From Sipunculus nudus (lineage: Eukaryota > Annelida > Sipuncula > Golfingiida > Sipunculidae), in the NCBI GenBank assembly GCA_026874595.1, contig CM049309.1, forward strand, positions 94,078,723-94,142,722: a DNA stretch of 64,000 nucleotides, in the 5' to 3' direction. The position numbers and the translations under genes are program-made. The notes under the pieces are model-generated. The model did no database searches. It was not told the origin of the DNA and saw only the letters and a list, made by a program, of their open reading frames with translations. Shown here piece after piece: positions 1-64,000 of the stretch (the stretch's first letter is position 1; every line of letters begins with the position of its first letter).

Positions 1-3000
1 CATATTTGAAATTGAGGTATTGGTGGCGCCACCTGCATCGGCTTTTTTTGTACGGGGTCGACAGTGCCTTTATCACACTGAAGGCTACAAAAACTTCTTC
101 TCTGAAACCATATGGCCAAAATGTTTAATATCGCACAGAAATGATCCTAGGGTAGTGCTTTCTGAAGTTTGTTCAAATGGTCTCTTTTCAGTGACTTTTG
201 GCTAAGTTATGGGAAGCTGAATTTAATCATATGCCATAACAGCCCATTTTATCTCAGTGGCCACAAAGATCTTCTTCTCAAAAACCACTGGGCCAAATTC
301 TTAAATCTTGCACATTAATTATCCTCAGATGTTGATAATTCAAGTTTGTTCAAATGGTTTTGGTTCAGTGCTTTTTGGCTGAGTTACGGGAAGCTGAACT
401 TAGCCAGTTTGCTGTATCTTCCTATATGAGTTATAAACCTGCCAAATGTTTTTCGACTGATGCCACTGAAGCCAGTTTGTTAAATATTTTACATGAATAA
501 TCCCTACCATAATTCTATAATTGTCATTAATGGTTCCACATGAATGATTTTTGGCTGAATTAAGGAAATTGAATTGAGTCATTTTACCATATATGTTAGC
601 TGTGTTATGCTGTTACATCTAGCCTGGCACCAGTTTATCAGAATCTATTACATCATGCCACTAGACATTTAGATTTCAGGTTATCTTTAGTTAATATTGA
701 CAAGAAAGTTTTTTTAAAAGCTTTTTAAAATTTTAAATTTATGAATTAAGTCATTCATCATACCAGGCAATATTACAATCAAGGATATTCAGCTCTCTGT
801 GGCTATATAAAGACAACTGAATGTGGATTATAAATTATTGGTATCCCTATTAAACTTAATTCAAGAATTTGCCATCAGTGAGATATATCTGTATTTTAAT
901 TTTGCATTCAGTATGCATCCGTAATAATTTTACATATATTCCTGATTTCTTTTTTTTATAAAAAGTTAGCTGAAAAGCATTTTGTATTGGAAAAATAAAT
1001 TTCAAAGTTATTTCAAGTAGGGACCACTTTTGTGTACAGATGGGAGCACTTGGTTTACCATTGGCAGATTGCCTGTGCCTTGATGTTGGCCATTAGCCAG
1101 GATGATGTCAGCTGTATAAATAATTTTGGCACAGTGCCAGGATTGGAAGAAGTGCAGCCAGGTATAGGTCAAGAGTTCACTCAGTGCAGTAGCTGCATTC
1201 TATTTATAGCTTTGGCTCACTGCATCATATTTGGTACCAAAGTTCAGCCTGAATCTATTTATAGCTTTGGCAGACTGCCAACTTTGTCAGATTATGCAAC
1301 AGGTCAAGAGTTCACTTAGTGCAGCCAGGTACAGGTCAAAAGTTCACTCAGTCTAGCCAGGTGCAGGTCAAGAGTTAACTCAGTGCAGTAGCTTGAGGCA
1401 GCAATTTGTCACAGGTCACTCGGGGGCAACTGCCTTACTCACCTAAGCCTTGTCAGCCCAGTTCATCAAACTCTTGGGAAGTTTGTTGTATTGGACTGAT
1501 ATTTTGACCTGTCTATGTGTCTTTGATGGTATTCTCATAAGACATGTTGGTATTCTTATAAGACAGGTGGTGCCACCTACATTGACTTTTGCAGTGTATG
1601 CGCCTGCTTACTTCTACAGAGGAATTTGATACATCAGCCTAAAATTTGGCATGTTTATACATATCGGGTAGCTTTATAGTGTACATGGCTGGTGGCACAA
1701 ACCTACAATAATTTTTGCACAGTGTATGTCCCTGCTTATTTCACAGGAGGGGTTTGACATATCAGTCTGACATTGGGCATATTTATATATCTCTTCGTTG
1801 TATATAAGACTGGTGGTGCCAGCTACAATCATTGTATCCGCCTAATCAGAGTTTTGCAGATACTATGATTTCAGTCAGACGCTGATGCTGCCGCCATCAC
1901 TGCATAGGTTTCTGGAGAACTTCTTTATAACCACTGGGCAGAATTTTTTAAAATTCGGAATTATGATCAGTCACATGTAAACTGGTGCGCCCTCATTTTT
2001 CATTGACCTCTGACCTTTCCTCTCTGCCCAGCGTCCATTTGTGCGTCTGATTCCAAACATAAACCCACATATCTCGGTAACCGTTTGACCAATAAGGCTA
2101 AAGATTTTGCACAAATGTAGCCCTTGGAAAGCTTTATAACATACACTAAAAATGGTGGCGCCACCTGGCACCATTTTTGCACAGCGTTCATCTGTTCATC
2201 TGCCTTGGGATAAAAAAACTCATCTCTGCATTGGTTGGACTTATCCACCTGAAATTTTGCAGGTTTATACATCTTGGACGTCTTTCTTGATTTATGACAG
2301 GTGGCTCCACCTACATTCAAGTTTACACTGCAAACATCCAAGCTCATATCTCGGGAACCGTTTGACTGATTGGGCCTAAATTTTGCATGTGTATAGATCT
2401 TACATAGCTCTTCATCATAGGCAAAACTTGTGGCGCCACCTGCAACCACTTATGCACAGCGTCCATCTGTTCATCTGCGTTAGGATAAAATCACTCATAT
2501 CTCAGCAGTGGTTTGACATATCCACCTGAAATTTTGCAGGTTTATATATCCTGGACAGCCTTCTCGATTTTATGACAGGTGGTGCCACCTACATTCACGT
2601 TTACTCTTCAGACATCCAAGGCTCATATCTCGTGAACCATTTGACCGATTGGGCCAATATTTTGCTTGTGTATAGATCTCACATAGCTCTTCATCATAAG
2701 CAAAACTGGTGGTGCCACCTGCAACCACTTATGAACACCGTCCATCTGTTCATCTGCCTTGGGATAAAATCACTCATATCTCAGCAGTGGTTTGACTTAT
2801 CCACCTGAAATTTTGCAGGTTTATACATCCTGGACAGCTTTCTTGATTTATGACAGGTGGCTCCACCTACATTCACATTTATGTTGCAGACATCCATTCT
2901 GATATACAACAGGCCTCACTCTATTCCCCTTGCCACTTAATCCATGCCTCACTTCACCTGTCCCACTCTGATATCTGCGGACTCTATATACACATAGTCG

Positions 3001-3208
3001 CTTTAAGCGCTTGTTGACTACCAACATTATTCTAGTTTCAAATGTGCTAGTCTGAAACTTGCAGGTCTGAAATGTCCATTTTGCTGAAATCATAATGACT
3101 AACGTAGATATGCAGGACTTAAAAGGATCAATATTAAATTTTAAAAATAAACCTCCATTCATACTCCCAAACTTTGCATAGGTTCGCATTAGGCCTGTAG
3201 GCCTTGTT
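1..3208 (+). mobile_element. Family A element, copy A1 (cut by window edge, interrupted by B1)
   Basis: Bases 1-1836 match 29950-31745 (copy A2) almost base for base for about 1.8 kb, apart from small indels. The 5' end lies outside the window. The match stops at the B1 insertion (1837-3035), and the element resumes at 3036. It ends with GGTTCGCATT and a hairpin (AGGCCT-GT-AGGCCT) followed by TTGTT near 3208. The same terminal block occurs at 31891-31922 and 43236-43265. One GGTGGCGCCACC palindrome is at 24-35. No coding frame is credible: the frame from base 20 begins at TTG and stays open only about 60 codons. Class is inferred as non-autonomous Helitron/Helentron-like from its ends. Confidence 0.75.
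1837..3035 (+). mobile_element. Family B Helitron-like element, copy B1, nested in A1
   Basis: Starts at TCCGCC after TTGTA and ends at CTAG followed by TT, like the other B copies. The 5' hairpin (degenerate here) leads into GGATACTATG-type sequence and a decayed GCC run. About four internal units of 280 bp follow, each with phrases such as TCTCGGGAACCGTTTGACC and one or two GGTGGCGCCACC-like palindromes. The 3' hairpin is degenerate compared with B2. TGACCTCTGACCTTT at about 2004 is a nuclear-receptor-like half-site pair. No transposase or helicase is encoded, so it is non-autonomous. Confidence 0.75.
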
Positions 3209-5970
3209 AATGAATTTTTTATCGGATTTTTCAACTTTGGCCCTGTGAGCAAGATATCATCAAAGGTATTCAACACAAGAACTTCATTTCTTCAGTGCTG
3301 ATGCATATTTACAAAATCTTGGTCATGTTCAAAGATGGGTGACCTTGACCTACTTTCAAGATTACAGAGCTCAGAATAGAGTAAAACTTAGGAGCTTATT
3401 TCTCAGGAAGCATTTGGTGGATTGTTATGAAACATGGTGCATACCTCTCAGTTTAAATTTATAACTGAGACATTACAGATTTAGGTCCATGTGAGAACAA
3501 ATATTTTGTACTTGTTACTGTTACCACGTATAAACACTGTTCTTTTGGCTGAGGGCTTTTGTCAGCTTTTGCTGATATTCTAGTTTTTTATGAATATAGG
3601 ATATCTTAAGGAGCTGTGTGTTATTGATTGTACTACTTGATTTTAAGATGTATATATGGATTTAGACTTGGTATGCAAGCCCACTCATTTATGCCAGAAA
3701 AGGAGTGGAAACAAGGTTTAAACCTATATTTCATTAACATTTGGGGACAGGCTGCAATGGGAATACAGGAAGCAGGTAGTGTATCTGTGATAAGAGCAAC
3801 ATTAAAGGAAACCTCCAGAAGGTTAGCTGACCCATCAAATGAACTTAAAGTGAGCACAGAGATGATACTGTCAGCAGCTAAGAGAGGATGACAGTTGAGT
3901 GTAAAAGGCTCCAGCATTTAAGTGGAAACTAAAGAAACATTTAACAAAAACATTGACATTTAAGGATGCACTTTACTGAAAGAGGGAACACCTTAATACA
4001 GAAAACATACATTTTTGTAACTCTTGCTATGTAAAAGGTCTTGTAGAGTTTTAAGAAAACATTGAATAGATGGTCTATCAGCATGAACCTGACTTAAATT
4101 GTGCCATAGACAGGTTCACTCACATCATTACAGAAATTGATCCCAGGGTTAATTATGCCAGCTCAGAGGTGAAAGTGCTTGTTCAGATGTTGATTTCATA
4201 CAGATGCAGTATGTGAGAGAGCAAAACAATTGTGTTTTCTTGATACTCTTGGAATTAAATTCCTGTCACTGAGGCCAGTACTATTTGGTGGGAGATAGGA
4301 TTTGTAAACCCATCAAGTGGAGTTTGAGATTATTTCAGATAAGAACAATTGGTATGCTGCCAGAGAAACTGCTTACAGGCTTCAAAAGATCCAGCCCAAC
4401 AGAACTTTATGGACTCCATCTTGAGGAACAGACACCACTGTCAGACTTGTCTCCATCTAGCTTTCCCTTGGCTCCAGACCAGAAGTAATGCAGTCATTGC
4501 CCAAGGCCAAGAGTCAAATCAAATGTTGAAACAAAAACTAGAAAAAAGCATGGAAAGGTTCATCCCAGGTGGGTTTAACTTGTTAGATAGGAAATTAACA
4601 TGAGAAATAGATCAGAGTTCTGTCCAAAGTAAGATTTACTTGACAAGTTTCCGATCTGTTTTTATTTTTACTACATCTACAACAGAGGTGAGATCTGTTA
4701 AACTGGGTCAATCAACCAGTGAAAGAGAAAGTGAAATAAAACAGGTGAAATCAACCAATCAAAGAGGATAATTCAGTAAAAATGGTTAAATCAAGTTGAC
4801 CAATAAAGAGGAAATGTCAGAGTATTTCAACAAAAGTTACGACCTTTTATGTATTCAAGTTCATGCTTGGGATATTTACAAAAGCAGACCAACTCAGGAA
4901 TAGTCCAGCTTTATCTGCAGCTCACATTAAACAAAAAGAACTATATGTCTGATAGTTTAACTGCTAAATCTTGAGTGAGCTTCAGCCATGAGATAAAACA
5001 TTGTTTGAACTCAAATGTTTCATAGATAACCCAGTTATTTTGTAAATGTTATTGACAGATTAAGATGAATTACCTCCAGAGAAGTTACACTCATGGAGAT
5101 TTTCCTGACTGACTGCAGCTTACTTCCAAGGCATTCAGCTCAGCCTTTTTCATATTCCAGAGTAGTATGCAAGTAGACCCAAGACATGTGTAAAATGCTT
5201 TCTTAAAGTAGGTTACTTATTTGTGTTCAGGTTAATGGACAATTGGTGTCTTTAAAACTCTAAGCCTTGGCATTGTTTCACAGAACATTTATTACAAATA
5301 GAAATCTGTCCAGTTGATAAAATATTTATTATGCTTGTGCAGTTTATCATTCATCCTTATCTCTTTGCTCCCTGCTTCTGGTCTCACACTGTCATCAGAG
5401 ATAATTATCATATATGTAGCTGTCTGTTGTTGTATGTCAGGAAACTGTAAAGATTTTATTAAACAGACATCTATCCAGGTCAAAGGAATAGGAAAAGAAA
5501 ACTTATATTATCAAATTGTTCTTTACCAGTACCACTAGATAGATCTGAAAGTAGCTATAGAATTATTATTGAAATCATGTTTATAGCAAGTTCCAAATTG
5601 AATATGAATAATCATTGTTAACCAATGTTAAAAGTCTGCATGTTTTATTCATAATTGCATTTTCATAATGAAATATTCATTATTTTGAAATAATAGATAT
5701 GGTAATGCTGCCGCATGTGTCATTCATTAATTGCGCATATGAAAGTCTTTTCCTTATCTGTTTAATGAGGTGTAATGATTATATGGATTATATATAGCCG
5801 CTGCTTAAGATATCTGTGGCTCACCTGTACTGTGTTGTCATGGTAATCTTGAAGAGTGTTTCTACCAGTATACATTGCATCATCAATCTGTCATCATATT
5901 TTATGAAAAATAAAATGACATAATGATGTTAATCATATTTTATAAAAGGTGACACAATGTTGTAATTGTA
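3209..5970. other. AT-rich single-copy stretch, probably intronic or intergenic
   Basis: There is no tandem array and no match to families A-D. A decayed protein-like segment is annotated separately at 3640-4600. Bases 5690-5880 hold a dense run of TAAT, TATCTG and CACCTG motifs and could be regulatory. The rest shows nothing I can name. Confidence 0.5.
3640..4600 (+). pseudogene. Decayed protein-coding relic of unknown origin
   Basis: Three neighbouring plus-strand segments look protein-like but are separated by stops and frame changes. The first runs from about 3664 to 3891 and is rich in charged residues. The second, at 4073-4216, is open for 47 codons and reads HEPDLNCAIDRFTHII in part. 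The third, at about 4285-4600, has two overlapping frames that continue each other across a likely frameshift near 4420-4490. No splice signals fit. I do not recognise a family; a dead transposon gene or a processed pseudogene would both fit. It could also be chance, because each piece is short. Confidence 0.3.
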
Positions 5971-7442
5971 TCCGCCAAAACGAAGTTTTGCGGATACTAT
6001 GTTTTTGACCGGGTTCCGCCGCCGCCGCCGCCGCCGCCGCGTTCGTTTCCGGAGAACTCCTCTGAGACTACTGGACAGATTTTTCCGAAACTTACACAAA
6101 TTATCGGGTCACATGTGAACTGGTGCCTAACCAAGTGACCTTGACCTCTGACCTTTCGTCTCTGCCCAGCGTCCGTTTGTGCGTCTGTTTACACACATAA
6201 ACCCATATATCTCGGGAACCGTTTGACCGATCCGGAAAATTTTTTTACACAAATGTAGCCCTGGGATAGCTTTATAACATACACAACAAAAGGTGGCGCC
6301 ACCTGCAACCATGTTTGCACAGTGTCCATCTGTTCATATGCCTGGGGTTAAAATCACTCATATCTCTGCAGTGGTTTGACTAATTCACCTAAAATTTGGC
6401 ATGCATATACATCCTAGATAGCTTTCTCAATTTTATGACAGGTGGCGCCACCTACATTCACGTTAACGCTCCACACATAAACCCATATATCTCGGGAACC
6501 GTTTGACCGATCCGGAAAAAATTTTTACACAAATGTAGCCCTGGGATAGCTTTATAACATACACAACAAAAGGTGGCGCCACCTGCAACCATGTTTGCAC
6601 GGTGTCCATTTGTTCATCTGCCTGGGGTTAAAATCACTCATATCTCTGCAGTGGTTTGACTAATTCACCTAAAAATCGGCATACGTATACATCCTAGATA
6701 GCTTTCTTGATTTTATGACAGGTGGCGCCACCTACATTCACGTTGACGCTCCACACATAAACCCATATATCTCGGGAACCGTTTGACCGATCCGGAAAAA
6801 AATTTTACACAAATGTAGCCCTGGGATAGCTTTATAACATACACAACAAAAGATGGCGCCACCTGCAACCATGTTTGCACAGTGTCCATTTGTTCATCTG
6901 CCTGGGGTTAAAATCACTCATATCTCTGCAATGGTTTGACTAATTCACCTAAAATTCGGCATGCGTATACATCCTAGATAGCTTCCTTGATTTTATGACA
7001 GGTGGCGCCACCTACATTCATGTTAACGCTGCAGACATCCAAGCTCATATCTCGGGAACCGTTTGACCGATCCGGAAAAAAATTTTACACAAATGTAGCC
7101 CTGGGATAGCTTTATAACATACACAACAAAAGGTGGCGCCACCTGCAACCATGTTTGCACAGCGTCCATCTGTTTGTCTGCTGTGGGATAAAATCACTCA
7201 TATCTCTGCAGTGGTTTGACTTTTCCACTTGAAATTTTGCATGTGTATATATCTTGGATAGTTTCAAGTTCAAATAACAGGTGGCGCCACCTACAATCAT
7301 GTTTATGTGGCAGAGATCCAATACTAATATTTTACATATGTAACTCTATATCCCCTTGCCACTCAATCCATGCCTCACTTCACCCGTCCTTCTCTGATTT
7401 TGGCGGATACACGTAGTCGCTTGTCGACTACCCGTATTCTAG
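5971..7442 (+). mobile_element. Family B Helitron-like element, copy B2 (best preserved)
   Basis: The 5' end is TCCGCCAAAAC-GAA-GTTTTGCGGA, an inverted repeat, preceded by TTGTA. A GCC triplet run follows at about 6017-6040. The core is a tandem array with a 280-bp period (anchors at 6191, 6471, 6751 and 7031). Palindromes GGTGGCGCCACC fall at 6292, 6441, 6572, 6721, 7001, 7132 and 7280 (the one at 6852 is mutated). Near the 3' end GGCGGATAC mirrors the 5' GTATCCGCC. Then comes the hairpin GTAGTCG-CTTGT-CGACTAC, seven bases, and CTAG. These are Helitron hallmarks, and the added inverted end repeat is typical of the Helentron/Helitron2 branch. It has no coding capacity. Confidence 0.85.
6017..6040 (+). 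repeat. GCC trinucleotide run inside B2
   Basis: About eight uninterrupted GCC triplets lie just inside the 5' end of B2. Other B and D copies carry shorter or interrupted versions at the same place. Confidence 0.9.
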
Positions 7443-9845
7443 TTCCAAAATGTGTTTAAAAAATGTGGGTTTAAGTATCATTTTAAGTCATTGTAAACTT
7501 AATGTAATTCCATTACATCTGGAAGTATGGATTGCTATCACTGAGCCAATTCTTCAGGAAGAATTATTAACAGGAATACAGTTGTAAGTTCAGGTTTCTT
7601 TCAGTTTGATATATAAAACTTGATAATATTTTTCTACTGTTTTTGTGGACATCATGCCTTGGTGAATCAGAGTGTAGAATGTCATCACCCACTAGCTGCT
7701 GGTTTCAGATCTGACCTTTACATAACTCAGAAAATAGATGTCCTTCATCTGGTTGATCTCTGGGGGATGGATCTTCATCACACAGAAGTAGAAACATCCC
7801 CAATGTATAACAACCGCAGCCTCGGTGGCTGAGGGGGTCTACATGGCATCAGTGTCTTCAGCTCTTGTCACAATATGCCAGGGCTGGAGCAAGGCTGAGC
7901 AGAATGACTGAGCCAGCTGTAAGGAAAGTGGAGCTTTACCTGGAGCCAGGAAGAAGGTCCTAGATTCAATAACGGCAGACTGTGCAGGCGGGCTCTCCCG
8001 GGCATCCCCCAGGAACAAGCTAAAACTGTGAAAATGTGATATATGGTAACATTCCTCCTCCAGACCAAAAGCCTCCAGCCTCCAGACCATCTTGTCTATC
8101 TGACCTCGCTGAGGTGACATCTATATTTTTCTGTGCCACCACAGACTTATTACCTGTGTTATCAGAATTGAGGAAGTAATGTATTCACCTCTTCTGTTTT
8201 TTCTGTTTGTGTTTCTATGTATACTTCCTGTGTATGAAATAAATCAGTGGATCCCACAGCATTTTATGAAGAAACGGGTCCAGTTTAAGGAAACCAATTT
8301 AAGGAAACTTATAACAGATATGGTATATTTCATCCACATTCTTAATTTGTATTGGCACCTTCATTTGAGCAGATTTTAATCTTTAAGTGGCAGGGAATAA
8401 ATGTGGAATAAATGCATATTTTGAGTGGCCTTGATAAAAATCAAGCTATGAAAAAATATATTTGAGCTTTTAATCTTATTAAGATTTCAAGTATTTGTCA
8501 GTTTTTGTATTATTTTCGAATTATTTAGTATAAAACAAATGAATAGCTCCTGGTGCTGACTTCTAGTGGTGAAATTTTGTACTTATGTGAATAGAGGAAA
8601 AGTTCAATTCATTTTGGAAATGATCCATACTGTTGGTTTATGAAGGAAACATTAACTGACATCAGTATGATAAAATTATATGACAAATATTTTAAATATA
8701 TATGTATTAGTAATTCAACTACCTTAATAACCTTTTTAGGTAGATACTTTATATATTTATTCTGTAAGCACAGAAACTGAATTCTGTAGCCAGTAGTGAA
8801 TTAAAATTCCTAATTTATAAAGTACACAGTAAAATGAAGTTTGACATAGCCATCAGACCTGCAGAACACCTACACTAACCCAGACTTTAATTTGTTCACT
8901 TATTCTTAGCCAGAAAATAACTTGTGAATCCCATGTATGCCCCTCATAAGATTTCAGCCTTTATTTTTTTTACCATGACTGGATCAGTAGTTAAATTTAA
9001 CTTTCAAGTCATACTCCCAAATATTGTCATGCCTGAACATAAATGGTAAAAGTAGCACCAATCTAGTTGGGCCAGTAATTTCTGAATCCTTTGATGGAAT
9101 TTTATATGAATTCACTCACTTTTCATAAATAATTGGGTTAAAAAACACCTCAAGGAAAACTAGATCTCTGTGGAAAATCATAATTGAGCTAAATAGTTCC
9201 CTTCGTCTAAATTCCAATATATTGTTTTTATTAAAATGATAGATGTTGTTAAAATGAAAACCAAGACAAATGTTGACTGTTTGTATAATGGTCCTCTTGG
9301 CCATTGTTTATAATTAAATTTGAGTTCTATCACTAAATTGGATTTCTTTCCCCATGATATTACAGGTTAAATTTTGATTAATCAAACAGGACTTATGTTT
9401 TCTCATGTTAGTTTATTCTTTTACAAATAAAGATTTTTTTATAAATAAATGCATCTTAGGATTGAGCTAGGCCTTTTGGACTTCTGCAGCCTTTTGGACA
9501 TCTGTATCAATACTTAGATTTGTGAAGATGTATATGCTGGTAAAATTTGAATAAGCACATGTTCTGTTTTGATAATGACAAAATAATAAAAAAAATATAC
9601 CCTGATTATGTGTGTCATGTCAGAGTACCACTCCTGTGTCTGTGGTCATACATTGATCTTCAGAGCCTGAAACATTGAATCCTATGGAGAACAATTTGGT
9701 AAAAAATGCTCATAATAAGCACGACAGAAATGTAGTGTTTTGCTTTCATATGTCAATAATATCAATTGTTGGGGCTTTTGGATGGTGTTGTCACAACCCC
9801 TGGATGAAAGCCGGTAATGTTATTTGTTGTTTGTCGATATAACAG
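7443..9845. other. Single-copy stretch upstream of the first supported exon
   Basis: No array and no copies of families A-D. Bases 7650-8125 are less AT-rich than the surroundings and hold opposing short open frames of under 95 codons with no splice context. The remainder is AT-rich and shows nothing identifiable. Confidence 0.5.
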
Positions 9846-9930
9846 CTGGTCCCTGGGCAGAGTGCTCGGCCACGCATCATGTATTCACGTAGAACACCAT
9901 CCTTCACAACTGTGACAGACCTACAGTCAG
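9846..9930 (+). CDS. Internal coding exon 1, unrecognised protein
   Basis: Bases 9846-9930 are flanked by a 3' splice site (GATATAACAG before 9846) and a weak 5' splice site (TCAG then GTACAT). Only one frame is open. It starts in phase 0 and ends one base into a codon. The 28 codons include RPRIMYSRRTPSFTTVTDL, a basic then Ser/Thr-rich stretch resembling a disordered, phosphorylatable linker (RRTPS would suit a basophilic kinase). The single leftover base fits exon 10735-10775, which starts with the matching two bases, so the two probably belong together. I do not recognise the family. The weak donor is the main doubt. Confidence 0.5.
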
Positions 9931-10734
9931 GTACATGATTCAGCTGTTTGTTTTATTGTCTGGTTGTCGTTGCGTTTTCAGATCCTAATGACTGTGAGTG
10001 TTTTATATATTTACAAAACTTTCATAATGTAGTTACCAAGTTTGTTTTGCCATATTGTTGATGCAGCTTGCTTGCTTTCTTTTTCTTATAGTATTTGTAT
10101 TTTTACCTTGTAGCATTGATTAGTATTTTGAGTTGCTCAGGTCAATCCTATGCATGTACATTGCTTCAAATAAAAATAAATTTTACGGTGTGTTTAAAAG
10201 TTGATCTCTTTGTCCATCACTTTTCTCAGTATAAAGCCCCAGTTTGTTTCACCTTCAACCATATTTACAACAACCTTGGAGAGTGAACAAACAGTATACT
10301 CTTTACAACATCAACTGGATATTCTTGAAGGGGCACCAAAAAATAAATATTATTTATAAAATGACAGAACATATCAGCAAGGTATGGAGAACAACACCAG
10401 AAATCTGCTGATTATGTATTGTTTGACAGGAGTGTTGTAGAGAGACCTCTAGTGGGTATTGTGTGAAAGAAACATGTCAGGCTGTAGAATGGAAAAGTGC
10501 TTTTTACAAGAGAATTCTGATTATGTGTAAACTATGTGCAACAATTAGAGTCAGTCATCACACTCGGTGTTCTATGAGCTACAATACAGTTTTACTACAA
10601 AGTGGTTTGCATGTAATAACTTCTGTGTGAAGTCCCCTTGTACTCTTTGGCTAATCTTATAAATGTATTTATCTGTGCTTTACCAAAAAATGGATAATTC
10701 CCAGTGTGTTTTTTCCTTAAATGGATTATTGCAG
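9931..10734 (+). other. Putative intron between the two 5' exons
   Basis: The stretch begins GTACAT and ends with TTTTTTCC...TTATTGCAG. It contains AT-rich unique sequence and one short open frame (10095-10286) with no supporting signal. No repeat is recognised. Confidence 0.45.
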
Positions 10735-10775
10735 AGCAGTACGTTGATGATGAACTGGACCTGCCAGTGTTTGTG
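10735..10775 (+). CDS. Internal coding exon 2, unrecognised protein
   Basis: This 41-nt exon has a good acceptor (TTTTTTCC tract, then TTATTGCAG) and a consensus donor (GTGAGT at 10776). Read with the single base left from 9930, it gives SEQYVDDELDLPVFV, an acidic then hydrophobic peptide with no stop, and it ends exactly on a codon boundary (phase 0). The two exons total 126 nt, or 42 codons. Agreement of phase and frame across two independent exon calls is the main evidence. The next exon should start in phase 0; a candidate 13-nt exon at 27138 would fit. The function is unknown. Confidence 0.55.
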
Positions 10776-11380
10776 GTGAGTGGACAATGATAATGGTTGT
10801 CATCACATATGAAAGCACAGTGCTGGTCATTAAACAAAAATGATTAATGAAGGGTAGTATTGCAGTGTATCTCTGTGTTTGTGCCCATTTGCATCAACAT
10901 CCTGAATGCATTAGGAGTACTCCTGCATGAAACTTAATCTGCGGTGAAGGCATACCAGGCCCGGGGTCTACTACGATCCAGGTCTTTACCCGAGTTCTTT
11001 GTGTAGTAACAACAAAGTACCTGGCAGGCATTACAGGTAGAAATCTGAACTTGAGGTGAGAGGCTGTGTGAAGCCAGGGAACACCTGAAAACAGTTAGGA
11101 AAACAGGAAGTAAGCTGGTTGTGTTGGTGCAGTCTTATCGTATCAGATCGCGATGCCGGCAGTCCAGGTAAATCTTCACCTGGCAGCAAAAGGCACATTC
11201 CCTTATTCTCCAGAACTAGACTGGTCTCAACCCACTATCCTAGATAGCTTCCATCATACATTCATTGATCATCATTCTGTTAATTAATTTACATAGCAGT
11301 TTTATAGAATAACAGGCTTGTTTTTTTGTGCTGTCTGAAATTTCCAAAGAATCAGATGAATGATCAGATAATGAGTGAAT
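10776..11380 (+). other. Intron start, single copy
   Basis: Unique sequence between the donor at 10776 and the large 65-bp satellite. No open frame, array or transposon end is seen. Confidence 0.5.
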
Positions 11381-14300
11381 GTCTTGATATTGTCAGATAT
11401 GGAAGGTATGGCCATGTAACCTGTAAGAACTACATGCTCACAATGACTTGATATTTGTCAGATATGGAAGGTATGGCCGTGTAACCTGTAAGAACTACAT
11501 GCTCACAGTGTCTTGATATTTGTCAGATATGGAAGGTAAGGCCGTGTAACCTGTAAGAACTACATGCTCACAATGTCTTGATATTTGTCAGATATGGAAG
11601 GTAAGGCCGTGTAACCTGTAAGAACTACATGCTCATAATGACTTGATATATGTCAGATATGGAAGGTATGGCCGTTTAACCTGTAAGAACTACATGCTCA
11701 CAATGTCTTGATATTTGTCAGATATGGAAGGTAAGGCCGTGTAACCTGTAAGAACTACATCCTCACTTTGTCTTGATATTTGTCAGATATGGAAGGTATG
11801 ACCGTGTAACCTGTAAGAACTACATGCTCACAATGTCTTGATATTTGTCAGATATGGAAGGTATGACCGTGTAACCTGTAAGAACTACATGCTCACAATG
11901 TCTTGATATTTGTCAGATATGGAAGGTATGACCGTGTAACCTGTAAGAACTACATGCTCACAATGACTTGATATTTGTCAGATATGGAAGGTATGGCAAT
12001 GTAACCTGTAAGAACTACATGCTCACATTGTCTTGATATTTGTCTGATATGGAAGGTATGGCAATGTAACCTGTAAGAACTACATGCTCACAGTGTCTTG
12101 ATATTTTTCTGATATGGAAGGTATGACCGTGTAACCTGTAAGAACTACATGCTCACAATGTCTTAATATTTGTCAGATATGGAAGGTATGGCAGTGTAAC
12201 CTGTAAGAACTACATGCTCACAGTGTCTTGATATTTGTCAGATATGGAAGGTATGGCCGTGTAACCTGTAAGAACTACATGCTCACAGTGTCTTGATATT
12301 TGTCAGATATGGAAGGTATGGCAGTGTAACCTGTAAGAACTACATGCTCACAATGTCTTGATATTTGTCTGATATGGAAGGTATGGCAGTATAACCTGTA
12401 AGAACTACATGCTCACAATGTCTTGATATTTGTCAGATATGGAAGGTATGGCAGTGTAACCTGTAAGAACTACATGCTCACAATGTCTTGATATTTGTCA
12501 GATATGGAAGGTATGGCCGTGTAACCTGTAAGAACTACATGCTCACAATGTCTTGATATTTGTCAGATATGGAAGGTATGGCAGTGTAACCTGTAAGAAC
12601 TACATGCTCACAGTGTCTTGATATTTGTCAGATATGGAAGGTATGGCCGTGTAACCTGTAAGAACTACATGCTCACAATGTCTTGATATTTGTCAGATAT
12701 GGAAGGTATGGCCGTGTAACCTGTAAGAACTACATGCTCACAATGTCTTGATATTTGTCAGATATGGAAGGTATGGCAGTGTAACCTGTAAGAACTACAT
12801 GCTCACAGTGTCTTGATATTTGTCAGATATGGAAGGTATGGCCGTGTAACCTGTAAGAACTACATGCTCACAATGTCTTGATATTTGTCAGATATGGAAG
12901 GTATGGCAGTGTAACCTGTAAGAACTACATGCTCACAGTGTCTTGATATTTGTCAGATATGGAAGGTATGGCAGTGTAACCTGTAAGAACTACATGCTCA
13001 CAATGACTTGATATTTGTCTGATATGGAAGGTATGACCGTGTAACCTGTAAGAACTACATGCTCACATTGTCTTGATATTTGTCAGACATGGAAGGTATG
13101 GCCGTGTAACCTGTAAGAACTACATGCTCACAATGACTTGATATTTGTCAGATATGGAAGGTATGGCAGTGTAACCTGTAAGAACTACATGCTCACATTG
13201 TCTTGATATTTGTCAGATATGGAAGGTATGGCAATGTAACCTGTAAGAACTACATGCTCACAATGACTTGATATTTGTCTGATATGGAAGGTATGCCCGT
13301 GTAACCTGTAAGAACTACATGCTCACATTGTCTTGATATTTGTCAGATATGGAAGGTATGGCTGTGTAACCTGTAAGAACTACATGCTCACATTGTCTTG
13401 ATATTTGTCAGATATGGAAGGTATGGCAATGTAACCTGTAAGAACTACATGCTCACAATGACTTGATATTTGTCTGGTATGGAAGGTATGACCGTGTAAC
13501 CTGTAAGAACTACATGCTCACATTGTCTTGATATTTGTCAGATATGGAAGGTATGGCCGTGTAACCTGTAAGAACTACATGCTCACAATGACTTGATATT
13601 TGTCAGATATGGAAGGTATGGCAGTGTAACCTGTAAGAACTACATGCTCACAGTGTCTTGATATTTGTCTGATATGGAAGGTATGGCAGTGTAACCTGTA
13701 AGAACTACATGCTCACATTGTCTTGATATTTGTCAGATATGGAAGGTATGACCGTGTAACCTGTAAGAACTACATGCTCACAATGTCTTGATATTTGTCA
13801 GATATGGAAGGTATGACCATGTAACCTGTAAGAACTACATGCTCACAATGTCTTGATATTTGTCAGATATGGAAGGTATGGCCGTGTAACCTGTAAGAAC
13901 TACATGCTCACAGTGTCTTGATATTTGTCAGATATGGAAGGTATGGCAGTGTAACCTGTAAGAACTACATGCTCACATTGTCTTGATATTTGTCAGATAT
14001 GGAAGGTATGGCAGTGTAACCTGTAAGAACTACATGCTCACATTGTCTTGATATTAGTCAGATATGGAAGGTATGACCGTGTAACCTGTAAGAACTACAT
14101 GCTCACAATGTCTTGATATTTGTCAGATATGGAAGGTATGACCGTGTAACCTGTAAGAACTACATGCTCACATTGTCTTGATATTTGTCAGATATGGAAG
14201 GTATGGCAGTGTAACCTGTAAGAACTACATGCTCACAATGACTTGATATTTGTCAGATATGGAAGGTATGACCGTGTAACCTGTAAGAACTACATGCTCA

Positions 14301-17300
14301 CAATGTCTTGATATTTGTCTGATATGGAAGGTATGGCAATGTAACCTGCAAGAACTACATGCTCACAGTGTCTTGATATTTGTCAGATATGGAAGGTATG
14401 GCAGTGTAACCTGTAAGAACTACATGCTCACAATGACTTGATATTTGTGTGATATGGAAGGTATGGCCGTGTAACCTGTAAGAACTACATGCTCACAGTG
14501 TCTTGATATTTGTCAGATATGGAAGGTAAGGCCGTGTAACCTGTAAGAACTACATGCTCACAATGTCTTGATATTTGTCAGATATGGAAGGTAAGGCCGT
14601 GTAACCTGTAAGAACTACATGCTCATAATGACTTGATATATGTCAGATATGGAAGGTATGGCCGTGTAACCTGTAAGAACTACATGCTCACAATGTCTTA
14701 ATATTTGTCAGATATGGAAGGTAAGGCCGTGTAACCTGTAAGAACTACATGCTCACAATGTCTTGATATTTGTCAGATATGGAAGGTAAGGCCGTGTAAC
14801 CTGTAAGAACTACATCCTCACTTTGTCTTGATATTTGTCAGATATGGAAGGTATGACCGTGTAACCTGTAAGAACTACATGCTCACAATGTCTTGATATT
14901 TGTCAGATATGGAAGGTATGACCGTGTAACCTGTAAGAACTACATGCTCACAATGACTTGATATTTGTCAGATATGGAAGGTATGGCAATGTAACCTGTA
15001 AGAACTACATGCTCACAATGTCTTGATATTTGTCAGATATGGAAGGTATGACCGTGTAACCTGTAAGAACTACATGCTCACATTGTCTTGATATTTGTCT
15101 GATATGGAAGGTATGGCAATGTAACCTGTAAGAACTACATGCTCACAGTGTCTTGATATTTTTCTGATATGGAAGGTATGACCGTGTAACCTGTAAGAAC
15201 TACATGCTCACAATGTCTTAATATTTGTCAGATATGGAAGGTATGGCAGTGTAACCTGTAAGAACTACATGCTCACAGTGTCTTGATATTTGTCAGATAT
15301 GGAAGGTATGGCCGTGTAACCTGTAAGAACTACATGCTCACAGTGTCTTGATATTTGTCAGATATGGAAGGTATGGCAGTGTAACCTGTAAGAACTACAT
15401 GCTCACAATGTCTTGATATTTGTCTGATATGGAAGGTATGGCAGTATAACCTGTAAGAACTACATGCTCACAATGTCTTGATATTTGTCAGATATGGAAG
15501 GTATGGCAGTGTAACCTGTAAGAACTACATGCTCACAATTTCTTGATATTTGTCAGATATGGAAGGTATGGCCGTGTAACCTGTAAGAACTACATGCTCA
15601 CAATGTCTTGATATTTGTCAGATATGGAAGGTATGGCAGTGTAACCTGTAAGAACTACATGCTCACAGTGTCTTGATATTTGTCAGATATGGAAGGTATG
15701 GCCGTGTAACCTGTAAGAACTACATGCTCACAATGTTTTGATATTTGTCAGATATGGAAGGTATGGCCGTGTAACCTGTAAGAACTGCATGCTCACAATG
15801 TCTTGATATTTGTCAGATATGGAAGGTATGGCAGTGTAACCTGTAAGAACTACATGCTCACAGTGTCTTGATATTTGTCAGATATGGAAGGTATGGCCGT
15901 GTAACCTGTAAGAACTACATGCTCACAATGTCTTGATATTTGTCAGATATGGAAGGTATGGCAGTGTAACCTGTAAGAACTACATGCTCACAGTGTCTTG
16001 ATATTTGTCAGATATGGAAGGTATGGCAGTGTAACCTGTAAGAACTACATGCTCACAATGACTTGATATTTGTCTGATATGGAAGGTATGACCGTGTAAC
16101 CTGTAAGAACTACATGCTCACATTGTCTTGATATTTGTCAGACATGGAAGGTATGGCCGTGTAACCTGTAAGAACTACATGCTCACAATGACTTGATATT
16201 TGTCAGATATGGAAGGTATGGCAGTGTAACCTGTAAGAACTACATGCTCACATTGTCTTGATATTTGTCAGATATGGAAGGTATGGCAGTGTAACCTGTA
16301 AGAACTACATGCTCACAATGACTTGATATTTGTCTGATATGGAAGGTATGACCGTGTAACCTGTAAGAACTACATGCTCACATTGTCTTGATATTTGTCA
16401 GATATGGAAGGTATGGCCGTGTAACCTGTAAGAACTACATGCTCACATTGTCTTGATATTTGTCAGATATGGAAGGTATGGCAATGTAACCTGTAAGAAC
16501 TACATGCTCACATTGTCTTGATATTTGTCAGATATGGAAGGTATGGCAATGTAACCTGTAAGAACTACATGCTCACAATGACTTGATATTTGTCTGATAT
16601 GGAAGGTATGACCGTGTAACCTGTAAGAACTACATGCTCACATTGTCTTGATATTTGTCAGATATGGAAGGTATGGCCGTGTAACCTGTAAGAACTACAT
16701 GCTCACAATGACTTGATATTTGTCAGATATGGAAGGTATGGCAGTGTAACCTGTAAGAACTACATGCTCACAGTGTCTTGATATTTGTCTGATATGGAAG
16801 GTATGGCAGTGTAACCTGTAAGAACTACATGCTCACATTGTCTTGATATTTGTCAGATATGGAAGGTATGACCGTGTAACCTGTAAGAACTACATGCTCA
16901 CAATGTCTTGATATTTGTCAGATATGGAAGGTATGACCGTGTAACCTGTAAGAACTACATGCTCACAATGTCTTGATATTTGTCAGATATGGAAGGTATG
17001 GCCGTGTAACCTGTAAGAACTACATGCTCACAGTGTCTTGATATTTGTCAGATATGGAAGGTATGGCAGTGTAACCTGTAAGAACTACATGCTCACATTG
17101 TCTTGATATTTGTCAGATATGGAAGGTATGGCAGTGTAACCTGTAAGAACTACATGCTCACATTGTCTTGATATTTGTCAGATATGGAAGGTATGACCGT
17201 GTAACCTGTAAGAACTACATGCTCACAATGTCTTGATATTTGTCAGATATGGAAGGTATGACCGTGTAACCTGTAAGAACTACATGCTCACATTGTCTTG

Positions 17301-19179
17301 ATATTTGTCAGATATGGAAGGTATGGCAGTGTAACCTGTAAGAACTACATGCTCACAATGACTTGATATTTGTCAGATATGGAAGGTATGACCGTGTAAC
17401 CTGTAAGAACTACATGCTCACAATGTCTTGATATTTGTCTGATATGGAAGGTATGGCAATGTAACCTGTAAGAACTACATGCTCACAGTGTCTTGATATT
17501 TGTCAGATATGGAAGGTATGGCAGTGTAACCTGTAAGAACTACATGCTCACAATGACTTGATATTTGTCAGATATGGAAGGTATGGCCGTGTAACCTGTA
17601 AGAACTACATGCTCACAATGTCTTGATATTTGTCAGATATGGAAGGTATGGCCGTGTAACCTGTAAGAATTACATGCTCACAGTGTCTTGATATTTGTCA
17701 GATATGGAAGGTATGGCAGTGTAACCTGTAAGAACTACATGCTCACAATGTCTTGATATTTGTCAGATATGGAAGGTATGGCGGTGTAACCTGTAAGAAC
17801 TACATGCTCACAATGACTTGATATTTGTCAGATATGGAAGGTATGGCCGTGTAACCTGTAAGAACTACATGCTCACATTGTCTTGATATTTGTCAGATAT
17901 GGAAGGTATGGCAATGTAACCTGTAAGAACTACATGCTCACATTGTCTTGATATTTGTCAGATATGGAAGGTATGGCCGTGTAACCTGTAAGAACTACAT
18001 GCTCACAATGACTTGATATTTGTCAGATATGGAAGGTATGGCAGTATAACCTGTAAGAACTACATGCTCACAGTGTCTTGATATTTGTCTGATATGGAAG
18101 GTATGGCAGTGTAACCTGTAAGAACTACATGCTCACATTGTCTTGATATTTGTCAGATATGGAAGGTATGACCGTGTAACCTGTAAGAACTACATGCTCA
18201 CAATGTCTTGATATTTGTCAGATATGGAAGGTATGACCGTGTAACCTGTAAGAACTACATGCTCACAATGTCTTGATATTTGTCAGATATGGAAGGTATG
18301 GCCGTGTAACCTGTAAGAACTACATGCTCACAATGTCTTGATATTTGTCAGATATGGAAGGTATGGCCGTGTAACCTGTAAGAACTACATGCTCACAGTG
18401 TCTTGATATTTGTCAGATATGGAAGGTATGGCAGTGTAACCTGTAAGAACTACATGCTCACAATGTCTTGATATTTGTCAGATATGGAAGGTATGGCCGT
18501 GTAACCTGTAAGAACTACATGCTCACAATGTCTTGATATTTGTCAGATATGGAAGGTATGGCAATGTAACCTGTAAGAACTACATGCTCACAGTGTCTTG
18601 ATATTTGTCTGATATGGAAGGTATGGCAGTGTAACCTGTAAGAACTACATGCTCACAGTGTCTTGATATTTGTCAGATATGGAAGGTATGGCAGTGTAAC
18701 CTGTAAGAACTAAATGCTCACAATGACTTGATATTTGTCAGATATGGAAGGTATGGCAGTGTAACCTGTAAGAACTACATGCTCACAATGTCTTGATATT
18801 TGTCAGATATAGAAGGTATGGCCGTGTAACCTGTAAGAACTACATGATCACAATGACTTGATATTTGTCAGATATGGAAGGTATGACCGTGTAACCTGTA
18901 AGAACTACATGCTCACAGTGTCTTGATATTTGTCAGATATGGAAGGTATGGCCGTGTAACCTGTAAGAACTACATGCTCACAATGTCTTGATATTTGTCT
19001 GATATGGAAGGTATGGCAATGTAACCTGTAAGAACTACATGCTCACAGTGTCTTGATATTTGTCAGATATGGAAGGTATGGCAGTGTAACCTGTAAGAAC
19101 TACATGCTCACAATGACTTGATATTTGTCTGATATGGAAGGTAAGGCCGTGTAACCTGTAAGAACTACATGCTCACATT
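11381..19179 (+). repeat. Satellite-like array, 65-bp unit, about 120 copies
   Basis: Strictly regular head-to-tail 65-bp units, each containing CAGATATGGAAGGTATGG and GTAACCTGTAAGAACTACAT. Units differ at only a few positions, such as GGCCGT, GGCAGT, GACCGT or GGCAAT after GGTAT, and CAATG, CAGTG or CATTG before TCTTG. Higher-order structure is present: rare variants recur 3055 bp (47 units) apart, for example 11761/14816, 12101/15156, 12386/15441 and 13081/16136. A block of about 3 kb was therefore tandemly duplicated. A smaller 20-unit (1300-bp) repetition links about 16.74 and 18.04 kb. Sixty-five is not a multiple of three and stops occur in every frame, so it is not coding. Confidence 0.97.
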
Positions 19180-20120
19180 CTTATGTTCATATTCTGTTGC
19201 TAGTTGAAGTCGAGGAAACTAAAAACCAAAGTCTTTATATAAAGAAGTCCAACAGGACCTGACATCTGGTGCTTCTACATGTATAGCAGGGCTTCCATAG
19301 CATGTGTAGGATTTCAAATGGCATTAATTTCAACAGTGGAGATAACTACCATTCTGCTAGTGTCAAAAAGGACATAACTTATCTCACTGCTTCCATAGAT
19401 CAGAAATGAGGAGCTCACAGACAAGCTCACATCTCTCTTTTTGGTCTTGAATACAGCTCCCAGATCAAATTTGAAGCTTCAGTGGTCATTGCAAGAATTG
19501 TGTCCAAGTGTTTATTATAACTTGATGGAGGGCCATCATTATAGATCAATAGAATGAGAGCCGGCTCAGCCGGGACCAGCCAGATAACTGGATTTATCTT
19601 AGAAATGCCAAATTTGGTCATATAACTTTCTGGAAAGCTGTTTTTGTATGCGGGAGGAAACTGGCATTCATAAATAGCTATTGGATCTGTGGGCATTTTA
19701 AATATTAGGATGCATCTGTGCAGACAGGATTGGTAAAATCAAAAAATGAGAAAATTTTCTATGAATTAACATTTCAGTGGAACAGCTGATTAGGATTTGA
19801 GCTGACGTAGACTGTACAGCATTTTGAAGAATATCATGTTGTAACACTGTCATCAGTCATATATAGTGACATGACAAACAAACACCGTATTTCAAGACAA
19901 GGTCGTGTTTAAAAGGGTCAGCAGCAACACACACATTAAGAGTTTGGCGGCCTGAGTTTAGCCAGAACATATCAGGTTTAAAGTCATGAATGTCTTTGGA
20001 AATCAATATTATAACTGATTAAGATGATAGTGATCTGTTATCAAGATAATGGTTTAAAGTATGAGCTTTACTTGTGGAACATTTTGTCAAATGTTTGAAA
20101 TGTTGAGGCAAATTTCAGTA
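19180..20120. other. Single-copy stretch after the satellite
   Basis: No repeat family was recognised. A minus-strand ATG-started frame of 89 codons (19696 to 19427) is open but has no splice, promoter or family support. Otherwise AT-rich unique sequence. Confidence 0.5.
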
Positions 20121-23100
20121 ATTTTTAGCTCAGCTGACTGAAAGTCATCTGAGCTATAGCGATCACTCTTTGTCCGTCGTCCGTCTGTTAACCAGGCACA
20201 AATCGTAACCGCTGGACCTAGAACCTTGTAACTTGGGATTCTGAGAGGTCCATAAAAAATCTCCTTGGAAACCAGAAATTAGGTCTCTGTTACCCATATC
20301 CTTCGAGCTATGTGGCCCCAAAGTACCCCCCAGAAAAGTCAAAAATTTCATACAAAAACTTCAATATCTCATGAACTACTTGACTGATGGTCATGATTTT
20401 TGGCATACATATTGATCATGAGATGTTACATCACTTCCTGCAGACTGGTGGCGCCACCTGTATTTTTCGATTTTTTACGAATTTTTTTCTCTATTTTTGA
20501 GACCTTTAAAAATGTGAACATCTGTTAACAAGGCACAAATCATAAAGACTGGACTTAGAATCTTAATTCTTGACACACTGAGAGGTCCATGAAAAATCTC
20601 CTTGGAAACCAGAAATTAGGTCTCTGTTACCCATATCCTTTGAGCTATGGGGCCCCAAAGTACCCCCCAGAATAATAAAAAATTTCATACAAAAACTTCA
20701 ATATCTCAATAACTACATCACTGATGGTCTTCATTTTTTGCATACATATTGATCATTAGATGTTCGATCAGTTCCTGCAGACTGGTGGTGCCACCTGTTC
20801 TGTTTGATTTTTTACGATTTTTTCCTCTATTTTTGAGACCTTTGAGGATGCTGTCATCTGTTAGCGTGGCACAAATCGTAACGACTGGACCTAGAATCTT
20901 CATTTTCGACACACTGAGAGACCTATGAAAAGTCTCCATGGAAACCAGAAATTAGGTCTCTGTTACCCATATCCTTTGAGCTATGGGGCCCAAAATTACC
21001 CCCCAGAATAGTCAAAAATTTCATACAAAAACTTCAATATCTCATTAACTACATCACTGATGGTCATGATTTTCGACATACATATTGATCATGAGATGTT
21101 TCATCAGTTTGTGCAGACTGGTGGCGCCACCTGTATTTTTCAATGTTCACGAATTGTTTTCTCCATTTTTGAGACCTTTAAGGATGTAGTTATCTGTCAA
21201 CAGGGTACAAATCGTAACGACTGGACCTAGAATCTTCGTTCTTGACACACAGGGAGACCCATGATAAGTCTCCATGGAAACCTGAAATTTGGTCTCTGTT
21301 ACCCATATCCTTTGAGCTATGGCACTCCAAAGTACAGCTCAGAATAATGGAAAATTTGATACAAAAGCTAAAGTATCTGAACAACTAATGCAGAGATAAC
21401 CATAATTGTTTGCATGGATATTGATCATGGAGTGTTTCATAAGTTTCTGCAGACTGGTGGCACCACCTGTATCTGTTCGGGTTTTTTTTACAAAATTTTT
21501 CTGTATTTTTGAGACCTTTAAAGATATGAATATCTGTTAACAGGGCACAAATCATAAAAACTGGACCAAGAATCTTCATTCTTGACACACAGGGAGACCC
21601 ATGAAAAGTCTCCATGGAAACTTGAAATTAGGTCTCTGTTACCCATATTCTTTAAGCTGTATGGGTCCAAAATACCCCCCCCCCTAGAATAATGGAAAAT
21701 TTGATACAAAAACTGCAGTATTTCAATAACTACAACACTGATGGTCATGATTTTCGGCATACATATTGATCATGAGCTGTTCCATCAGTTTCTGCAGACT
21801 GGGTGTGCCACCTCTATTTTTTTTTCAAATTTTTACGAATTTTTTTCTTTTTTTTGAGACCTTTAAAGATGTGGTTATCTGTCAACAGGGTACAAATCGC
21901 AACAACTGGACCTAGAATCTTTATTCTTGTCATGCAAGGAGGCCCATGAAAGGTGCCTGTGGAAACTTGAAATTAGGTCTCTGTTACCCATATCCTTCAA
22001 GCTATAGGACTCCGAAGTATCCCTCAGAATAATGGACAATTTGATACAAAAACTGAAGTATCTGAACAACTAATGCAGAGATCACCATGATTTTTTGCAT
22101 GGGTATTGACCATTAAGTGTTTTTATTAGTTTCTGCAGACTGGTGGAGCCACCTGTATTTTTGTATCCGCCAAAACAAAGTTTTGCGGATACTATGTTTT
22201 TGACCGAGTTTCTCCGCCGCCGCGGCGTTCGTTTCCAGAGAGCACCTCGGAGACTAATGGACCGATTTTTCCCAAACTTACACCTATTATCGGATCACAT
22301 GTGAACTGGTGCCTAACCAATTTGCATTGACCTCTGACCTTTCCTCTCTATCCAGTGTCCATTTGTGGGTCTGTTTCCACTCATAAACCCTCATATCTCG
22401 GGAACCGTTTGATCGATCAGGAAATAAAATTGATACAAATGTAGCCCTTGGATTGCTTTATAACATACACAAAAAATGGTGACGCCACCTGTAACCATGT
22501 TTGCACAGTGTCCATCTGTTCATCTGCCTTGGGTTAAAATCACTCATATCTCTGCAGTGAATTGACTAATTCACCTGAAATTCGTCATGTGTATACATCC
22601 AGGATAGCTTTCTTGATTTTATGACAGGTGGCGCCACCTACGTTCACGTTCACGCTGATGACATCCAAGCTTATATCTCGGGAACCGTTTGACCGATCAG
22701 GAAATAAAATTTATACAAATGTAGCCCTTTGATAGCTCTGTAACATACACAAAAAATGGTGGCGCCACCTGTAACAATGTTTGCACAGCGTCTGTCTGTT
22801 AGTCTGCCGTGGCCTAAAATTACTCATTTCTCTGTAGTGGTTCGACATAACTGCCTAAAATTTTGCAGGTTTATACATCGTGGACAGCTTTTTTGATTTT
22901 ATGACAGGTGGCGCCACCTACATTCTAGTTAACGCTGGACACATCCAAGCTCATATCTCAGGAACCATTTGACCGATTGGGCCAAAATTGTGCATGTGTT
23001 TAGATCTCACATAGGTCTTTATCATACACAAAACTAGAGGGGTTACCTGCAAAGATTTTTGCACAGTGTTTGTCTGTTTGTCTGCCATGGGAAAAAATCG

Positions 23101-23517
23101 CTCATATACATGTAGTGGTTTGACTTTTCTGCCTAAAATTTTGCAGGTGTATACAACTTGGACAGCTTTCTGGATTTGTGGTAGGTGGCACAACCTACAT
23201 ACACATTTAGGCTGCAGACATCCATGCTAATATGCAACATACCTCACTCAATTTCCCCTTGCCACTCAATCCATGCCTCACTATCCGATTTTGGCAGATA
23301 CATGTAGTCACTTGTCGGTTACCCGTATTCTAGTTTTAAAAGTTTACACATTTTTCTCTATTTTTGAGATATATAAATACAGACTAAATCTTGGCCTGTT
23401 GGTTAATCTGTTTGATGCTTCAGTTGAATGGGTATATACTACCATTCTGATGATAAAATTTCCTTTTGCGAATCTCTTCCCAGTCAGCTGAGCGTCATGA
23501 CCCATGGGTCACTTGTT
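20121..23517 (+). mobile_element. Family C element, copy C1, carrying nested B3
   Basis: The 5' end is TTTTTAGCTCAGCTGACT and the 3' end is AGTCAGCTGAGC, then the palindrome TGACCCATGGGTCA, then CTTGTT. The 12-13 bp end motifs are inverted copies. The core holds six tandem units of about 337-346 bp (anchors ACAAATC near 20197, 20534, 20870, 21207, 21546 and 21892), each with GGTGGCGCCACC or a variant. B3 (22166-23333) interrupts the last unit: the phrase CACCTGTATTTTT before it continues as TTTACACATTTTTCTC after it. The element is non-autonomous. The Helentron-like class is inferred from the asymmetric inverted ends and the 3' palindrome. Confidence 0.8.
22166..23333 (+). mobile_element. Family B Helitron-like element, copy B3, nested in C1
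   Basis: Begins at TCCGCCAAAAC (preceded by TTTTTGTA), with the 5' hairpin and ACTATG intact and a short GCC run. It has about four 280-bp internal units and GGTGGCGCCACC at 22627, 22759 and 22907. It ends at CTAG (23330-23333) followed by TT. The 3' hairpin is slightly mutated (GTAGTCACTTGTCGGTTAC). The host sequence on both sides is continuous family C. Confidence 0.85.
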
Positions 23518-23950
23518 TTTTTCTACCATGATAATATAATCTCTTGATGAGTAGAGCTGTGCATTACACCTCATCACCTGTGCAAGTTCTACCTTTGGCC
23601 TTTTACCTCAGATCAGCGAGTGATGATACATCAAAGTTTGTGATGTAAAGCAGCAATCCATTCACTGCTGCAGATTCTATTAAAAGGTGAAGGTCATAGA
23701 CCTTGAATTCAACCAATGAATGACTTGCTTTGTGCCTATTGACACACATTGGCTGAATAAGCAATAACTTTTAAGGGCACATTTTAGTATCATTATAACA
23801 TATTAATGGTTATATTACCAAAGTGACTCATGTATACCCTAAAACTTGAGCCCAAAACATGATGTCACATGGGTAACTTTATTGCAAATAAACCTAAAGC
23901 TGTAAATAAATACTTGCACCTTGTATATTTTGAGAGAAAAAAAAACAATA
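23518..23950. other. Single-copy spacer between C elements
   Basis: Nothing recognised: unique AT-rich sequence with no open frame of note. Confidence 0.45.
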
Positions 23951-24615
23951 TCCATCTGGAATCTTCTTACTCTACATCCAGAGAGGTCCATGAAAAGTCT
24001 CCTTGGAAACCTGGAATTAGGTCTCTGTTACTCATATTCTTCAAGCTATGGGGCCCCGAGGTACCCTTCAGAATCTTGTAAAATTTGATACAAAAGCTCA
24101 ATTATCTGAACAACTGGTGCATTGATCTCCATGATTATTTGCATGCATATGCATCATGGAGTGTTTCCTCAATCCCTTCCGACTGGTGGTGCAACCTGGA
24201 TTTTTTTTTCAATTTTTATGCATTTTTTCTCTGTTTTTTAGCTCAGTTCACTGTAAGTCATCTGAGCTATAGTGATCACTCTTTTGTCCGTCGTCCATCC
24301 GGCCGTCTGGCTGTTTTTTGTATTTTGTTTTTTTTTTTAGACCTGACTTGAAACTGTCAACTGTTAACATATGACACCATTCCTAACCGCTGGACCTGGA
24401 ATTTTCTAACTGGAAATCAAAGGAGGTTCATGGATATATCTCTGTTGAAACCTGTAATTAGGTCTCTGTTACCCATATTCTCTGAGCTATGGAGCACAGA
24501 AGTACCCCTCAAAACAATTAAAAATTTGATGTTAATTATATTTCAAATACATCTTAAAATACACTCTTTATATTTTCAAGTTCAGCTGAGCATCATGGCC
24601 CATGGGCCACTTGTT
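23951..24615 (+). mobile_element. Family C fragment followed by short copy C2
   Basis: Bases 23951-24234 match one internal family C unit (GGTCTCTGTTACTCATATTC and neighbours) without a 5' end. At 24235 a fresh 5' end begins (TTTTTAGCTCAGTTCACTG). The C2 copy then has one truncated unit and a 3' end (TTCAGCTGAGCATCATGG, then CCCATGGGCCACTTGTT) at about 24615. Confidence 0.75.
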
Positions 24616-24891
24616 ATTTTGATCCAGCCCATCCACTTTTATCAGCAGCATATATTTACAGTAAAGTTACTCAAGGCTAATGCAATACAGTTACAGGTTG
24701 ACAAACAAAAAGTTTGAGTTTTTGAATGTTCAAACATTTTGAGAATAAAAATACAACAAAATTGTTGTTCAGGTATAACTGAAGTTCATGTTTTGAATCT
24801 CTGCTGCAGGGGCTCCAGGCCGATAATTGTTTATAACTGCTGGCAAACATCACCATAGACATGACACACCCTACACGTACCAGTGTTCATT

Positions 24892-25836
24892 GACCGTGTA
24901 CCTGAATCATGTCCCTGGATGCAGGTCACTCATTTAGACCGTGTACCTGAATCATGTCCCTGGATGAGGGTCATTCATTTAGACCGTGTACCTGAATCAT
25001 GTCCCTGGATGCGGGTCACTCATTTAGACCGTGTACCTGAATCATGTCCCTGGATGCGGGTCACTCATTTAGACCGTGTACCTGAATCATGTCCCTGGAT
25101 GCGGGTCACTCATTTATATCGTGTACCTGAATCATGTCCCTGGATGTGGGTCACTCATTTAGACCGTGTACCTGAATCATGTCCCTGGATGCGGGTCACT
25201 CATTTAGACCGTGTACCTGAATCATGTCCCTGGATGCGGGTCACTCATTTAGACTGTGTACCTGAATCATGTCCCTGGATGCGGGTCACTCATTTAGATC
25301 GTGTACCTGAATCATGTCCCTGGATGCGGGTCACTCATTTAGACCGTGTACCTGAATCATGTCCCTGGATGCGGGTCACTCATTTAGACCGTGTACCTGA
25401 ATCATGTCCCTGGATGCGGGTCACTCATTTAGACCGTGTACCTGAATCATGTCCCTGGATGCGGGTCACTCATTTAGACCGTGTACCTGAATCATGTCCC
25501 TGGATGCGGGTCACTCATTTAGACCGTGTACCTGAATCATGTCCCTGGATGCGGGTCACTCATTTAGACCGTGTACCTGAATCATGTCCCTGGATGCGGG
25601 TCACTCATTTAGACCGTGTACCTGAATCATGTCCCTGGATGCAGGTCACTCATTTAGACCGTGTACCTGAATCATGTCCCTGGATGCGGGTCACTCATTT
25701 AGACCGTGTACCTGAATCATGTCCCTGGATGCGGGTCACTCATTTAGACCGTGTACCTGAATCATGTCCCTGGATGAGGGTCACTCATTTAGACCGTGTA
25801 CCTGAATCATGTCCCTGGATGAGGGTCACTCATTTA
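24892..25836 (+). repeat. Minisatellite, 45-bp unit, 21 copies
   Basis: Twenty-one exact-length 45-bp units with very few substitutions. Because 45 is divisible by three, one plus-strand frame stays open throughout (15-residue period, DRVPESCPWMRVTHL). The frame only begins at GTG (24883) or at an internal ATG in the repeat. It has no upstream signals and ends just after the array, so coding is unlikely. It ends about 40 bp before copy B4. Confidence 0.95.
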
Positions 25837-25873
25837 GACCTATTAACATGAACCCTTCTCGTTTCAACAATAT

Positions 25874-26765
25874 TGTACAATGTTTCTGACTGGGTTCCGC
25901 CGCCGCCGCTGCCGCTGCCGCCGCGTTCGTTTCCGGAGAACTCCTCTGAGACTACTGGACGGATTTTTCTGAAATTTACACAAATTATTGGGTCACATGT
26001 GAACTGGTGCCTAACCAAGTGACCTTGACCTCTGACCTTTCCTCTCTGCCCAGCATCCGTTTGTGCGTCTGTTTCCACACATAAACCCATATATCTTGGG
26101 AACCGTTTGACCGATCAGGAAAAATTTTTTACACAAATGTAGCCCTGGGATAGCTTTATAACATACACAAAAATGGTGGCGCCACCTGCAGCCATTTTTG
26201 CACAGCGTTCATCTGTTTGTCTGCCTTGGGTTAAAAATCACTCTTATCTCTACAGTGGTTTGACCAAATTACCTGTAATTCAGCATGCATATACATCCTG
26301 GATAGCTTTCTTGATTTTATGACAGGTGGCGCCACCTACATTCACGTTCACGCTGCATACATTAATGCTTATATCTTCGGAACCGTTTGACCAATCAGTA
26401 AAAAAATTTTTACACAAATGTAGCCCTTAGATAGCTTTATATCATACACAAAAATGGTGGCGCCACCTGCAGCCATTTCTGCACAGCGTGCATCTTTTTA
26501 TCTGGTGTGGGATAAAATCACTAATATCTTTGCAGTGGTTTGACTTTTCCACATGAAATTTTGCATCTGTATACACCTTGGATAGTTTTTCGTCCAGATA
26601 ACAGGTGGTGCCACCTACAATCATGTTTATGTGGCAGAGATCTATTCTAATATGTAACACATGTAACTCTATATCCCCTTGCCACTCAATCCATGCCTCA
26701 CTTCACCCGTCCTTCTCTGATTTTGGCGGATACACGTAGTCGCTTGTCGACTACCCGTATTCTAG
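25874..26765 (+). mobile_element. Family B element, copy B4, lacking the 5' hairpin
   Basis: ATTGTA is followed directly by CAATGTTTCTGACTGGGTTCCGCC. The 5' hairpin TCCGCC...GGATACTA seen in B2 and B3 is missing, replaced by CAA, as if the palindrome had been deleted. An interrupted GCC/GCT run and about three internal units follow. The 3' end is intact: GGCGGATAC, hairpin GTAGTCG-CTTGT-CGACTAC, then CTAG at 26762-26765. Confidence 0.8.
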
Positions 26766-26800
26766 TTATCCCTGGTAGTTCCCTCAGATCACAATATGGG

Positions 26801-27076
26801 GTCAGTAAAGTGTTAGGTCATACGCTCTGCGGGTGTTTCTAGAACAGTCAGTGAAGTGGTAGGTCATACACTCTGCGGATGTTTCTAGAACAGTCAGTGA
26901 AGTGTTAGGTCATACGCTCTGCGGATGTTTCTAGAACAGTCAGTGAAGTGTTAGGTCATACGCTCTGCGGATGTTTCTAGAACAGTCAGTAAAGTGTTAG
27001 GTCATACGCTCTGCGGGTGTTTCTAGAACAGTCAGTGAAGTGGTAGGTCATATGATCTGCAGGTGTGTCTAGAACA
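26801..27076 (+). repeat. Minisatellite, 46-bp unit, 6 copies
   Basis: Units start at 26801, 26847, 26893, 26939, 26985 and 27031 (GTCAGTGAAGTG..., with GTTTCTAGAACA at the end of each). The last unit is more diverged. It begins 35 bp after the end of B4. Confidence 0.95.
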
Positions 27077-27137
27077 GTCCGTGGCAGCCTTGACCAGTGC
27101 TGGCTACATGACTACTCTTCACCTTCTCTCCCTACAG

Positions 27138-27150
27138 CAGGATCAGCTCT
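27138..27150 (+). CDS. Candidate 13-nt microexon
   Basis: CTTCTCTCCCTACAG ends at 27137 and GTGAGT begins at 27151, both near-consensus splice signals, enclosing 13 nt (CAGGATCAGCTCT). In phase 0, which is what exon 10735-10775 would require, it reads QDQL and leaves one base. An NAGNAG acceptor (CAGCAG) could shorten it to 10 nt. Chance occurrence of two good sites is possible in a 64-kb window, so transcript evidence would decide. Confidence 0.25.
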
Positions 27151-27389
27151 GTGAGTCAAGTCATTTGTAGACTCTTGTGACTTGGGATTATCCTCACATA
27201 ATTTAAGGATTTGGGCTTGGTCCCCAAAAAACGTTATTCTGCTTTAAACTTTGCATAGACTAATCCACTTGCCAACAAACTCTCTCTGCAGATAGATTCT
27301 TTTCTTTGGACACTGTCCTGGGAGTACTTTCATCTTGCATCGCAGCACCCTAATTGAACCCTGATTGACTAGTTTATATCTCCCAATTA
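27151..27389. other. Single-copy spacer
   Basis: Nothing recognised apart from a TTAATTG..-type AT-rich context leading to the C3 5' end. Confidence 0.4.
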
Positions 27390-28426
27390 TTTTAGCTCAT
27401 CTGACTGAAAGTCATCTGAGCCATAAGGATCACTGTTTGTCTGTATATCCATCTGTCCATCTGTTAAAAGGGCCCAAATTGTAACTGCTAGACCTTAATC
27501 TTCTTACTTAAAATCCAGGGAGGCCCATGAAAAATCTCTTGGAAACCTGAAATCACTGTGACCTATATCCTCCGAGCTACAGGGCTTGAAAGTATCCCCT
27601 AGAATAATTGAAAATTTGATACAAAAGCTCCAGTATCTGAATAGCTGATGCATCGATTGCCATGATTTTTTCCATGCATATTGATCATTGAGTGTTTCAT
27701 CATTCCCTGTAGACTGGTGGTTCCACTTGTTTTATTCCTCATTTTTACACATTTTGTTATATTCTACTTTTAAGACCTTCAGATGAAGCGGTCTTCTGTT
27801 AATAGGGCACATATTTTAACCGTTGGGGATAGAAACTTTAACTTAACATCCAGGGAGGTCCTAAGCAAATCTCCTTAGGAACCTGAAATTAGGTCATGGT
27901 GGCCTATATTCTGTGAACTAAGGGCCAATATCAGATGAACACAAATTGTATCTGCTAGCCCTAGATGTTCCAATGTAATATACAGGGAAGTCTTGGGCAA
28001 TCTCCATGGAAACCTGAAATTAGGTCATGGTGACCTATATTTTGCATTCTACCGGCCTAAACATCTTTGGCAATCTCCATGTAAACCTGAAATTAGGTCA
28101 TGGTGACTTATATTATTGGTCAAAGACATTTTAAGCATCCAGAAGTCAGACAGGGTATAAAACATTACTGTTGGACCTAGAATCTTCTGTTTTGACATCC
28201 AGGAATGTCCTTCAAAAATGTGCATGGTCATTTTTAGCTCAACTGACTGCATACAAAAAGGCTAGACATATTATCATGAATCTTTTCTTCTTTGTTGGTT
28301 TGAAGAACTTTAATTGCTACAGTTCAATAAGGATACCACCTACAAAATATGGCATTCAGATGATAAAATTCCTTTTGTGTAGGTCTTTCTAGTCAGCTGA
28401 GCATCATGACCCATGGGTCACTCGTT
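27390..28426 (+). mobile_element. Family C element C3, with a second 5' end inside
   Basis: The 5' end TTTTAGCTCATCTGACTG is at 27390. Two to three decayed internal units follow (AAACCTGAAATTAGGTCATGG phrases). A second 5' end (TTTTTAGCTCAACTGACTG) at 28231 heads a very short copy that finishes with AGTCAGCTGAGCATCATGAC and CCATGGGTCACTCGTT at 28426. Either one C inserted near the end of another or an internal deletion joined two copies. Confidence 0.75.
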
Positions 28427-28563
28427 AAACCACTCACTTTGTGTACACACACCAACTCAGATTACACTGGTTGCATATCAGAGTTATAGGGAATTCTGCT
28501 AGGAAAAGTAGAACAAAAACTTTTGTTCTATCACTTCCATGATGCCTTATTACAAAAGAAGGA

Positions 28564-29477
28564 TTTTTAGCTCAGCTGACTGTAGGTCATCTGAGTTATA
28601 GCAATCACTCTTTTCCATCTTCAGTCCGGCCGTCTGTCTGTTAACAGGGCACAAATTGTAACCACTGGACCTGGAATCTTCTAACTTTATTTCCAGAGAG
28701 GCTCATAAAAAAAATCTCCTTGGAAACCTGGAATGAGGTTTCTGTTACCCATATTCGTCGAGCTATGGGGCTCGGAAGTACCCCCCAGAATAATGAAAAA
28801 TTTGATTCAAAAGCTCAAGTATCTGACCAACTAATGCATTGATCACCATGAATCTCTGCATGGATATTGATCATGGAGTGTTGCATCAGTTTCTGCAGAC
28901 TGGTGGCGCCACCTGTATTTTTTTTATTTTTTTTACTATTTTTTTTTCTATTTTTGAGACCTTAAAAGATGCAGTCATCTGTTAACAGGGCACAAATTGT
29001 AACCTTTGGTCCTAGAATCTTCTAACTTGACATCCAGGGAGGTCTGTGAAAAATATCCTCGGAAACTTGAAATTAGGTCTCTGTTACCAATATATTCTCT
29101 GAGCTATGGGGCTTATAAGCACCCCTGAGAATAATTGAAAATTTGATACCAAAGTAGGGCACAAACCATAACCATTTGGACTAGAAACTTCTTACTTGAC
29201 ATCCTGAGAGTTCCTCAAAAGATTTCCCCAGAAACCTGTAATTCGGTCACTGTGACCTATATTCTCAGAGTATTGGGGTATGTTTGAGCACCCCAGAAAT
29301 AATGCAAAATACACACAAATTACCAGATTCTTCAAGAAAGGCTGGTTGGATTGTCATCAGATTTGTTTTGCTTATGGGTCTTGATGAACTTAAGCTAAGA
29401 TGCATGAACAATGATGCCACCTACATTATTGTCAACATGTCAGTCGGCTGAGCGTCATGACCCATGGGTCACTTGTT
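28564..29477 (+). mobile_element. Family C element C4
   Basis: Both ends are present: TTTTTAGCTCAGCTGACTG at 28564 and GTCAGTCGGCTGAGCGTCAT with the palindrome and CTTGTT ending at 29477. It holds about two and a half internal units and one exact GGTGGCGCCACC near 28900. It lies 42 bp before the 5' end of A2 in the same orientation. Confidence 0.85.
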
Positions 29478-29519
29478 TTACACATCATTATATTGCACTC
29501 AATTCTCCAGTCAAGCACA

Positions 29520-31922
29520 TTTTTAGCGAACCTGTGAGCTTATGCGATGGTGCGTCGTCATCCATCGTGCGTCATCTGTACGTTAACCATAGCTATCTCC
29601 AAAACGGCAGGAGCTAGCATCACCAAATTTTTTGCAAATAATCAGTCATCCAAAAAACTATATCGGATTTTGTTTATTTTTTTCCTAACAGCATTTTCTT
29701 AGATTTTATAGGGAAAAAGTTAAAAAAGCTTTAAAAATCTTCTTCTCTGAAACTGTCCAGCCAAATTGTCCAATATTTAACAGAAATGATCCCTGGAACA
29801 ATCTTTCTCCAGTTTGGAGATTTTTGGCCGAGATACAGGAGGTTGAACTTTGTTAACTGTGCAAAAAAAGCATATTAAAATTTAAATCTCAGAAATGGCT
29901 AGAGCTATCATCACCAAATTTTATGCCAAAGTTGGTCACATAGGTCATATCTGAAATTGAGGTATTGGTGGCACCACCTGCATCGGCCTTTTTTGTACAG
30001 GGTCATCCGTGCCTGTATCACACTGAGGGCTACAAAAAACTTCTTCTCTGAAACCATATGGCCAAAATGTTTAATATCGCACAGAAATGATCCTAGGGTA
30101 GTGCTTTCTGAGGTTTGTTCAAATGGTCTCATTTCAGTGACTTTTGGCTAAGTTATTGGAAGCTGAATTTAGTCATATGCCATAACAGCCCATTTTAGCT
30201 CAGTGGCTACAAGGATCTTCTTCTCAAAACCACTGGGCCAAATTCTTAAATCTCACATATTCATTATCCTCAGATGTTGATAATTCAAGTTTGTTCAAAT
30301 GGTTTTGGTTCAGTGCTTTTTGGCTGAGTTACGGGAAGCTGAACTTTAGCCAGTTTGCTGTATCATCCTATATGAGTTATAAACCTGCGAAACGTTTTTC
30401 AACTGATGCCACTGAAGCCAGTTTGTTAAATATTTTACAAGAATAATTCCTACAATAATTCTTATGATAATTGTCATTGATAGTTCAACATGAATGAATT
30501 TTGGCTGAATTATGGAGATTTAATTGAGTCATTTTACCACATATGTTAGCAGCGTGATGCTGTTACATCTACCCTGGCACCAGTTTATCAGAATCTATTA
30601 CATCATGCCACTAGACATTTAGATTTCAGGTTATTTTTGGTTAATATTGACAAGAAAGTTTTTTTAAAAGCTTTTAAAAAATTTAGATTTATGATTTAAG
30701 TTATTCATCATACCAGGCAATGTTACAATCATGGATTTTCAGCTCTCTGTGGCTATATAAAGACAACTGTACGTGGATTATAAATTATTTGTATCCCTAC
30801 TCAACTTAATTCAAGAATTTGCCATCAATGAGATATATCTGTATTTTCATTTTGCATTCAGTATGCATCCGTAATAATTTTTTATAAAAAGTCAGCTGAA
30901 AAGCATTATGTATTGGGAAAATAAATTTCAAAGTTATTTCTAGTAGGGACCACTTTTGTGTTCAGATGGCAGCACTATTAGATTGGCAGTGCCTTGATGT
31001 TGGCCATTAGCCAGGATGATGTCAGCTCTATAAATAGTTTTGGCACAGTGCCAGGATGGGAAGAAGTGCAGCCAGGTATAGGTCAAGAGTTCCCTCAGTG
31101 CATAGCTGCATTCTATTTATAGCTTTGCAGACTGCTCACTGCATCATATTTGGCACCAAAGTTCAGCCTGAATCTATTTATAGCTTTGGCAGACTGCCAT
31201 CTGTGTCAGATTATGCAACAGGTCAAGAGTTCACTCAGTGCAGCCAGGTACAGGTCAAAAGTTCAATCAGTCTAGCCAGGTACAGGTCAAGAGTTCACTC
31301 AGTGCAGTAGCTTGAGGCAGCAATTTGTCACAGGTCACTCGGGGGCAACTGCCTTACTCACCTAAGCCTTGTCAGCCCAGTGCATCAAACTCTGGGGAAG
31401 TTTGATGTTTTGGACTGATATTTTGACCTGTCTATGCATCTTTGATGGTATTCTCATTTACAAGACAGGTGGTGCCATGTACATTGACTTTTACATAGTG
31501 TATGTGCCTGCTTATTTCTACAGAGGAATTTGATATATCAGCCTGAAATTGGGCATATTTATACATATCGAATAGCTTTGTCGTATACAAGACTGGTGGT
31601 GCCACGTACAATAATGTTTGCACAAGGTGTGTCCATGCTTATTTCTCAGGAGGGGTTTGATATATCAGTCTGAAAATTGGCATATGTGTATATCTCTGAT
31701 AGCTTCGTTGTATACAAGACTGGTGGTGCCAGCTACAATCGTTTTTTTGTTGTGTGCACCCATGCCAGAATTTCAGCAGTGATGTTTGTGTAATTGTTTC
31801 TTATTCAAAATGTTTAGTACTTGCATTGTTCATATACATGAAAAGTAATGGTCCAGCATTGAAGCACTATAACTGGTGTATTTCCCAATGCACAGGTTCG
31901 CATTAGGCCTGTAGGCCTTGTT
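29520..31922 (+). mobile_element. Family A element, copy A2 (complete, no B insert)
   Basis: The 5' end TTTTTAGCGAACCTGTGAG is mirrored at the 3' end by CACAGGTTCGC, an 11-bp inverted repeat (GCGAACCTGTG/CACAGGTTCGC). ATT, the hairpin AGGCCT-GT-AGGCCT and TTGTT follow. Bases 29950-31745 duplicate 1-1836. Internal short direct repeats (CAGGTCAAGAGTTCACTCAG) occur around 31070-31300. It contains only variants of the GGTGGCGCCACC palindrome (29967, 31468, 31590). No coding frame is convincing. The class is inferred from the end design. Confidence 0.8.
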
Positions 31923-33316
31923 GTGTTTGAGGTGGTATCCTTGTAAAGTTCTACAGAAATCAGTGCGGAGTCCTTCAGTTACAAAGATTCACCTTAAAGT
32001 AATAACTGTAAGTTCTCAGTACAGACCAGACAAAACATTCCATTCATTCCATGTACCTTTATCCCAGGCCTGCCCCGTCTTATGATTGACTTTCTTTATG
32101 TTTCCACCTGCTGGACAGCTGTGGGTTAACCTCCCTTACATATGTATTACAATGTATAACATCACAAAGGCATAAACAGATTAGTTCTTACATACATATG
32201 TGTGCTTCACTTCTAAATGTTTAGGTTTGTTTCCAGTTGATTGTAATTAATGTATACATATATTCCAAACTGTACCAATATTTTCCACGAGATGTCAACA
32301 CTAGTGGCTGTTCCTTTCCTTTCTATTTCAGGACAGATGTATAATCGATGTATTGATGTGTGCCAGGTTGACAGGAAATGTTAAAAAAGAAGCATGTTTT
32401 AGATTAAGAAAATGTGTTGTAAAATTAGACATTTCCAGGTTCAGACTGTATCTGAGGTATATTGTACCAGTACCAATATAATGATAGAGCCAGCTAATTT
32501 AACACAGGCATGGCAAAGACTATCTTATCTTCATGTCAATGTTGGGACATTGTCAGCCATGTACTGGTTTAACTTGGACTTTTCATGTTTCTTATCCCTG
32601 TCTATAACAGTCTGGTCATCATGTGTTGAATATAAACCTTGATCCAATTCACATTGAATTATCTCTTCCTCTCCCACAGGTCTGACAAGTCTGTAAAATT
32701 TAACTCAATTTAACTCATAAGTTGAAGGCCATCAGTACACTGTAAAACAGGGAAACAATTTAATGTATTGATAAAATGGATAAAATATCTGATTATCCAT
32801 CTAATAATATTTGCAATAAATGGTTTCACTCAGGCCTTTGTATTTAGTATTCAAGGGTATTGGAGCAAAGTTAGGTTTACAAAAACACAGGCGCCAACCA
32901 ACAAAACCACTCAGCCCTCTCCCAGTTACACCACATTACAGCTTATTAGCTGTTGCTCCCTGTGAGTGTGGTTAATGGTCCTACAGCTGGCCTAGTCACA
33001 ACAGCTGTGTTATGTAAGATGAACATTCAGGCAGTGGCCCTGCTCCCATTTAACTATTTCTTCACCACCTTCTTGTGCTGTACCAGATACCACTCCTGTG
33101 CTGTAAGGTGGCTGTCTTTGATTGACATAATGTATTTCAGTTCAGCAAGGGTCTGGGGCATGTTGGCAGTGTAAAATGAAATCCCACTTTTTGAAATGGC
33201 TTTTCTGCATGACTGTCAAATAAGCCAAATTTGTTTGAGTCAGAATTTAATTAATGTCATATACTAGAGGGCTGCTGATATACTGAGGACACCAGGTTTT
33301 GTGTAATCAAGATGAG
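31923..33316. other. Single-copy AT-rich stretch
   Basis: No array or transposon. Several short chance open frames (for example 32412-32642 and 32953-33174) have no splice or family support. Bases 32860-33180 are less AT-rich but not recognisably coding. Confidence 0.45.
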
Positions 33317-33845
33317 TTTTCAGCTCAGCTTACTGAAAGTCTACTGAGGTATAGGTATGGCCGTCCATTAGCAGGGGAAAAATCTTAACCACTGGACGTA
33401 GAAAGTGTACATCTAGGGAGGTCAATTAAAAAAATCTCCTTGGAACCTCAAATTAGGTTAGTGCGACCTATATCCTCTAAGCTGTGGGGCTTTTAAGTAC
33501 CCCAAGGATTAATAAAAAAATTGATACAAAACCTCCAATATCTTGATAATTAATGCATGGATTGCAAAAAATCTTGCCTTGAATATTGACCATGAATAGT
33601 TTTGTCAGTAATTGAAAACTGGTGGTACCATCTTTATTTTTTCAAATTTTTACAATTTTTTTAGCTCAGCTGACTATAAGTCATTTGATCTATAGTCGTG
33701 GTCCATTGTCCGTCATCCGTCTGTCTGTCTGTCCATCCGTAGATGTGGCATGTTTTGAAACCACAAGACCTAGGAATCCAAAATTCAGCATAATATTAGA
33801 TGTCCCCAAGATCTCCTACAAACCCAAAACTGGGTCTTTGTAACA
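33317..33845 (+). mobile_element. Family C fragments C5 and C6
   Basis: C5 starts with TTTTCAGCTCAGCTTACTG at 33317 and holds one unit ending in a GGTGGTACCA variant. C6 starts at 33656 (TTTTTTTAGCTCAGCTGACT) and decays after about 190 bp. Neither has a 3' end. Confidence 0.7.
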
Positions 33846-34565
33846 TTTTTCTTTTGAGAAATTAAGGGAAAAACTCAATTTTTATTAAAAACCTATTGTC
33901 ACACTTCAGGACTGCCTAATATCAAACCACTGATCTTTTTTCTTCATATTTACCATAAATATTCCTCTATATACATCCTATGTACATACCAGCAATGAGG
34001 TCTATATTATATAATTTAAAAAAGTTATTGGCCCAAACATATTGCACTTTGTAAAAAATCAGGAAAAATATTTGGTCACTTAACACAAAAAAATGTTAAA
34101 GCTAGGGACTTTTTCAGTAATATAACTTTTAATTAATTAAAATTTAATTGTATACCCAAAATTAGATCAAAATCTTAAATTTTTTAAAATATTAGCAAAA
34201 CATAAAATTGGTACCTTAAATTTTGCCCAAATTTGACCATGGCACTTTTTGTCTTGTAAGTATATTTAATTTATTTTTCACAGCTGGGATACATGTGGAT
34301 TTAATCTGTTGAATTCTGAAATTTGAAAGTAAAAGCTTAAAAACTATTCTAATTATTGAAGTTTTTCAGATGCTCTAATGTATTTGCATTTTGTATATCC
34401 AAGACCCCACTCTTGCTCACTATAGCATTGCCTAGGTAACCTTATTAGTAATGCAGCACTGGCAGAACACCCCTGCTGTAATAAACACACTTATTCTCAT
34501 TGGCCCTACCCTACCACCCCCCCCCCCCCCCACCACTATACTGCAATACATGGTTTGTTATTGTA
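33846..34565. other. AT-rich stretch with a poly-C run
   Basis: Low-complexity AT-rich DNA, possibly very decayed C6 sequence at its left. A run of about 14 C lies near 34517-34530, just before D1. No gene is seen. Confidence 0.45.
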
Positions 34566-35853
34566 TCGCCAGACATAGTCTGGAGATACTATGGTTTAGG
34601 CACGGTCGCGCCGCCGCCGCCGCAGAGATTTCTTTTGGACACAATAACTCAAAAAATATTTCACAGATCTTTACCAAACTTGGTATATGTATAGATATGG
34701 GTGAGAGGAAGACGCCTATTTAAAATGAGGTCATGACCTCAACTAGGAGAGTGACCTTGACCTTGAATAGGTTCAATTTTGGGGAAAATCACACAAATTC
34801 TTAAATATCTCAAGAAAACTTGCATGGATTGATCCCAAAATCAAGTTGATCAAAGATCTAGGATAGTAATGTCATGTACCGGAAACAGGTGGTGCCACCT
34901 GTTATTCTTTTAGTTGTTTTCGTGCCGTTTAATACCCCATCATTGCCACTTAACAGTACATTTATAACCTGTGAGCATTATAAGTCAAAAACTAATGGAC
35001 AGATTTCTTTCATATTATGCATATACATAGACATGGGTTATGGGATGATGTATATATAAATTGGGGTCATGACCTTTCCTATTAGAGTGGCCTTGACCTT
35101 GAATATTGCCATATATGGTGAAAATTACACAAAATCATTAGTGTCTCAATAAGGGATGCATGCATTGGTCCAAAAATCAACATGTTCGAAGATCTTGGAA
35201 AGTATTGTCATGTACCGGAAACAGGTGGTGCCACCTGTTATTCTTTTACTTGTTTTGTGCCGTTTAATACCCCATCATTGCCATTTATCAGTACTGTGAG
35301 CATTATAAGTCAAAAACTAATGGACAAATTTCTTTCATATTATGCATATACATGGATATGGGTTATAGGATAATGTTTATTTGAATAGGGGTCATGACCT
35401 TTCCAATGAGTGGCCTTGACCTTGAATATTGCCATATATGGTGAAAATCACACAAAATCATTAATTTCTCAATAAGGGATGCATTGATTGGTCCAAAATC
35501 AACTTGAACGAAGATCTTGGATAGTGTTGTCATGTACGGGAAACAGGTGGTGCCTCTGTTATTCTTTTACTTGTTTTCGTGCCGTTTAATACCCCATCAT
35601 TGCCACTTAACAGTATTGTGAGCATTATAAGTCAAAAACTAATGGACAGATTTCTTGCATATGCATAGACATGGGTTAGGGGATGATGTATATTGAAATT
35701 TGGATCATGACCTTTTCTATGAGAATGACCTTTTCTATGAGTGTGGTCTGATATTAATTGTTGCTGAAGATGGGGGACCTATTCTTAAAGGGGGGGGGGG
35801 CGGATTAATTGTCTGGGGATACTATGGCACCTGCGGTGCCAAGAAATATCTAG
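34566..35853 (+). mobile_element. Family D Helitron-like element, copy D1
   Basis: The 5' end is TCGCCAGACATAGTCTGGAG after TTGTA, then ACTATGG and a CGCCGCC run. It contains three tandem units of about 323 bp (anchors TAAGTCAAAAACTAATGGAC at 34981, 35306 and 35628) with GGTGGTGCCACC palindromes. The 3' end holds GTCTGGGGATAC (inverse of the 5' motif), the hairpin TGGCACC-TGC-GGTGCCA, eight bases and CTAG (35850-35853), then TT. It shares the first 60 bp or so with family B but not the core. It is non-autonomous. Confidence 0.85.
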
Positions 35854-36352
35854 TTGTCAACTGTATTTCTTTAAATGTAAAGCTGTTTTTGATCCAATGT
35901 GCACAACTTTTCTTGAAATATTAATTCAAGAAGTAATCCAAGAGATGCAACGTTGTTCTGATGTAGCATTTTAAAGAAATTATTTCCTTTAAAATAATTA
36001 AACAAAATATAATTTAATCCATCAGTAGACATAATTTGATAATATATGAAACAAATCATGGATAAATAAAGGTGCAATTTAAAATTGTGAATTCTGGAGT
36101 GTTATTTTTATATATTTATTGTTTTACAAATTTAAAAAATATATTTTATAAAAAAAAAAGAAAAATATCTGTGCATAATGTGATGTTACCTGACTAAATT
36201 AAGTATAAATGTTGATGCAATTTAGATTTGTGAATCAATTTAAATATTCAGATATATATGATATACTGTAAATATATAGTAAAATTTGTAAATTAAAAAA
36301 AAATGACTTAACAAAAGAAAAAATAGGATCTAACGCAAATATTTGTTCATTA
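35854..36352. other. AT-rich spacer
   Basis: Very AT-rich, with poly-A and TATA runs; no feature is recognised. The last three bases (TTA) are the left target duplication of the next element. Confidence 0.5.
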
Positions 36353-38124
36353 GGCCAGACTTTTTTAATTCTTTGGTTTACGAACATGATTGACAAAAGT
36401 GATAGGAAGGAGGTAGGAAAAAAAAAAATTGGAACAAACCTGGATACTGGTGTTCCTGAATCCTGTATTGTACAGTTGGGTTATAAAATTCATATTTAAA
36501 TGGCTCTATATAAACTTGTATAAAATATATAAAATAATATATAAAAATTAAAATATTATCATCATCCTCTTGAGTTTTTCACATGAATCTTGCGTGTGCC
36601 ATGTTATTTCAAGCCATTCAAATGTCATTGAAGGTAAATTAATGACAAATAAAAGTTTAAACAGTAAAACTTATGATTTCATACACACCTGAAATAAAAA
36701 TTCAGTCACTGTCCCTGCCAAGTGAACTGCCTATTTTATAAAGTTTTACAAATTAAAGACCGACCAGTCAAACACTTATACAAATATAAAATATATTTTT
36801 TGTCAGATATGCAAGGAGAAAACTAAATATTCACTGCTAGCATGATAGACTGCAGTTTTTATTTTTCAGTCGTGAATGACAATAACAATGACAATATGCG
36901 ACTTGCAGCTATTCGCCTATTGTTTATCAAATGTCAACAACATGGAACTCGAGTTGTTTAATTCATGACCATGACCTTTCCTTTTTGGTGTTGCGCATGT
37001 TTGACAGTCCTTTGAATATACAACAACTGCTAATAAAGTGAGGTTTCCATTGGAGATCACATTGAATTATTCAACTATTCTAAAATTTTAAAAAGTATTA
37101 ATAAACTTTAATTATTCATCTGCATTTCCTACCATGGCCGTGACAGTACGTACCGTACTCATTTTAATATGCCGTCACTTGGCCACTGTCAGTCCGGAAT
37201 TGCTTTTCAGCATCCATACACATCAAAGCTTCCATCACATCCGTTTGGAACAATTAAATGAATCCTTTCAAAGTTTCTGCATTTTAAATGGCTTTCATTT
37301 TAGCTTGCTTTTGTTTTGACTATAAAAATATCCGCAAAGCCAACGCGCTGCAACGCTTCACATAAAACGCGCCACTAAGACTACAGATAGTCGGAAATAC
37401 TGCAGAAACCCTGAGAATTCCTGGAGTTTTCAAAGAGTACATGACGACCTCATGCAGTATATAATTTCATCTGTTCAGTAATTTTCTTTTAAGCGTTACA
37501 AGACTACATTTTAAGTTTTGACAAGTAAATAATATTTTTAAGAGTAAACTTGTGAAACTTAGCCAATTCGCAGTAATTAATAGCGTCTGACTTTGAGTGC
37601 AATAGTTAGTCTTAAGAAGTAAATTTGTGTGTATATCCAGCAAGTTATTAACAGTGGCAAGCTGGTAAAGCCGCTATGCAACCAAACTAATTTTCTTTTC
37701 TAATTCACATCTATCTATAACAAATATTTTTAACAAATATGACCTAAACGCTGGTTTGAAAATGTACTGTAGTGCAGAAAACGAACTTTGAAAACTCTCC
37801 AAGAATTCTCAATTTCCCTGCTGAATCTTTTGACTACTTGATGGCCAATCAATTGCATTCATGGCCCAAGGATACCCTATTTTGATTGGCTTAAACCCTC
37901 CATCTGTCATTAAGAAAGTGACCTTATTAGCCAATCATAAGAGTTCTAACGTTTGAGGTGATCTAATACACATGGTCACTAAACAATTCATTTGTCAACA
38001 ACCGTGCTGGATTTGGCGACGTAATATAAAATAAAAGGTCAAAATGCCAATTTTATTTTTTTTCTGAAATGAGGAAATCGGAGGTCGGCGGGTTTGTAAA
38101 CCGAAAAATTAAAAAAGTCTGGCC
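36353..38124. mobile_element. PIF/Harbinger-like terminal-inverted-repeat element, non-autonomous
   Basis: The left end GGCCAGACTTTTTTAATT is a perfect 18-bp inverse of the right end AATTAAAAAAGTCTGGCC. The match continues imperfectly to about 35 bp (GGTTTAC...GTAAACC). TTA flanks both sides (36350-36352 and 38125-38127), the 3-bp target duplication expected for PIF/Harbinger. The 1772-bp interior has no long open frame. It contains CCAAT-type motifs (ATTGGCT/AGCCAAT near 37843-37935) and an internal inverted repeat (37406-37436 against 37784-37819). Confidence 0.75.
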
Positions 38125-38301
38125 TTATTTTCCTGTCTCAGTAGAATGGAAATTTAAGTTATTTGCTTTGTTTTCCATCTCTCTGCCTGTTTTTTAAATG
38201 TTTAAAAATAATTTTATTTAAAATAAATTTTATCCTTTAAGTATATTCAGAGGGTCTGTAACTCCCACCAGTCCCTGTAAGCACCATTGAATTTAATTGT
38301 A

Positions 38302-40620
38302 TCCCCAGACAAAATCGGGATACTATGGTTTCACGACAGTCCTGCCGCCGCCGCCGTCGCAGAAAAACCTTGTGAGTGAGATAACTCAAAAAATATTTCA
38401 CTGATCTTTTTCAAACTTTACATTTGTATAGATATAGGTAAGGGGACGAAGCCTATTTAAAATGGGGTCATGACCTATGATAGGAGAGTGACCTTGACCT
38501 TGAATAGGTCCATTTTTGCTGAAAATAACACAAATTCTTAAATATCTCAAGTAAGCTTGCATGGACTGGTCCAAAAATCAAGGTGACCCAAGATCTTGCA
38601 TAGCCTTGTGATATACAGGAAACTGGTGGCGCCACCTATTATCCTTTTCTTGTTTTTATGCCTTTTAATACCCCCATAAATGCCACTTGACAGTACTGTA
38701 AGCATTATAAGTCAAAAACTAATGGACAGATTTCTTTCATATTATGCACATGTAGAGAGATGGGTTATGGGATGAGGTCTATTTACATTTGGGTCATGAC
38801 CTTTACCATGAGAGTGGCCTTGACCTTTAATGTGTCCATATTTGGTGAAAATCACACACCTCTTATGATATCTCCAGTGTTGATAGCCATATGGATTTCA
38901 AATGTGAATTATGTATGGCTCACCACTAAAGTAAGAACCCTATAGGTTTTAGGGTCATGAGGTCAAAGGTCAAGGTCACTGGACTCGCATCTTAAAAGAT
39001 ACTGTGGATGCGTTTTAAGCCAAACTTTTATTCCAGGTCTTCCATCTTGAATATATAGCTCACTTGCCAATAGTGGATGATCCATATCAATTTTGGGGTC
39101 ACAAGGTCAAAGGTCAAGGCCATAGGAGCTATCTGTCAAAAATTAGTTTCTGGATGATAATTCCTGCTTTTATTGATGTAAAAATTTCAAACTTGACTTA
39201 TATATGTCCCATTGAAAAGCAAGACTCCAATTGATTTTGGGGTCATGAGGTCAAAGGTCAAGGTCAAAGGACACATCTTTAAAAAGATTGTGGATGCATT
39301 TTCAGTCAAACATTTCATCTCAGACCTTTCATCTTGCACATATAGTTCATCTGCCAATAGAGGAAGACCCCTATCAATTTTGAGGTCACAAGGTCAAAGG
39401 TGTAGGTCACAGGAGCCATCTGTCCAAAAATTAGTTTCTGGATGATAATTCCTGCTTTTATTGATGTATGGATTTCAAACTAGACTTGTATATGACCCAT
39501 TGGAACAGCAAGACCCGAATTGATTTTGGGGTCATGAGGTCAAAGGTTAAGGTCACAGGACACATCTTTAAAAAGATTGTGGATGCATTTTCAGCCAAAC
39601 AATTCATCTCAGATCTTTCATCTTGCACATTTAGTTCACCTGCCAAGAGTGGAAGACCCGTATCAATTTTGAGGTCACAAGGTCAAAGGTGAAGGTCACA
39701 GGAGCCATCTGTCCAAAAATTAGTTTCTGGATGATAATTCCTGCTTTTATTGATGTATGGATTTCAAACTTGACTTATATGTGTCCCATTGGAAAAGCAA
39801 GACCAGAATAGATTTTTGGGTCATGAGGTCAAAGGTCAAGGTCACAGGACACATCTTTAAAAAGATGTGGATGCATTTTCAGCCAAACATTTCATCTCAG
39901 ATCTTTCATCTTGCACTTATAGTTCACCTGCCAAGAGAGGAAGAACCCTTTCAGTTTTGAGGTCACAAGGTCAAAGGTGAAGGTCACAGGAGCCATCTGT
40001 CCAAAAATTAGTTTCTGGATGATAATTCCTGCTTTTATTGATGTAAAAATTTCAAACTTGACTTGTATATGTCCCATTGGAAAAGCAAGACCCGCATTGA
40101 TTTTTGGGTCATGAGGTCAAAGGTCAAGGTCACAGGACACATCTTTAAAAAGATTGTGGATGCATTTTCAGCCAAACATTTCATCTCAGACATTTCATCT
40201 TGCACATACAGTTCCCCTGCCAATAGAGGAAGACGCCTGTCAATAGTGAGGTCACAAGGTCAAAAGTGAAGGTCACAGGAGCCATCTGTCCAAAAATTAG
40301 TTCCCGAGATGATAATTCAAGCTTGGGATTAATATCTGGATTTCAAACCTGACTTATATATGGCCCATCAATAAATCTAGACCTCTATTGATTTATATAT
40401 AAAAGTGGATGATCAATATCAATTTTGGGGTCACAAGGTCAAAGGTCAAAGCCACAGGAGCCATCTGTCAAAATTTAGTTTCTGGATGATAATTCCTGCT
40501 TTTATTGATGTACCAAGTGTCAGTATATGCTGCTAAAAATGGGGGCCTATTCTTAAAGGAGGGGGGGGCCATACTATGTCTGGGGATACTCTGGCACCTG
40601 CGGTTCCAAGAAATGTCTAG
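38302..40620 (+). mobile_element. Family D Helitron-like element, copy D2, with nuclear-receptor-like arrays
   Basis: The 5' end is TCCCCAGACAAAATCGGGAT after TTGTA, then ACTATGG and a GCC run. The 3' end is GTCTGGGGATAC, the hairpin GGCACC-TGC-GGTTCC (one mismatch), then AAGAAATGT and CTAG (40617-40620). The right two thirds form a tandem array of about 288-bp units made of two related halves. Each half carries an AGGTCAAAGGTCAAGGTCA-type run. Only the left part has the GGTGGCGCCACC palindrome (38625). There is no transposase. Confidence 0.85.
38960..40454 (+). promoter_or_regulatory. Eleven AGGTCA direct-repeat clusters (nuclear receptor-like)
   Basis: Runs at 38960, 39104, 39248, 39391, 39537, 39680, 39826, 39968, 40114, 40257 and 40436 read AGGTCA-A-AGGTCA-AGGTCA or near variants. 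The first pair matches the DR1 pattern bound by HNF4/RXR/COUP-type receptors. TCAAGGTCA matches the extended half-site of ERR and NR5A receptors. Binding is inferred from motif match only. Confidence 0.55.
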
Positions 40621-40877
40621 TTTCATGTTCTGTATTTATATCCAAAGGTGTTGTAACTCTTCCCCCCCCCCATCATTGAGCCCTAGTTCCTGAGCACTGA
40701 GGATAGTATTTTTATTGGAACTTCAAAAAATCTATGGTGATGCAGTTATTACTGTCACAATTAGCTGAGTGATGTGACCCATGGTTCCCTTGTTTTCTTT
40801 TTTTGAGACCATCAAATGACAGCAATTATGTCAGTTTCTCAGCTGTGTTGTCATCCAGTGTCCTGAAACCCGATGTA
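40621..40877. other. Spacer with a family C 3' end fragment
   Basis: A poly-C run lies near 40662-40671. Bases 40760-40796 (TTAGCTGAGTGATGTGACCC, then ATGGTTCCCTTGTTTT) are a decayed family C 3' terminus without its body. Confidence 0.55.
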
Positions 40878-41663
40878 TTTTTAGCGAACTTGTGAGCTTA
40901 TGCGATGGCTCAGCGTCGTCCGTCCATCGTACGCCGTCCGGGGCTGGTTTTCCGCCATCCATGGCTGTAAGTCAGAAACTGTCGGAGCTAGCAGCTCCAA
41001 ATTACATGTAAGAATTCGTCACATGTGAAACTTGGTGCCCTGGAGCTTATTATTGGGTATCTGCATTAATTTAGATTTTATAGAGAAAAAGCTTAAAAAA
41101 CTTTAAAAATCTTCTTCTATGAAACTGTCCAGCCAAATTGTCCAATATTTCACAGAAATGATCTCTGGAACAATCCCTCTCAAGTTTGTTCGAATGGTTC
41201 CAGTTCGGGGATTTTTGGCCGAGTTACAGGAGGTTGAACTTAGACATCTGTCCAAAAAAGCACACTAAAATTAAAATCTCAGAAACGGCTAGAGCTATAA
41301 TGACCAAATTTTATACCAATGTTTGTCACATGTCATATCTGATTTTGAGGTATTGGTGGCGCCACCTACATTGATGTGTTTTTTACAAGCGAAAATGTAA
41401 TTTTAAACTCTTCTAGCTTATACACTGATTTATGATGAAACTGTTCAGCTGATTGGTTTAAACTTTACAAGAATTATTCTATGGTAGGGTTCTGCCAGTT
41501 TTATAAGAATAGATTGGGTAAATACAGTTTTAAAAAAGCATTGTAGCCAATTGAGAAAGGCTTTCTGTATTTGAAAATAGATTTGACTTCATGCAGCCAA
41601 GTCAAGAGGTCACTCAGTACAAACAGGTGGGGTCCAGACATCACCATGGCAACTGACCTGGCT

Positions 41664-41740
41664 GGGGGGGGGGGGTGTCTAGACAATGTGTCTAGACGTC
41701 TGGACACAGCGTCTAGACATCTGGATACAATGTTTAGATG
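41664..41740 (+). repeat. Poly-G run and GTCTAGAC palindrome cluster in A3
   Basis: Twelve G at 41664-41675 are followed by GTCTAGAC at 41677, 41690 and 41711, with related octamers between. The period is about 21 bp, and each unit is itself a perfect palindrome. Confidence 0.7.
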
Positions 41741-41801
41741 CAGAATTCCCATATTATTGGAACTACATCTTTCAACTGTTTGAAAAAACTTGGTTTGCAT
41801 T

Positions 41802-43092
41802 TTTGGTTGACCTCTGACCTTTCCTTGCTCCCCAGTGTCCATTTGTGCGTCTGTTTCCACACATAAACCCACATATCTTGGGAACCCTTTGACCGATCAG
41901 GCTAAAAATTTTGCACAAATGTAGCCCTTTGATAGCTTTATAACATACACTTGAAATGGTGGCGCCACCTGCAACCATTTTTGCACAGCATCCATCTGTT
42001 CATCTGCCTTGGGATAATATTACTCATATCTCAGCAGTGGTTTGACTTATCCACCTGAAATTTTGCAGGTTTATACATCCTGGACAGCTTTCTCGATTTT
42101 ATGACAGGTGGCGCCACCTACATTCACATTTACTCTTCAGACATCCAAGCTCATATCTTGGGAACTGTTTGACCGATTGGACCAAAATTTTGCATGTGTA
42201 TAGATCTTACATAGCTCTTCATCATAGGCAAAACTGGTGGTGCCATCTGCAACCACTTATGCACAGCGTCCATCTGTTCATCTGCCTTTGGATTAAATCA
42301 CTCATATCTCAGCAGTGGTTTGACTTATCCACCTGAAATTTTGCAGTTTTATACATCCTGGACAGGTTTCTCGGTTTTATGACAGGTGTCACCACCTACA
42401 TTCACATTTACTCTGGAGACATCCAAGCTCATATCTCGGGAACCGTTTGACCGATTAGGCCAAAATTTTGCATGTGTATAGATCTCACATAGCTCTTCAT
42501 CATAGGCAAAACTGGTGGTGCCACCTGCAACCATTTATGCACAGCATCCATCTATTCATCTGCCTTTGGTTAAAATCACTCATATCTCAGCAGTGGTTTG
42601 ACTTATCCACTTGAAAATTTGCAGGTATTTTACATCCTTGACAGCTTTCTCGATTTTATGACAGGTGTCGCCACCTACATTCACATTTACTCTGCAGACA
42701 TCCAAGCTCATATCTCGGGAACTGTTTGACCGATTAGTCCAAAATTTTGCATGTGTATAGATCTCACATAGCTCTTGGCGCTCTTGGCGCCACCTGCAAC
42801 CACTTATGCACAGCATCCATCTGTTGATCTGCTTTGGGATAAAATCATTCATATCTCGGCAGTGGTTTGACTTATCCACCTGAAATTTTGCAGGTTTATA
42901 CATCCTGGACAATTTTCTCGATTATATGACAGGTGGCACCACCTACATTCACGTTTAAGCTGCAGACATCCATGCTGATATGCAACACACCACGCTCTAT
43001 TCCCCTTGCCACTTAATCCATGCCTCACTTCACCCGTCCCACTCTGATTTTTGCGGATACACATAGTGGCTTGTCGACTACCCATATTCTGG
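41802..43092 (+). mobile_element. Family B element, copy B5, 5'-truncated, nested in A3
   Basis: Homology starts within the conserved TTGACCTCTGACCTTTCC segment, without the 5' hairpin or GCC run. Four to five 280-bp units follow, with exact palindromes at 41959 and 42108 and mutated ones later. The 3' hairpin is slightly changed (TAGTGGCTTGTCGACTA) and the end reads CTGG rather than CTAG, still a CTRR terminus. Confidence 0.75.
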
Positions 43093-43265
43093 TTTTAAAA
43101 TGTCGCAGTCCGAAACTTGCAGGTCAGAAACGTCCATTTTGCTGAAATCATAATGACTAAGGTAGATATGCAGGACTTAGAGGATCAATATTAAATTTAA
43201 AAAATAAACCTCCATTCATACTCCTAAACTTTCCACAGGTTCGCATTAGGCCTGTAGGCCTTGTT

Positions 43266-44135
43266 TTATTATGATTGTATTCTGCAGTTCCTGAAGACTG
43301 GTGGCACCATTTTAGACTGCCAAATTATATTGATACTATCAGATTTGCAACTGTGGTTTCATCTGTGTCCTGAAACCTTGTTTTGTTTTTAAATGCGATG
43401 CTTGAGTAAGTGGATGCCCTATATTAATCACCCTGTCTGTCTGTCCATCTGTTCATCTTTCTGTGTGTCTGTCAATGTTGTTTCTTGATTTTAACTCCAG
43501 TCTGGATTGACATATGGATTTCAAACTTGACTTATATATGGCCAACGCAAGAACTCAATAGATTTTGGGTCATGAGGTCAAAGGTCACGGGACCCACTTC
43601 TTTAAAAAGATTGTGGATGAATTTTAAGCCAAACTTTTCATCCCAAACCATCCGGCTTCCTTGTGGGCCACCTGCTAATTGGGGAAGGTTCCTTTTGATT
43701 TTTGGGCCACTTGTTCAAGGTCACAGGGTCTATCCATTCACAAATTAGTTTATGGATGATAACTTCACTTTTGGTAGACAGGTTGGCTTCAAACTTATCA
43801 CAGGACCCATATCTTGAAAAAAAAAACGTTCATAAATCTGTCCTTATAGACAAATTCAGCTGAGCGTCAAGACTCATGGGTCCCTTGAAAGACATAAAGT
43901 CAAGAGGGGTTCATTCATGTAGGAAGCACTTGTCCTTCCGATGCAAGAATAAGTAGCCATTGACTACACTGGGAAAGTGGTTCTTAGTCAGACAACTGTC
44001 AGTATGGTTTAATATAATTTTTCCCCATTAGGTATGGTTCTTACATACTTAGGAATGTAAGTTCTGAAAACTTAAAATGTATCATGATGTCCTTCATCTT
44101 GAATCAGTGGACAGCCATTGATTACAACAAAATGT
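43266..44135. other. Spacer with D-like and C-like fragments
   Basis: Bases 43490-43760 resemble one D2 unit (GATTTCAAACTTGACTTATA, then AGGTCAAAGGTCACGG at 43575). Bases 43857-43888 carry a family C 3' end (CAGCTGAGCGTCAAGACTCA). The rest is unique. Confidence 0.55.
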
Positions 44136-45537
44136 CCCATCCTGTAAAATAATGTCCACACTGGGAGTGTCCACATGCTTACTAGTGAGGTTCATCCTGT
44201 AAAATAATGTCCACACTGGGAGTGTCCACATGCTTACTAGTGAGGTTCATCCTGTAAAATAATGTCCACACTGGGAGTGTCCACATGCTTACTAGTGAGG
44301 TTCATCTTGTAAAATAATGTCCACACTGGGAGTGTTCACATGCTTACTAGTGAGGTTCATCCTGTAAAATAATGTCCACACTGGGAGTGTCCACATGCTT
44401 ACTAGTGAGGTTCATCCTGTAAAATAATGTCCACACTGGGAGTGTCCACATGCTTACTAGTGAGGTTCATCCTGTAAAATAATGTCCACACTGGGAGTGT
44501 TCACATGCTTACTAGTGAGGTTCATCCTGTAAAATAATGTCCACACTGGGAGTGTCCACATGCTTACTAGTGAGGTTCATCCTGTAAAATAATGTCCACA
44601 CTGGGAGTGTCCACATGCGTACTAGTGAGGTTCATCCTGTAAAATAATGTCCACACTGGGAGTGTCCACATGCTTACTAGTGAGGTTCATCCTGTAAAAT
44701 AATGTCCACACTGGGAGTGTCCACATGCTTACTAGTGAGGTTCATCCTGTAAAATAATGTCCACACTGGGAGTGTCCACATGCTTACTAGTGAGGTTCAT
44801 CTTGTAAAATAATGTCCACACTGGGAGTGTTCACATGCTTACTAGTGAGGTTCATCCTGTAAAATAATGTCCACACTGGGAGTGTCCACATGCTTACTAG
44901 TGAGGTTCATCCTGTAAAATAATGTCCACACTGGGAGTGTCCACATGCTTACTAGTGAGGTTCATCCTGTAAAATAATGTCCACACTGGGAGTGTTCACA
45001 TGCTTACTAGTGAGGTTCATCCTGTAAAATAATGTCCACACTGGGAGTGTCCACATGCTTACTAGTGAGGTTCATCCTGTAAAATAATGTCCACACTGGG
45101 AGTGTCCACATGCGTACTAGTGAGGTTCATCCTGTAAAATAATGTCCACACTTGGAGTGTCCACATGCTTACTAGTGAGGTTCATCCTGTAAAATAATGT
45201 CCACACTGGGAGTGTCCACATGCTTACTAGTGAGGTTCATCCTGTAAAATAATGTCCACACTGGGAGTGTCCACATGCGTACTAGTGAGGTTCATCCTGT
45301 AAAATAATGTCCACACTGGGAGTGTCCACATGCTTACTAGTGAGGTTCATCCTGTAAAATAATGTCCACACTGGGAGTGTCCACATGCTTACTAGTGAGG
45401 TTCATCCTGTAAAATAATGTCCACACTGGGAGTGTCCACATGCGTACTAGTGAGGTTCATCCTGTAAAATAATGTCCACACTGGGAGTGTCCACATGCTT
45501 ACTAGTGAGGTTCATCCTGTAAAATAATGTCCACACT
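44136..45537 (+). repeat. Minisatellite, 55-bp unit, about 25.4 copies
   Basis: Nearly identical 55-bp units (CCTGTAAAATAATGTCCACA is the anchor). Three diagnostic variants (CTTGTAAAAT, AGTGTTCACA, ATGCGTACTAG) recur 495 bp apart, which is nine units: 44301/44796, 44331/44826, 44496/44991 and 44617/45112. At the right end ATGCGT recurs every 165 bp (45112, 45277, 45442), which is three units. Confidence 0.97.
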
Positions 45538-46240
45538 CTTCATATGGCCTTAAAAACTAATTAAAGTTAGTTTAATATACTTGTACAATTATGAGCTGGT
45601 TAATCTCACCTGAATCAGGTAAATTTACAGGCACTGGATTAGAAAACGAAAATGAGACAAATTTTATTAGAATAAGCAGGTGATGCAGAATATGCCTGTC
45701 TCATTCAGCTGAGGTTTGTTGACCAAGAGCCACTTGCATATATTACTATATAAAGCTGGAACCAAATAAGGTGAGTAATGAAAACGACTTTTGATACATT
45801 TCATTAATTGTATGAATTTATTTGCTATTGATTATGGTAACCTAATAGAATCTTAAATAAACAACCTGCAAACATAGTGGATGTTGTCTGCAATGAGTAC
45901 AGACCTTAAGTCAGCTGCTGAGTTGTGAATTCTTGTTTAATACCTGCTTGAATCAATGTAAGGTGCTAACATCTTAGGCATCTGAGTAAGAAACACAGAA
46001 AAGGTGGTCCTGATCCTTAGCTGGCAGCTGTTGCTGTTTGTATTAAGGTTACACACAAGAATGTAACAGGGTGCTCTCCTCCCACACCTGAATGGTACAG
46101 TGAGAGTGTAGTGTAAAGGTGTGTGTGTGTCTGAACAGGTACAATGATAAGCAAGAATCAGAGGATATGATCACTTGCATAGCATGTGTTAATAAAGTGA
46201 GGCCTGGTGCTTAGGTAATTTATCATTTCTATTTTTACTG
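45538..46240. other. Single-copy stretch
   Basis: AT-rich unique DNA. A GTGAGT donor-like site at 45771 has no open frame behind it. Nothing else is recognised. Confidence 0.45.
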
Positions 46241-46243
46241 CAT

Positions 46244-46278
<35 letters not shown>

Positions 46279-46281
46279 TAT
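46241..46281. repeat. CA/TA microsatellite
   Basis: About ten CA dinucleotides followed by five TA. Confidence 0.95.
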
Positions 46282-46774
46282 GTAATAAATAAGTGGTGTG
46301 GAGATTAATTGATTAAATCCATGATTGGTTGTTTTCTTCCAAAATCGATTAAAATGATTGTATTTATTTGCATAATTGATAAAACTCGATTGTGTATGAA
46401 CATGCAAAGAATCTCATCCTATCAGAGATATAGACACAAAGTAACAAACAGCATCAAATTGGAACCTTTCACAGCCAACAATTGTCCCAAGGCAAGTCAA
46501 TCTTGGATGCGGGTGGATTGATTGTTTCATCATGAATAACGACTTACATGTCACATTATTTACACTGGGTCAGTATTTTAAGCACTATAGTCCGTTTCAT
46601 CTCCTCATGTCCACCTGTTTTTGGCTATGAACATTTTTGACAGTGACATTTCAAGGGGGAAAATGATAATGTAGGGTAGAGAATGATAGGGCCTAATTTT
46701 CAAAAAGATTAATAGATATCTACAATACACCTTATTAAAGAAACAGAATTAGAGATATCTTTCTACATTAACAT

Positions 46775-47194
46775 GGATAGGGTATCAGAATAATACAGAT
46801 ATCAGAACTGTTATACATGGATAGGGTATCAGAATAATACATGTATCAGTACTATGTTATACAGGGATAGGGTATCAGAATAATACATGTATCAGTACTA
46901 TGTTATACAGGGATAGGGTATCAGAATAATACATGTATCAGTACTTTGTTATACAGGGATAGGGTATCAGAATAATACAGGTATCAGTACTTTGTTATAC
47001 AGGGATAGGGTATCAGAATAATACATGTATCAGTACTATGTTATACAGGGATAGGGTATCAGAATAATACATGTATCAGTACTATGTTATACAGGGATAG
47101 GGTATCAGAATAATACATGTATCAGTACTTTGTTATACAGGGATAGGGTATCAGAATAATACATGTATCAGTACTTTGTTTTACATGGATAGGG
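46775..47194 (+). repeat. Minisatellite, 46-bp unit, about 9 copies
   Basis: GGATAGGGTATCAGAATAAT recurs at 46775, 46819, 46865, 46911, 46957, 47003, 47049, 47095 and 47141. A final partial unit begins at 47187. The first two units are 1-2 bp off period. Confidence 0.95.
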
Positions 47195-50118
47195 CTGGAG
47201 CTGAATCTTAATGGCATCAGTACATTGAAGACTTGTCTAGGACTGGTCAGCATCAATGTTTCAGGAATGTGTGTACATGATAATTTGTTTATATCAATGT
47301 CCATTATGTATGAGTTACTTTTCACATTAATCCAAAACATGGGGGTATTTGCTATAAATTAGCAAACAAGTTTCATCTAATGAGCCTTATTAATTCTAAT
47401 TAACTTACTACTCATCAGTCGGGCTTAATGATGTTCACCGCTGGTACAAATATGTTATTTGTAAATATTTGTCATTAATAATTTGACCCTTTATTAATTA
47501 TTTCAAACATTCTGTCATCATAGCAGGGATGATATGTGTATCTTTTTACATATATTGTGTCTTTATTTTATTTTCATAATACCTGCATATAAACTTGAGT
47601 GTCGACCTCTTGGCCTCAGGGCACCTAATTATAGTGATGAAGGGTTTCCTTACATTTAGATATCATCAACTCAGTGACTGATTATTTATAAACTCTACAA
47701 AGTTTCATTTTAAATTGCTCGGCTGCAGGTGTGTAGGTGTTTATGAATCTCCACACGTCCATGTTGTTGTTATGTACTGTTGTATATGAATTATAATACA
47801 GGACACTAGACTTGATAAACTGATTGATTGTAATGTCCCTTTTGCTCTCTGCCGGCCATCTAATGACCATGGAGCAGACGGCTCGACTGCATGGCAACTA
47901 GTCAATATAGTCACTTAATGGTCATGTGTATTTGCTTGACCGTCAGACCGCTTGTACACACAGCTGCAACATTAATACAGTCATGTCCAGATCTCAGAAT
48001 ATATGCACAAGTAATGCCTCCAGTAAGAGTGATGAGAGCTCCTCAAGTCATGCTGGTTACTTTGGCTTGATTGGATATGTATTGGATCTGGTAAGCTTCT
48101 GAATTATAAGAGAAGCCAGACAAATAAACGTGTAGTCTCCTCAGGTTAATTGACTGCATGTGGATGGTGCTGTTTTGCTGAGCTGCACAAGGTTGAAATC
48201 ACAGCAGCTCAGCACTGGTTAGAACAGTGAGGATGAAGCCAGCAGCATGGGTGATCTATCATTTTTAGGGATGTTATTATTGGCAGCCTGCGTCTCGTTA
48301 AGGCAGTGATGTGGTATATTTATTAAAGCCCACATTAAGAGGTACTGTCTCCCCAGGTGGAGCCTTGGCAAGAGGACACAAGTACAGGGTCAAAGTTCAT
48401 AGGCGTGTGACTGATATTCCCTCAGCTATTGTCTGCACTGTTGCTGCCACTCGCAGACTGGAATGTAATCTCTGACTGGAGGTTAGAGAAAGTATGGTCC
48501 TCTTCTGCAGATGCCCATGAGAGGAGAGATCAAAAGCTGGCAGGTATCAACGGCAACTTATTGCTTGCTGCTGAAGCAATTAGGCTTCCCAGAACAGATA
48601 TTGCAGTATTTTGTTGCTCCTGTCAGGCAAATTCTTGGCAGCTACTGATCACATCTTGTTACGGTTAGGTCCATTGCTGTGAAGCAGGCTGCTCAGAGTG
48701 TTGCAGGAAAAGCTGTGCTTTTGGGATGTTGTTATTTCATGGATGATGTGAGGAACTGTAATAAGCTTACAGTAGAAATTGATCAAGCATTGGATTTTAT
48801 TATTATTACTGCTGTCTGAAGCCTGATGAAGCTGGGTCGTCTTGTGGACAGTCTATGAAGCATCCATATTTTCAATAACCTTGTGCAGTGCTGCATTCTT
48901 TTATTGTCACCCTGGGTTGCTGACTGCTGTCTAATGGAATAACACCAGTAGAGTGCCAAAAATACACCAAGGGGGATAACATCCGCATAATTACTGCGAC
49001 ATGCCTACCAGGTCAGTAAAACCCCAACGATGCTCGTGTTATAGGGAACTGCGCAGTTCTACACTAGCTGGCTGCCAGTGTTGTTATTATTATAGTCTCC
49101 AGATGTGTTATGAGGTGGCCATATGAATTACATATGAGGACATTGGCAGCATTGTGCACTAAGTGTTTATCTTCTCTGCCGTCATATTAGCACCATGGCA
49201 GAGAATATATATATAGATATATCTCAGGCTAAACCTGTATTTAGTAAATAATGATTCTTAATCAGTTTCTTATTTAGTAGTTACCACGGTACAGTAAATT
49301 ATCAGAGCATTGTTTATTTGTAAAGTGTAAATAGAATATATGGATATCATGATAAATCTGCCTCCATGTAAGAAATTTCATGTTTTTATATACAAATGTA
49401 TCATTTAGTATCATATTTCCTGATATTGACATCTATGTTATTTTGTTAGTACCTATGTTATATTTCCCTCAATATTACCATTTGTAGTTATCAAAACCTA
49501 ACTCTCTTCTAAGTTAAAGGGAAACTTGGTAAAAGTTGTTGATTAAATTGAAATTTACAAATATTAACAAGAAAATTAGTCATTCAGAGAAGTCATGTCA
49601 ACTTACCGGGTATTGTTTACAAATGAATATTACAACATGCTGTTATTCCCTTCATGCAAACTGAACTTTAATGTGCAGTTTAATCATTTATTTCTCAGGC
49701 ATTAATATGTTGTAGACAGTTATACACCAGTCCACACATTTAATATAACGCAGACTTAAACTCTTGACACTATAATAAAATGCATGATTGGAAAACAGCA
49801 ATCATTGTTCATCGCCACATAAAGTGTATCATGTTTTATCACATAGACGAGCCTAAACACAAATTGAATTATTACAGTTTTATTAGCATATTTTCTTTGA
49901 TTTAATTTTTCTATCCATATGTTTGTTTACTTTTTACTAGCTAATGCTCTTGACATATGTCTTTTTTCTGTATAATTGATCACCAGGTATACAAAGTATG
50001 CCTAAAACCATAAAATTAGAATATTCTGATATGCACAGCAAATAATTCACCTACAATTTTCACTAATGATCTGAAGATTTTGTATACTATTCCATATGAT
50101 CAGTCACTCCTGGCGAGC
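47195..50118. other. Single-copy stretch, possible regulatory DNA
   Basis: No transposon or array. A candidate short exon is at 47977-48090. Bases 47370-47450 and 47820-47900 hold several TTAATTA-like motifs and a run of distinct non-repetitive sequence. The open frame at 48429-48668 begins at TTG and has no support. Confidence 0.4.
47977..48090 (+). CDS. Candidate short exon, unrecognised
   Basis: AACATTAATACAG precedes 47981 or so, and GTAAGC follows GATCTG near 48090. One frame is open from an ATG (MSRSQNICTSNASSKSDESS at its start, then a more hydrophobic end) and reaches the donor in phase 0. It could be an alternative first exon or an internal exon. The open run is only about 36 codons and the acceptor lacks a strong pyrimidine tract, so chance is quite possible. 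Confidence 0.2.
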
Positions 50119-50470
50119 CAGTACACATAACATGCCTGAACTTTACAGGTATATCTGGGTCAGTACACATAATATGCCTTGACCTTAGAGATATAGCTGG
50201 GCCAGTACACAAAACATGCCTGAACTTTACAGGTTTATCTGGGTCAGTACACATAACATGCCTGGACCTTAGAGATATACCTGAGTCAGTACACATAACA
50301 TGCCTGGACCTTAGAGATATAGCTGGGTCAGTACTCATAACATGCTCCAACCTTAAAGATATAGCAGGGTCAGTACACATAACATGCCTTAATTTAGAGA
50401 TATAGCTGGGTCAGTACACATAACATGCCTGAACCCTAGAGGTATAGCTGGGTCAGTACACATAACATGA
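50119..50470 (+). repeat. Minisatellite, 42-bp unit, about 8.4 copies
   Basis: CAGTACACATAACATGCCTG anchors recur at 50119, 50161, 50203, 50245, 50287, 50329, 50371, 50412 and 50454. Unit length divisible by three leaves a minus-strand frame open (97 codons), which is judged fortuitous. Confidence 0.95.
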
Positions 50471-51512
50471 GATATCTTTTTTTTTTTTACCAAAGATAAT
50501 CCGCTTCTGTAGATTATCTGTCCCCCATTTAGAGCCACATTTTGGTGAAAAAATCAATAACCCTGTGTATTATATGCACCCCGTTTTTGGTCTAAATTGT
50601 GGATGAAGTATATTGTATATCCAATAGTCATTGGAAAATTTACTGGTTGCATGGCAAATGAACTTTTGAGGATAACAAGTCAGACCAACTAAACTGTTAA
50701 GTTTCTTTGATCTAGCACAGCTAACACATTGTTACAACTGTAATCATAGCAAAAAGTCAATGCTCCTTAAGTTGTGAAGTGTTAAAGAATGTGCTCAATC
50801 AGAATGGAACTGAATGTTTCATGTAAGATATAAAGTGATGGTGCACAGAGAAAACCTGACAGTAGTGCCCCAGTGAGCGTCACGTACTGCTGTGTATTTG
50901 TCCGCATACATATTCAGGCATCCTTTAGGCTGTAGGGAGAGCCCATGGATGATGGGAGCTAGACATAGCTGTGATCACGTGACTGATCAATTGTCCATGA
51001 CGCTGTCACAAGTAGGCTAATTAAAGCGAAGGAAGCAATCACATTCGACCGGTATTCTTCACTTGGGTCAAGTTTTTTGAAAGTAATTAGTGTGTCATGG
51101 GTCATTTCTCCATGAAAAATTCAACGATTCCTTACAGCCCTCAATGCTTGCACATATAGCACCATCTACCAACTAACAATGGTATCAAATGATGTCAACA
51201 AGTGGCGTGGTTATGCATATTCCAGTTGGCATATCATTAGTTCTCTGGGATTACAAGACATATCAAAGTTATATATGAAGTATTCTGAAATAAATGCAGT
51301 AAATAAGATCAAACTTTATGTTATCTAATTGAAAATCAAACCAATACTGATAATTTTTCAAAAATTCCTTTTTTATTGCTCAACACCGGCTGATGGTTTG
51401 GCAGTCTTACAATCTTCCAAACGATGTTCAATGTACCAGAAAATAGCTGGAAAATTATACTTTATGTAAAAAACGAATAAAGGTTTTTAGATAAGATTTC
51501 ATGATGAAAAAA
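50471..51512. other. Unique sequence separating two parts of the 42-bp repeat
   Basis: AT-rich and single copy. Bases 50930-51060 include CACGTG and GCTAATTAAAG in a less AT-rich context and may be regulatory. No gene is seen. Confidence 0.45.
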
Positions 51513-51570
51513 TGTGGGTATAGCTGGGTCAGTACACATAACGTGCCTGAACCTTAGAGGTATAGCTGAG
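51513..51570 (+). repeat. Outlying copy of the 42-bp repeat
   Basis: TATAGCTGGGTCAGTACACA followed by TAACGTGCCTGAACCTTAGA repeats the 50119-50470 unit about 1.3 times, 1.04 kb downstream. Confidence 0.85.
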
Positions 51571-53221
51571 CACTTCTACCCGTGGGCCACTTCTACTCAT
51601 AATTCTTACCTCAAAATTGTGTGATACCCTTGATGTGTATCACTGTTTATCAGTCTGTTCAGGTACACATGCTGCTCCTGGACATGGTACTCTGAGCAAC
51701 GTAACCATTAGGCCACCGCTGCTGCAGATAACCTTTAGAATTATTCTCTGTGCATGTTTTATTTAGATGTGTGTCTACACATGATTTACTAGAACAAAAA
51801 AAATTAAATCCAGTGAATATCATTTGATCTTTGTTGTTGAAGATTGTCAGCATATCCATAGTATAGCTTGTGCTTGTGGATTTAGTAATCATTTAATAGT
51901 TGGCCTGAGTTTACTGAGATAGCAATAACGATGCTGTTTCACAACAGTGAATGGTATTCTGGCAGATACTGCAGGCTTATTTCACGCTGTCAGATGATGG
52001 ATTGCTGCCCTGTAGGATGTGCTGGCTTCATTATTACTTCTGGGCATATCTGGCATCAACTAAAAAAATAATCTTGGAAAGGGATATATATTCTACCCAG
52101 CAGGGTTCCCATACCTCTCATGCTCCCCCCGAAATCCCTGCATTTCTGCCAGTCCAGTATGTAATACCGTGAGATTGAGGCCAATCTTTGTCTACGTGTT
52201 ATTGAATAAAACAGCAGCAAGTTCTGGTCACACCTGTAGGTCTGGGATTCACACAAGATTTTTTAAGGGCCCCAAATATCTTTAATTCAGCTCGTAATCC
52301 TTTGTAGAATCTAGAAAATTCAATGAAATTCATAAGAAAAACCAGAAAAGGTTGATTTCTCCAAGGTAAAAGTCTTACTAGATTGTAGTCTCTTTGTGTA
52401 AGTGGTTATGTGTACATATCTTATGTCCTAGACGTGGCAGTGGAAAAATAGCAAAAATTTATTATGTTACAAGGCAGGGTTGTGAACTGATATTATTTAC
52501 AAATTTATTAAAATTTTATTTCAGACATAACAATTTTATTTATTATTAGTTTAATGGAGCGAAGATATTTTATTTATAGATCAGTATAGAAATAAATTAT
52601 TTAAATGAATTCATATGAAAAAAGCAAGTCTCCTTGCTTTTGAAAGTAACATAACGACCAGGGAATCTGCCCATAAAAAACTATTTTCATCTAAACAGTG
52701 TCAAATTCCTTAATTGAAACAAGTCTGAATTTCCCTCTGCTGTGGAGATCTTTTTATCACCAGTTTCTTTAGCATATATAAATATATACATACATGGATA
52801 TCAGAAACTTGTAACCCTGACCTACATGTTGTCAGTCCTGTTTTTCTGAAAGTAGGTCACAGCGTCTTAATTTCTGATTTAAAGGAACTCCTATATATAC
52901 CTGAGTGTATGTTCAGGATTTTTTACTTTAACAGGTATGGACCATGCCAGACACATGATTTACATAGGATTACATAACTCTATTGCCCTCAGTCACTGTT
53001 GTATATAACAAACATGTTTGTAGAGTCATGTACATGCAAGGACAGGTTCAGATACAATCAATGTAAAAAAATTCCAAATTCTCCTGAACGGACTGTGAGA
53101 CACAGTATTTCTGTTGTGGTACCCCACGTATCTATTTATAAAGGTAAATCTAAACAAATGATGACATTAAAAAACACATGGTGTGAAACATATTAGTGTT
53201 TATAAAACACATATTTTCTCT
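51571..53221. other. Single-copy AT-rich stretch
   Basis: Short open frames only (51951-52172, 52999-53196), with no convincing splice pair. Nothing else is recognised. Confidence 0.45.
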
Positions 53222-53540
53222 GCATGTAGTAGAGGGTTTTGTGTGTAAGGGCATTATCTAGCATGTAGTAGAGGGTTTTGTGTGTGAGGGCATTATCTAG
53301 CATGTAGTAGAGGGTTTTGTGTGTGAGGGCATTATCTAGCATGTAGTAGAGGGTTTTGTGTGTGAGGCCATTATCTAGCATGTAGTAGAGGGTTTTGTGT
53401 GTGAGGCCATTATCTAGCATGTAGTAGAGGGTTTTGTGTGTGAGGGCATTATCCAGCATGTAGTAGAGGGTTTTGTGTGTGAGGGCGCATTATCTAGCAT
53501 GTAGTAGAGGGTTTTGTGTGTGAGGGCATTATCCAGCATA
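53222..53540 (+). repeat. Minisatellite, 39-bp unit, 8 copies
   Basis: GCATGTAGTAGAGGGTTTTG recurs every 39 bp from 53222, with one 2-bp insertion near 53486. Minus-strand frames are open with a 13-residue period, a by-product of unit length. Confidence 0.95.
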
Positions 53541-54353
53541 TTATGTTCAACAATGGTTTCCTGCCCTGAGTGATACACATCATGTAAACCTCTCAGATCC
53601 ACATTAGTCCCCATCTATTCTGTGGGCCCTGGGGGGGTTTTGTGGCAAAGTATGTCCACTAACACAGGCTGAAGCTCACGTCTGGTTGGTGCCTTATGAA
53701 CACTGGCATTGATTATGATTGGAGGGTGACAGCCACCCACAAGCACATTCATACAAACATTAATTGGCAATTTGTCTGTGTCCTTTCATCTGCTGATTGA
53801 TTGCTTTGAGCCCCAATTAATAACATTTACATAAAGATGTCTTAGCAAAATTTCATGGATGGTAATCAGCTTACCATGTTTGCTGACAGATCACTTTGTT
53901 TGATCTGGGATATTAGAGGGGAGGCACCACTTGTAATATGGATCAGAGGTCCAGATATGCTAATTACTTGCAACGTGCCTTCAAAATAGCTTTGTCTGCT
54001 GTTATCTACAGTGATATCTCATACAGAGAGAGATAGATGAGTTTAAAGATAGACAGTATTGGAACTCGATAATCTTCCTTTTTGAACGCCTGCAAATTAT
54101 TAATTACATCAGTAAATTTCACTATATTTTCTCCTCAGTTGGATCAATTTAAATTTTTACTCTACCATGGTCAAAACAGAATTTTAACACCATTTAAAGC
54201 AGCATTTTCCTACAGAGAGGCAGAATCATTGATATGTAGGTGAGATGTTGGACTCCTATTTATATATACCAGCTTCTATGTATCAGTTTAAGAGCTTAAA
54301 AATGGGGATTGGGATATTTTTCTAGTTTAGTAACTGTTTTTTTTTCTTTTTAT

Positions 54354-54362
<9 letters not shown>
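53541..54362. other. Single-copy stretch, candidate conserved non-coding block
   Basis: Bases 53690-54120 are non-repetitive with many homeodomain-type cores (TTAATTGG, CAATTAATAAC, GCTAATTAC) and TGATTGATTG. No open frame or splice pair. Regulatory role is inferred only from texture. Confidence 0.35.

Positions 54363-54394
<32 letters not shown>
54363..54394. repeat. TA microsatellite
   Basis: About sixteen TA dinucleotides just before the 29-bp array. Confidence 0.95.
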
Positions 54395-54397
<3 letters not shown>

Positions 54398-54453
54398 AGG
54401 AAAAGGTTGGCACCATTGTCTACATAAGCATATAAATGCACCCTCATATAGTC

Positions 54454-55146
54454 ATGCCTCGTGTAAACAATGTGACATGACACTGCTTCCTGTAAACAAT
54501 GTGACATGACACTGCTTCCTGTAAACACTGTGTTATGACACTGTTTCCTGTGAACCTGTGACATGACACTGCTTCCTGTAAACAATGTGACAAGACACTT
54601 GCTTACTGTAAACACTGTGACATGACACAGCTTCCTGTAAACACTGTGACAGACACTGTTTCATGTAAACCAGTGACATGACACTGCTTACTGTAAACAA
54701 TGTGACATGACACTGCTTCCTGTAAACACTGTGTTATGACACTGTTTCCTGTAAACCTGTGACATGACACTGCTTCCTGAAAACAATGTGACAAGACACT
54801 TGCTTACTGTAAACAATGTGACATGACACAGCTTCCTGTAAACACTGTGACAGACACTGTTTCATGTAAACCAGTGACATGACACTGCTTACTGTAAACA
54901 CTGTGACATGACACTGCTTCCTGTAAACCTGTGACATCACACAACTTCCTGTAAACACTGTGACATGACACTGCTTCCTGTAAACTAGTGACATGACACT
55001 GCTTCCCGTAAACAATGTGACATGACACAGCTTCCTGTAAACAATGTGACATGACACTGCTTCCTGTAAACCAGTGACATGACACTGCTTCCTGTAAACA
55101 CTGTGACAAGACACTGCTTCCTGTAAACAATGTAACATGACATAGC
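54454..55146 (+). repeat. Minisatellite, about 29-bp unit, about 24 copies
   Basis: Units of 27-31 bp built on GTGACATGACACTGCTTCCT and GTAAAC. A longer block recurs with an offset of 201 bp (ACAAGACACTTGCTTACTG at about 54590 and 54791), showing higher-order duplication. Minus-strand frames of 97-134 codons are products of the repeat. Confidence 0.93.
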
Positions 55147-55147
55147 T

Positions 55148-55552
55148 TCAAGTACAGGCCAGTCTGAGATGGTTCAGGTATAGGCCAGTCTGAGATAGTT
55201 CAGGTACAGGCCAGTCTGAGATAGTTCAGGTACAGGCCAGTCTGAGAAAGTTCAGGTACAGGCCAGTCTGAGATAGTTCAGGTACAGGCCAGTCTGAGAT
55301 AGTTCAGGTACAGGCCAGTCTAAGAAAGTTCAGGTACAGGCCAGTCTGAGATGGTACAGGTACAGGCCAGTCTGAGAAAGTTCAGGTACAGGCCAGTCTG
55401 AGATAGTTCAGGTACAGGCCAGTCTGAGATAGATCAAGTACAGGCCATTCTGAGATAGTTCAGGTACAGGCCAGTCTGAGATAGATCAGGTACAGGCCAG
55501 TGTGAGATAGTTCAGGTACAGGCCAGTGTGAGATAGTTCAGGTACAGGCCAT
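55148..55552 (+). repeat. Minisatellite, 26-bp unit, about 15.5 copies
   Basis: GGTACAGGCCAGTCTGAGAT recurs every 26 bp and abuts the preceding array with no spacer. Confidence 0.95.
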
Positions 55553-56041
55553 TTTAATAAAAGGAATGATTGGGAGAAAGTGTCAGCATATGATTCTTGT
55601 TGTTATTTATTATTTTCAGATATATAAAGTCAATATCAACCGGAATCTGGAGGATCTTGAGAGTAATCATGAGTTGCTATTTTTTGTTTGGTAACAAGCT
55701 GTTGGTATTTAGCAGTATGATTTAGTAATAAAGAATGTTAACCTTTGCCTCTTTCCACCTTTCATAACAGAGGATGAAGCCTCGCTACTTTCATCAGATT
55801 GACAAATGGATGTTTCAGAGCTGTCATATGATTTGATGGCCATGACCTTTGCTGAGTCTGATATATGACTACAGTATTCCTGCTGTTCCTGACTGCTGTT
55901 TTTTCTGGGACTGTCCTTGTACATCTTGCCCTGGTATTCACAACATAATATTGTGATTCCCTGCAGCCTCTTGAGGAGTATTCAGCAGCATAGACAAACA
56001 TGTTTTTTAAGGATATTTCTTCAGTATAAGTTGATACACTA
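55553..56041. other. Single-copy spacer between minisatellites
   Basis: Contains pyrimidine-rich acceptor-like sites (CAG at 55619 and 55770) followed by 14-25 codon open frames with no clear donor. A Ser-rich minus-strand frame lies at 55924-55709. None can be called a gene. Confidence 0.4.
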
Positions 56042-56855
56042 ATTAATGAGCATGGCAGCTGATGTAGGACCTGTGTATTAATGAGCATGGCAGCTGTTGT
56101 AGGACCTGTGTATTAATGAGCATGGCAGCTGTTGTAGGACCTGTGTACAGCTGTTGTAGGACCTGTGTACAGCTGTTGTAGGACCTGTGTACAGCTGTTG
56201 TAGGACCTGGGTACAGCTGTTGTAGGACCTGTGTACAGCTGTTGTAGGACCTGTGTACAGCTGTTGTAGGACCTGTGTACAGCTGTTGTAGGACCTGTGT
56301 ACAGCTGTTGTAGGACCTGTGTACAGCTGTTGTAGGACCTGTGTACAGCTGTTGTAGGACCTGTGTACAGCTGTTGTAGGACCTGTGTACAGCTGTTGTA
56401 GGACCTGTGTACAGCTGTTGTAGGACCTGTGTACAGCTGTTGTAGGACCTGTGTACAGCTGTTGTAGGACCTGTGTACAGCTGTTGTAGGACCTGTGTAC
56501 AGCTGTTGTAGGACCTGTGTACAGCTGTTGTAGGACCTGTGTACAGCTGTTGTAGGACCTGTATACAGCTGTTGTAGGACCTGTGTACAGCTGTTGTAGG
56601 ACCTGTGTACAGCTGTTGTAGGACCTGTGTACAGCTGTTGTAGGACCTGTGTACAGCTGTTGTAGGACCTGTGTACAGCTGTTGTAGGACCTGTGTACAG
56701 CTGTTGTAGGACCTGTGTACAGCTGTTGTAGGACCTGTGTACAGCTGTTGTAGGACCTGTGTACAGCTGTTGTAGGACCTGTGTACAGCTGTTGTAGGAC
56801 CTGTGTACAGCTGTTGTAGGACCTGTGTACAGCTGTTGTAGGACCTGTGTACAGC
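56042..56855 (+). repeat. Minisatellite, three 35-bp units then about 32 units of 22 bp
   Basis: The left end has three 35-bp units (TTAATGAGCATGGCAGCTG then TTGTAGGACCTGTGTA). From 56145 the unit shortens to 22 bp (GTACAGCTGTTGTAGGACCT plus GT), and about 32 near-perfect copies follow. The 22-bp unit has no stop on the minus strand, so every minus frame is open (frames of 321 and 267 codons). This is a property of the unit, not evidence of a gene. Confidence 0.96.
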
Positions 56856-58685
56856 AAATTGTGCCATGTCACCTTTACCACAGCTAGAATGTGTTGTTGA
56901 AGAGACTGGCACCCTGCTCAAATTGACTGCCTGGTCTTCCCCAGTAATAATGAAGGACCAAAAAAAGAATTTCAAATAGCCAACTCTATCCAATGAAGTT
57001 CGGTCCATGTAGACTTGTTCTATCCTCCATTTTGCTCATGCAGGGTAGATTGGTCCTGTTTAATAGCTGAAGCCAATCCCATATATTTTGTTTTGGTTTA
57101 GGTAATGAAGAAGTGAAGCCAGTATGAACAGAAATGAGGGAAATACCAGTCTAGCAGTATTTCATTAGTTTGTAGCATCTGTTTTGAAATGTTGCTATCT
57201 TCCTGTAATTACTCACGGCTTGGCCGAGCTCTGTGGCCTAGCTGTGATACCTCAGTACTAGTCTGTTGATAGGAAACAAGCTTGCATTTTGTTAACACTC
57301 AGTCCTTGAATCTTCTGGGTAGTTTTTCTACGAAACACACCTATATTTCTAGTGACCATAAACCCTGCGGTAAAATGTATTATTTTCTTTCATCATTAAG
57401 TCAGGGCTATGGTAATGTGTTCCAGGAAAGCCAGCTGGTTTACTGTTCCTGAGAGGAACTCAGTTTTTCCATCATTGCCATGATGTGTCTCTTTTAGAAA
57501 ATCCTGTCTTCATGATCCAGCATTTAGAAGGATATAAGTACCAATGAACCAGGTGTTAGACACTAATGATCTGATATTCAAGATGATGAATCCTTTGAAG
57601 ATGAAACCCCAGGCAAAAGATATCGTAAAACTAAAGGAAAGTCATGCTTCTTGTGTCGTGTTTATAGTTCTACCATCAGCAGATAGTTCATGAAATTAGG
57701 CCAGAAGATTTTCTTTTAGGTTTATAATATTTTTATATCTTCAGATTATTTAGACACTGCTGACAAATAAAAAAAATGATTTTAATTCAAAATAATGGAT
57801 GGACATAGATCTTTGAAATTTTGCATGTATCTAAATATAGGTAAGGAACAGAGGTCAGAGTCTCTTTTAAAGTCATGATGTTTACTGTGAGAGTGACCCA
57901 GTCATATTTTCAGTCTGTGTACAATAGATCTCTCAGGAGTGGCTAAACTGATTGTCATGAAATTTGATGTGTTAATTGATCTGTGACCATAAGACCTATA
58001 ATTCCATGCTCAGCTGGGTTTTTTTTGTCAGACAGAAAGAGTATTGCTAATGTTTAGTTTAGCAATCCATTCGATTGGATTGAATCAAAGATTCAAATTA
58101 GTGTGCTCCATTTAAATTTATCACTTTCATTAAAAAAATCATAAAAGAGAATTTATCCCTGCATCAAATTCTCAAATAATCTTTCTAATAGTTGTGAAAT
58201 CTAGAAAATTAAGGGGTAACACTGGAGAGAAAAATGCATGTGCTTAAACTTTTTTATTAAAACATAATGAATGTGATAGTAAATCACCAAACTATTGATG
58301 ATGTATGTATTGCAATATGAATATCTTTACCCTGAGGAATCATTTATATATAAATATATATTTCCACACATTTAAATAATGGCATTTGGCCATGAGGCTC
58401 AGCTGTATCTGACATTCAGGCATGTTATATGTACCAGAACTACAGGTGGTATTATATTTTTAAAAAATAGAAAGGACTTTTGTTGTATGTCAGTCAATAC
58501 CAGCAAATACTTTATTTTTAATTCGATCACATGATGATTACAGTTGTGAGTATGGCAATTAATCAATAGTCTCTTAAGTGATAAGAATGGTGAATAAAAG
58601 TAATAAATAGAAATCCCCCTTCTGATGAATTCAAGCCTCCTCCATTCACTTATTCGGCCCATATCTCCAGGTTCATTTGTGAAAA
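56856..58685. other. Mostly single copy, with a decayed D-like fragment
   Basis: Bases 57765-58030 resemble family D phrases (AATGGATGGACATAGATCTT, GAGAGTGACCCAG) but are too decayed for boundaries. A 35-codon protein-like run at about 57569-57673 (DDESFEDETPGKRYRKTKGK in part) has no splice context. The rest is AT-rich unique sequence. Confidence 0.4.
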
Positions 58686-58745
58686 GGTGACTCTACTTTT
58701 GTGAATATTCCTTATAGGTGACTCTACTTTTGTGAATATTCCTTG
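58686..58745 (+). repeat. Two-copy direct repeat, about 32 bp
   Basis: GGTGACTCTACTTTTGTGAA with TATTCCTT occurs twice in tandem. Confidence 0.85.
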
Positions 58746-58747
58746 AT

Positions 58748-58935
58748 GATCATTGTGGATCCGGAACATGCTCCGGATAGACACCAAAAATCAATTGATT
58801 CTTCATTTTGCCATTCTTGGAAGACCCTGAGAGTTTCATGAAATTCCATTCATGATTGCCTGAGTTATGTTACGAACAAACACACAAACACACAGACTGA
58901 AATGAATGCATACCTCCTGGTGGAGGCAAAAAAAC
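58748..58935 (+). mobile_element. Short decayed dispersed-repeat-like segment
   Basis: A left hairpin ATCCGGA-ACATGC-TCCGGAT (58758 on) is followed about 150 bp later by CACACAAACACACAGACTGA and GCATACCTCC-TGGT-GGAGGC. Such ends are familiar from marine invertebrate repeats, but only one copy is in this window, so the call is tentative. Confidence 0.35.
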
Positions 58936-61034
58936 AAACCATAATTCATAATACAGTGCAGTCAAGTTTTTGGACTGTTTACTTTTACCTACTGATTCAA
59001 AGAAAATCTTCAAAAATCCAGTCACTAGTGCCAATACAGACTGTCAGCCATGTTACTGCTAGTGTTAGCCTTGACCTTCACTTCAGGCTTAGTATATTTT
59101 CTGGCTTTTTACCTTGGCTTCCATGTTTGTTAAGCCATACAGGTTCTGCCAGTAACATAAATGGAATAGGCCCTCCCCAGACAGCCACCTGATCAGTCTG
59201 ACTGTCCTCATAACAGCAGGACAGATAAAGAATTGATGATATTACACAGAGGGAGGGTGTCTGTAAGCCAACAGGTGTCAAGAGCTTCAGTTTATATGAA
59301 TTAAATTGGTTATTAAAATTAAAATTTATTTACCTAAAATTGTGAATCTTTTTTCATTCTTAAATTTTAAGTTATGAATTTTAAAATATTTATTATTCTT
59401 CATTTAGATTTTAATAGTTACAAATCTGATTCTATTACAGTTTAAATATATTTTTGACTTGCTACTCTTTATTTGATTATATTTTAGGAACTGCAATAAC
59501 TTTATTATTTATTCATTATATTTATTCCTATCTCAAACATTATTTTAGTTTACAAGTAGTCCATTTCCATTGACATTACATGACTGACATTTCATGCTTC
59601 TTAAGACAAAGATAGCTAATTAAAGTTTGTCATTTCACACATAAGAGACTATATTTAATGTTCTTAATATGAAATTACAATGTCACTTCAACTAATCTTT
59701 TTCACCTTTCCTGTGAGTCAGGATAATTTACTGTTAACATCACCAGTAATAAGATATAATTACACACCCCTAACAAGAACTTTAACCACAGAGACAACCC
59801 TTTCACATACATGTACCTTTAAAAATGTCTTTAATGTAGAATTGCACAATATGGTGAATAGGGGTGACAAAACAAGTAATGAAACCATTACAACAGTGTC
59901 AGCAAAACACAGGGCTCACTAGTGAAATAAATAGCCCTTGATATAGAAGGTTAATGACTTGCACTCATTTAACACAGTTGCCATGGTAACCATTCAGTCC
60001 CCTGTGGTATCTTGGCAGAGAGAAATATGTGGCTACAAGATAATGCTGGCTCTCTCAATATCAGGACAATAATGTATTGTAACAGAGTTTTTTGTCTCAT
60101 GAAAACCAGCATGAGGTTTGGCAGTAAGTTGTTTTGTGACCAAAGTAATGACATTGATACTCTCTATATTTTTACCACAATAAACCATTTTTAGCTCATT
60201 TAGAAGTCAGCTGAGATCCTGAGAAATCAGCCACTGCTTGCTGTCTGGCTGGCCAGCAACAGATTTGCCATATTTAAATCTGTTCAGACTGGACCTACTG
60301 ATTAAGTATGAAGACATCTATATTCAAAACCACTTGTAAAATTTTAGATTATGCCACTTTGATTTGTCTTATTTGATTAACAGAATTGTTAGCACTTAAA
60401 CACAAACTCAAGGAAATTTAAATGATTCAGCCAGAGAAGTCGGAGGTAACATAGTGACATATCCACACAAATTAACAGTTCTTGCATGATAGCTGTGAGT
60501 CTACAAACAATAAAATTAATGAAAATTAAATAATTTGTGAGAATCTTAAAAGGAAGGAATACCCTTTGGAACAAGGTATTTTTTTCTCTTGTCTTCTTGG
60601 TGAACAGAAGTCTTTTAGTATCATGATATCAAGACTGAAAATTTGGGTCAAAGTGGTTAAAAAATTTAATTTAGTTAATAAAACTGTCAACAACTGTCAC
60701 ATTCATTAGTCAATTTAGTAAATAAATCTTCCAACAACTGTCACATTAATCAGTCAGTTTAGTTAATAAATCTTTCTACAGAAGTCACATTCATGATATA
60801 AGACCCTGATTCCATTCAGACATCATCTGTTCCTTCTTGTCACAATTTAAGCTGGATTAACACTACAATGTTTTGACTGACGTTTTCCGACGTTTGGGCA
60901 AATGTCTAGCCCTGCTGGTAAAAGTTTAAGTAAGTTAATGTTAGTTGGCTAAAGGTAGAGAACACCGTAGTCATTGAAAGTTTTCGAGTTTCTGAAAATT
61001 TGCTGACATTTGGAAATAAACATAGCTGGAAGTT
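58936..61034. other. AT-rich stretch with a small family C relic
   Basis: Bases 60188-60330 start with TTTTTAGCTCATTTAGAAGTC and look like a decayed family C 5' end. Bases 60665-60795 hold about 2.5 copies of a 51-bp repeat (CAACAACTGTCACATT). Other open frames (58902-59192, 59680-59922) have no support. Confidence 0.45.
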
Positions 61035-61686
61035 GTGCTCCGTCTGTAAACGATCCTGAGCGCTAAGTGGGTTAAGTTTTACAGATCCTGCCCCAGTTGA
61101 GCTCCGTCTGTAAACGATCCTGAGCTCTAAGTTGGTTAAGTTTTACAGATCCTGCCCCAGTTGAGCTCCGTTTGTAAACGATCCTGAGCGCTAAGTGGGT
61201 TAAGTTTTACAGATCCTGCCCCAGTTGTGCTCCGTCTGTAAACGATCCTGAGCTCTAAGTTGGTTAAGTTTTACAGATCCTGCCCCAGTTGAGCTCCGTT
61301 TGTAAACGATCCTGAGCGCTAAGTGGGTTAAGTTTTACAGATCCTGCCCCAGTTGTGCTCCGTCTGTAAACTATCCTGAGCTCTAAGTTGGTTAAGTTTT
61401 ACAGATCCTGCCCCAGTTGAGCTCCGTCTGTAAACTATCCTGAGCGCTAAGTGGGTTAAGTTTTACAGATCCTGCCCCAGTTGTGCTCCGTCTGTAAACT
61501 ATCCTGAGCTCTAAGTTGGTTAAGTTTTACAGATCCTGCCCCAGTTGAGCTCCGTTTGTAAACGATCCTGAGCGCTAAGTGGGTTAAGTTTTACAGATCC
61601 TGCCCCAGTTGAGCTCCGTTTGTAAACGATCCTGAGCGCTAAGTGGGTTAAGTTTTACAGATCCTGCCCCAGTTGAGCTCCGTTGG
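61035..61686 (+). repeat. Minisatellite, 64-bp unit, 10 copies, alternating dimer
   Basis: Units begin at 61035 and every 64 bp to 61611, with a partial unit at 61675. Units alternate between GAGCGCTAAGTGGG and GAGCTCTAAGTTGG versions for the first nine copies, so the true repeating block is a 128-bp dimer. Confidence 0.96.
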
Positions 61687-62407
61687 TGAACATCGGCATT
61701 AATGTTAGGCAAAACAACAACAAACAAAAACTGACAAAATGTACACCCAGAAGGGATATGTGTACACTTCAAAACCTCAAGAATGTCAGGAAGACAGTCC
61801 ACAAACAGTCAGCTTTTTATATGAGTATCGCCTGACGCTGACCTCAGCTGACCTCAGGCTGTGCTGAGTGTTCCTTTGCCTGAGTTTCCAGGTCAGCAAC
61901 CTCTGCACATACACCAGGTCTAAGATGGGAAAATTTTGCCTTGTTAATAAGAATTAATGCAACGCTAGCAAACAATGCCGAAACAAGACGCTAGGAAATG
62001 TTTTTAAAAGTGGATATGCCTTGGGCCCAAAACGTTCATAGCGCAAAAATGTAATTTCCCCATTGTTTGGGCTCATTTCTCTGACTTTTCATAGGCAGGT
62101 ACACACATTTGTAGTGTGAAAACACCTTTATTATAACATCAGTTTGTCAAGGGAAATTAGACCTTTTATAACTACTTAAGAAAGATATCTCAACACTTTC
62201 TGCAATAATTGTATAATTAGACATACATTTGACATGGCACTTTAATTAAAACACAGGAATATCATGAGGCCCCTCCTGTCCTACCAGTAAATTGTATGAC
62301 ATTACCAGACAAGGTTGAAGAGATAATTGACTTCAGAGTAGGCTAATATAGATAATTGATAGATAATTTTGAAACAATAAGACTTTCTTCTCTCATAATT
62401 TTTTCAC

Positions 62408-62411
<4 letters not shown>
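61687..62411. other. Single-copy stretch before the 3' exon
   Basis: No array or transposon end. Nothing recognised. Confidence 0.45.

Positions 62412-62463
<52 letters not shown>
62412..62463. repeat. TA microsatellite
   Basis: About 26 uninterrupted TA dinucleotides, 130 bp upstream of the exon. Confidence 0.97.
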
Positions 62464-62468
<5 letters not shown>

Positions 62469-62476
62469 CATTCAGT

Positions 62477-62579
62477 AAGGTTGATGAGGTAAATTAATGT
62501 GACTTTCTCTTGTCATAAAAATGTTAAATATATGATGGTTAGACAAGGTTGATGAGATAGATTAATGTGATGTTCTCCT
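62477..62579 (+). repeat. Two-copy repeat that includes the exon's pyrimidine tract
   Basis: AAGGTTGATGAGGTAAATTA and its copy AAGGTTGATGAGATAGATTA lie 68 bp apart (62477 and 62545). Both continue as AATGTGA and a TTCTCT/TTCTCC tract. The second copy is the acceptor region of exon 62591. Confidence 0.8.
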
Positions 62580-62590
62580 CTCCTTGGCAG

Positions 62591-62815
62591 TGGTGAGAGC
62601 ATCTCCTCGCAAGGGGTTGAGATGCCGACTAACAAGGCAGGGAAGCCCGCCATTCATGTGACATTCTCAGATAATAACATAGAACACACTCTGGCTTCTT
62701 CAACGGAGCCCCTTGCTCACTCTCCTCCTTCTCAAAGTCCTGCCATATCACCCAGTCCATCCAGCTCCTCCTGCGACAGACATCCCATCATAAAGACCAG
62801 GCCAAGGTCACAAAG
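62591..62815 (+). CDS. Internal coding exon, Ser/Pro-rich, unrecognised protein
   Basis: The acceptor is TTCTCCTCTCCTTGGCAG (ends 62590) and the donor is AAAG followed by GTGAGT (62816), both close to consensus. The 225-nt exon is open in one frame only. It begins with the last base of a codon and ends two bases into one (phase 2 to phase 2), so it can be skipped without a frame change. It encodes about 74 residues. The first part contains GKPAIHVTFSDNNIEH; the second is Ser/Pro-rich (SPPSQSPAISPSPSSSS) and ends basic (HPIIKTRPRSQ). This looks like a disordered linker in a larger cytoplasmic protein. No domain is recognised. It does not join in phase to exon 10735-10775. Confidence 0.7.
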
Positions 62816-64000
62816 GTGAGTCAGTGCATTTACTGCGGGACTGCTGGTAACGTTGCCTGATTACCCTGACCTGTGCTATGCATGTGTTGAGGAGATCCCG
62901 GTTCTGTTCACCCTTGGATGGTTTTATTTTCCACACTCCAAAGTTTGATGTTATTTGTCTCTAGTTTATAATATTGTGCATTACAGCATGGAGTTTGGGA
63001 TTTTACTAGTATTGTAGTGTCCTCTTCATAGTCTTTGATTGTGTATTTGTTTGTCCTTGTTATCCACCATTTAAAATAACCATCTTGTTTTTCTTTTTTT
63101 TTATAAATCTTTGAGAAACAGTGGAAGAAGTCAAGTGTACCATACATGTATCATGTGATTATAGGGGTCTTGTCAGATATTCTGATGGCATCTTTAACTT
63201 CCAGGCAGTCTTTGGAAAAGATCAGATTCATAACTGGGTTATCTCTATAAGGTGATTTGTATATTGTACCTTGGGGATTATACACAGTGTGGTAAATAAA
63301 CTACCTCTGTATCATCTGGTCTTAATGGTTACCGATATTAATTTCACATTTAAAATGGCTGTAAGGAAAGTAATAACATAGAAATGGGCAAACTTCAAGG
63401 TATGAAGGTAATTCTCCACGTGTATCAAGATTGGCAGTTGAGCATCATGACCGACAGGTCACTTGTGTCATGTGTGACTAACTTATCACCCGCAGTATGT
63501 GTTTAGATACCCTGCTCTTTTTAAACGAAAGTTCCTACTGTGTCAGCTAGTTTCCTTGATGTGTGGTTCCACTGTGATATTAGCTGAATGAAGAGTCCAT
63601 GTTTGTGGGATCTTGTTGCTACCATCTGAGATCACAGTCAAAATTAACATTCAGTGTTTTTGATCAAATGTTCATTAATGTCCAATCCATTTGGTCATGT
63701 GAAACCAGATATATTTTTATGTTTTAGACTTATTGAACAATTGTATGGTTATTTCTGATATGAAGTGAATGTTATCAGGTATCAGATGAATAAAAATCAC
63801 TAAAGAAAAAGTGTCATAACAACAGACTTGATTCACAGAAATCCAATTTTACAGGCCTTTCAGGGTGGAGTACACTATATTATAAATAGCCATGTAAATA
63901 CACCTTATTGATATTATATTATACATAGCCATGTAAATACATCTTGTTGATATTATATCATACAGTGTTACAGGTGTTCTTTTTATTGTGTGGCACGGGT
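62816..64000 (+). other. Intron downstream of the exon, with small repeats
   Basis: Starts with GTGAGT. Bases 63431-63470 are a family C 3' end fragment (CAGTTGAGCATCATGACC). Bases 63877-63965 contain two copies of a 44-45 bp repeat (AGCCATGTAAATACA, then TTGATATTATAT). No further exon is visible before the window ends. Confidence 0.5.

Follow-up and report, generated by a model that had tools for sequence, protein, structure and literature searches.

Old non-coding elements of probable Helentron type with four kinds of ends and related cores in Sipunculus nudus

The analyzed window, a stretch of 64,000 nucleotides from Sipunculus nudus, is packed with old, protein-less rolling-circle elements of a kind already known from oysters and other shellfish. 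Its content is best explained by about 16 old non-coding HINEs (Helentron-associated interspersed elements) and remnants, which belong to four end families (A to D), and the probability of this explanation as a whole is estimated to be about 0.85. The Rep/helicase/endonuclease of at least one autonomous Helentron elsewhere most likely recognizes the subTIR/hairpin ends of each family. Copying, via a putative rolling-circle intermediate, would terminate at the 3′ palindrome beside CTNG, and the copy would be pasted into TT inside a T run, without target duplication. The tandem core would travel along with the element. The four cores probably derive from one ancestral monomer of roughly 130–170 bp bearing a palindrome close to CTGGTGGCGCCACCT, and nesting and deletion would have recombined ends and cores. 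The assignment of the four families to non-autonomous elements of the Helentron/Helitron2 type is supported by the subTIRs, the 3′ palindrome, the insertion into T runs, and fixed boundaries without target duplication beyond TT, and also because the same layout has been published, as far as the descriptions in PMC4067079 and PMC7492417 go.

The elements and remnants are listed below; a slash marks the element end.
1–3208, + strand: A0, family A, 5′ end beyond the window, nested B inside; the 3′ end consists of the 3′ subTIR, the AGGCCTGTAGGCCT palindrome and CTTG/TT (CTTG ends at 3206)
1832–3037, + strand: B nested in A0, in a T run just 3′ of an A-core palindrome; inverted ends decayed
5966–7444, + strand: B1, complete B, with 5′ hairpin (GTATCCGCC...), CCG microsatellite and 280-bp tandem core; its 3′ end, within the same interval, has the 3′ subTIR, then a 19-nt palindrome and CTAG/TT
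20122–23517, + strand: C1, C element with a 336-bp tandem core, interrupted by B2
22161–23335, + strand: B2, B element inserted into a C core unit, at its T run; other C units supply the empty site
23956–24615, + strand: C core unit, then a C 5′ end (24235) and a C 3′ end, CTTG/TT (CTTG ends at 24613); the 3′ palindrome is altered on both arms (GGCCCATGGGCC in place of GACCCATGGGTC)
25876–26767, + strand: B3, B with a 5′ truncation
27390–28426, + strand: C27, C element, 3′ end CTCG/TT
28564–29477, + strand: C28, C element, two ends present
29520–31922, + strand: A1, A element without nested B, two ends present, 127-bp core units
33317–33850, + strand: C 5′ end and core unit, with a second C 5′ end (33658) inserted in the T-rich stretch; right boundary arbitrary; a search for a 3′ end found none
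34561–35855, + strand: D1, D element, two ends present
38297–40622, + strand: D2, D element, 289/146-bp core, two ends present
40759–40796, + strand: decayed C 3′ end (8/36 mismatches), then C-unit-like TTTTTTTGAGACC
40878–43265, + strand: A2, A element holding a B core and B 3′ end (41798–43094); B 5′ end missing
43266–43889, + strand: chimeric remnant with a D-type core (43480–43762), boundaries uncertain; C-type 3′ end at 43854–43889 (6/36 mismatches; CTTG/AA)

A preliminary description of this DNA had proposed that the 5′ motif of each family recurs in inverted form near the 3′ end. All end motifs quoted there are present in the window, and the family-by-family comparison agreed with the proposal. 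In 8 of the 10 two-ended elements, the element's own pair of ends clearly beat shuffled sequences, the best inverted match being equalled in no more than 1 of 200 mononucleotide shuffles. For A2 the match was marginal (7/200 shuffles as good), and for the B at 1832–3037 it corresponded to chance (122/200). Pairings across families were near null, with class means of 3.3–6.5 and a single score of 9 for the combination (D,B). Inverted arms lie near the 3′ end in all four families, and the 3′ subTIRs begin 30–43 nt before the end (A1, B1, C1, and D1). At the 5′ end, the subTIR and its complement form a hairpin in B, C, and D, which family A is without. One copy per family, plus D2, was folded, and folding of the 5′ hairpin was strong for B1 (z −6.5), C1 (−3.7), and D1 (−6.3). 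When the 5′ IR or palindromic subTIR was compared with shuffles, it was clear in B1, B2, C1, and D1 (0–1/200 as good) and weaker in D2 (4/200), C28 (5/200), and C27 (19/200). It did not stand out in A1 or A2, nor in the B copy at 1832.

At the 3′ end, a palindrome is followed by a fixed end in families A to D, as had been described. The fixed ends had been given as TTGTT for A and C and CTAGTT for B and D; that an end is fixed holds, but all four are better written as CTNG/TT. This form was observed at 14 of 14 3′ ends (CTTG 6, CTAG 6, CTCG 1, CTGG 1), a count for which the pattern was required, as each end was placed at the final CTNGTT within a short interval about the aligned position. A fuzzy search yielded three further C-type 3′ ends, at 40759 (CTTG/TT), at 43854 (CTTG/AA), and, weakly, at 63432 (CTTG/TG), so that TT is missing at two of the three, both of them decayed. 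Folding of the 3′ palindrome was rarely equalled by shuffles for B1 (10/200), A1 (8/200), and D1 (1/200), and was unremarkable for C1 (57/200) and D2 (144/200). An unconstrained structural scan gave 19 raw matches on the + strand and 9 on the − strand, versus 2–15 per simulated single strand; matches that also had a 5′ IR numbered 7 (overlapping) on the + strand versus 0–3 in the simulations. Taken alone, the scan is weak, with little excess over simulated sequence.

Insertion sites were checked for flanks of the T-T or A-T type, and TT was found on both sides of all 10 two-ended elements. Target duplications of more than 2 bp were looked for at the empty sites, and no base other than T was duplicated. 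The empty site of B2 is two-sided and that of the nested B at 1832 left-anchored. Both lie in T runs, and at B2 the run could mask a duplication of as many as 4 T; the T-run lengths at the empty sites are compatible both with and without a gain of TT. MITEs mobilized by a cut-and-paste transposase that duplicates TT at its target could be considered, because the TT flanks of the 10 elements might represent a duplication of 2 bp and inverted repeats are present at both ends. This origin is nevertheless highly improbable, as the 3′ inverted repeat is subterminal, stopping 19–32 nt short of the CTNG end, and is followed by a palindrome of its own, whereas the 5′ repeat adjoins the T flank.

The elements have also inserted into one another. 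In C cores, the T-rich stretch after the palindrome was the target of one B insertion and probably of three C insertions, and B is nested in hosts of two kinds, A and C. The composite of A with a nested B occurs at two sites (A0 and A2). Because the 3′ flanks of the two occurrences are no more alike than shuffles, the composite probably moved as a unit. In most pairs of copies, homology ends at the proposed element ends. One blast pair of B copies extends beyond the B start, by 25 bp on the upstream side, because both hosts (A and C) have the core palindrome at this place. The 5′ flanks of A1 and A2 are 82% alike over 33 bp, a similarity that coincides with C 3′ ends lying upstream of A1 and of A2. 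The 3′ flank of D1 and the 5′ flank of D2 are 84% alike over 25 bp. All family ends found with few mismatches are on the + strand, and all of the listed dispersed self-matches are in + orientation. Five minus-strand matches of whole B and D2 queries fall within stretches where a B is present; they were interpreted as an effect of the palindromic core, which is symmetrical under inversion, rather than as copies on the minus strand; three minus-strand matches of 5′ end patterns, with 9–10 mismatches, coincide with 5′ hairpins. The single orientation of all copies would suit local copying of a repeat-rich block by segmental duplication instead of transposition, but the arrest of homology at identical element ends across copies, the presence of B within A and C hosts, and the dissimilar 3′ flanks of A0 and A2 make this the least probable of the explanations considered.

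The ends of the four families fall into two classes. The A/C class has the form TTTTTAGC...CTTG/TT with a palindrome 2–4 nt from the end, and the B/D class the form TTGTATC...CTAG/TT with a 17–19-nt palindrome 11–12 nt from the end. The latter 3′ layout is the published one of canonical Helitrons, which carry CTRR at the 3′ end and a palindrome of 16–20 nt about 11 nt upstream, and the distance sets B and D apart from the HINEs and Helentrons described in PMC4067079; B and D, not A and C, share CTAG and the palindrome with canonical Helitrons. With their start GTA/TC and end CTAG/T, B and D could therefore be canonical Helitrons, with 5′ TC, 3′ CTAG, and insertion between A and T. However, TTGTATC upstream of TC is kept at 5 of 5 B/D 5′ ends, in uninterrupted C units the T run is not directly followed by GTA, and it is the T run that receives the insertion. 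Moreover, families A to D have subterminal inverted repeats, whereas canonical Helitrons, as described in PMC4067079, have no subTIRs. A canonical Helitron nature of B and D is thus very unlikely and was rejected, since a 5′ TC with insertion between A and T was not found.

The existence of two end classes could mean that two partners are involved. The preliminary description had suggested one machinery, to which separate rolling-circle partners for A/C and B/D are a rival; the common design would then be a family resemblance. The probability of separate partners is appreciable, though somewhat below even. The classes differ at the 5′ end, in the microsatellite, in the 3′ tetranucleotide (mostly CTTG versus mostly CTAG), and in the distance from palindrome to end. 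On the other hand, both have CTNG/TT and identical TT insertion, B inserts into A and C, and cores are common to both classes, points that two partners could also accommodate. Separate partners are compatible with the explanation by HINEs given above.

No coding capacity for a partner protein was detected. The longest ORF inside the A to D elements has 149 aa. A Pfam search for such a protein or a host gene, covering 20 of the 173 ORFs of at least 60 aa, only some of them in elements, gave nothing above the cut-off and four matches below it (E 0.022–0.14). No Rep/helicase was found in the ORFs checked, Rep motif patterns are absent from the six frames of the window, and no autonomous Helentron was seen within it. 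Eight YxxKY matches in six frames, two of them spanning stops, were taken as chance. A PDB search with three ORFs gave one weak match, to a single-stranded DNA-binding protein (3628–3888, E 0.025), and none for the others. An Rfam search gave nothing at gathering scores, and a literature string search for the core palindrome and the ends returned only papers unrelated by title.

Tandem cores had been described for B, C, and D, and TRF periods of 278–280 bp (B), 336 bp (C and D1), and 289 bp (D2, with a 146-bp sub-period) are in agreement. A1 also has a short tandem core (127 bp × 2.2), absent from the earlier account. That account had called the four families unrelated-looking, which does not apply to the cores. 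A palindrome near CTGGTGGCGCCACCT is present in the cores of all four families, and 51 of 51 loci are inside elements, in intervals that cover 33% of the window. The box preceding it is homologous between families, with the exception of A–C, for which no direct core homology was found in the cross-family comparison. The best E values were 2e-9 (A–B), 2e-4 (C–B), 2e-4 (D–C), 4e-3 (C–D1), and 5e-3 (A–D), and only 0.05–0.2 for D–B; the reversed window, used as a control, gave no match at E up to 0.5. Core and end affinities conflict, as family A combines C-like ends with a B-like core. The proposed non-autonomous lineages of Helentron/Helitron2 type thus stand with respect to the element type, on the basis of ends, palindrome, and T-run insertion, but not with respect to unrelated cores.

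The order of parts, including the 5′ hairpins in B, C, and D and the tandem cores, matches that of HINEs and of the Cg_HINE elements of the Pacific oyster. HINE/DINE-1 elements and Helentrons, as described in PMC4067079, likewise have a subTIR, an IR or palindromic subTIR, a 3′ stem loop, and T-flanked insertion with an unmodified target, and are non-coding. The 3′ subTIR positions observed here are at or below the 38–60 nt from the end given there for mite HINEs. The likeness to Cg_HINE, drawn from the published description and not from sequence (PMC7492417), comprises a 5′ subTIR (normally 11–12 bp in the oyster) and its complementary IR, a microsatellite, a tandem core, and, at the 3′ end, a subTIR and a palindrome. 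Cg_HINE elements likewise favour TT in T-rich DNA, leave the target unduplicated, and insert into other repeats, and one genome harbours several families whose ends are unrelated. In Cg_HINE, the core monomers have 138–181 bp and are described as unrelated between several groups; here, the TRF periods are 127–336 bp, one palindrome occurs in all families, and the box in most pairs. Short arrays of satellite-like monomers inside elements are likewise described for the bivalve pearl family (CvA, CvE, CvG), DTC84, and MgE, of which the pearl family and DTC84 were termed MITEs (PMC5139131). In DTC84, a palindrome close to the repeat junction is conserved, and the BIV160/Cg170 satellites have divergent monomers with two conserved motifs in common (PMC5139131, PMC11136912, PMC7492417); the resemblance of this group to the A to D cores is one of descriptions, not of sequences. 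The window is a further worked case, beside the oyster, of several HINE families of identical architecture living together. Families with unrelated-looking ends can have a common core, and therefore core and ends have separate histories. This bears on the spread of satellite-like repeats by Helentrons and on whether a HINE family is defined by the subTIR alone or by the core too. The T-run empty site and the re-mobilized composite are small, clean test cases.

Nuclear-receptor-like direct repeats of DR1-like type (AGGTCAnAGGTCA) are present in 12 perfect copies, all within B- and D-type parts. Together with the palindromic monomer close to CTGGTGGCGCCACCT, they might form a functional module, exchanged and kept by HINE families whose ends differ, as a replication or landing signal or as a genome-spread regulatory site; this is unlikely. 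The core would then not be passive cargo. The 18-bp core palindrome pattern also matched contig L001 of viral_contigs, over a stretch of only 20 bp and with E of at least 0.09 for the core box, which was judged to be chance. One core profile gave weak matches outside the elements, at 48179, 57794–57966, and 62013 (E 0.016–0.15).

The design put forward in the preliminary description, in which four repeat families (A, B, C and D, read as non-autonomous Helentrons or HINEs) share a Helentron-like arrangement of ends and core, is real; the pattern had been well read and is of a known kind. The evidence consists of inverted ends, a 3′ end of the form CTNG-TT (the hyphen separates the element from the flanking TT) and insertion into T runs. 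The main additions of the present analysis are a core common to the families, the exchange of cores and ends, and T-run empty sites. Every end motif described previously was found in the window.

Copies of families A to D, from self-comparison and end searches
1-3208: A copy (A0), 5′ end outside the window
29520-31922: A copy (A1)
40878-43265: A copy (A2), holds a B core and a B 3′ end
1832-3037: B copy
5966-7444: B copy (B1)
22161-23335: B copy (B2)
25876-26767: B copy, truncated
20122-23517: C copy (C1)
24235-24615: C copy
27390-28426: C copy (C27)
28564-29477: C copy (C28)
from 33317 and from 33658: two 5′ portions of C
34561-35855: D copy (D1)
38297-40622: D copy (D2)

Identity within families was mostly 72-90% in the longer matches of the self-comparison, and the copies are therefore old. 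The tandem cores agree with the earlier description, and A1 has a further 127-bp core. A 65-bp minisatellite forms a 7.8-kb array of 120 copies at 11378-19177, and about a dozen further minisatellites with units of 22-64 bp lie between 24.9 and 61.7 kb.

For the 10 two-ended elements, the best inverted match between the first 25 and the last 60 bases was compared with 200 mononucleotide shuffles. The proposed recurrence of the inverted 5′ motif near the 3′ end was clear in 8 of the 10 elements (reached by at most 1 of 200 shuffles) and marginal for A2 (7 of 200 as good), and the ends of the nested B copy at 1832 were indistinguishable from shuffles (122 of 200). Cross-family pairings of 5′ and 3′ ends had class means of 3.3-6.5 and a top single score of 9, compared with 8.4-13.0 for own-family pairings. 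All 14 inspected 3′ ends had the order subterminal inverted repeat (subTIR), palindrome, CTNG-TT; each was set at the last CTNGTT in a short interval spanning the aligned end. A fuzzy search yielded three extra C-type 3′ ends at 40759 (CTTG-TT), 43854 (CTTG-AA) and 63432 (CTTG-TG); the last is weak (63432-63467, 8 of 36 mismatches) and lies beyond the mapped elements. Folding of ten ends from five elements as single-stranded DNA revealed a second hairpin at the 5′ end in B, C and D (z: B1 -6.5, C1 -3.7, D1 -6.3, D2 -1.5) and none for A (z +0.5). The 3′ palindromes were weaker when folded alone (z: D1 -2.7, B1 -2.1, A1 -1.9, C1 -0.6, D2 +0.6). The C copy at 24235-24615 has both arms of its 3′ palindrome altered (GACCCATGGGTC to GGCCCATGGGCC), as expected if pairing matters.

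TT flanks both sides of all 10 two-ended elements. With the boundaries kept the same, a 3-bp repeat was ruled out in six of them (B at 1832, B1, D1, D2, A1 and C27); the T-run flanks of B2, C1, C28 and A2 are compatible with or without such a repeat. A fixed target duplication of more than 2 bp, named earlier as evidence against the proposal, was not found in the window copies. B2 interrupts a C core unit within a T run, and the joined flanks of B2 align across the junction with nine other C units, where the first stretch of at least 4 T beyond the palindrome measures 4-9 nt. At the filled site, 5 T precede and 4 T follow B2; the C units at 21799 and 24183 have 9 T. The B copy at 1832 also lies in a T run. 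To the left, this run matches A1, which is uninterrupted (7 T there, 5 T in the joined flanks); the right-hand sequence is without clear A1 homology, and this empty site is therefore left-anchored only. No duplicated non-T base was seen in either comparison, and the T-run empty sites support the proposed insertion mode. At 24235, 33658 and 40796, 5′ or 3′ ends of C border on one side a T-rich sequence resembling a C unit, a pattern that would fit three insertions of C into C cores. Together with B2, these cases make the T-rich stretch on the 3′ side of the core palindrome a candidate landing site.

The families had been called unrelated-looking, but their cores are related, as shown by a common palindrome and cross-family matches of upstream profiles. 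The palindrome, similar to CTGGTGGCGCCACCT, was found at 51 distinct loci when up to 3 mismatches were allowed, and every locus falls in the element intervals, which cover 33% of the window; we based these intervals on the self-comparison, and that around locus 43298 is the least certain. The 91 strand hits compare with a mean of 0.5 in ten first-order Markov simulations. Palindrome spacing is about 121-127 bp in A, 336-345 bp in C and 336 bp in D1; in B it alternates near 130 and 148 bp, and the 280-bp unit therefore looks like a dimer. Five profiles were built from about 100 bp 5′ of the palindrome, excluding the palindrome itself; that of D was built from three sequences. Cross-family matches reached E values down to 2e-9 for A and B, 2e-4 for C and B and for D and C, 4e-3 for C and D1, and 5e-3 for A and D. 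Matches between B and D were weak (0.05-0.2), and the A and C cores had no profile match at E 0.01. In the reversed window, all five profiles gave zero matches up to E 0.5. One B profile had four weak matches beyond the elements (57794-57966, 62013-62106, 48179-48223; E 0.016-0.15), possibly another decayed family. A combines C-like ends with a B-like core, and in a remnant at 43266-43889 a D-type core is combined with a C-type 3′ end that has decayed; therefore, cores and ends partly differ in history.

In both A0 and A2, the B 3′ end passes at the same junction into a tail some 172 bp long (identical at 159 of 172 aligned bases); the A1 tail differs. Homology between A0 and A2 does not extend past the A 3′ end, and the following 200 bp are at shuffle level (78/196 identical; ten shuffles, 46/117 to 82/189). 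The simplest reading of this 3′ side, the 5′ flank of A0 being outside the window, would be that B entered an A element, which was later mobilized as a composite. Among 17 flanks compared pairwise, those overlapping in the window being set aside, only two pairs had short similarities, namely the 5′ flanks of A1 and A2 (82% over 33 bp), both with C 3′ ends upstream, and the D1 3′ and D2 5′ flanks (84% over 25 bp).

In the Helitron/Helentron group, a Rep/helicase acts on the ends, works through a single-stranded intermediate and stops at the 3′ palindrome. The layout of the elements is compatible with such mobilization: the protein would recognize the subTIR ends and terminate at the 3′ palindrome, and the intermediate would insert at TT. 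The A/C and the B/D end classes may be served by one partner or by two. The Rep motif pattern of PMC4067079, a looser variant and a P-loop pattern had no match in six frames of the window. YxxKY had 8 matches in the six frames, which were taken as chance. A Pfam search with 20 of the 173 ORFs of at least 60 aa found nothing above the cut-off.

Published elements (PMC4067079, PMC7492417, PMC5139131, PMC11136912, PMC8268682) were compared by description. According to PMC4067079, HINEs are marked by subTIRs, a 3′ palindrome and insertion into T-rich DNA that leaves the target unmodified; elements belong to one family when they have identical subTIRs of 11 bp or more, and under this rule A to D make up at least four families. 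The 11 Cg_HINE elements described from the Pacific oyster (PMC7492417) have their parts in the same order as A to D; several of them have unrelated modules, and the elements could not be tied to an autonomous Helentron. In the clam element DTC84, a conserved palindrome lies close to where the repeats join, and the divergent BIV160 and Cg170 monomers have two motifs in common (PMC5139131); therefore, cases of a similar kind exist even for the common core. For bivalves, both the architecture and its multiplicity are already in print.

Element ends with few mismatches were all on the + strand, at 1-43889; the patterns of this search missed two ends (5′ of D2, 3′ of B at 1832), both of which are + in the other end search. 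Outside the elements there are 98 T runs and 76 A runs of at least 5, and target bias alone therefore explains the one-strand orientation poorly; the copies may not be independent. Perfect AGGTCAnAGGTCA direct repeats, which have the form of a DR1 nuclear-receptor site, lie in B and D-type parts in 12 of 12 cases (mean of 0.0 in 10 simulated sequences).

Perfect AGGTCAnAGGTCA direct repeats
2004, 6142, 22328, 26026, 41808: - strand
38960, 39104, 39248, 39826, 40114, 40436, 43575: + strand

Across five copies of B, the site falls within a 17-bp invariant run, the longest in the 5′ region; other invariant runs are 16 and 14 bp, and special conservation is therefore not supported. Alu repeats are reportedly a known parallel for such nuclear-receptor sites.
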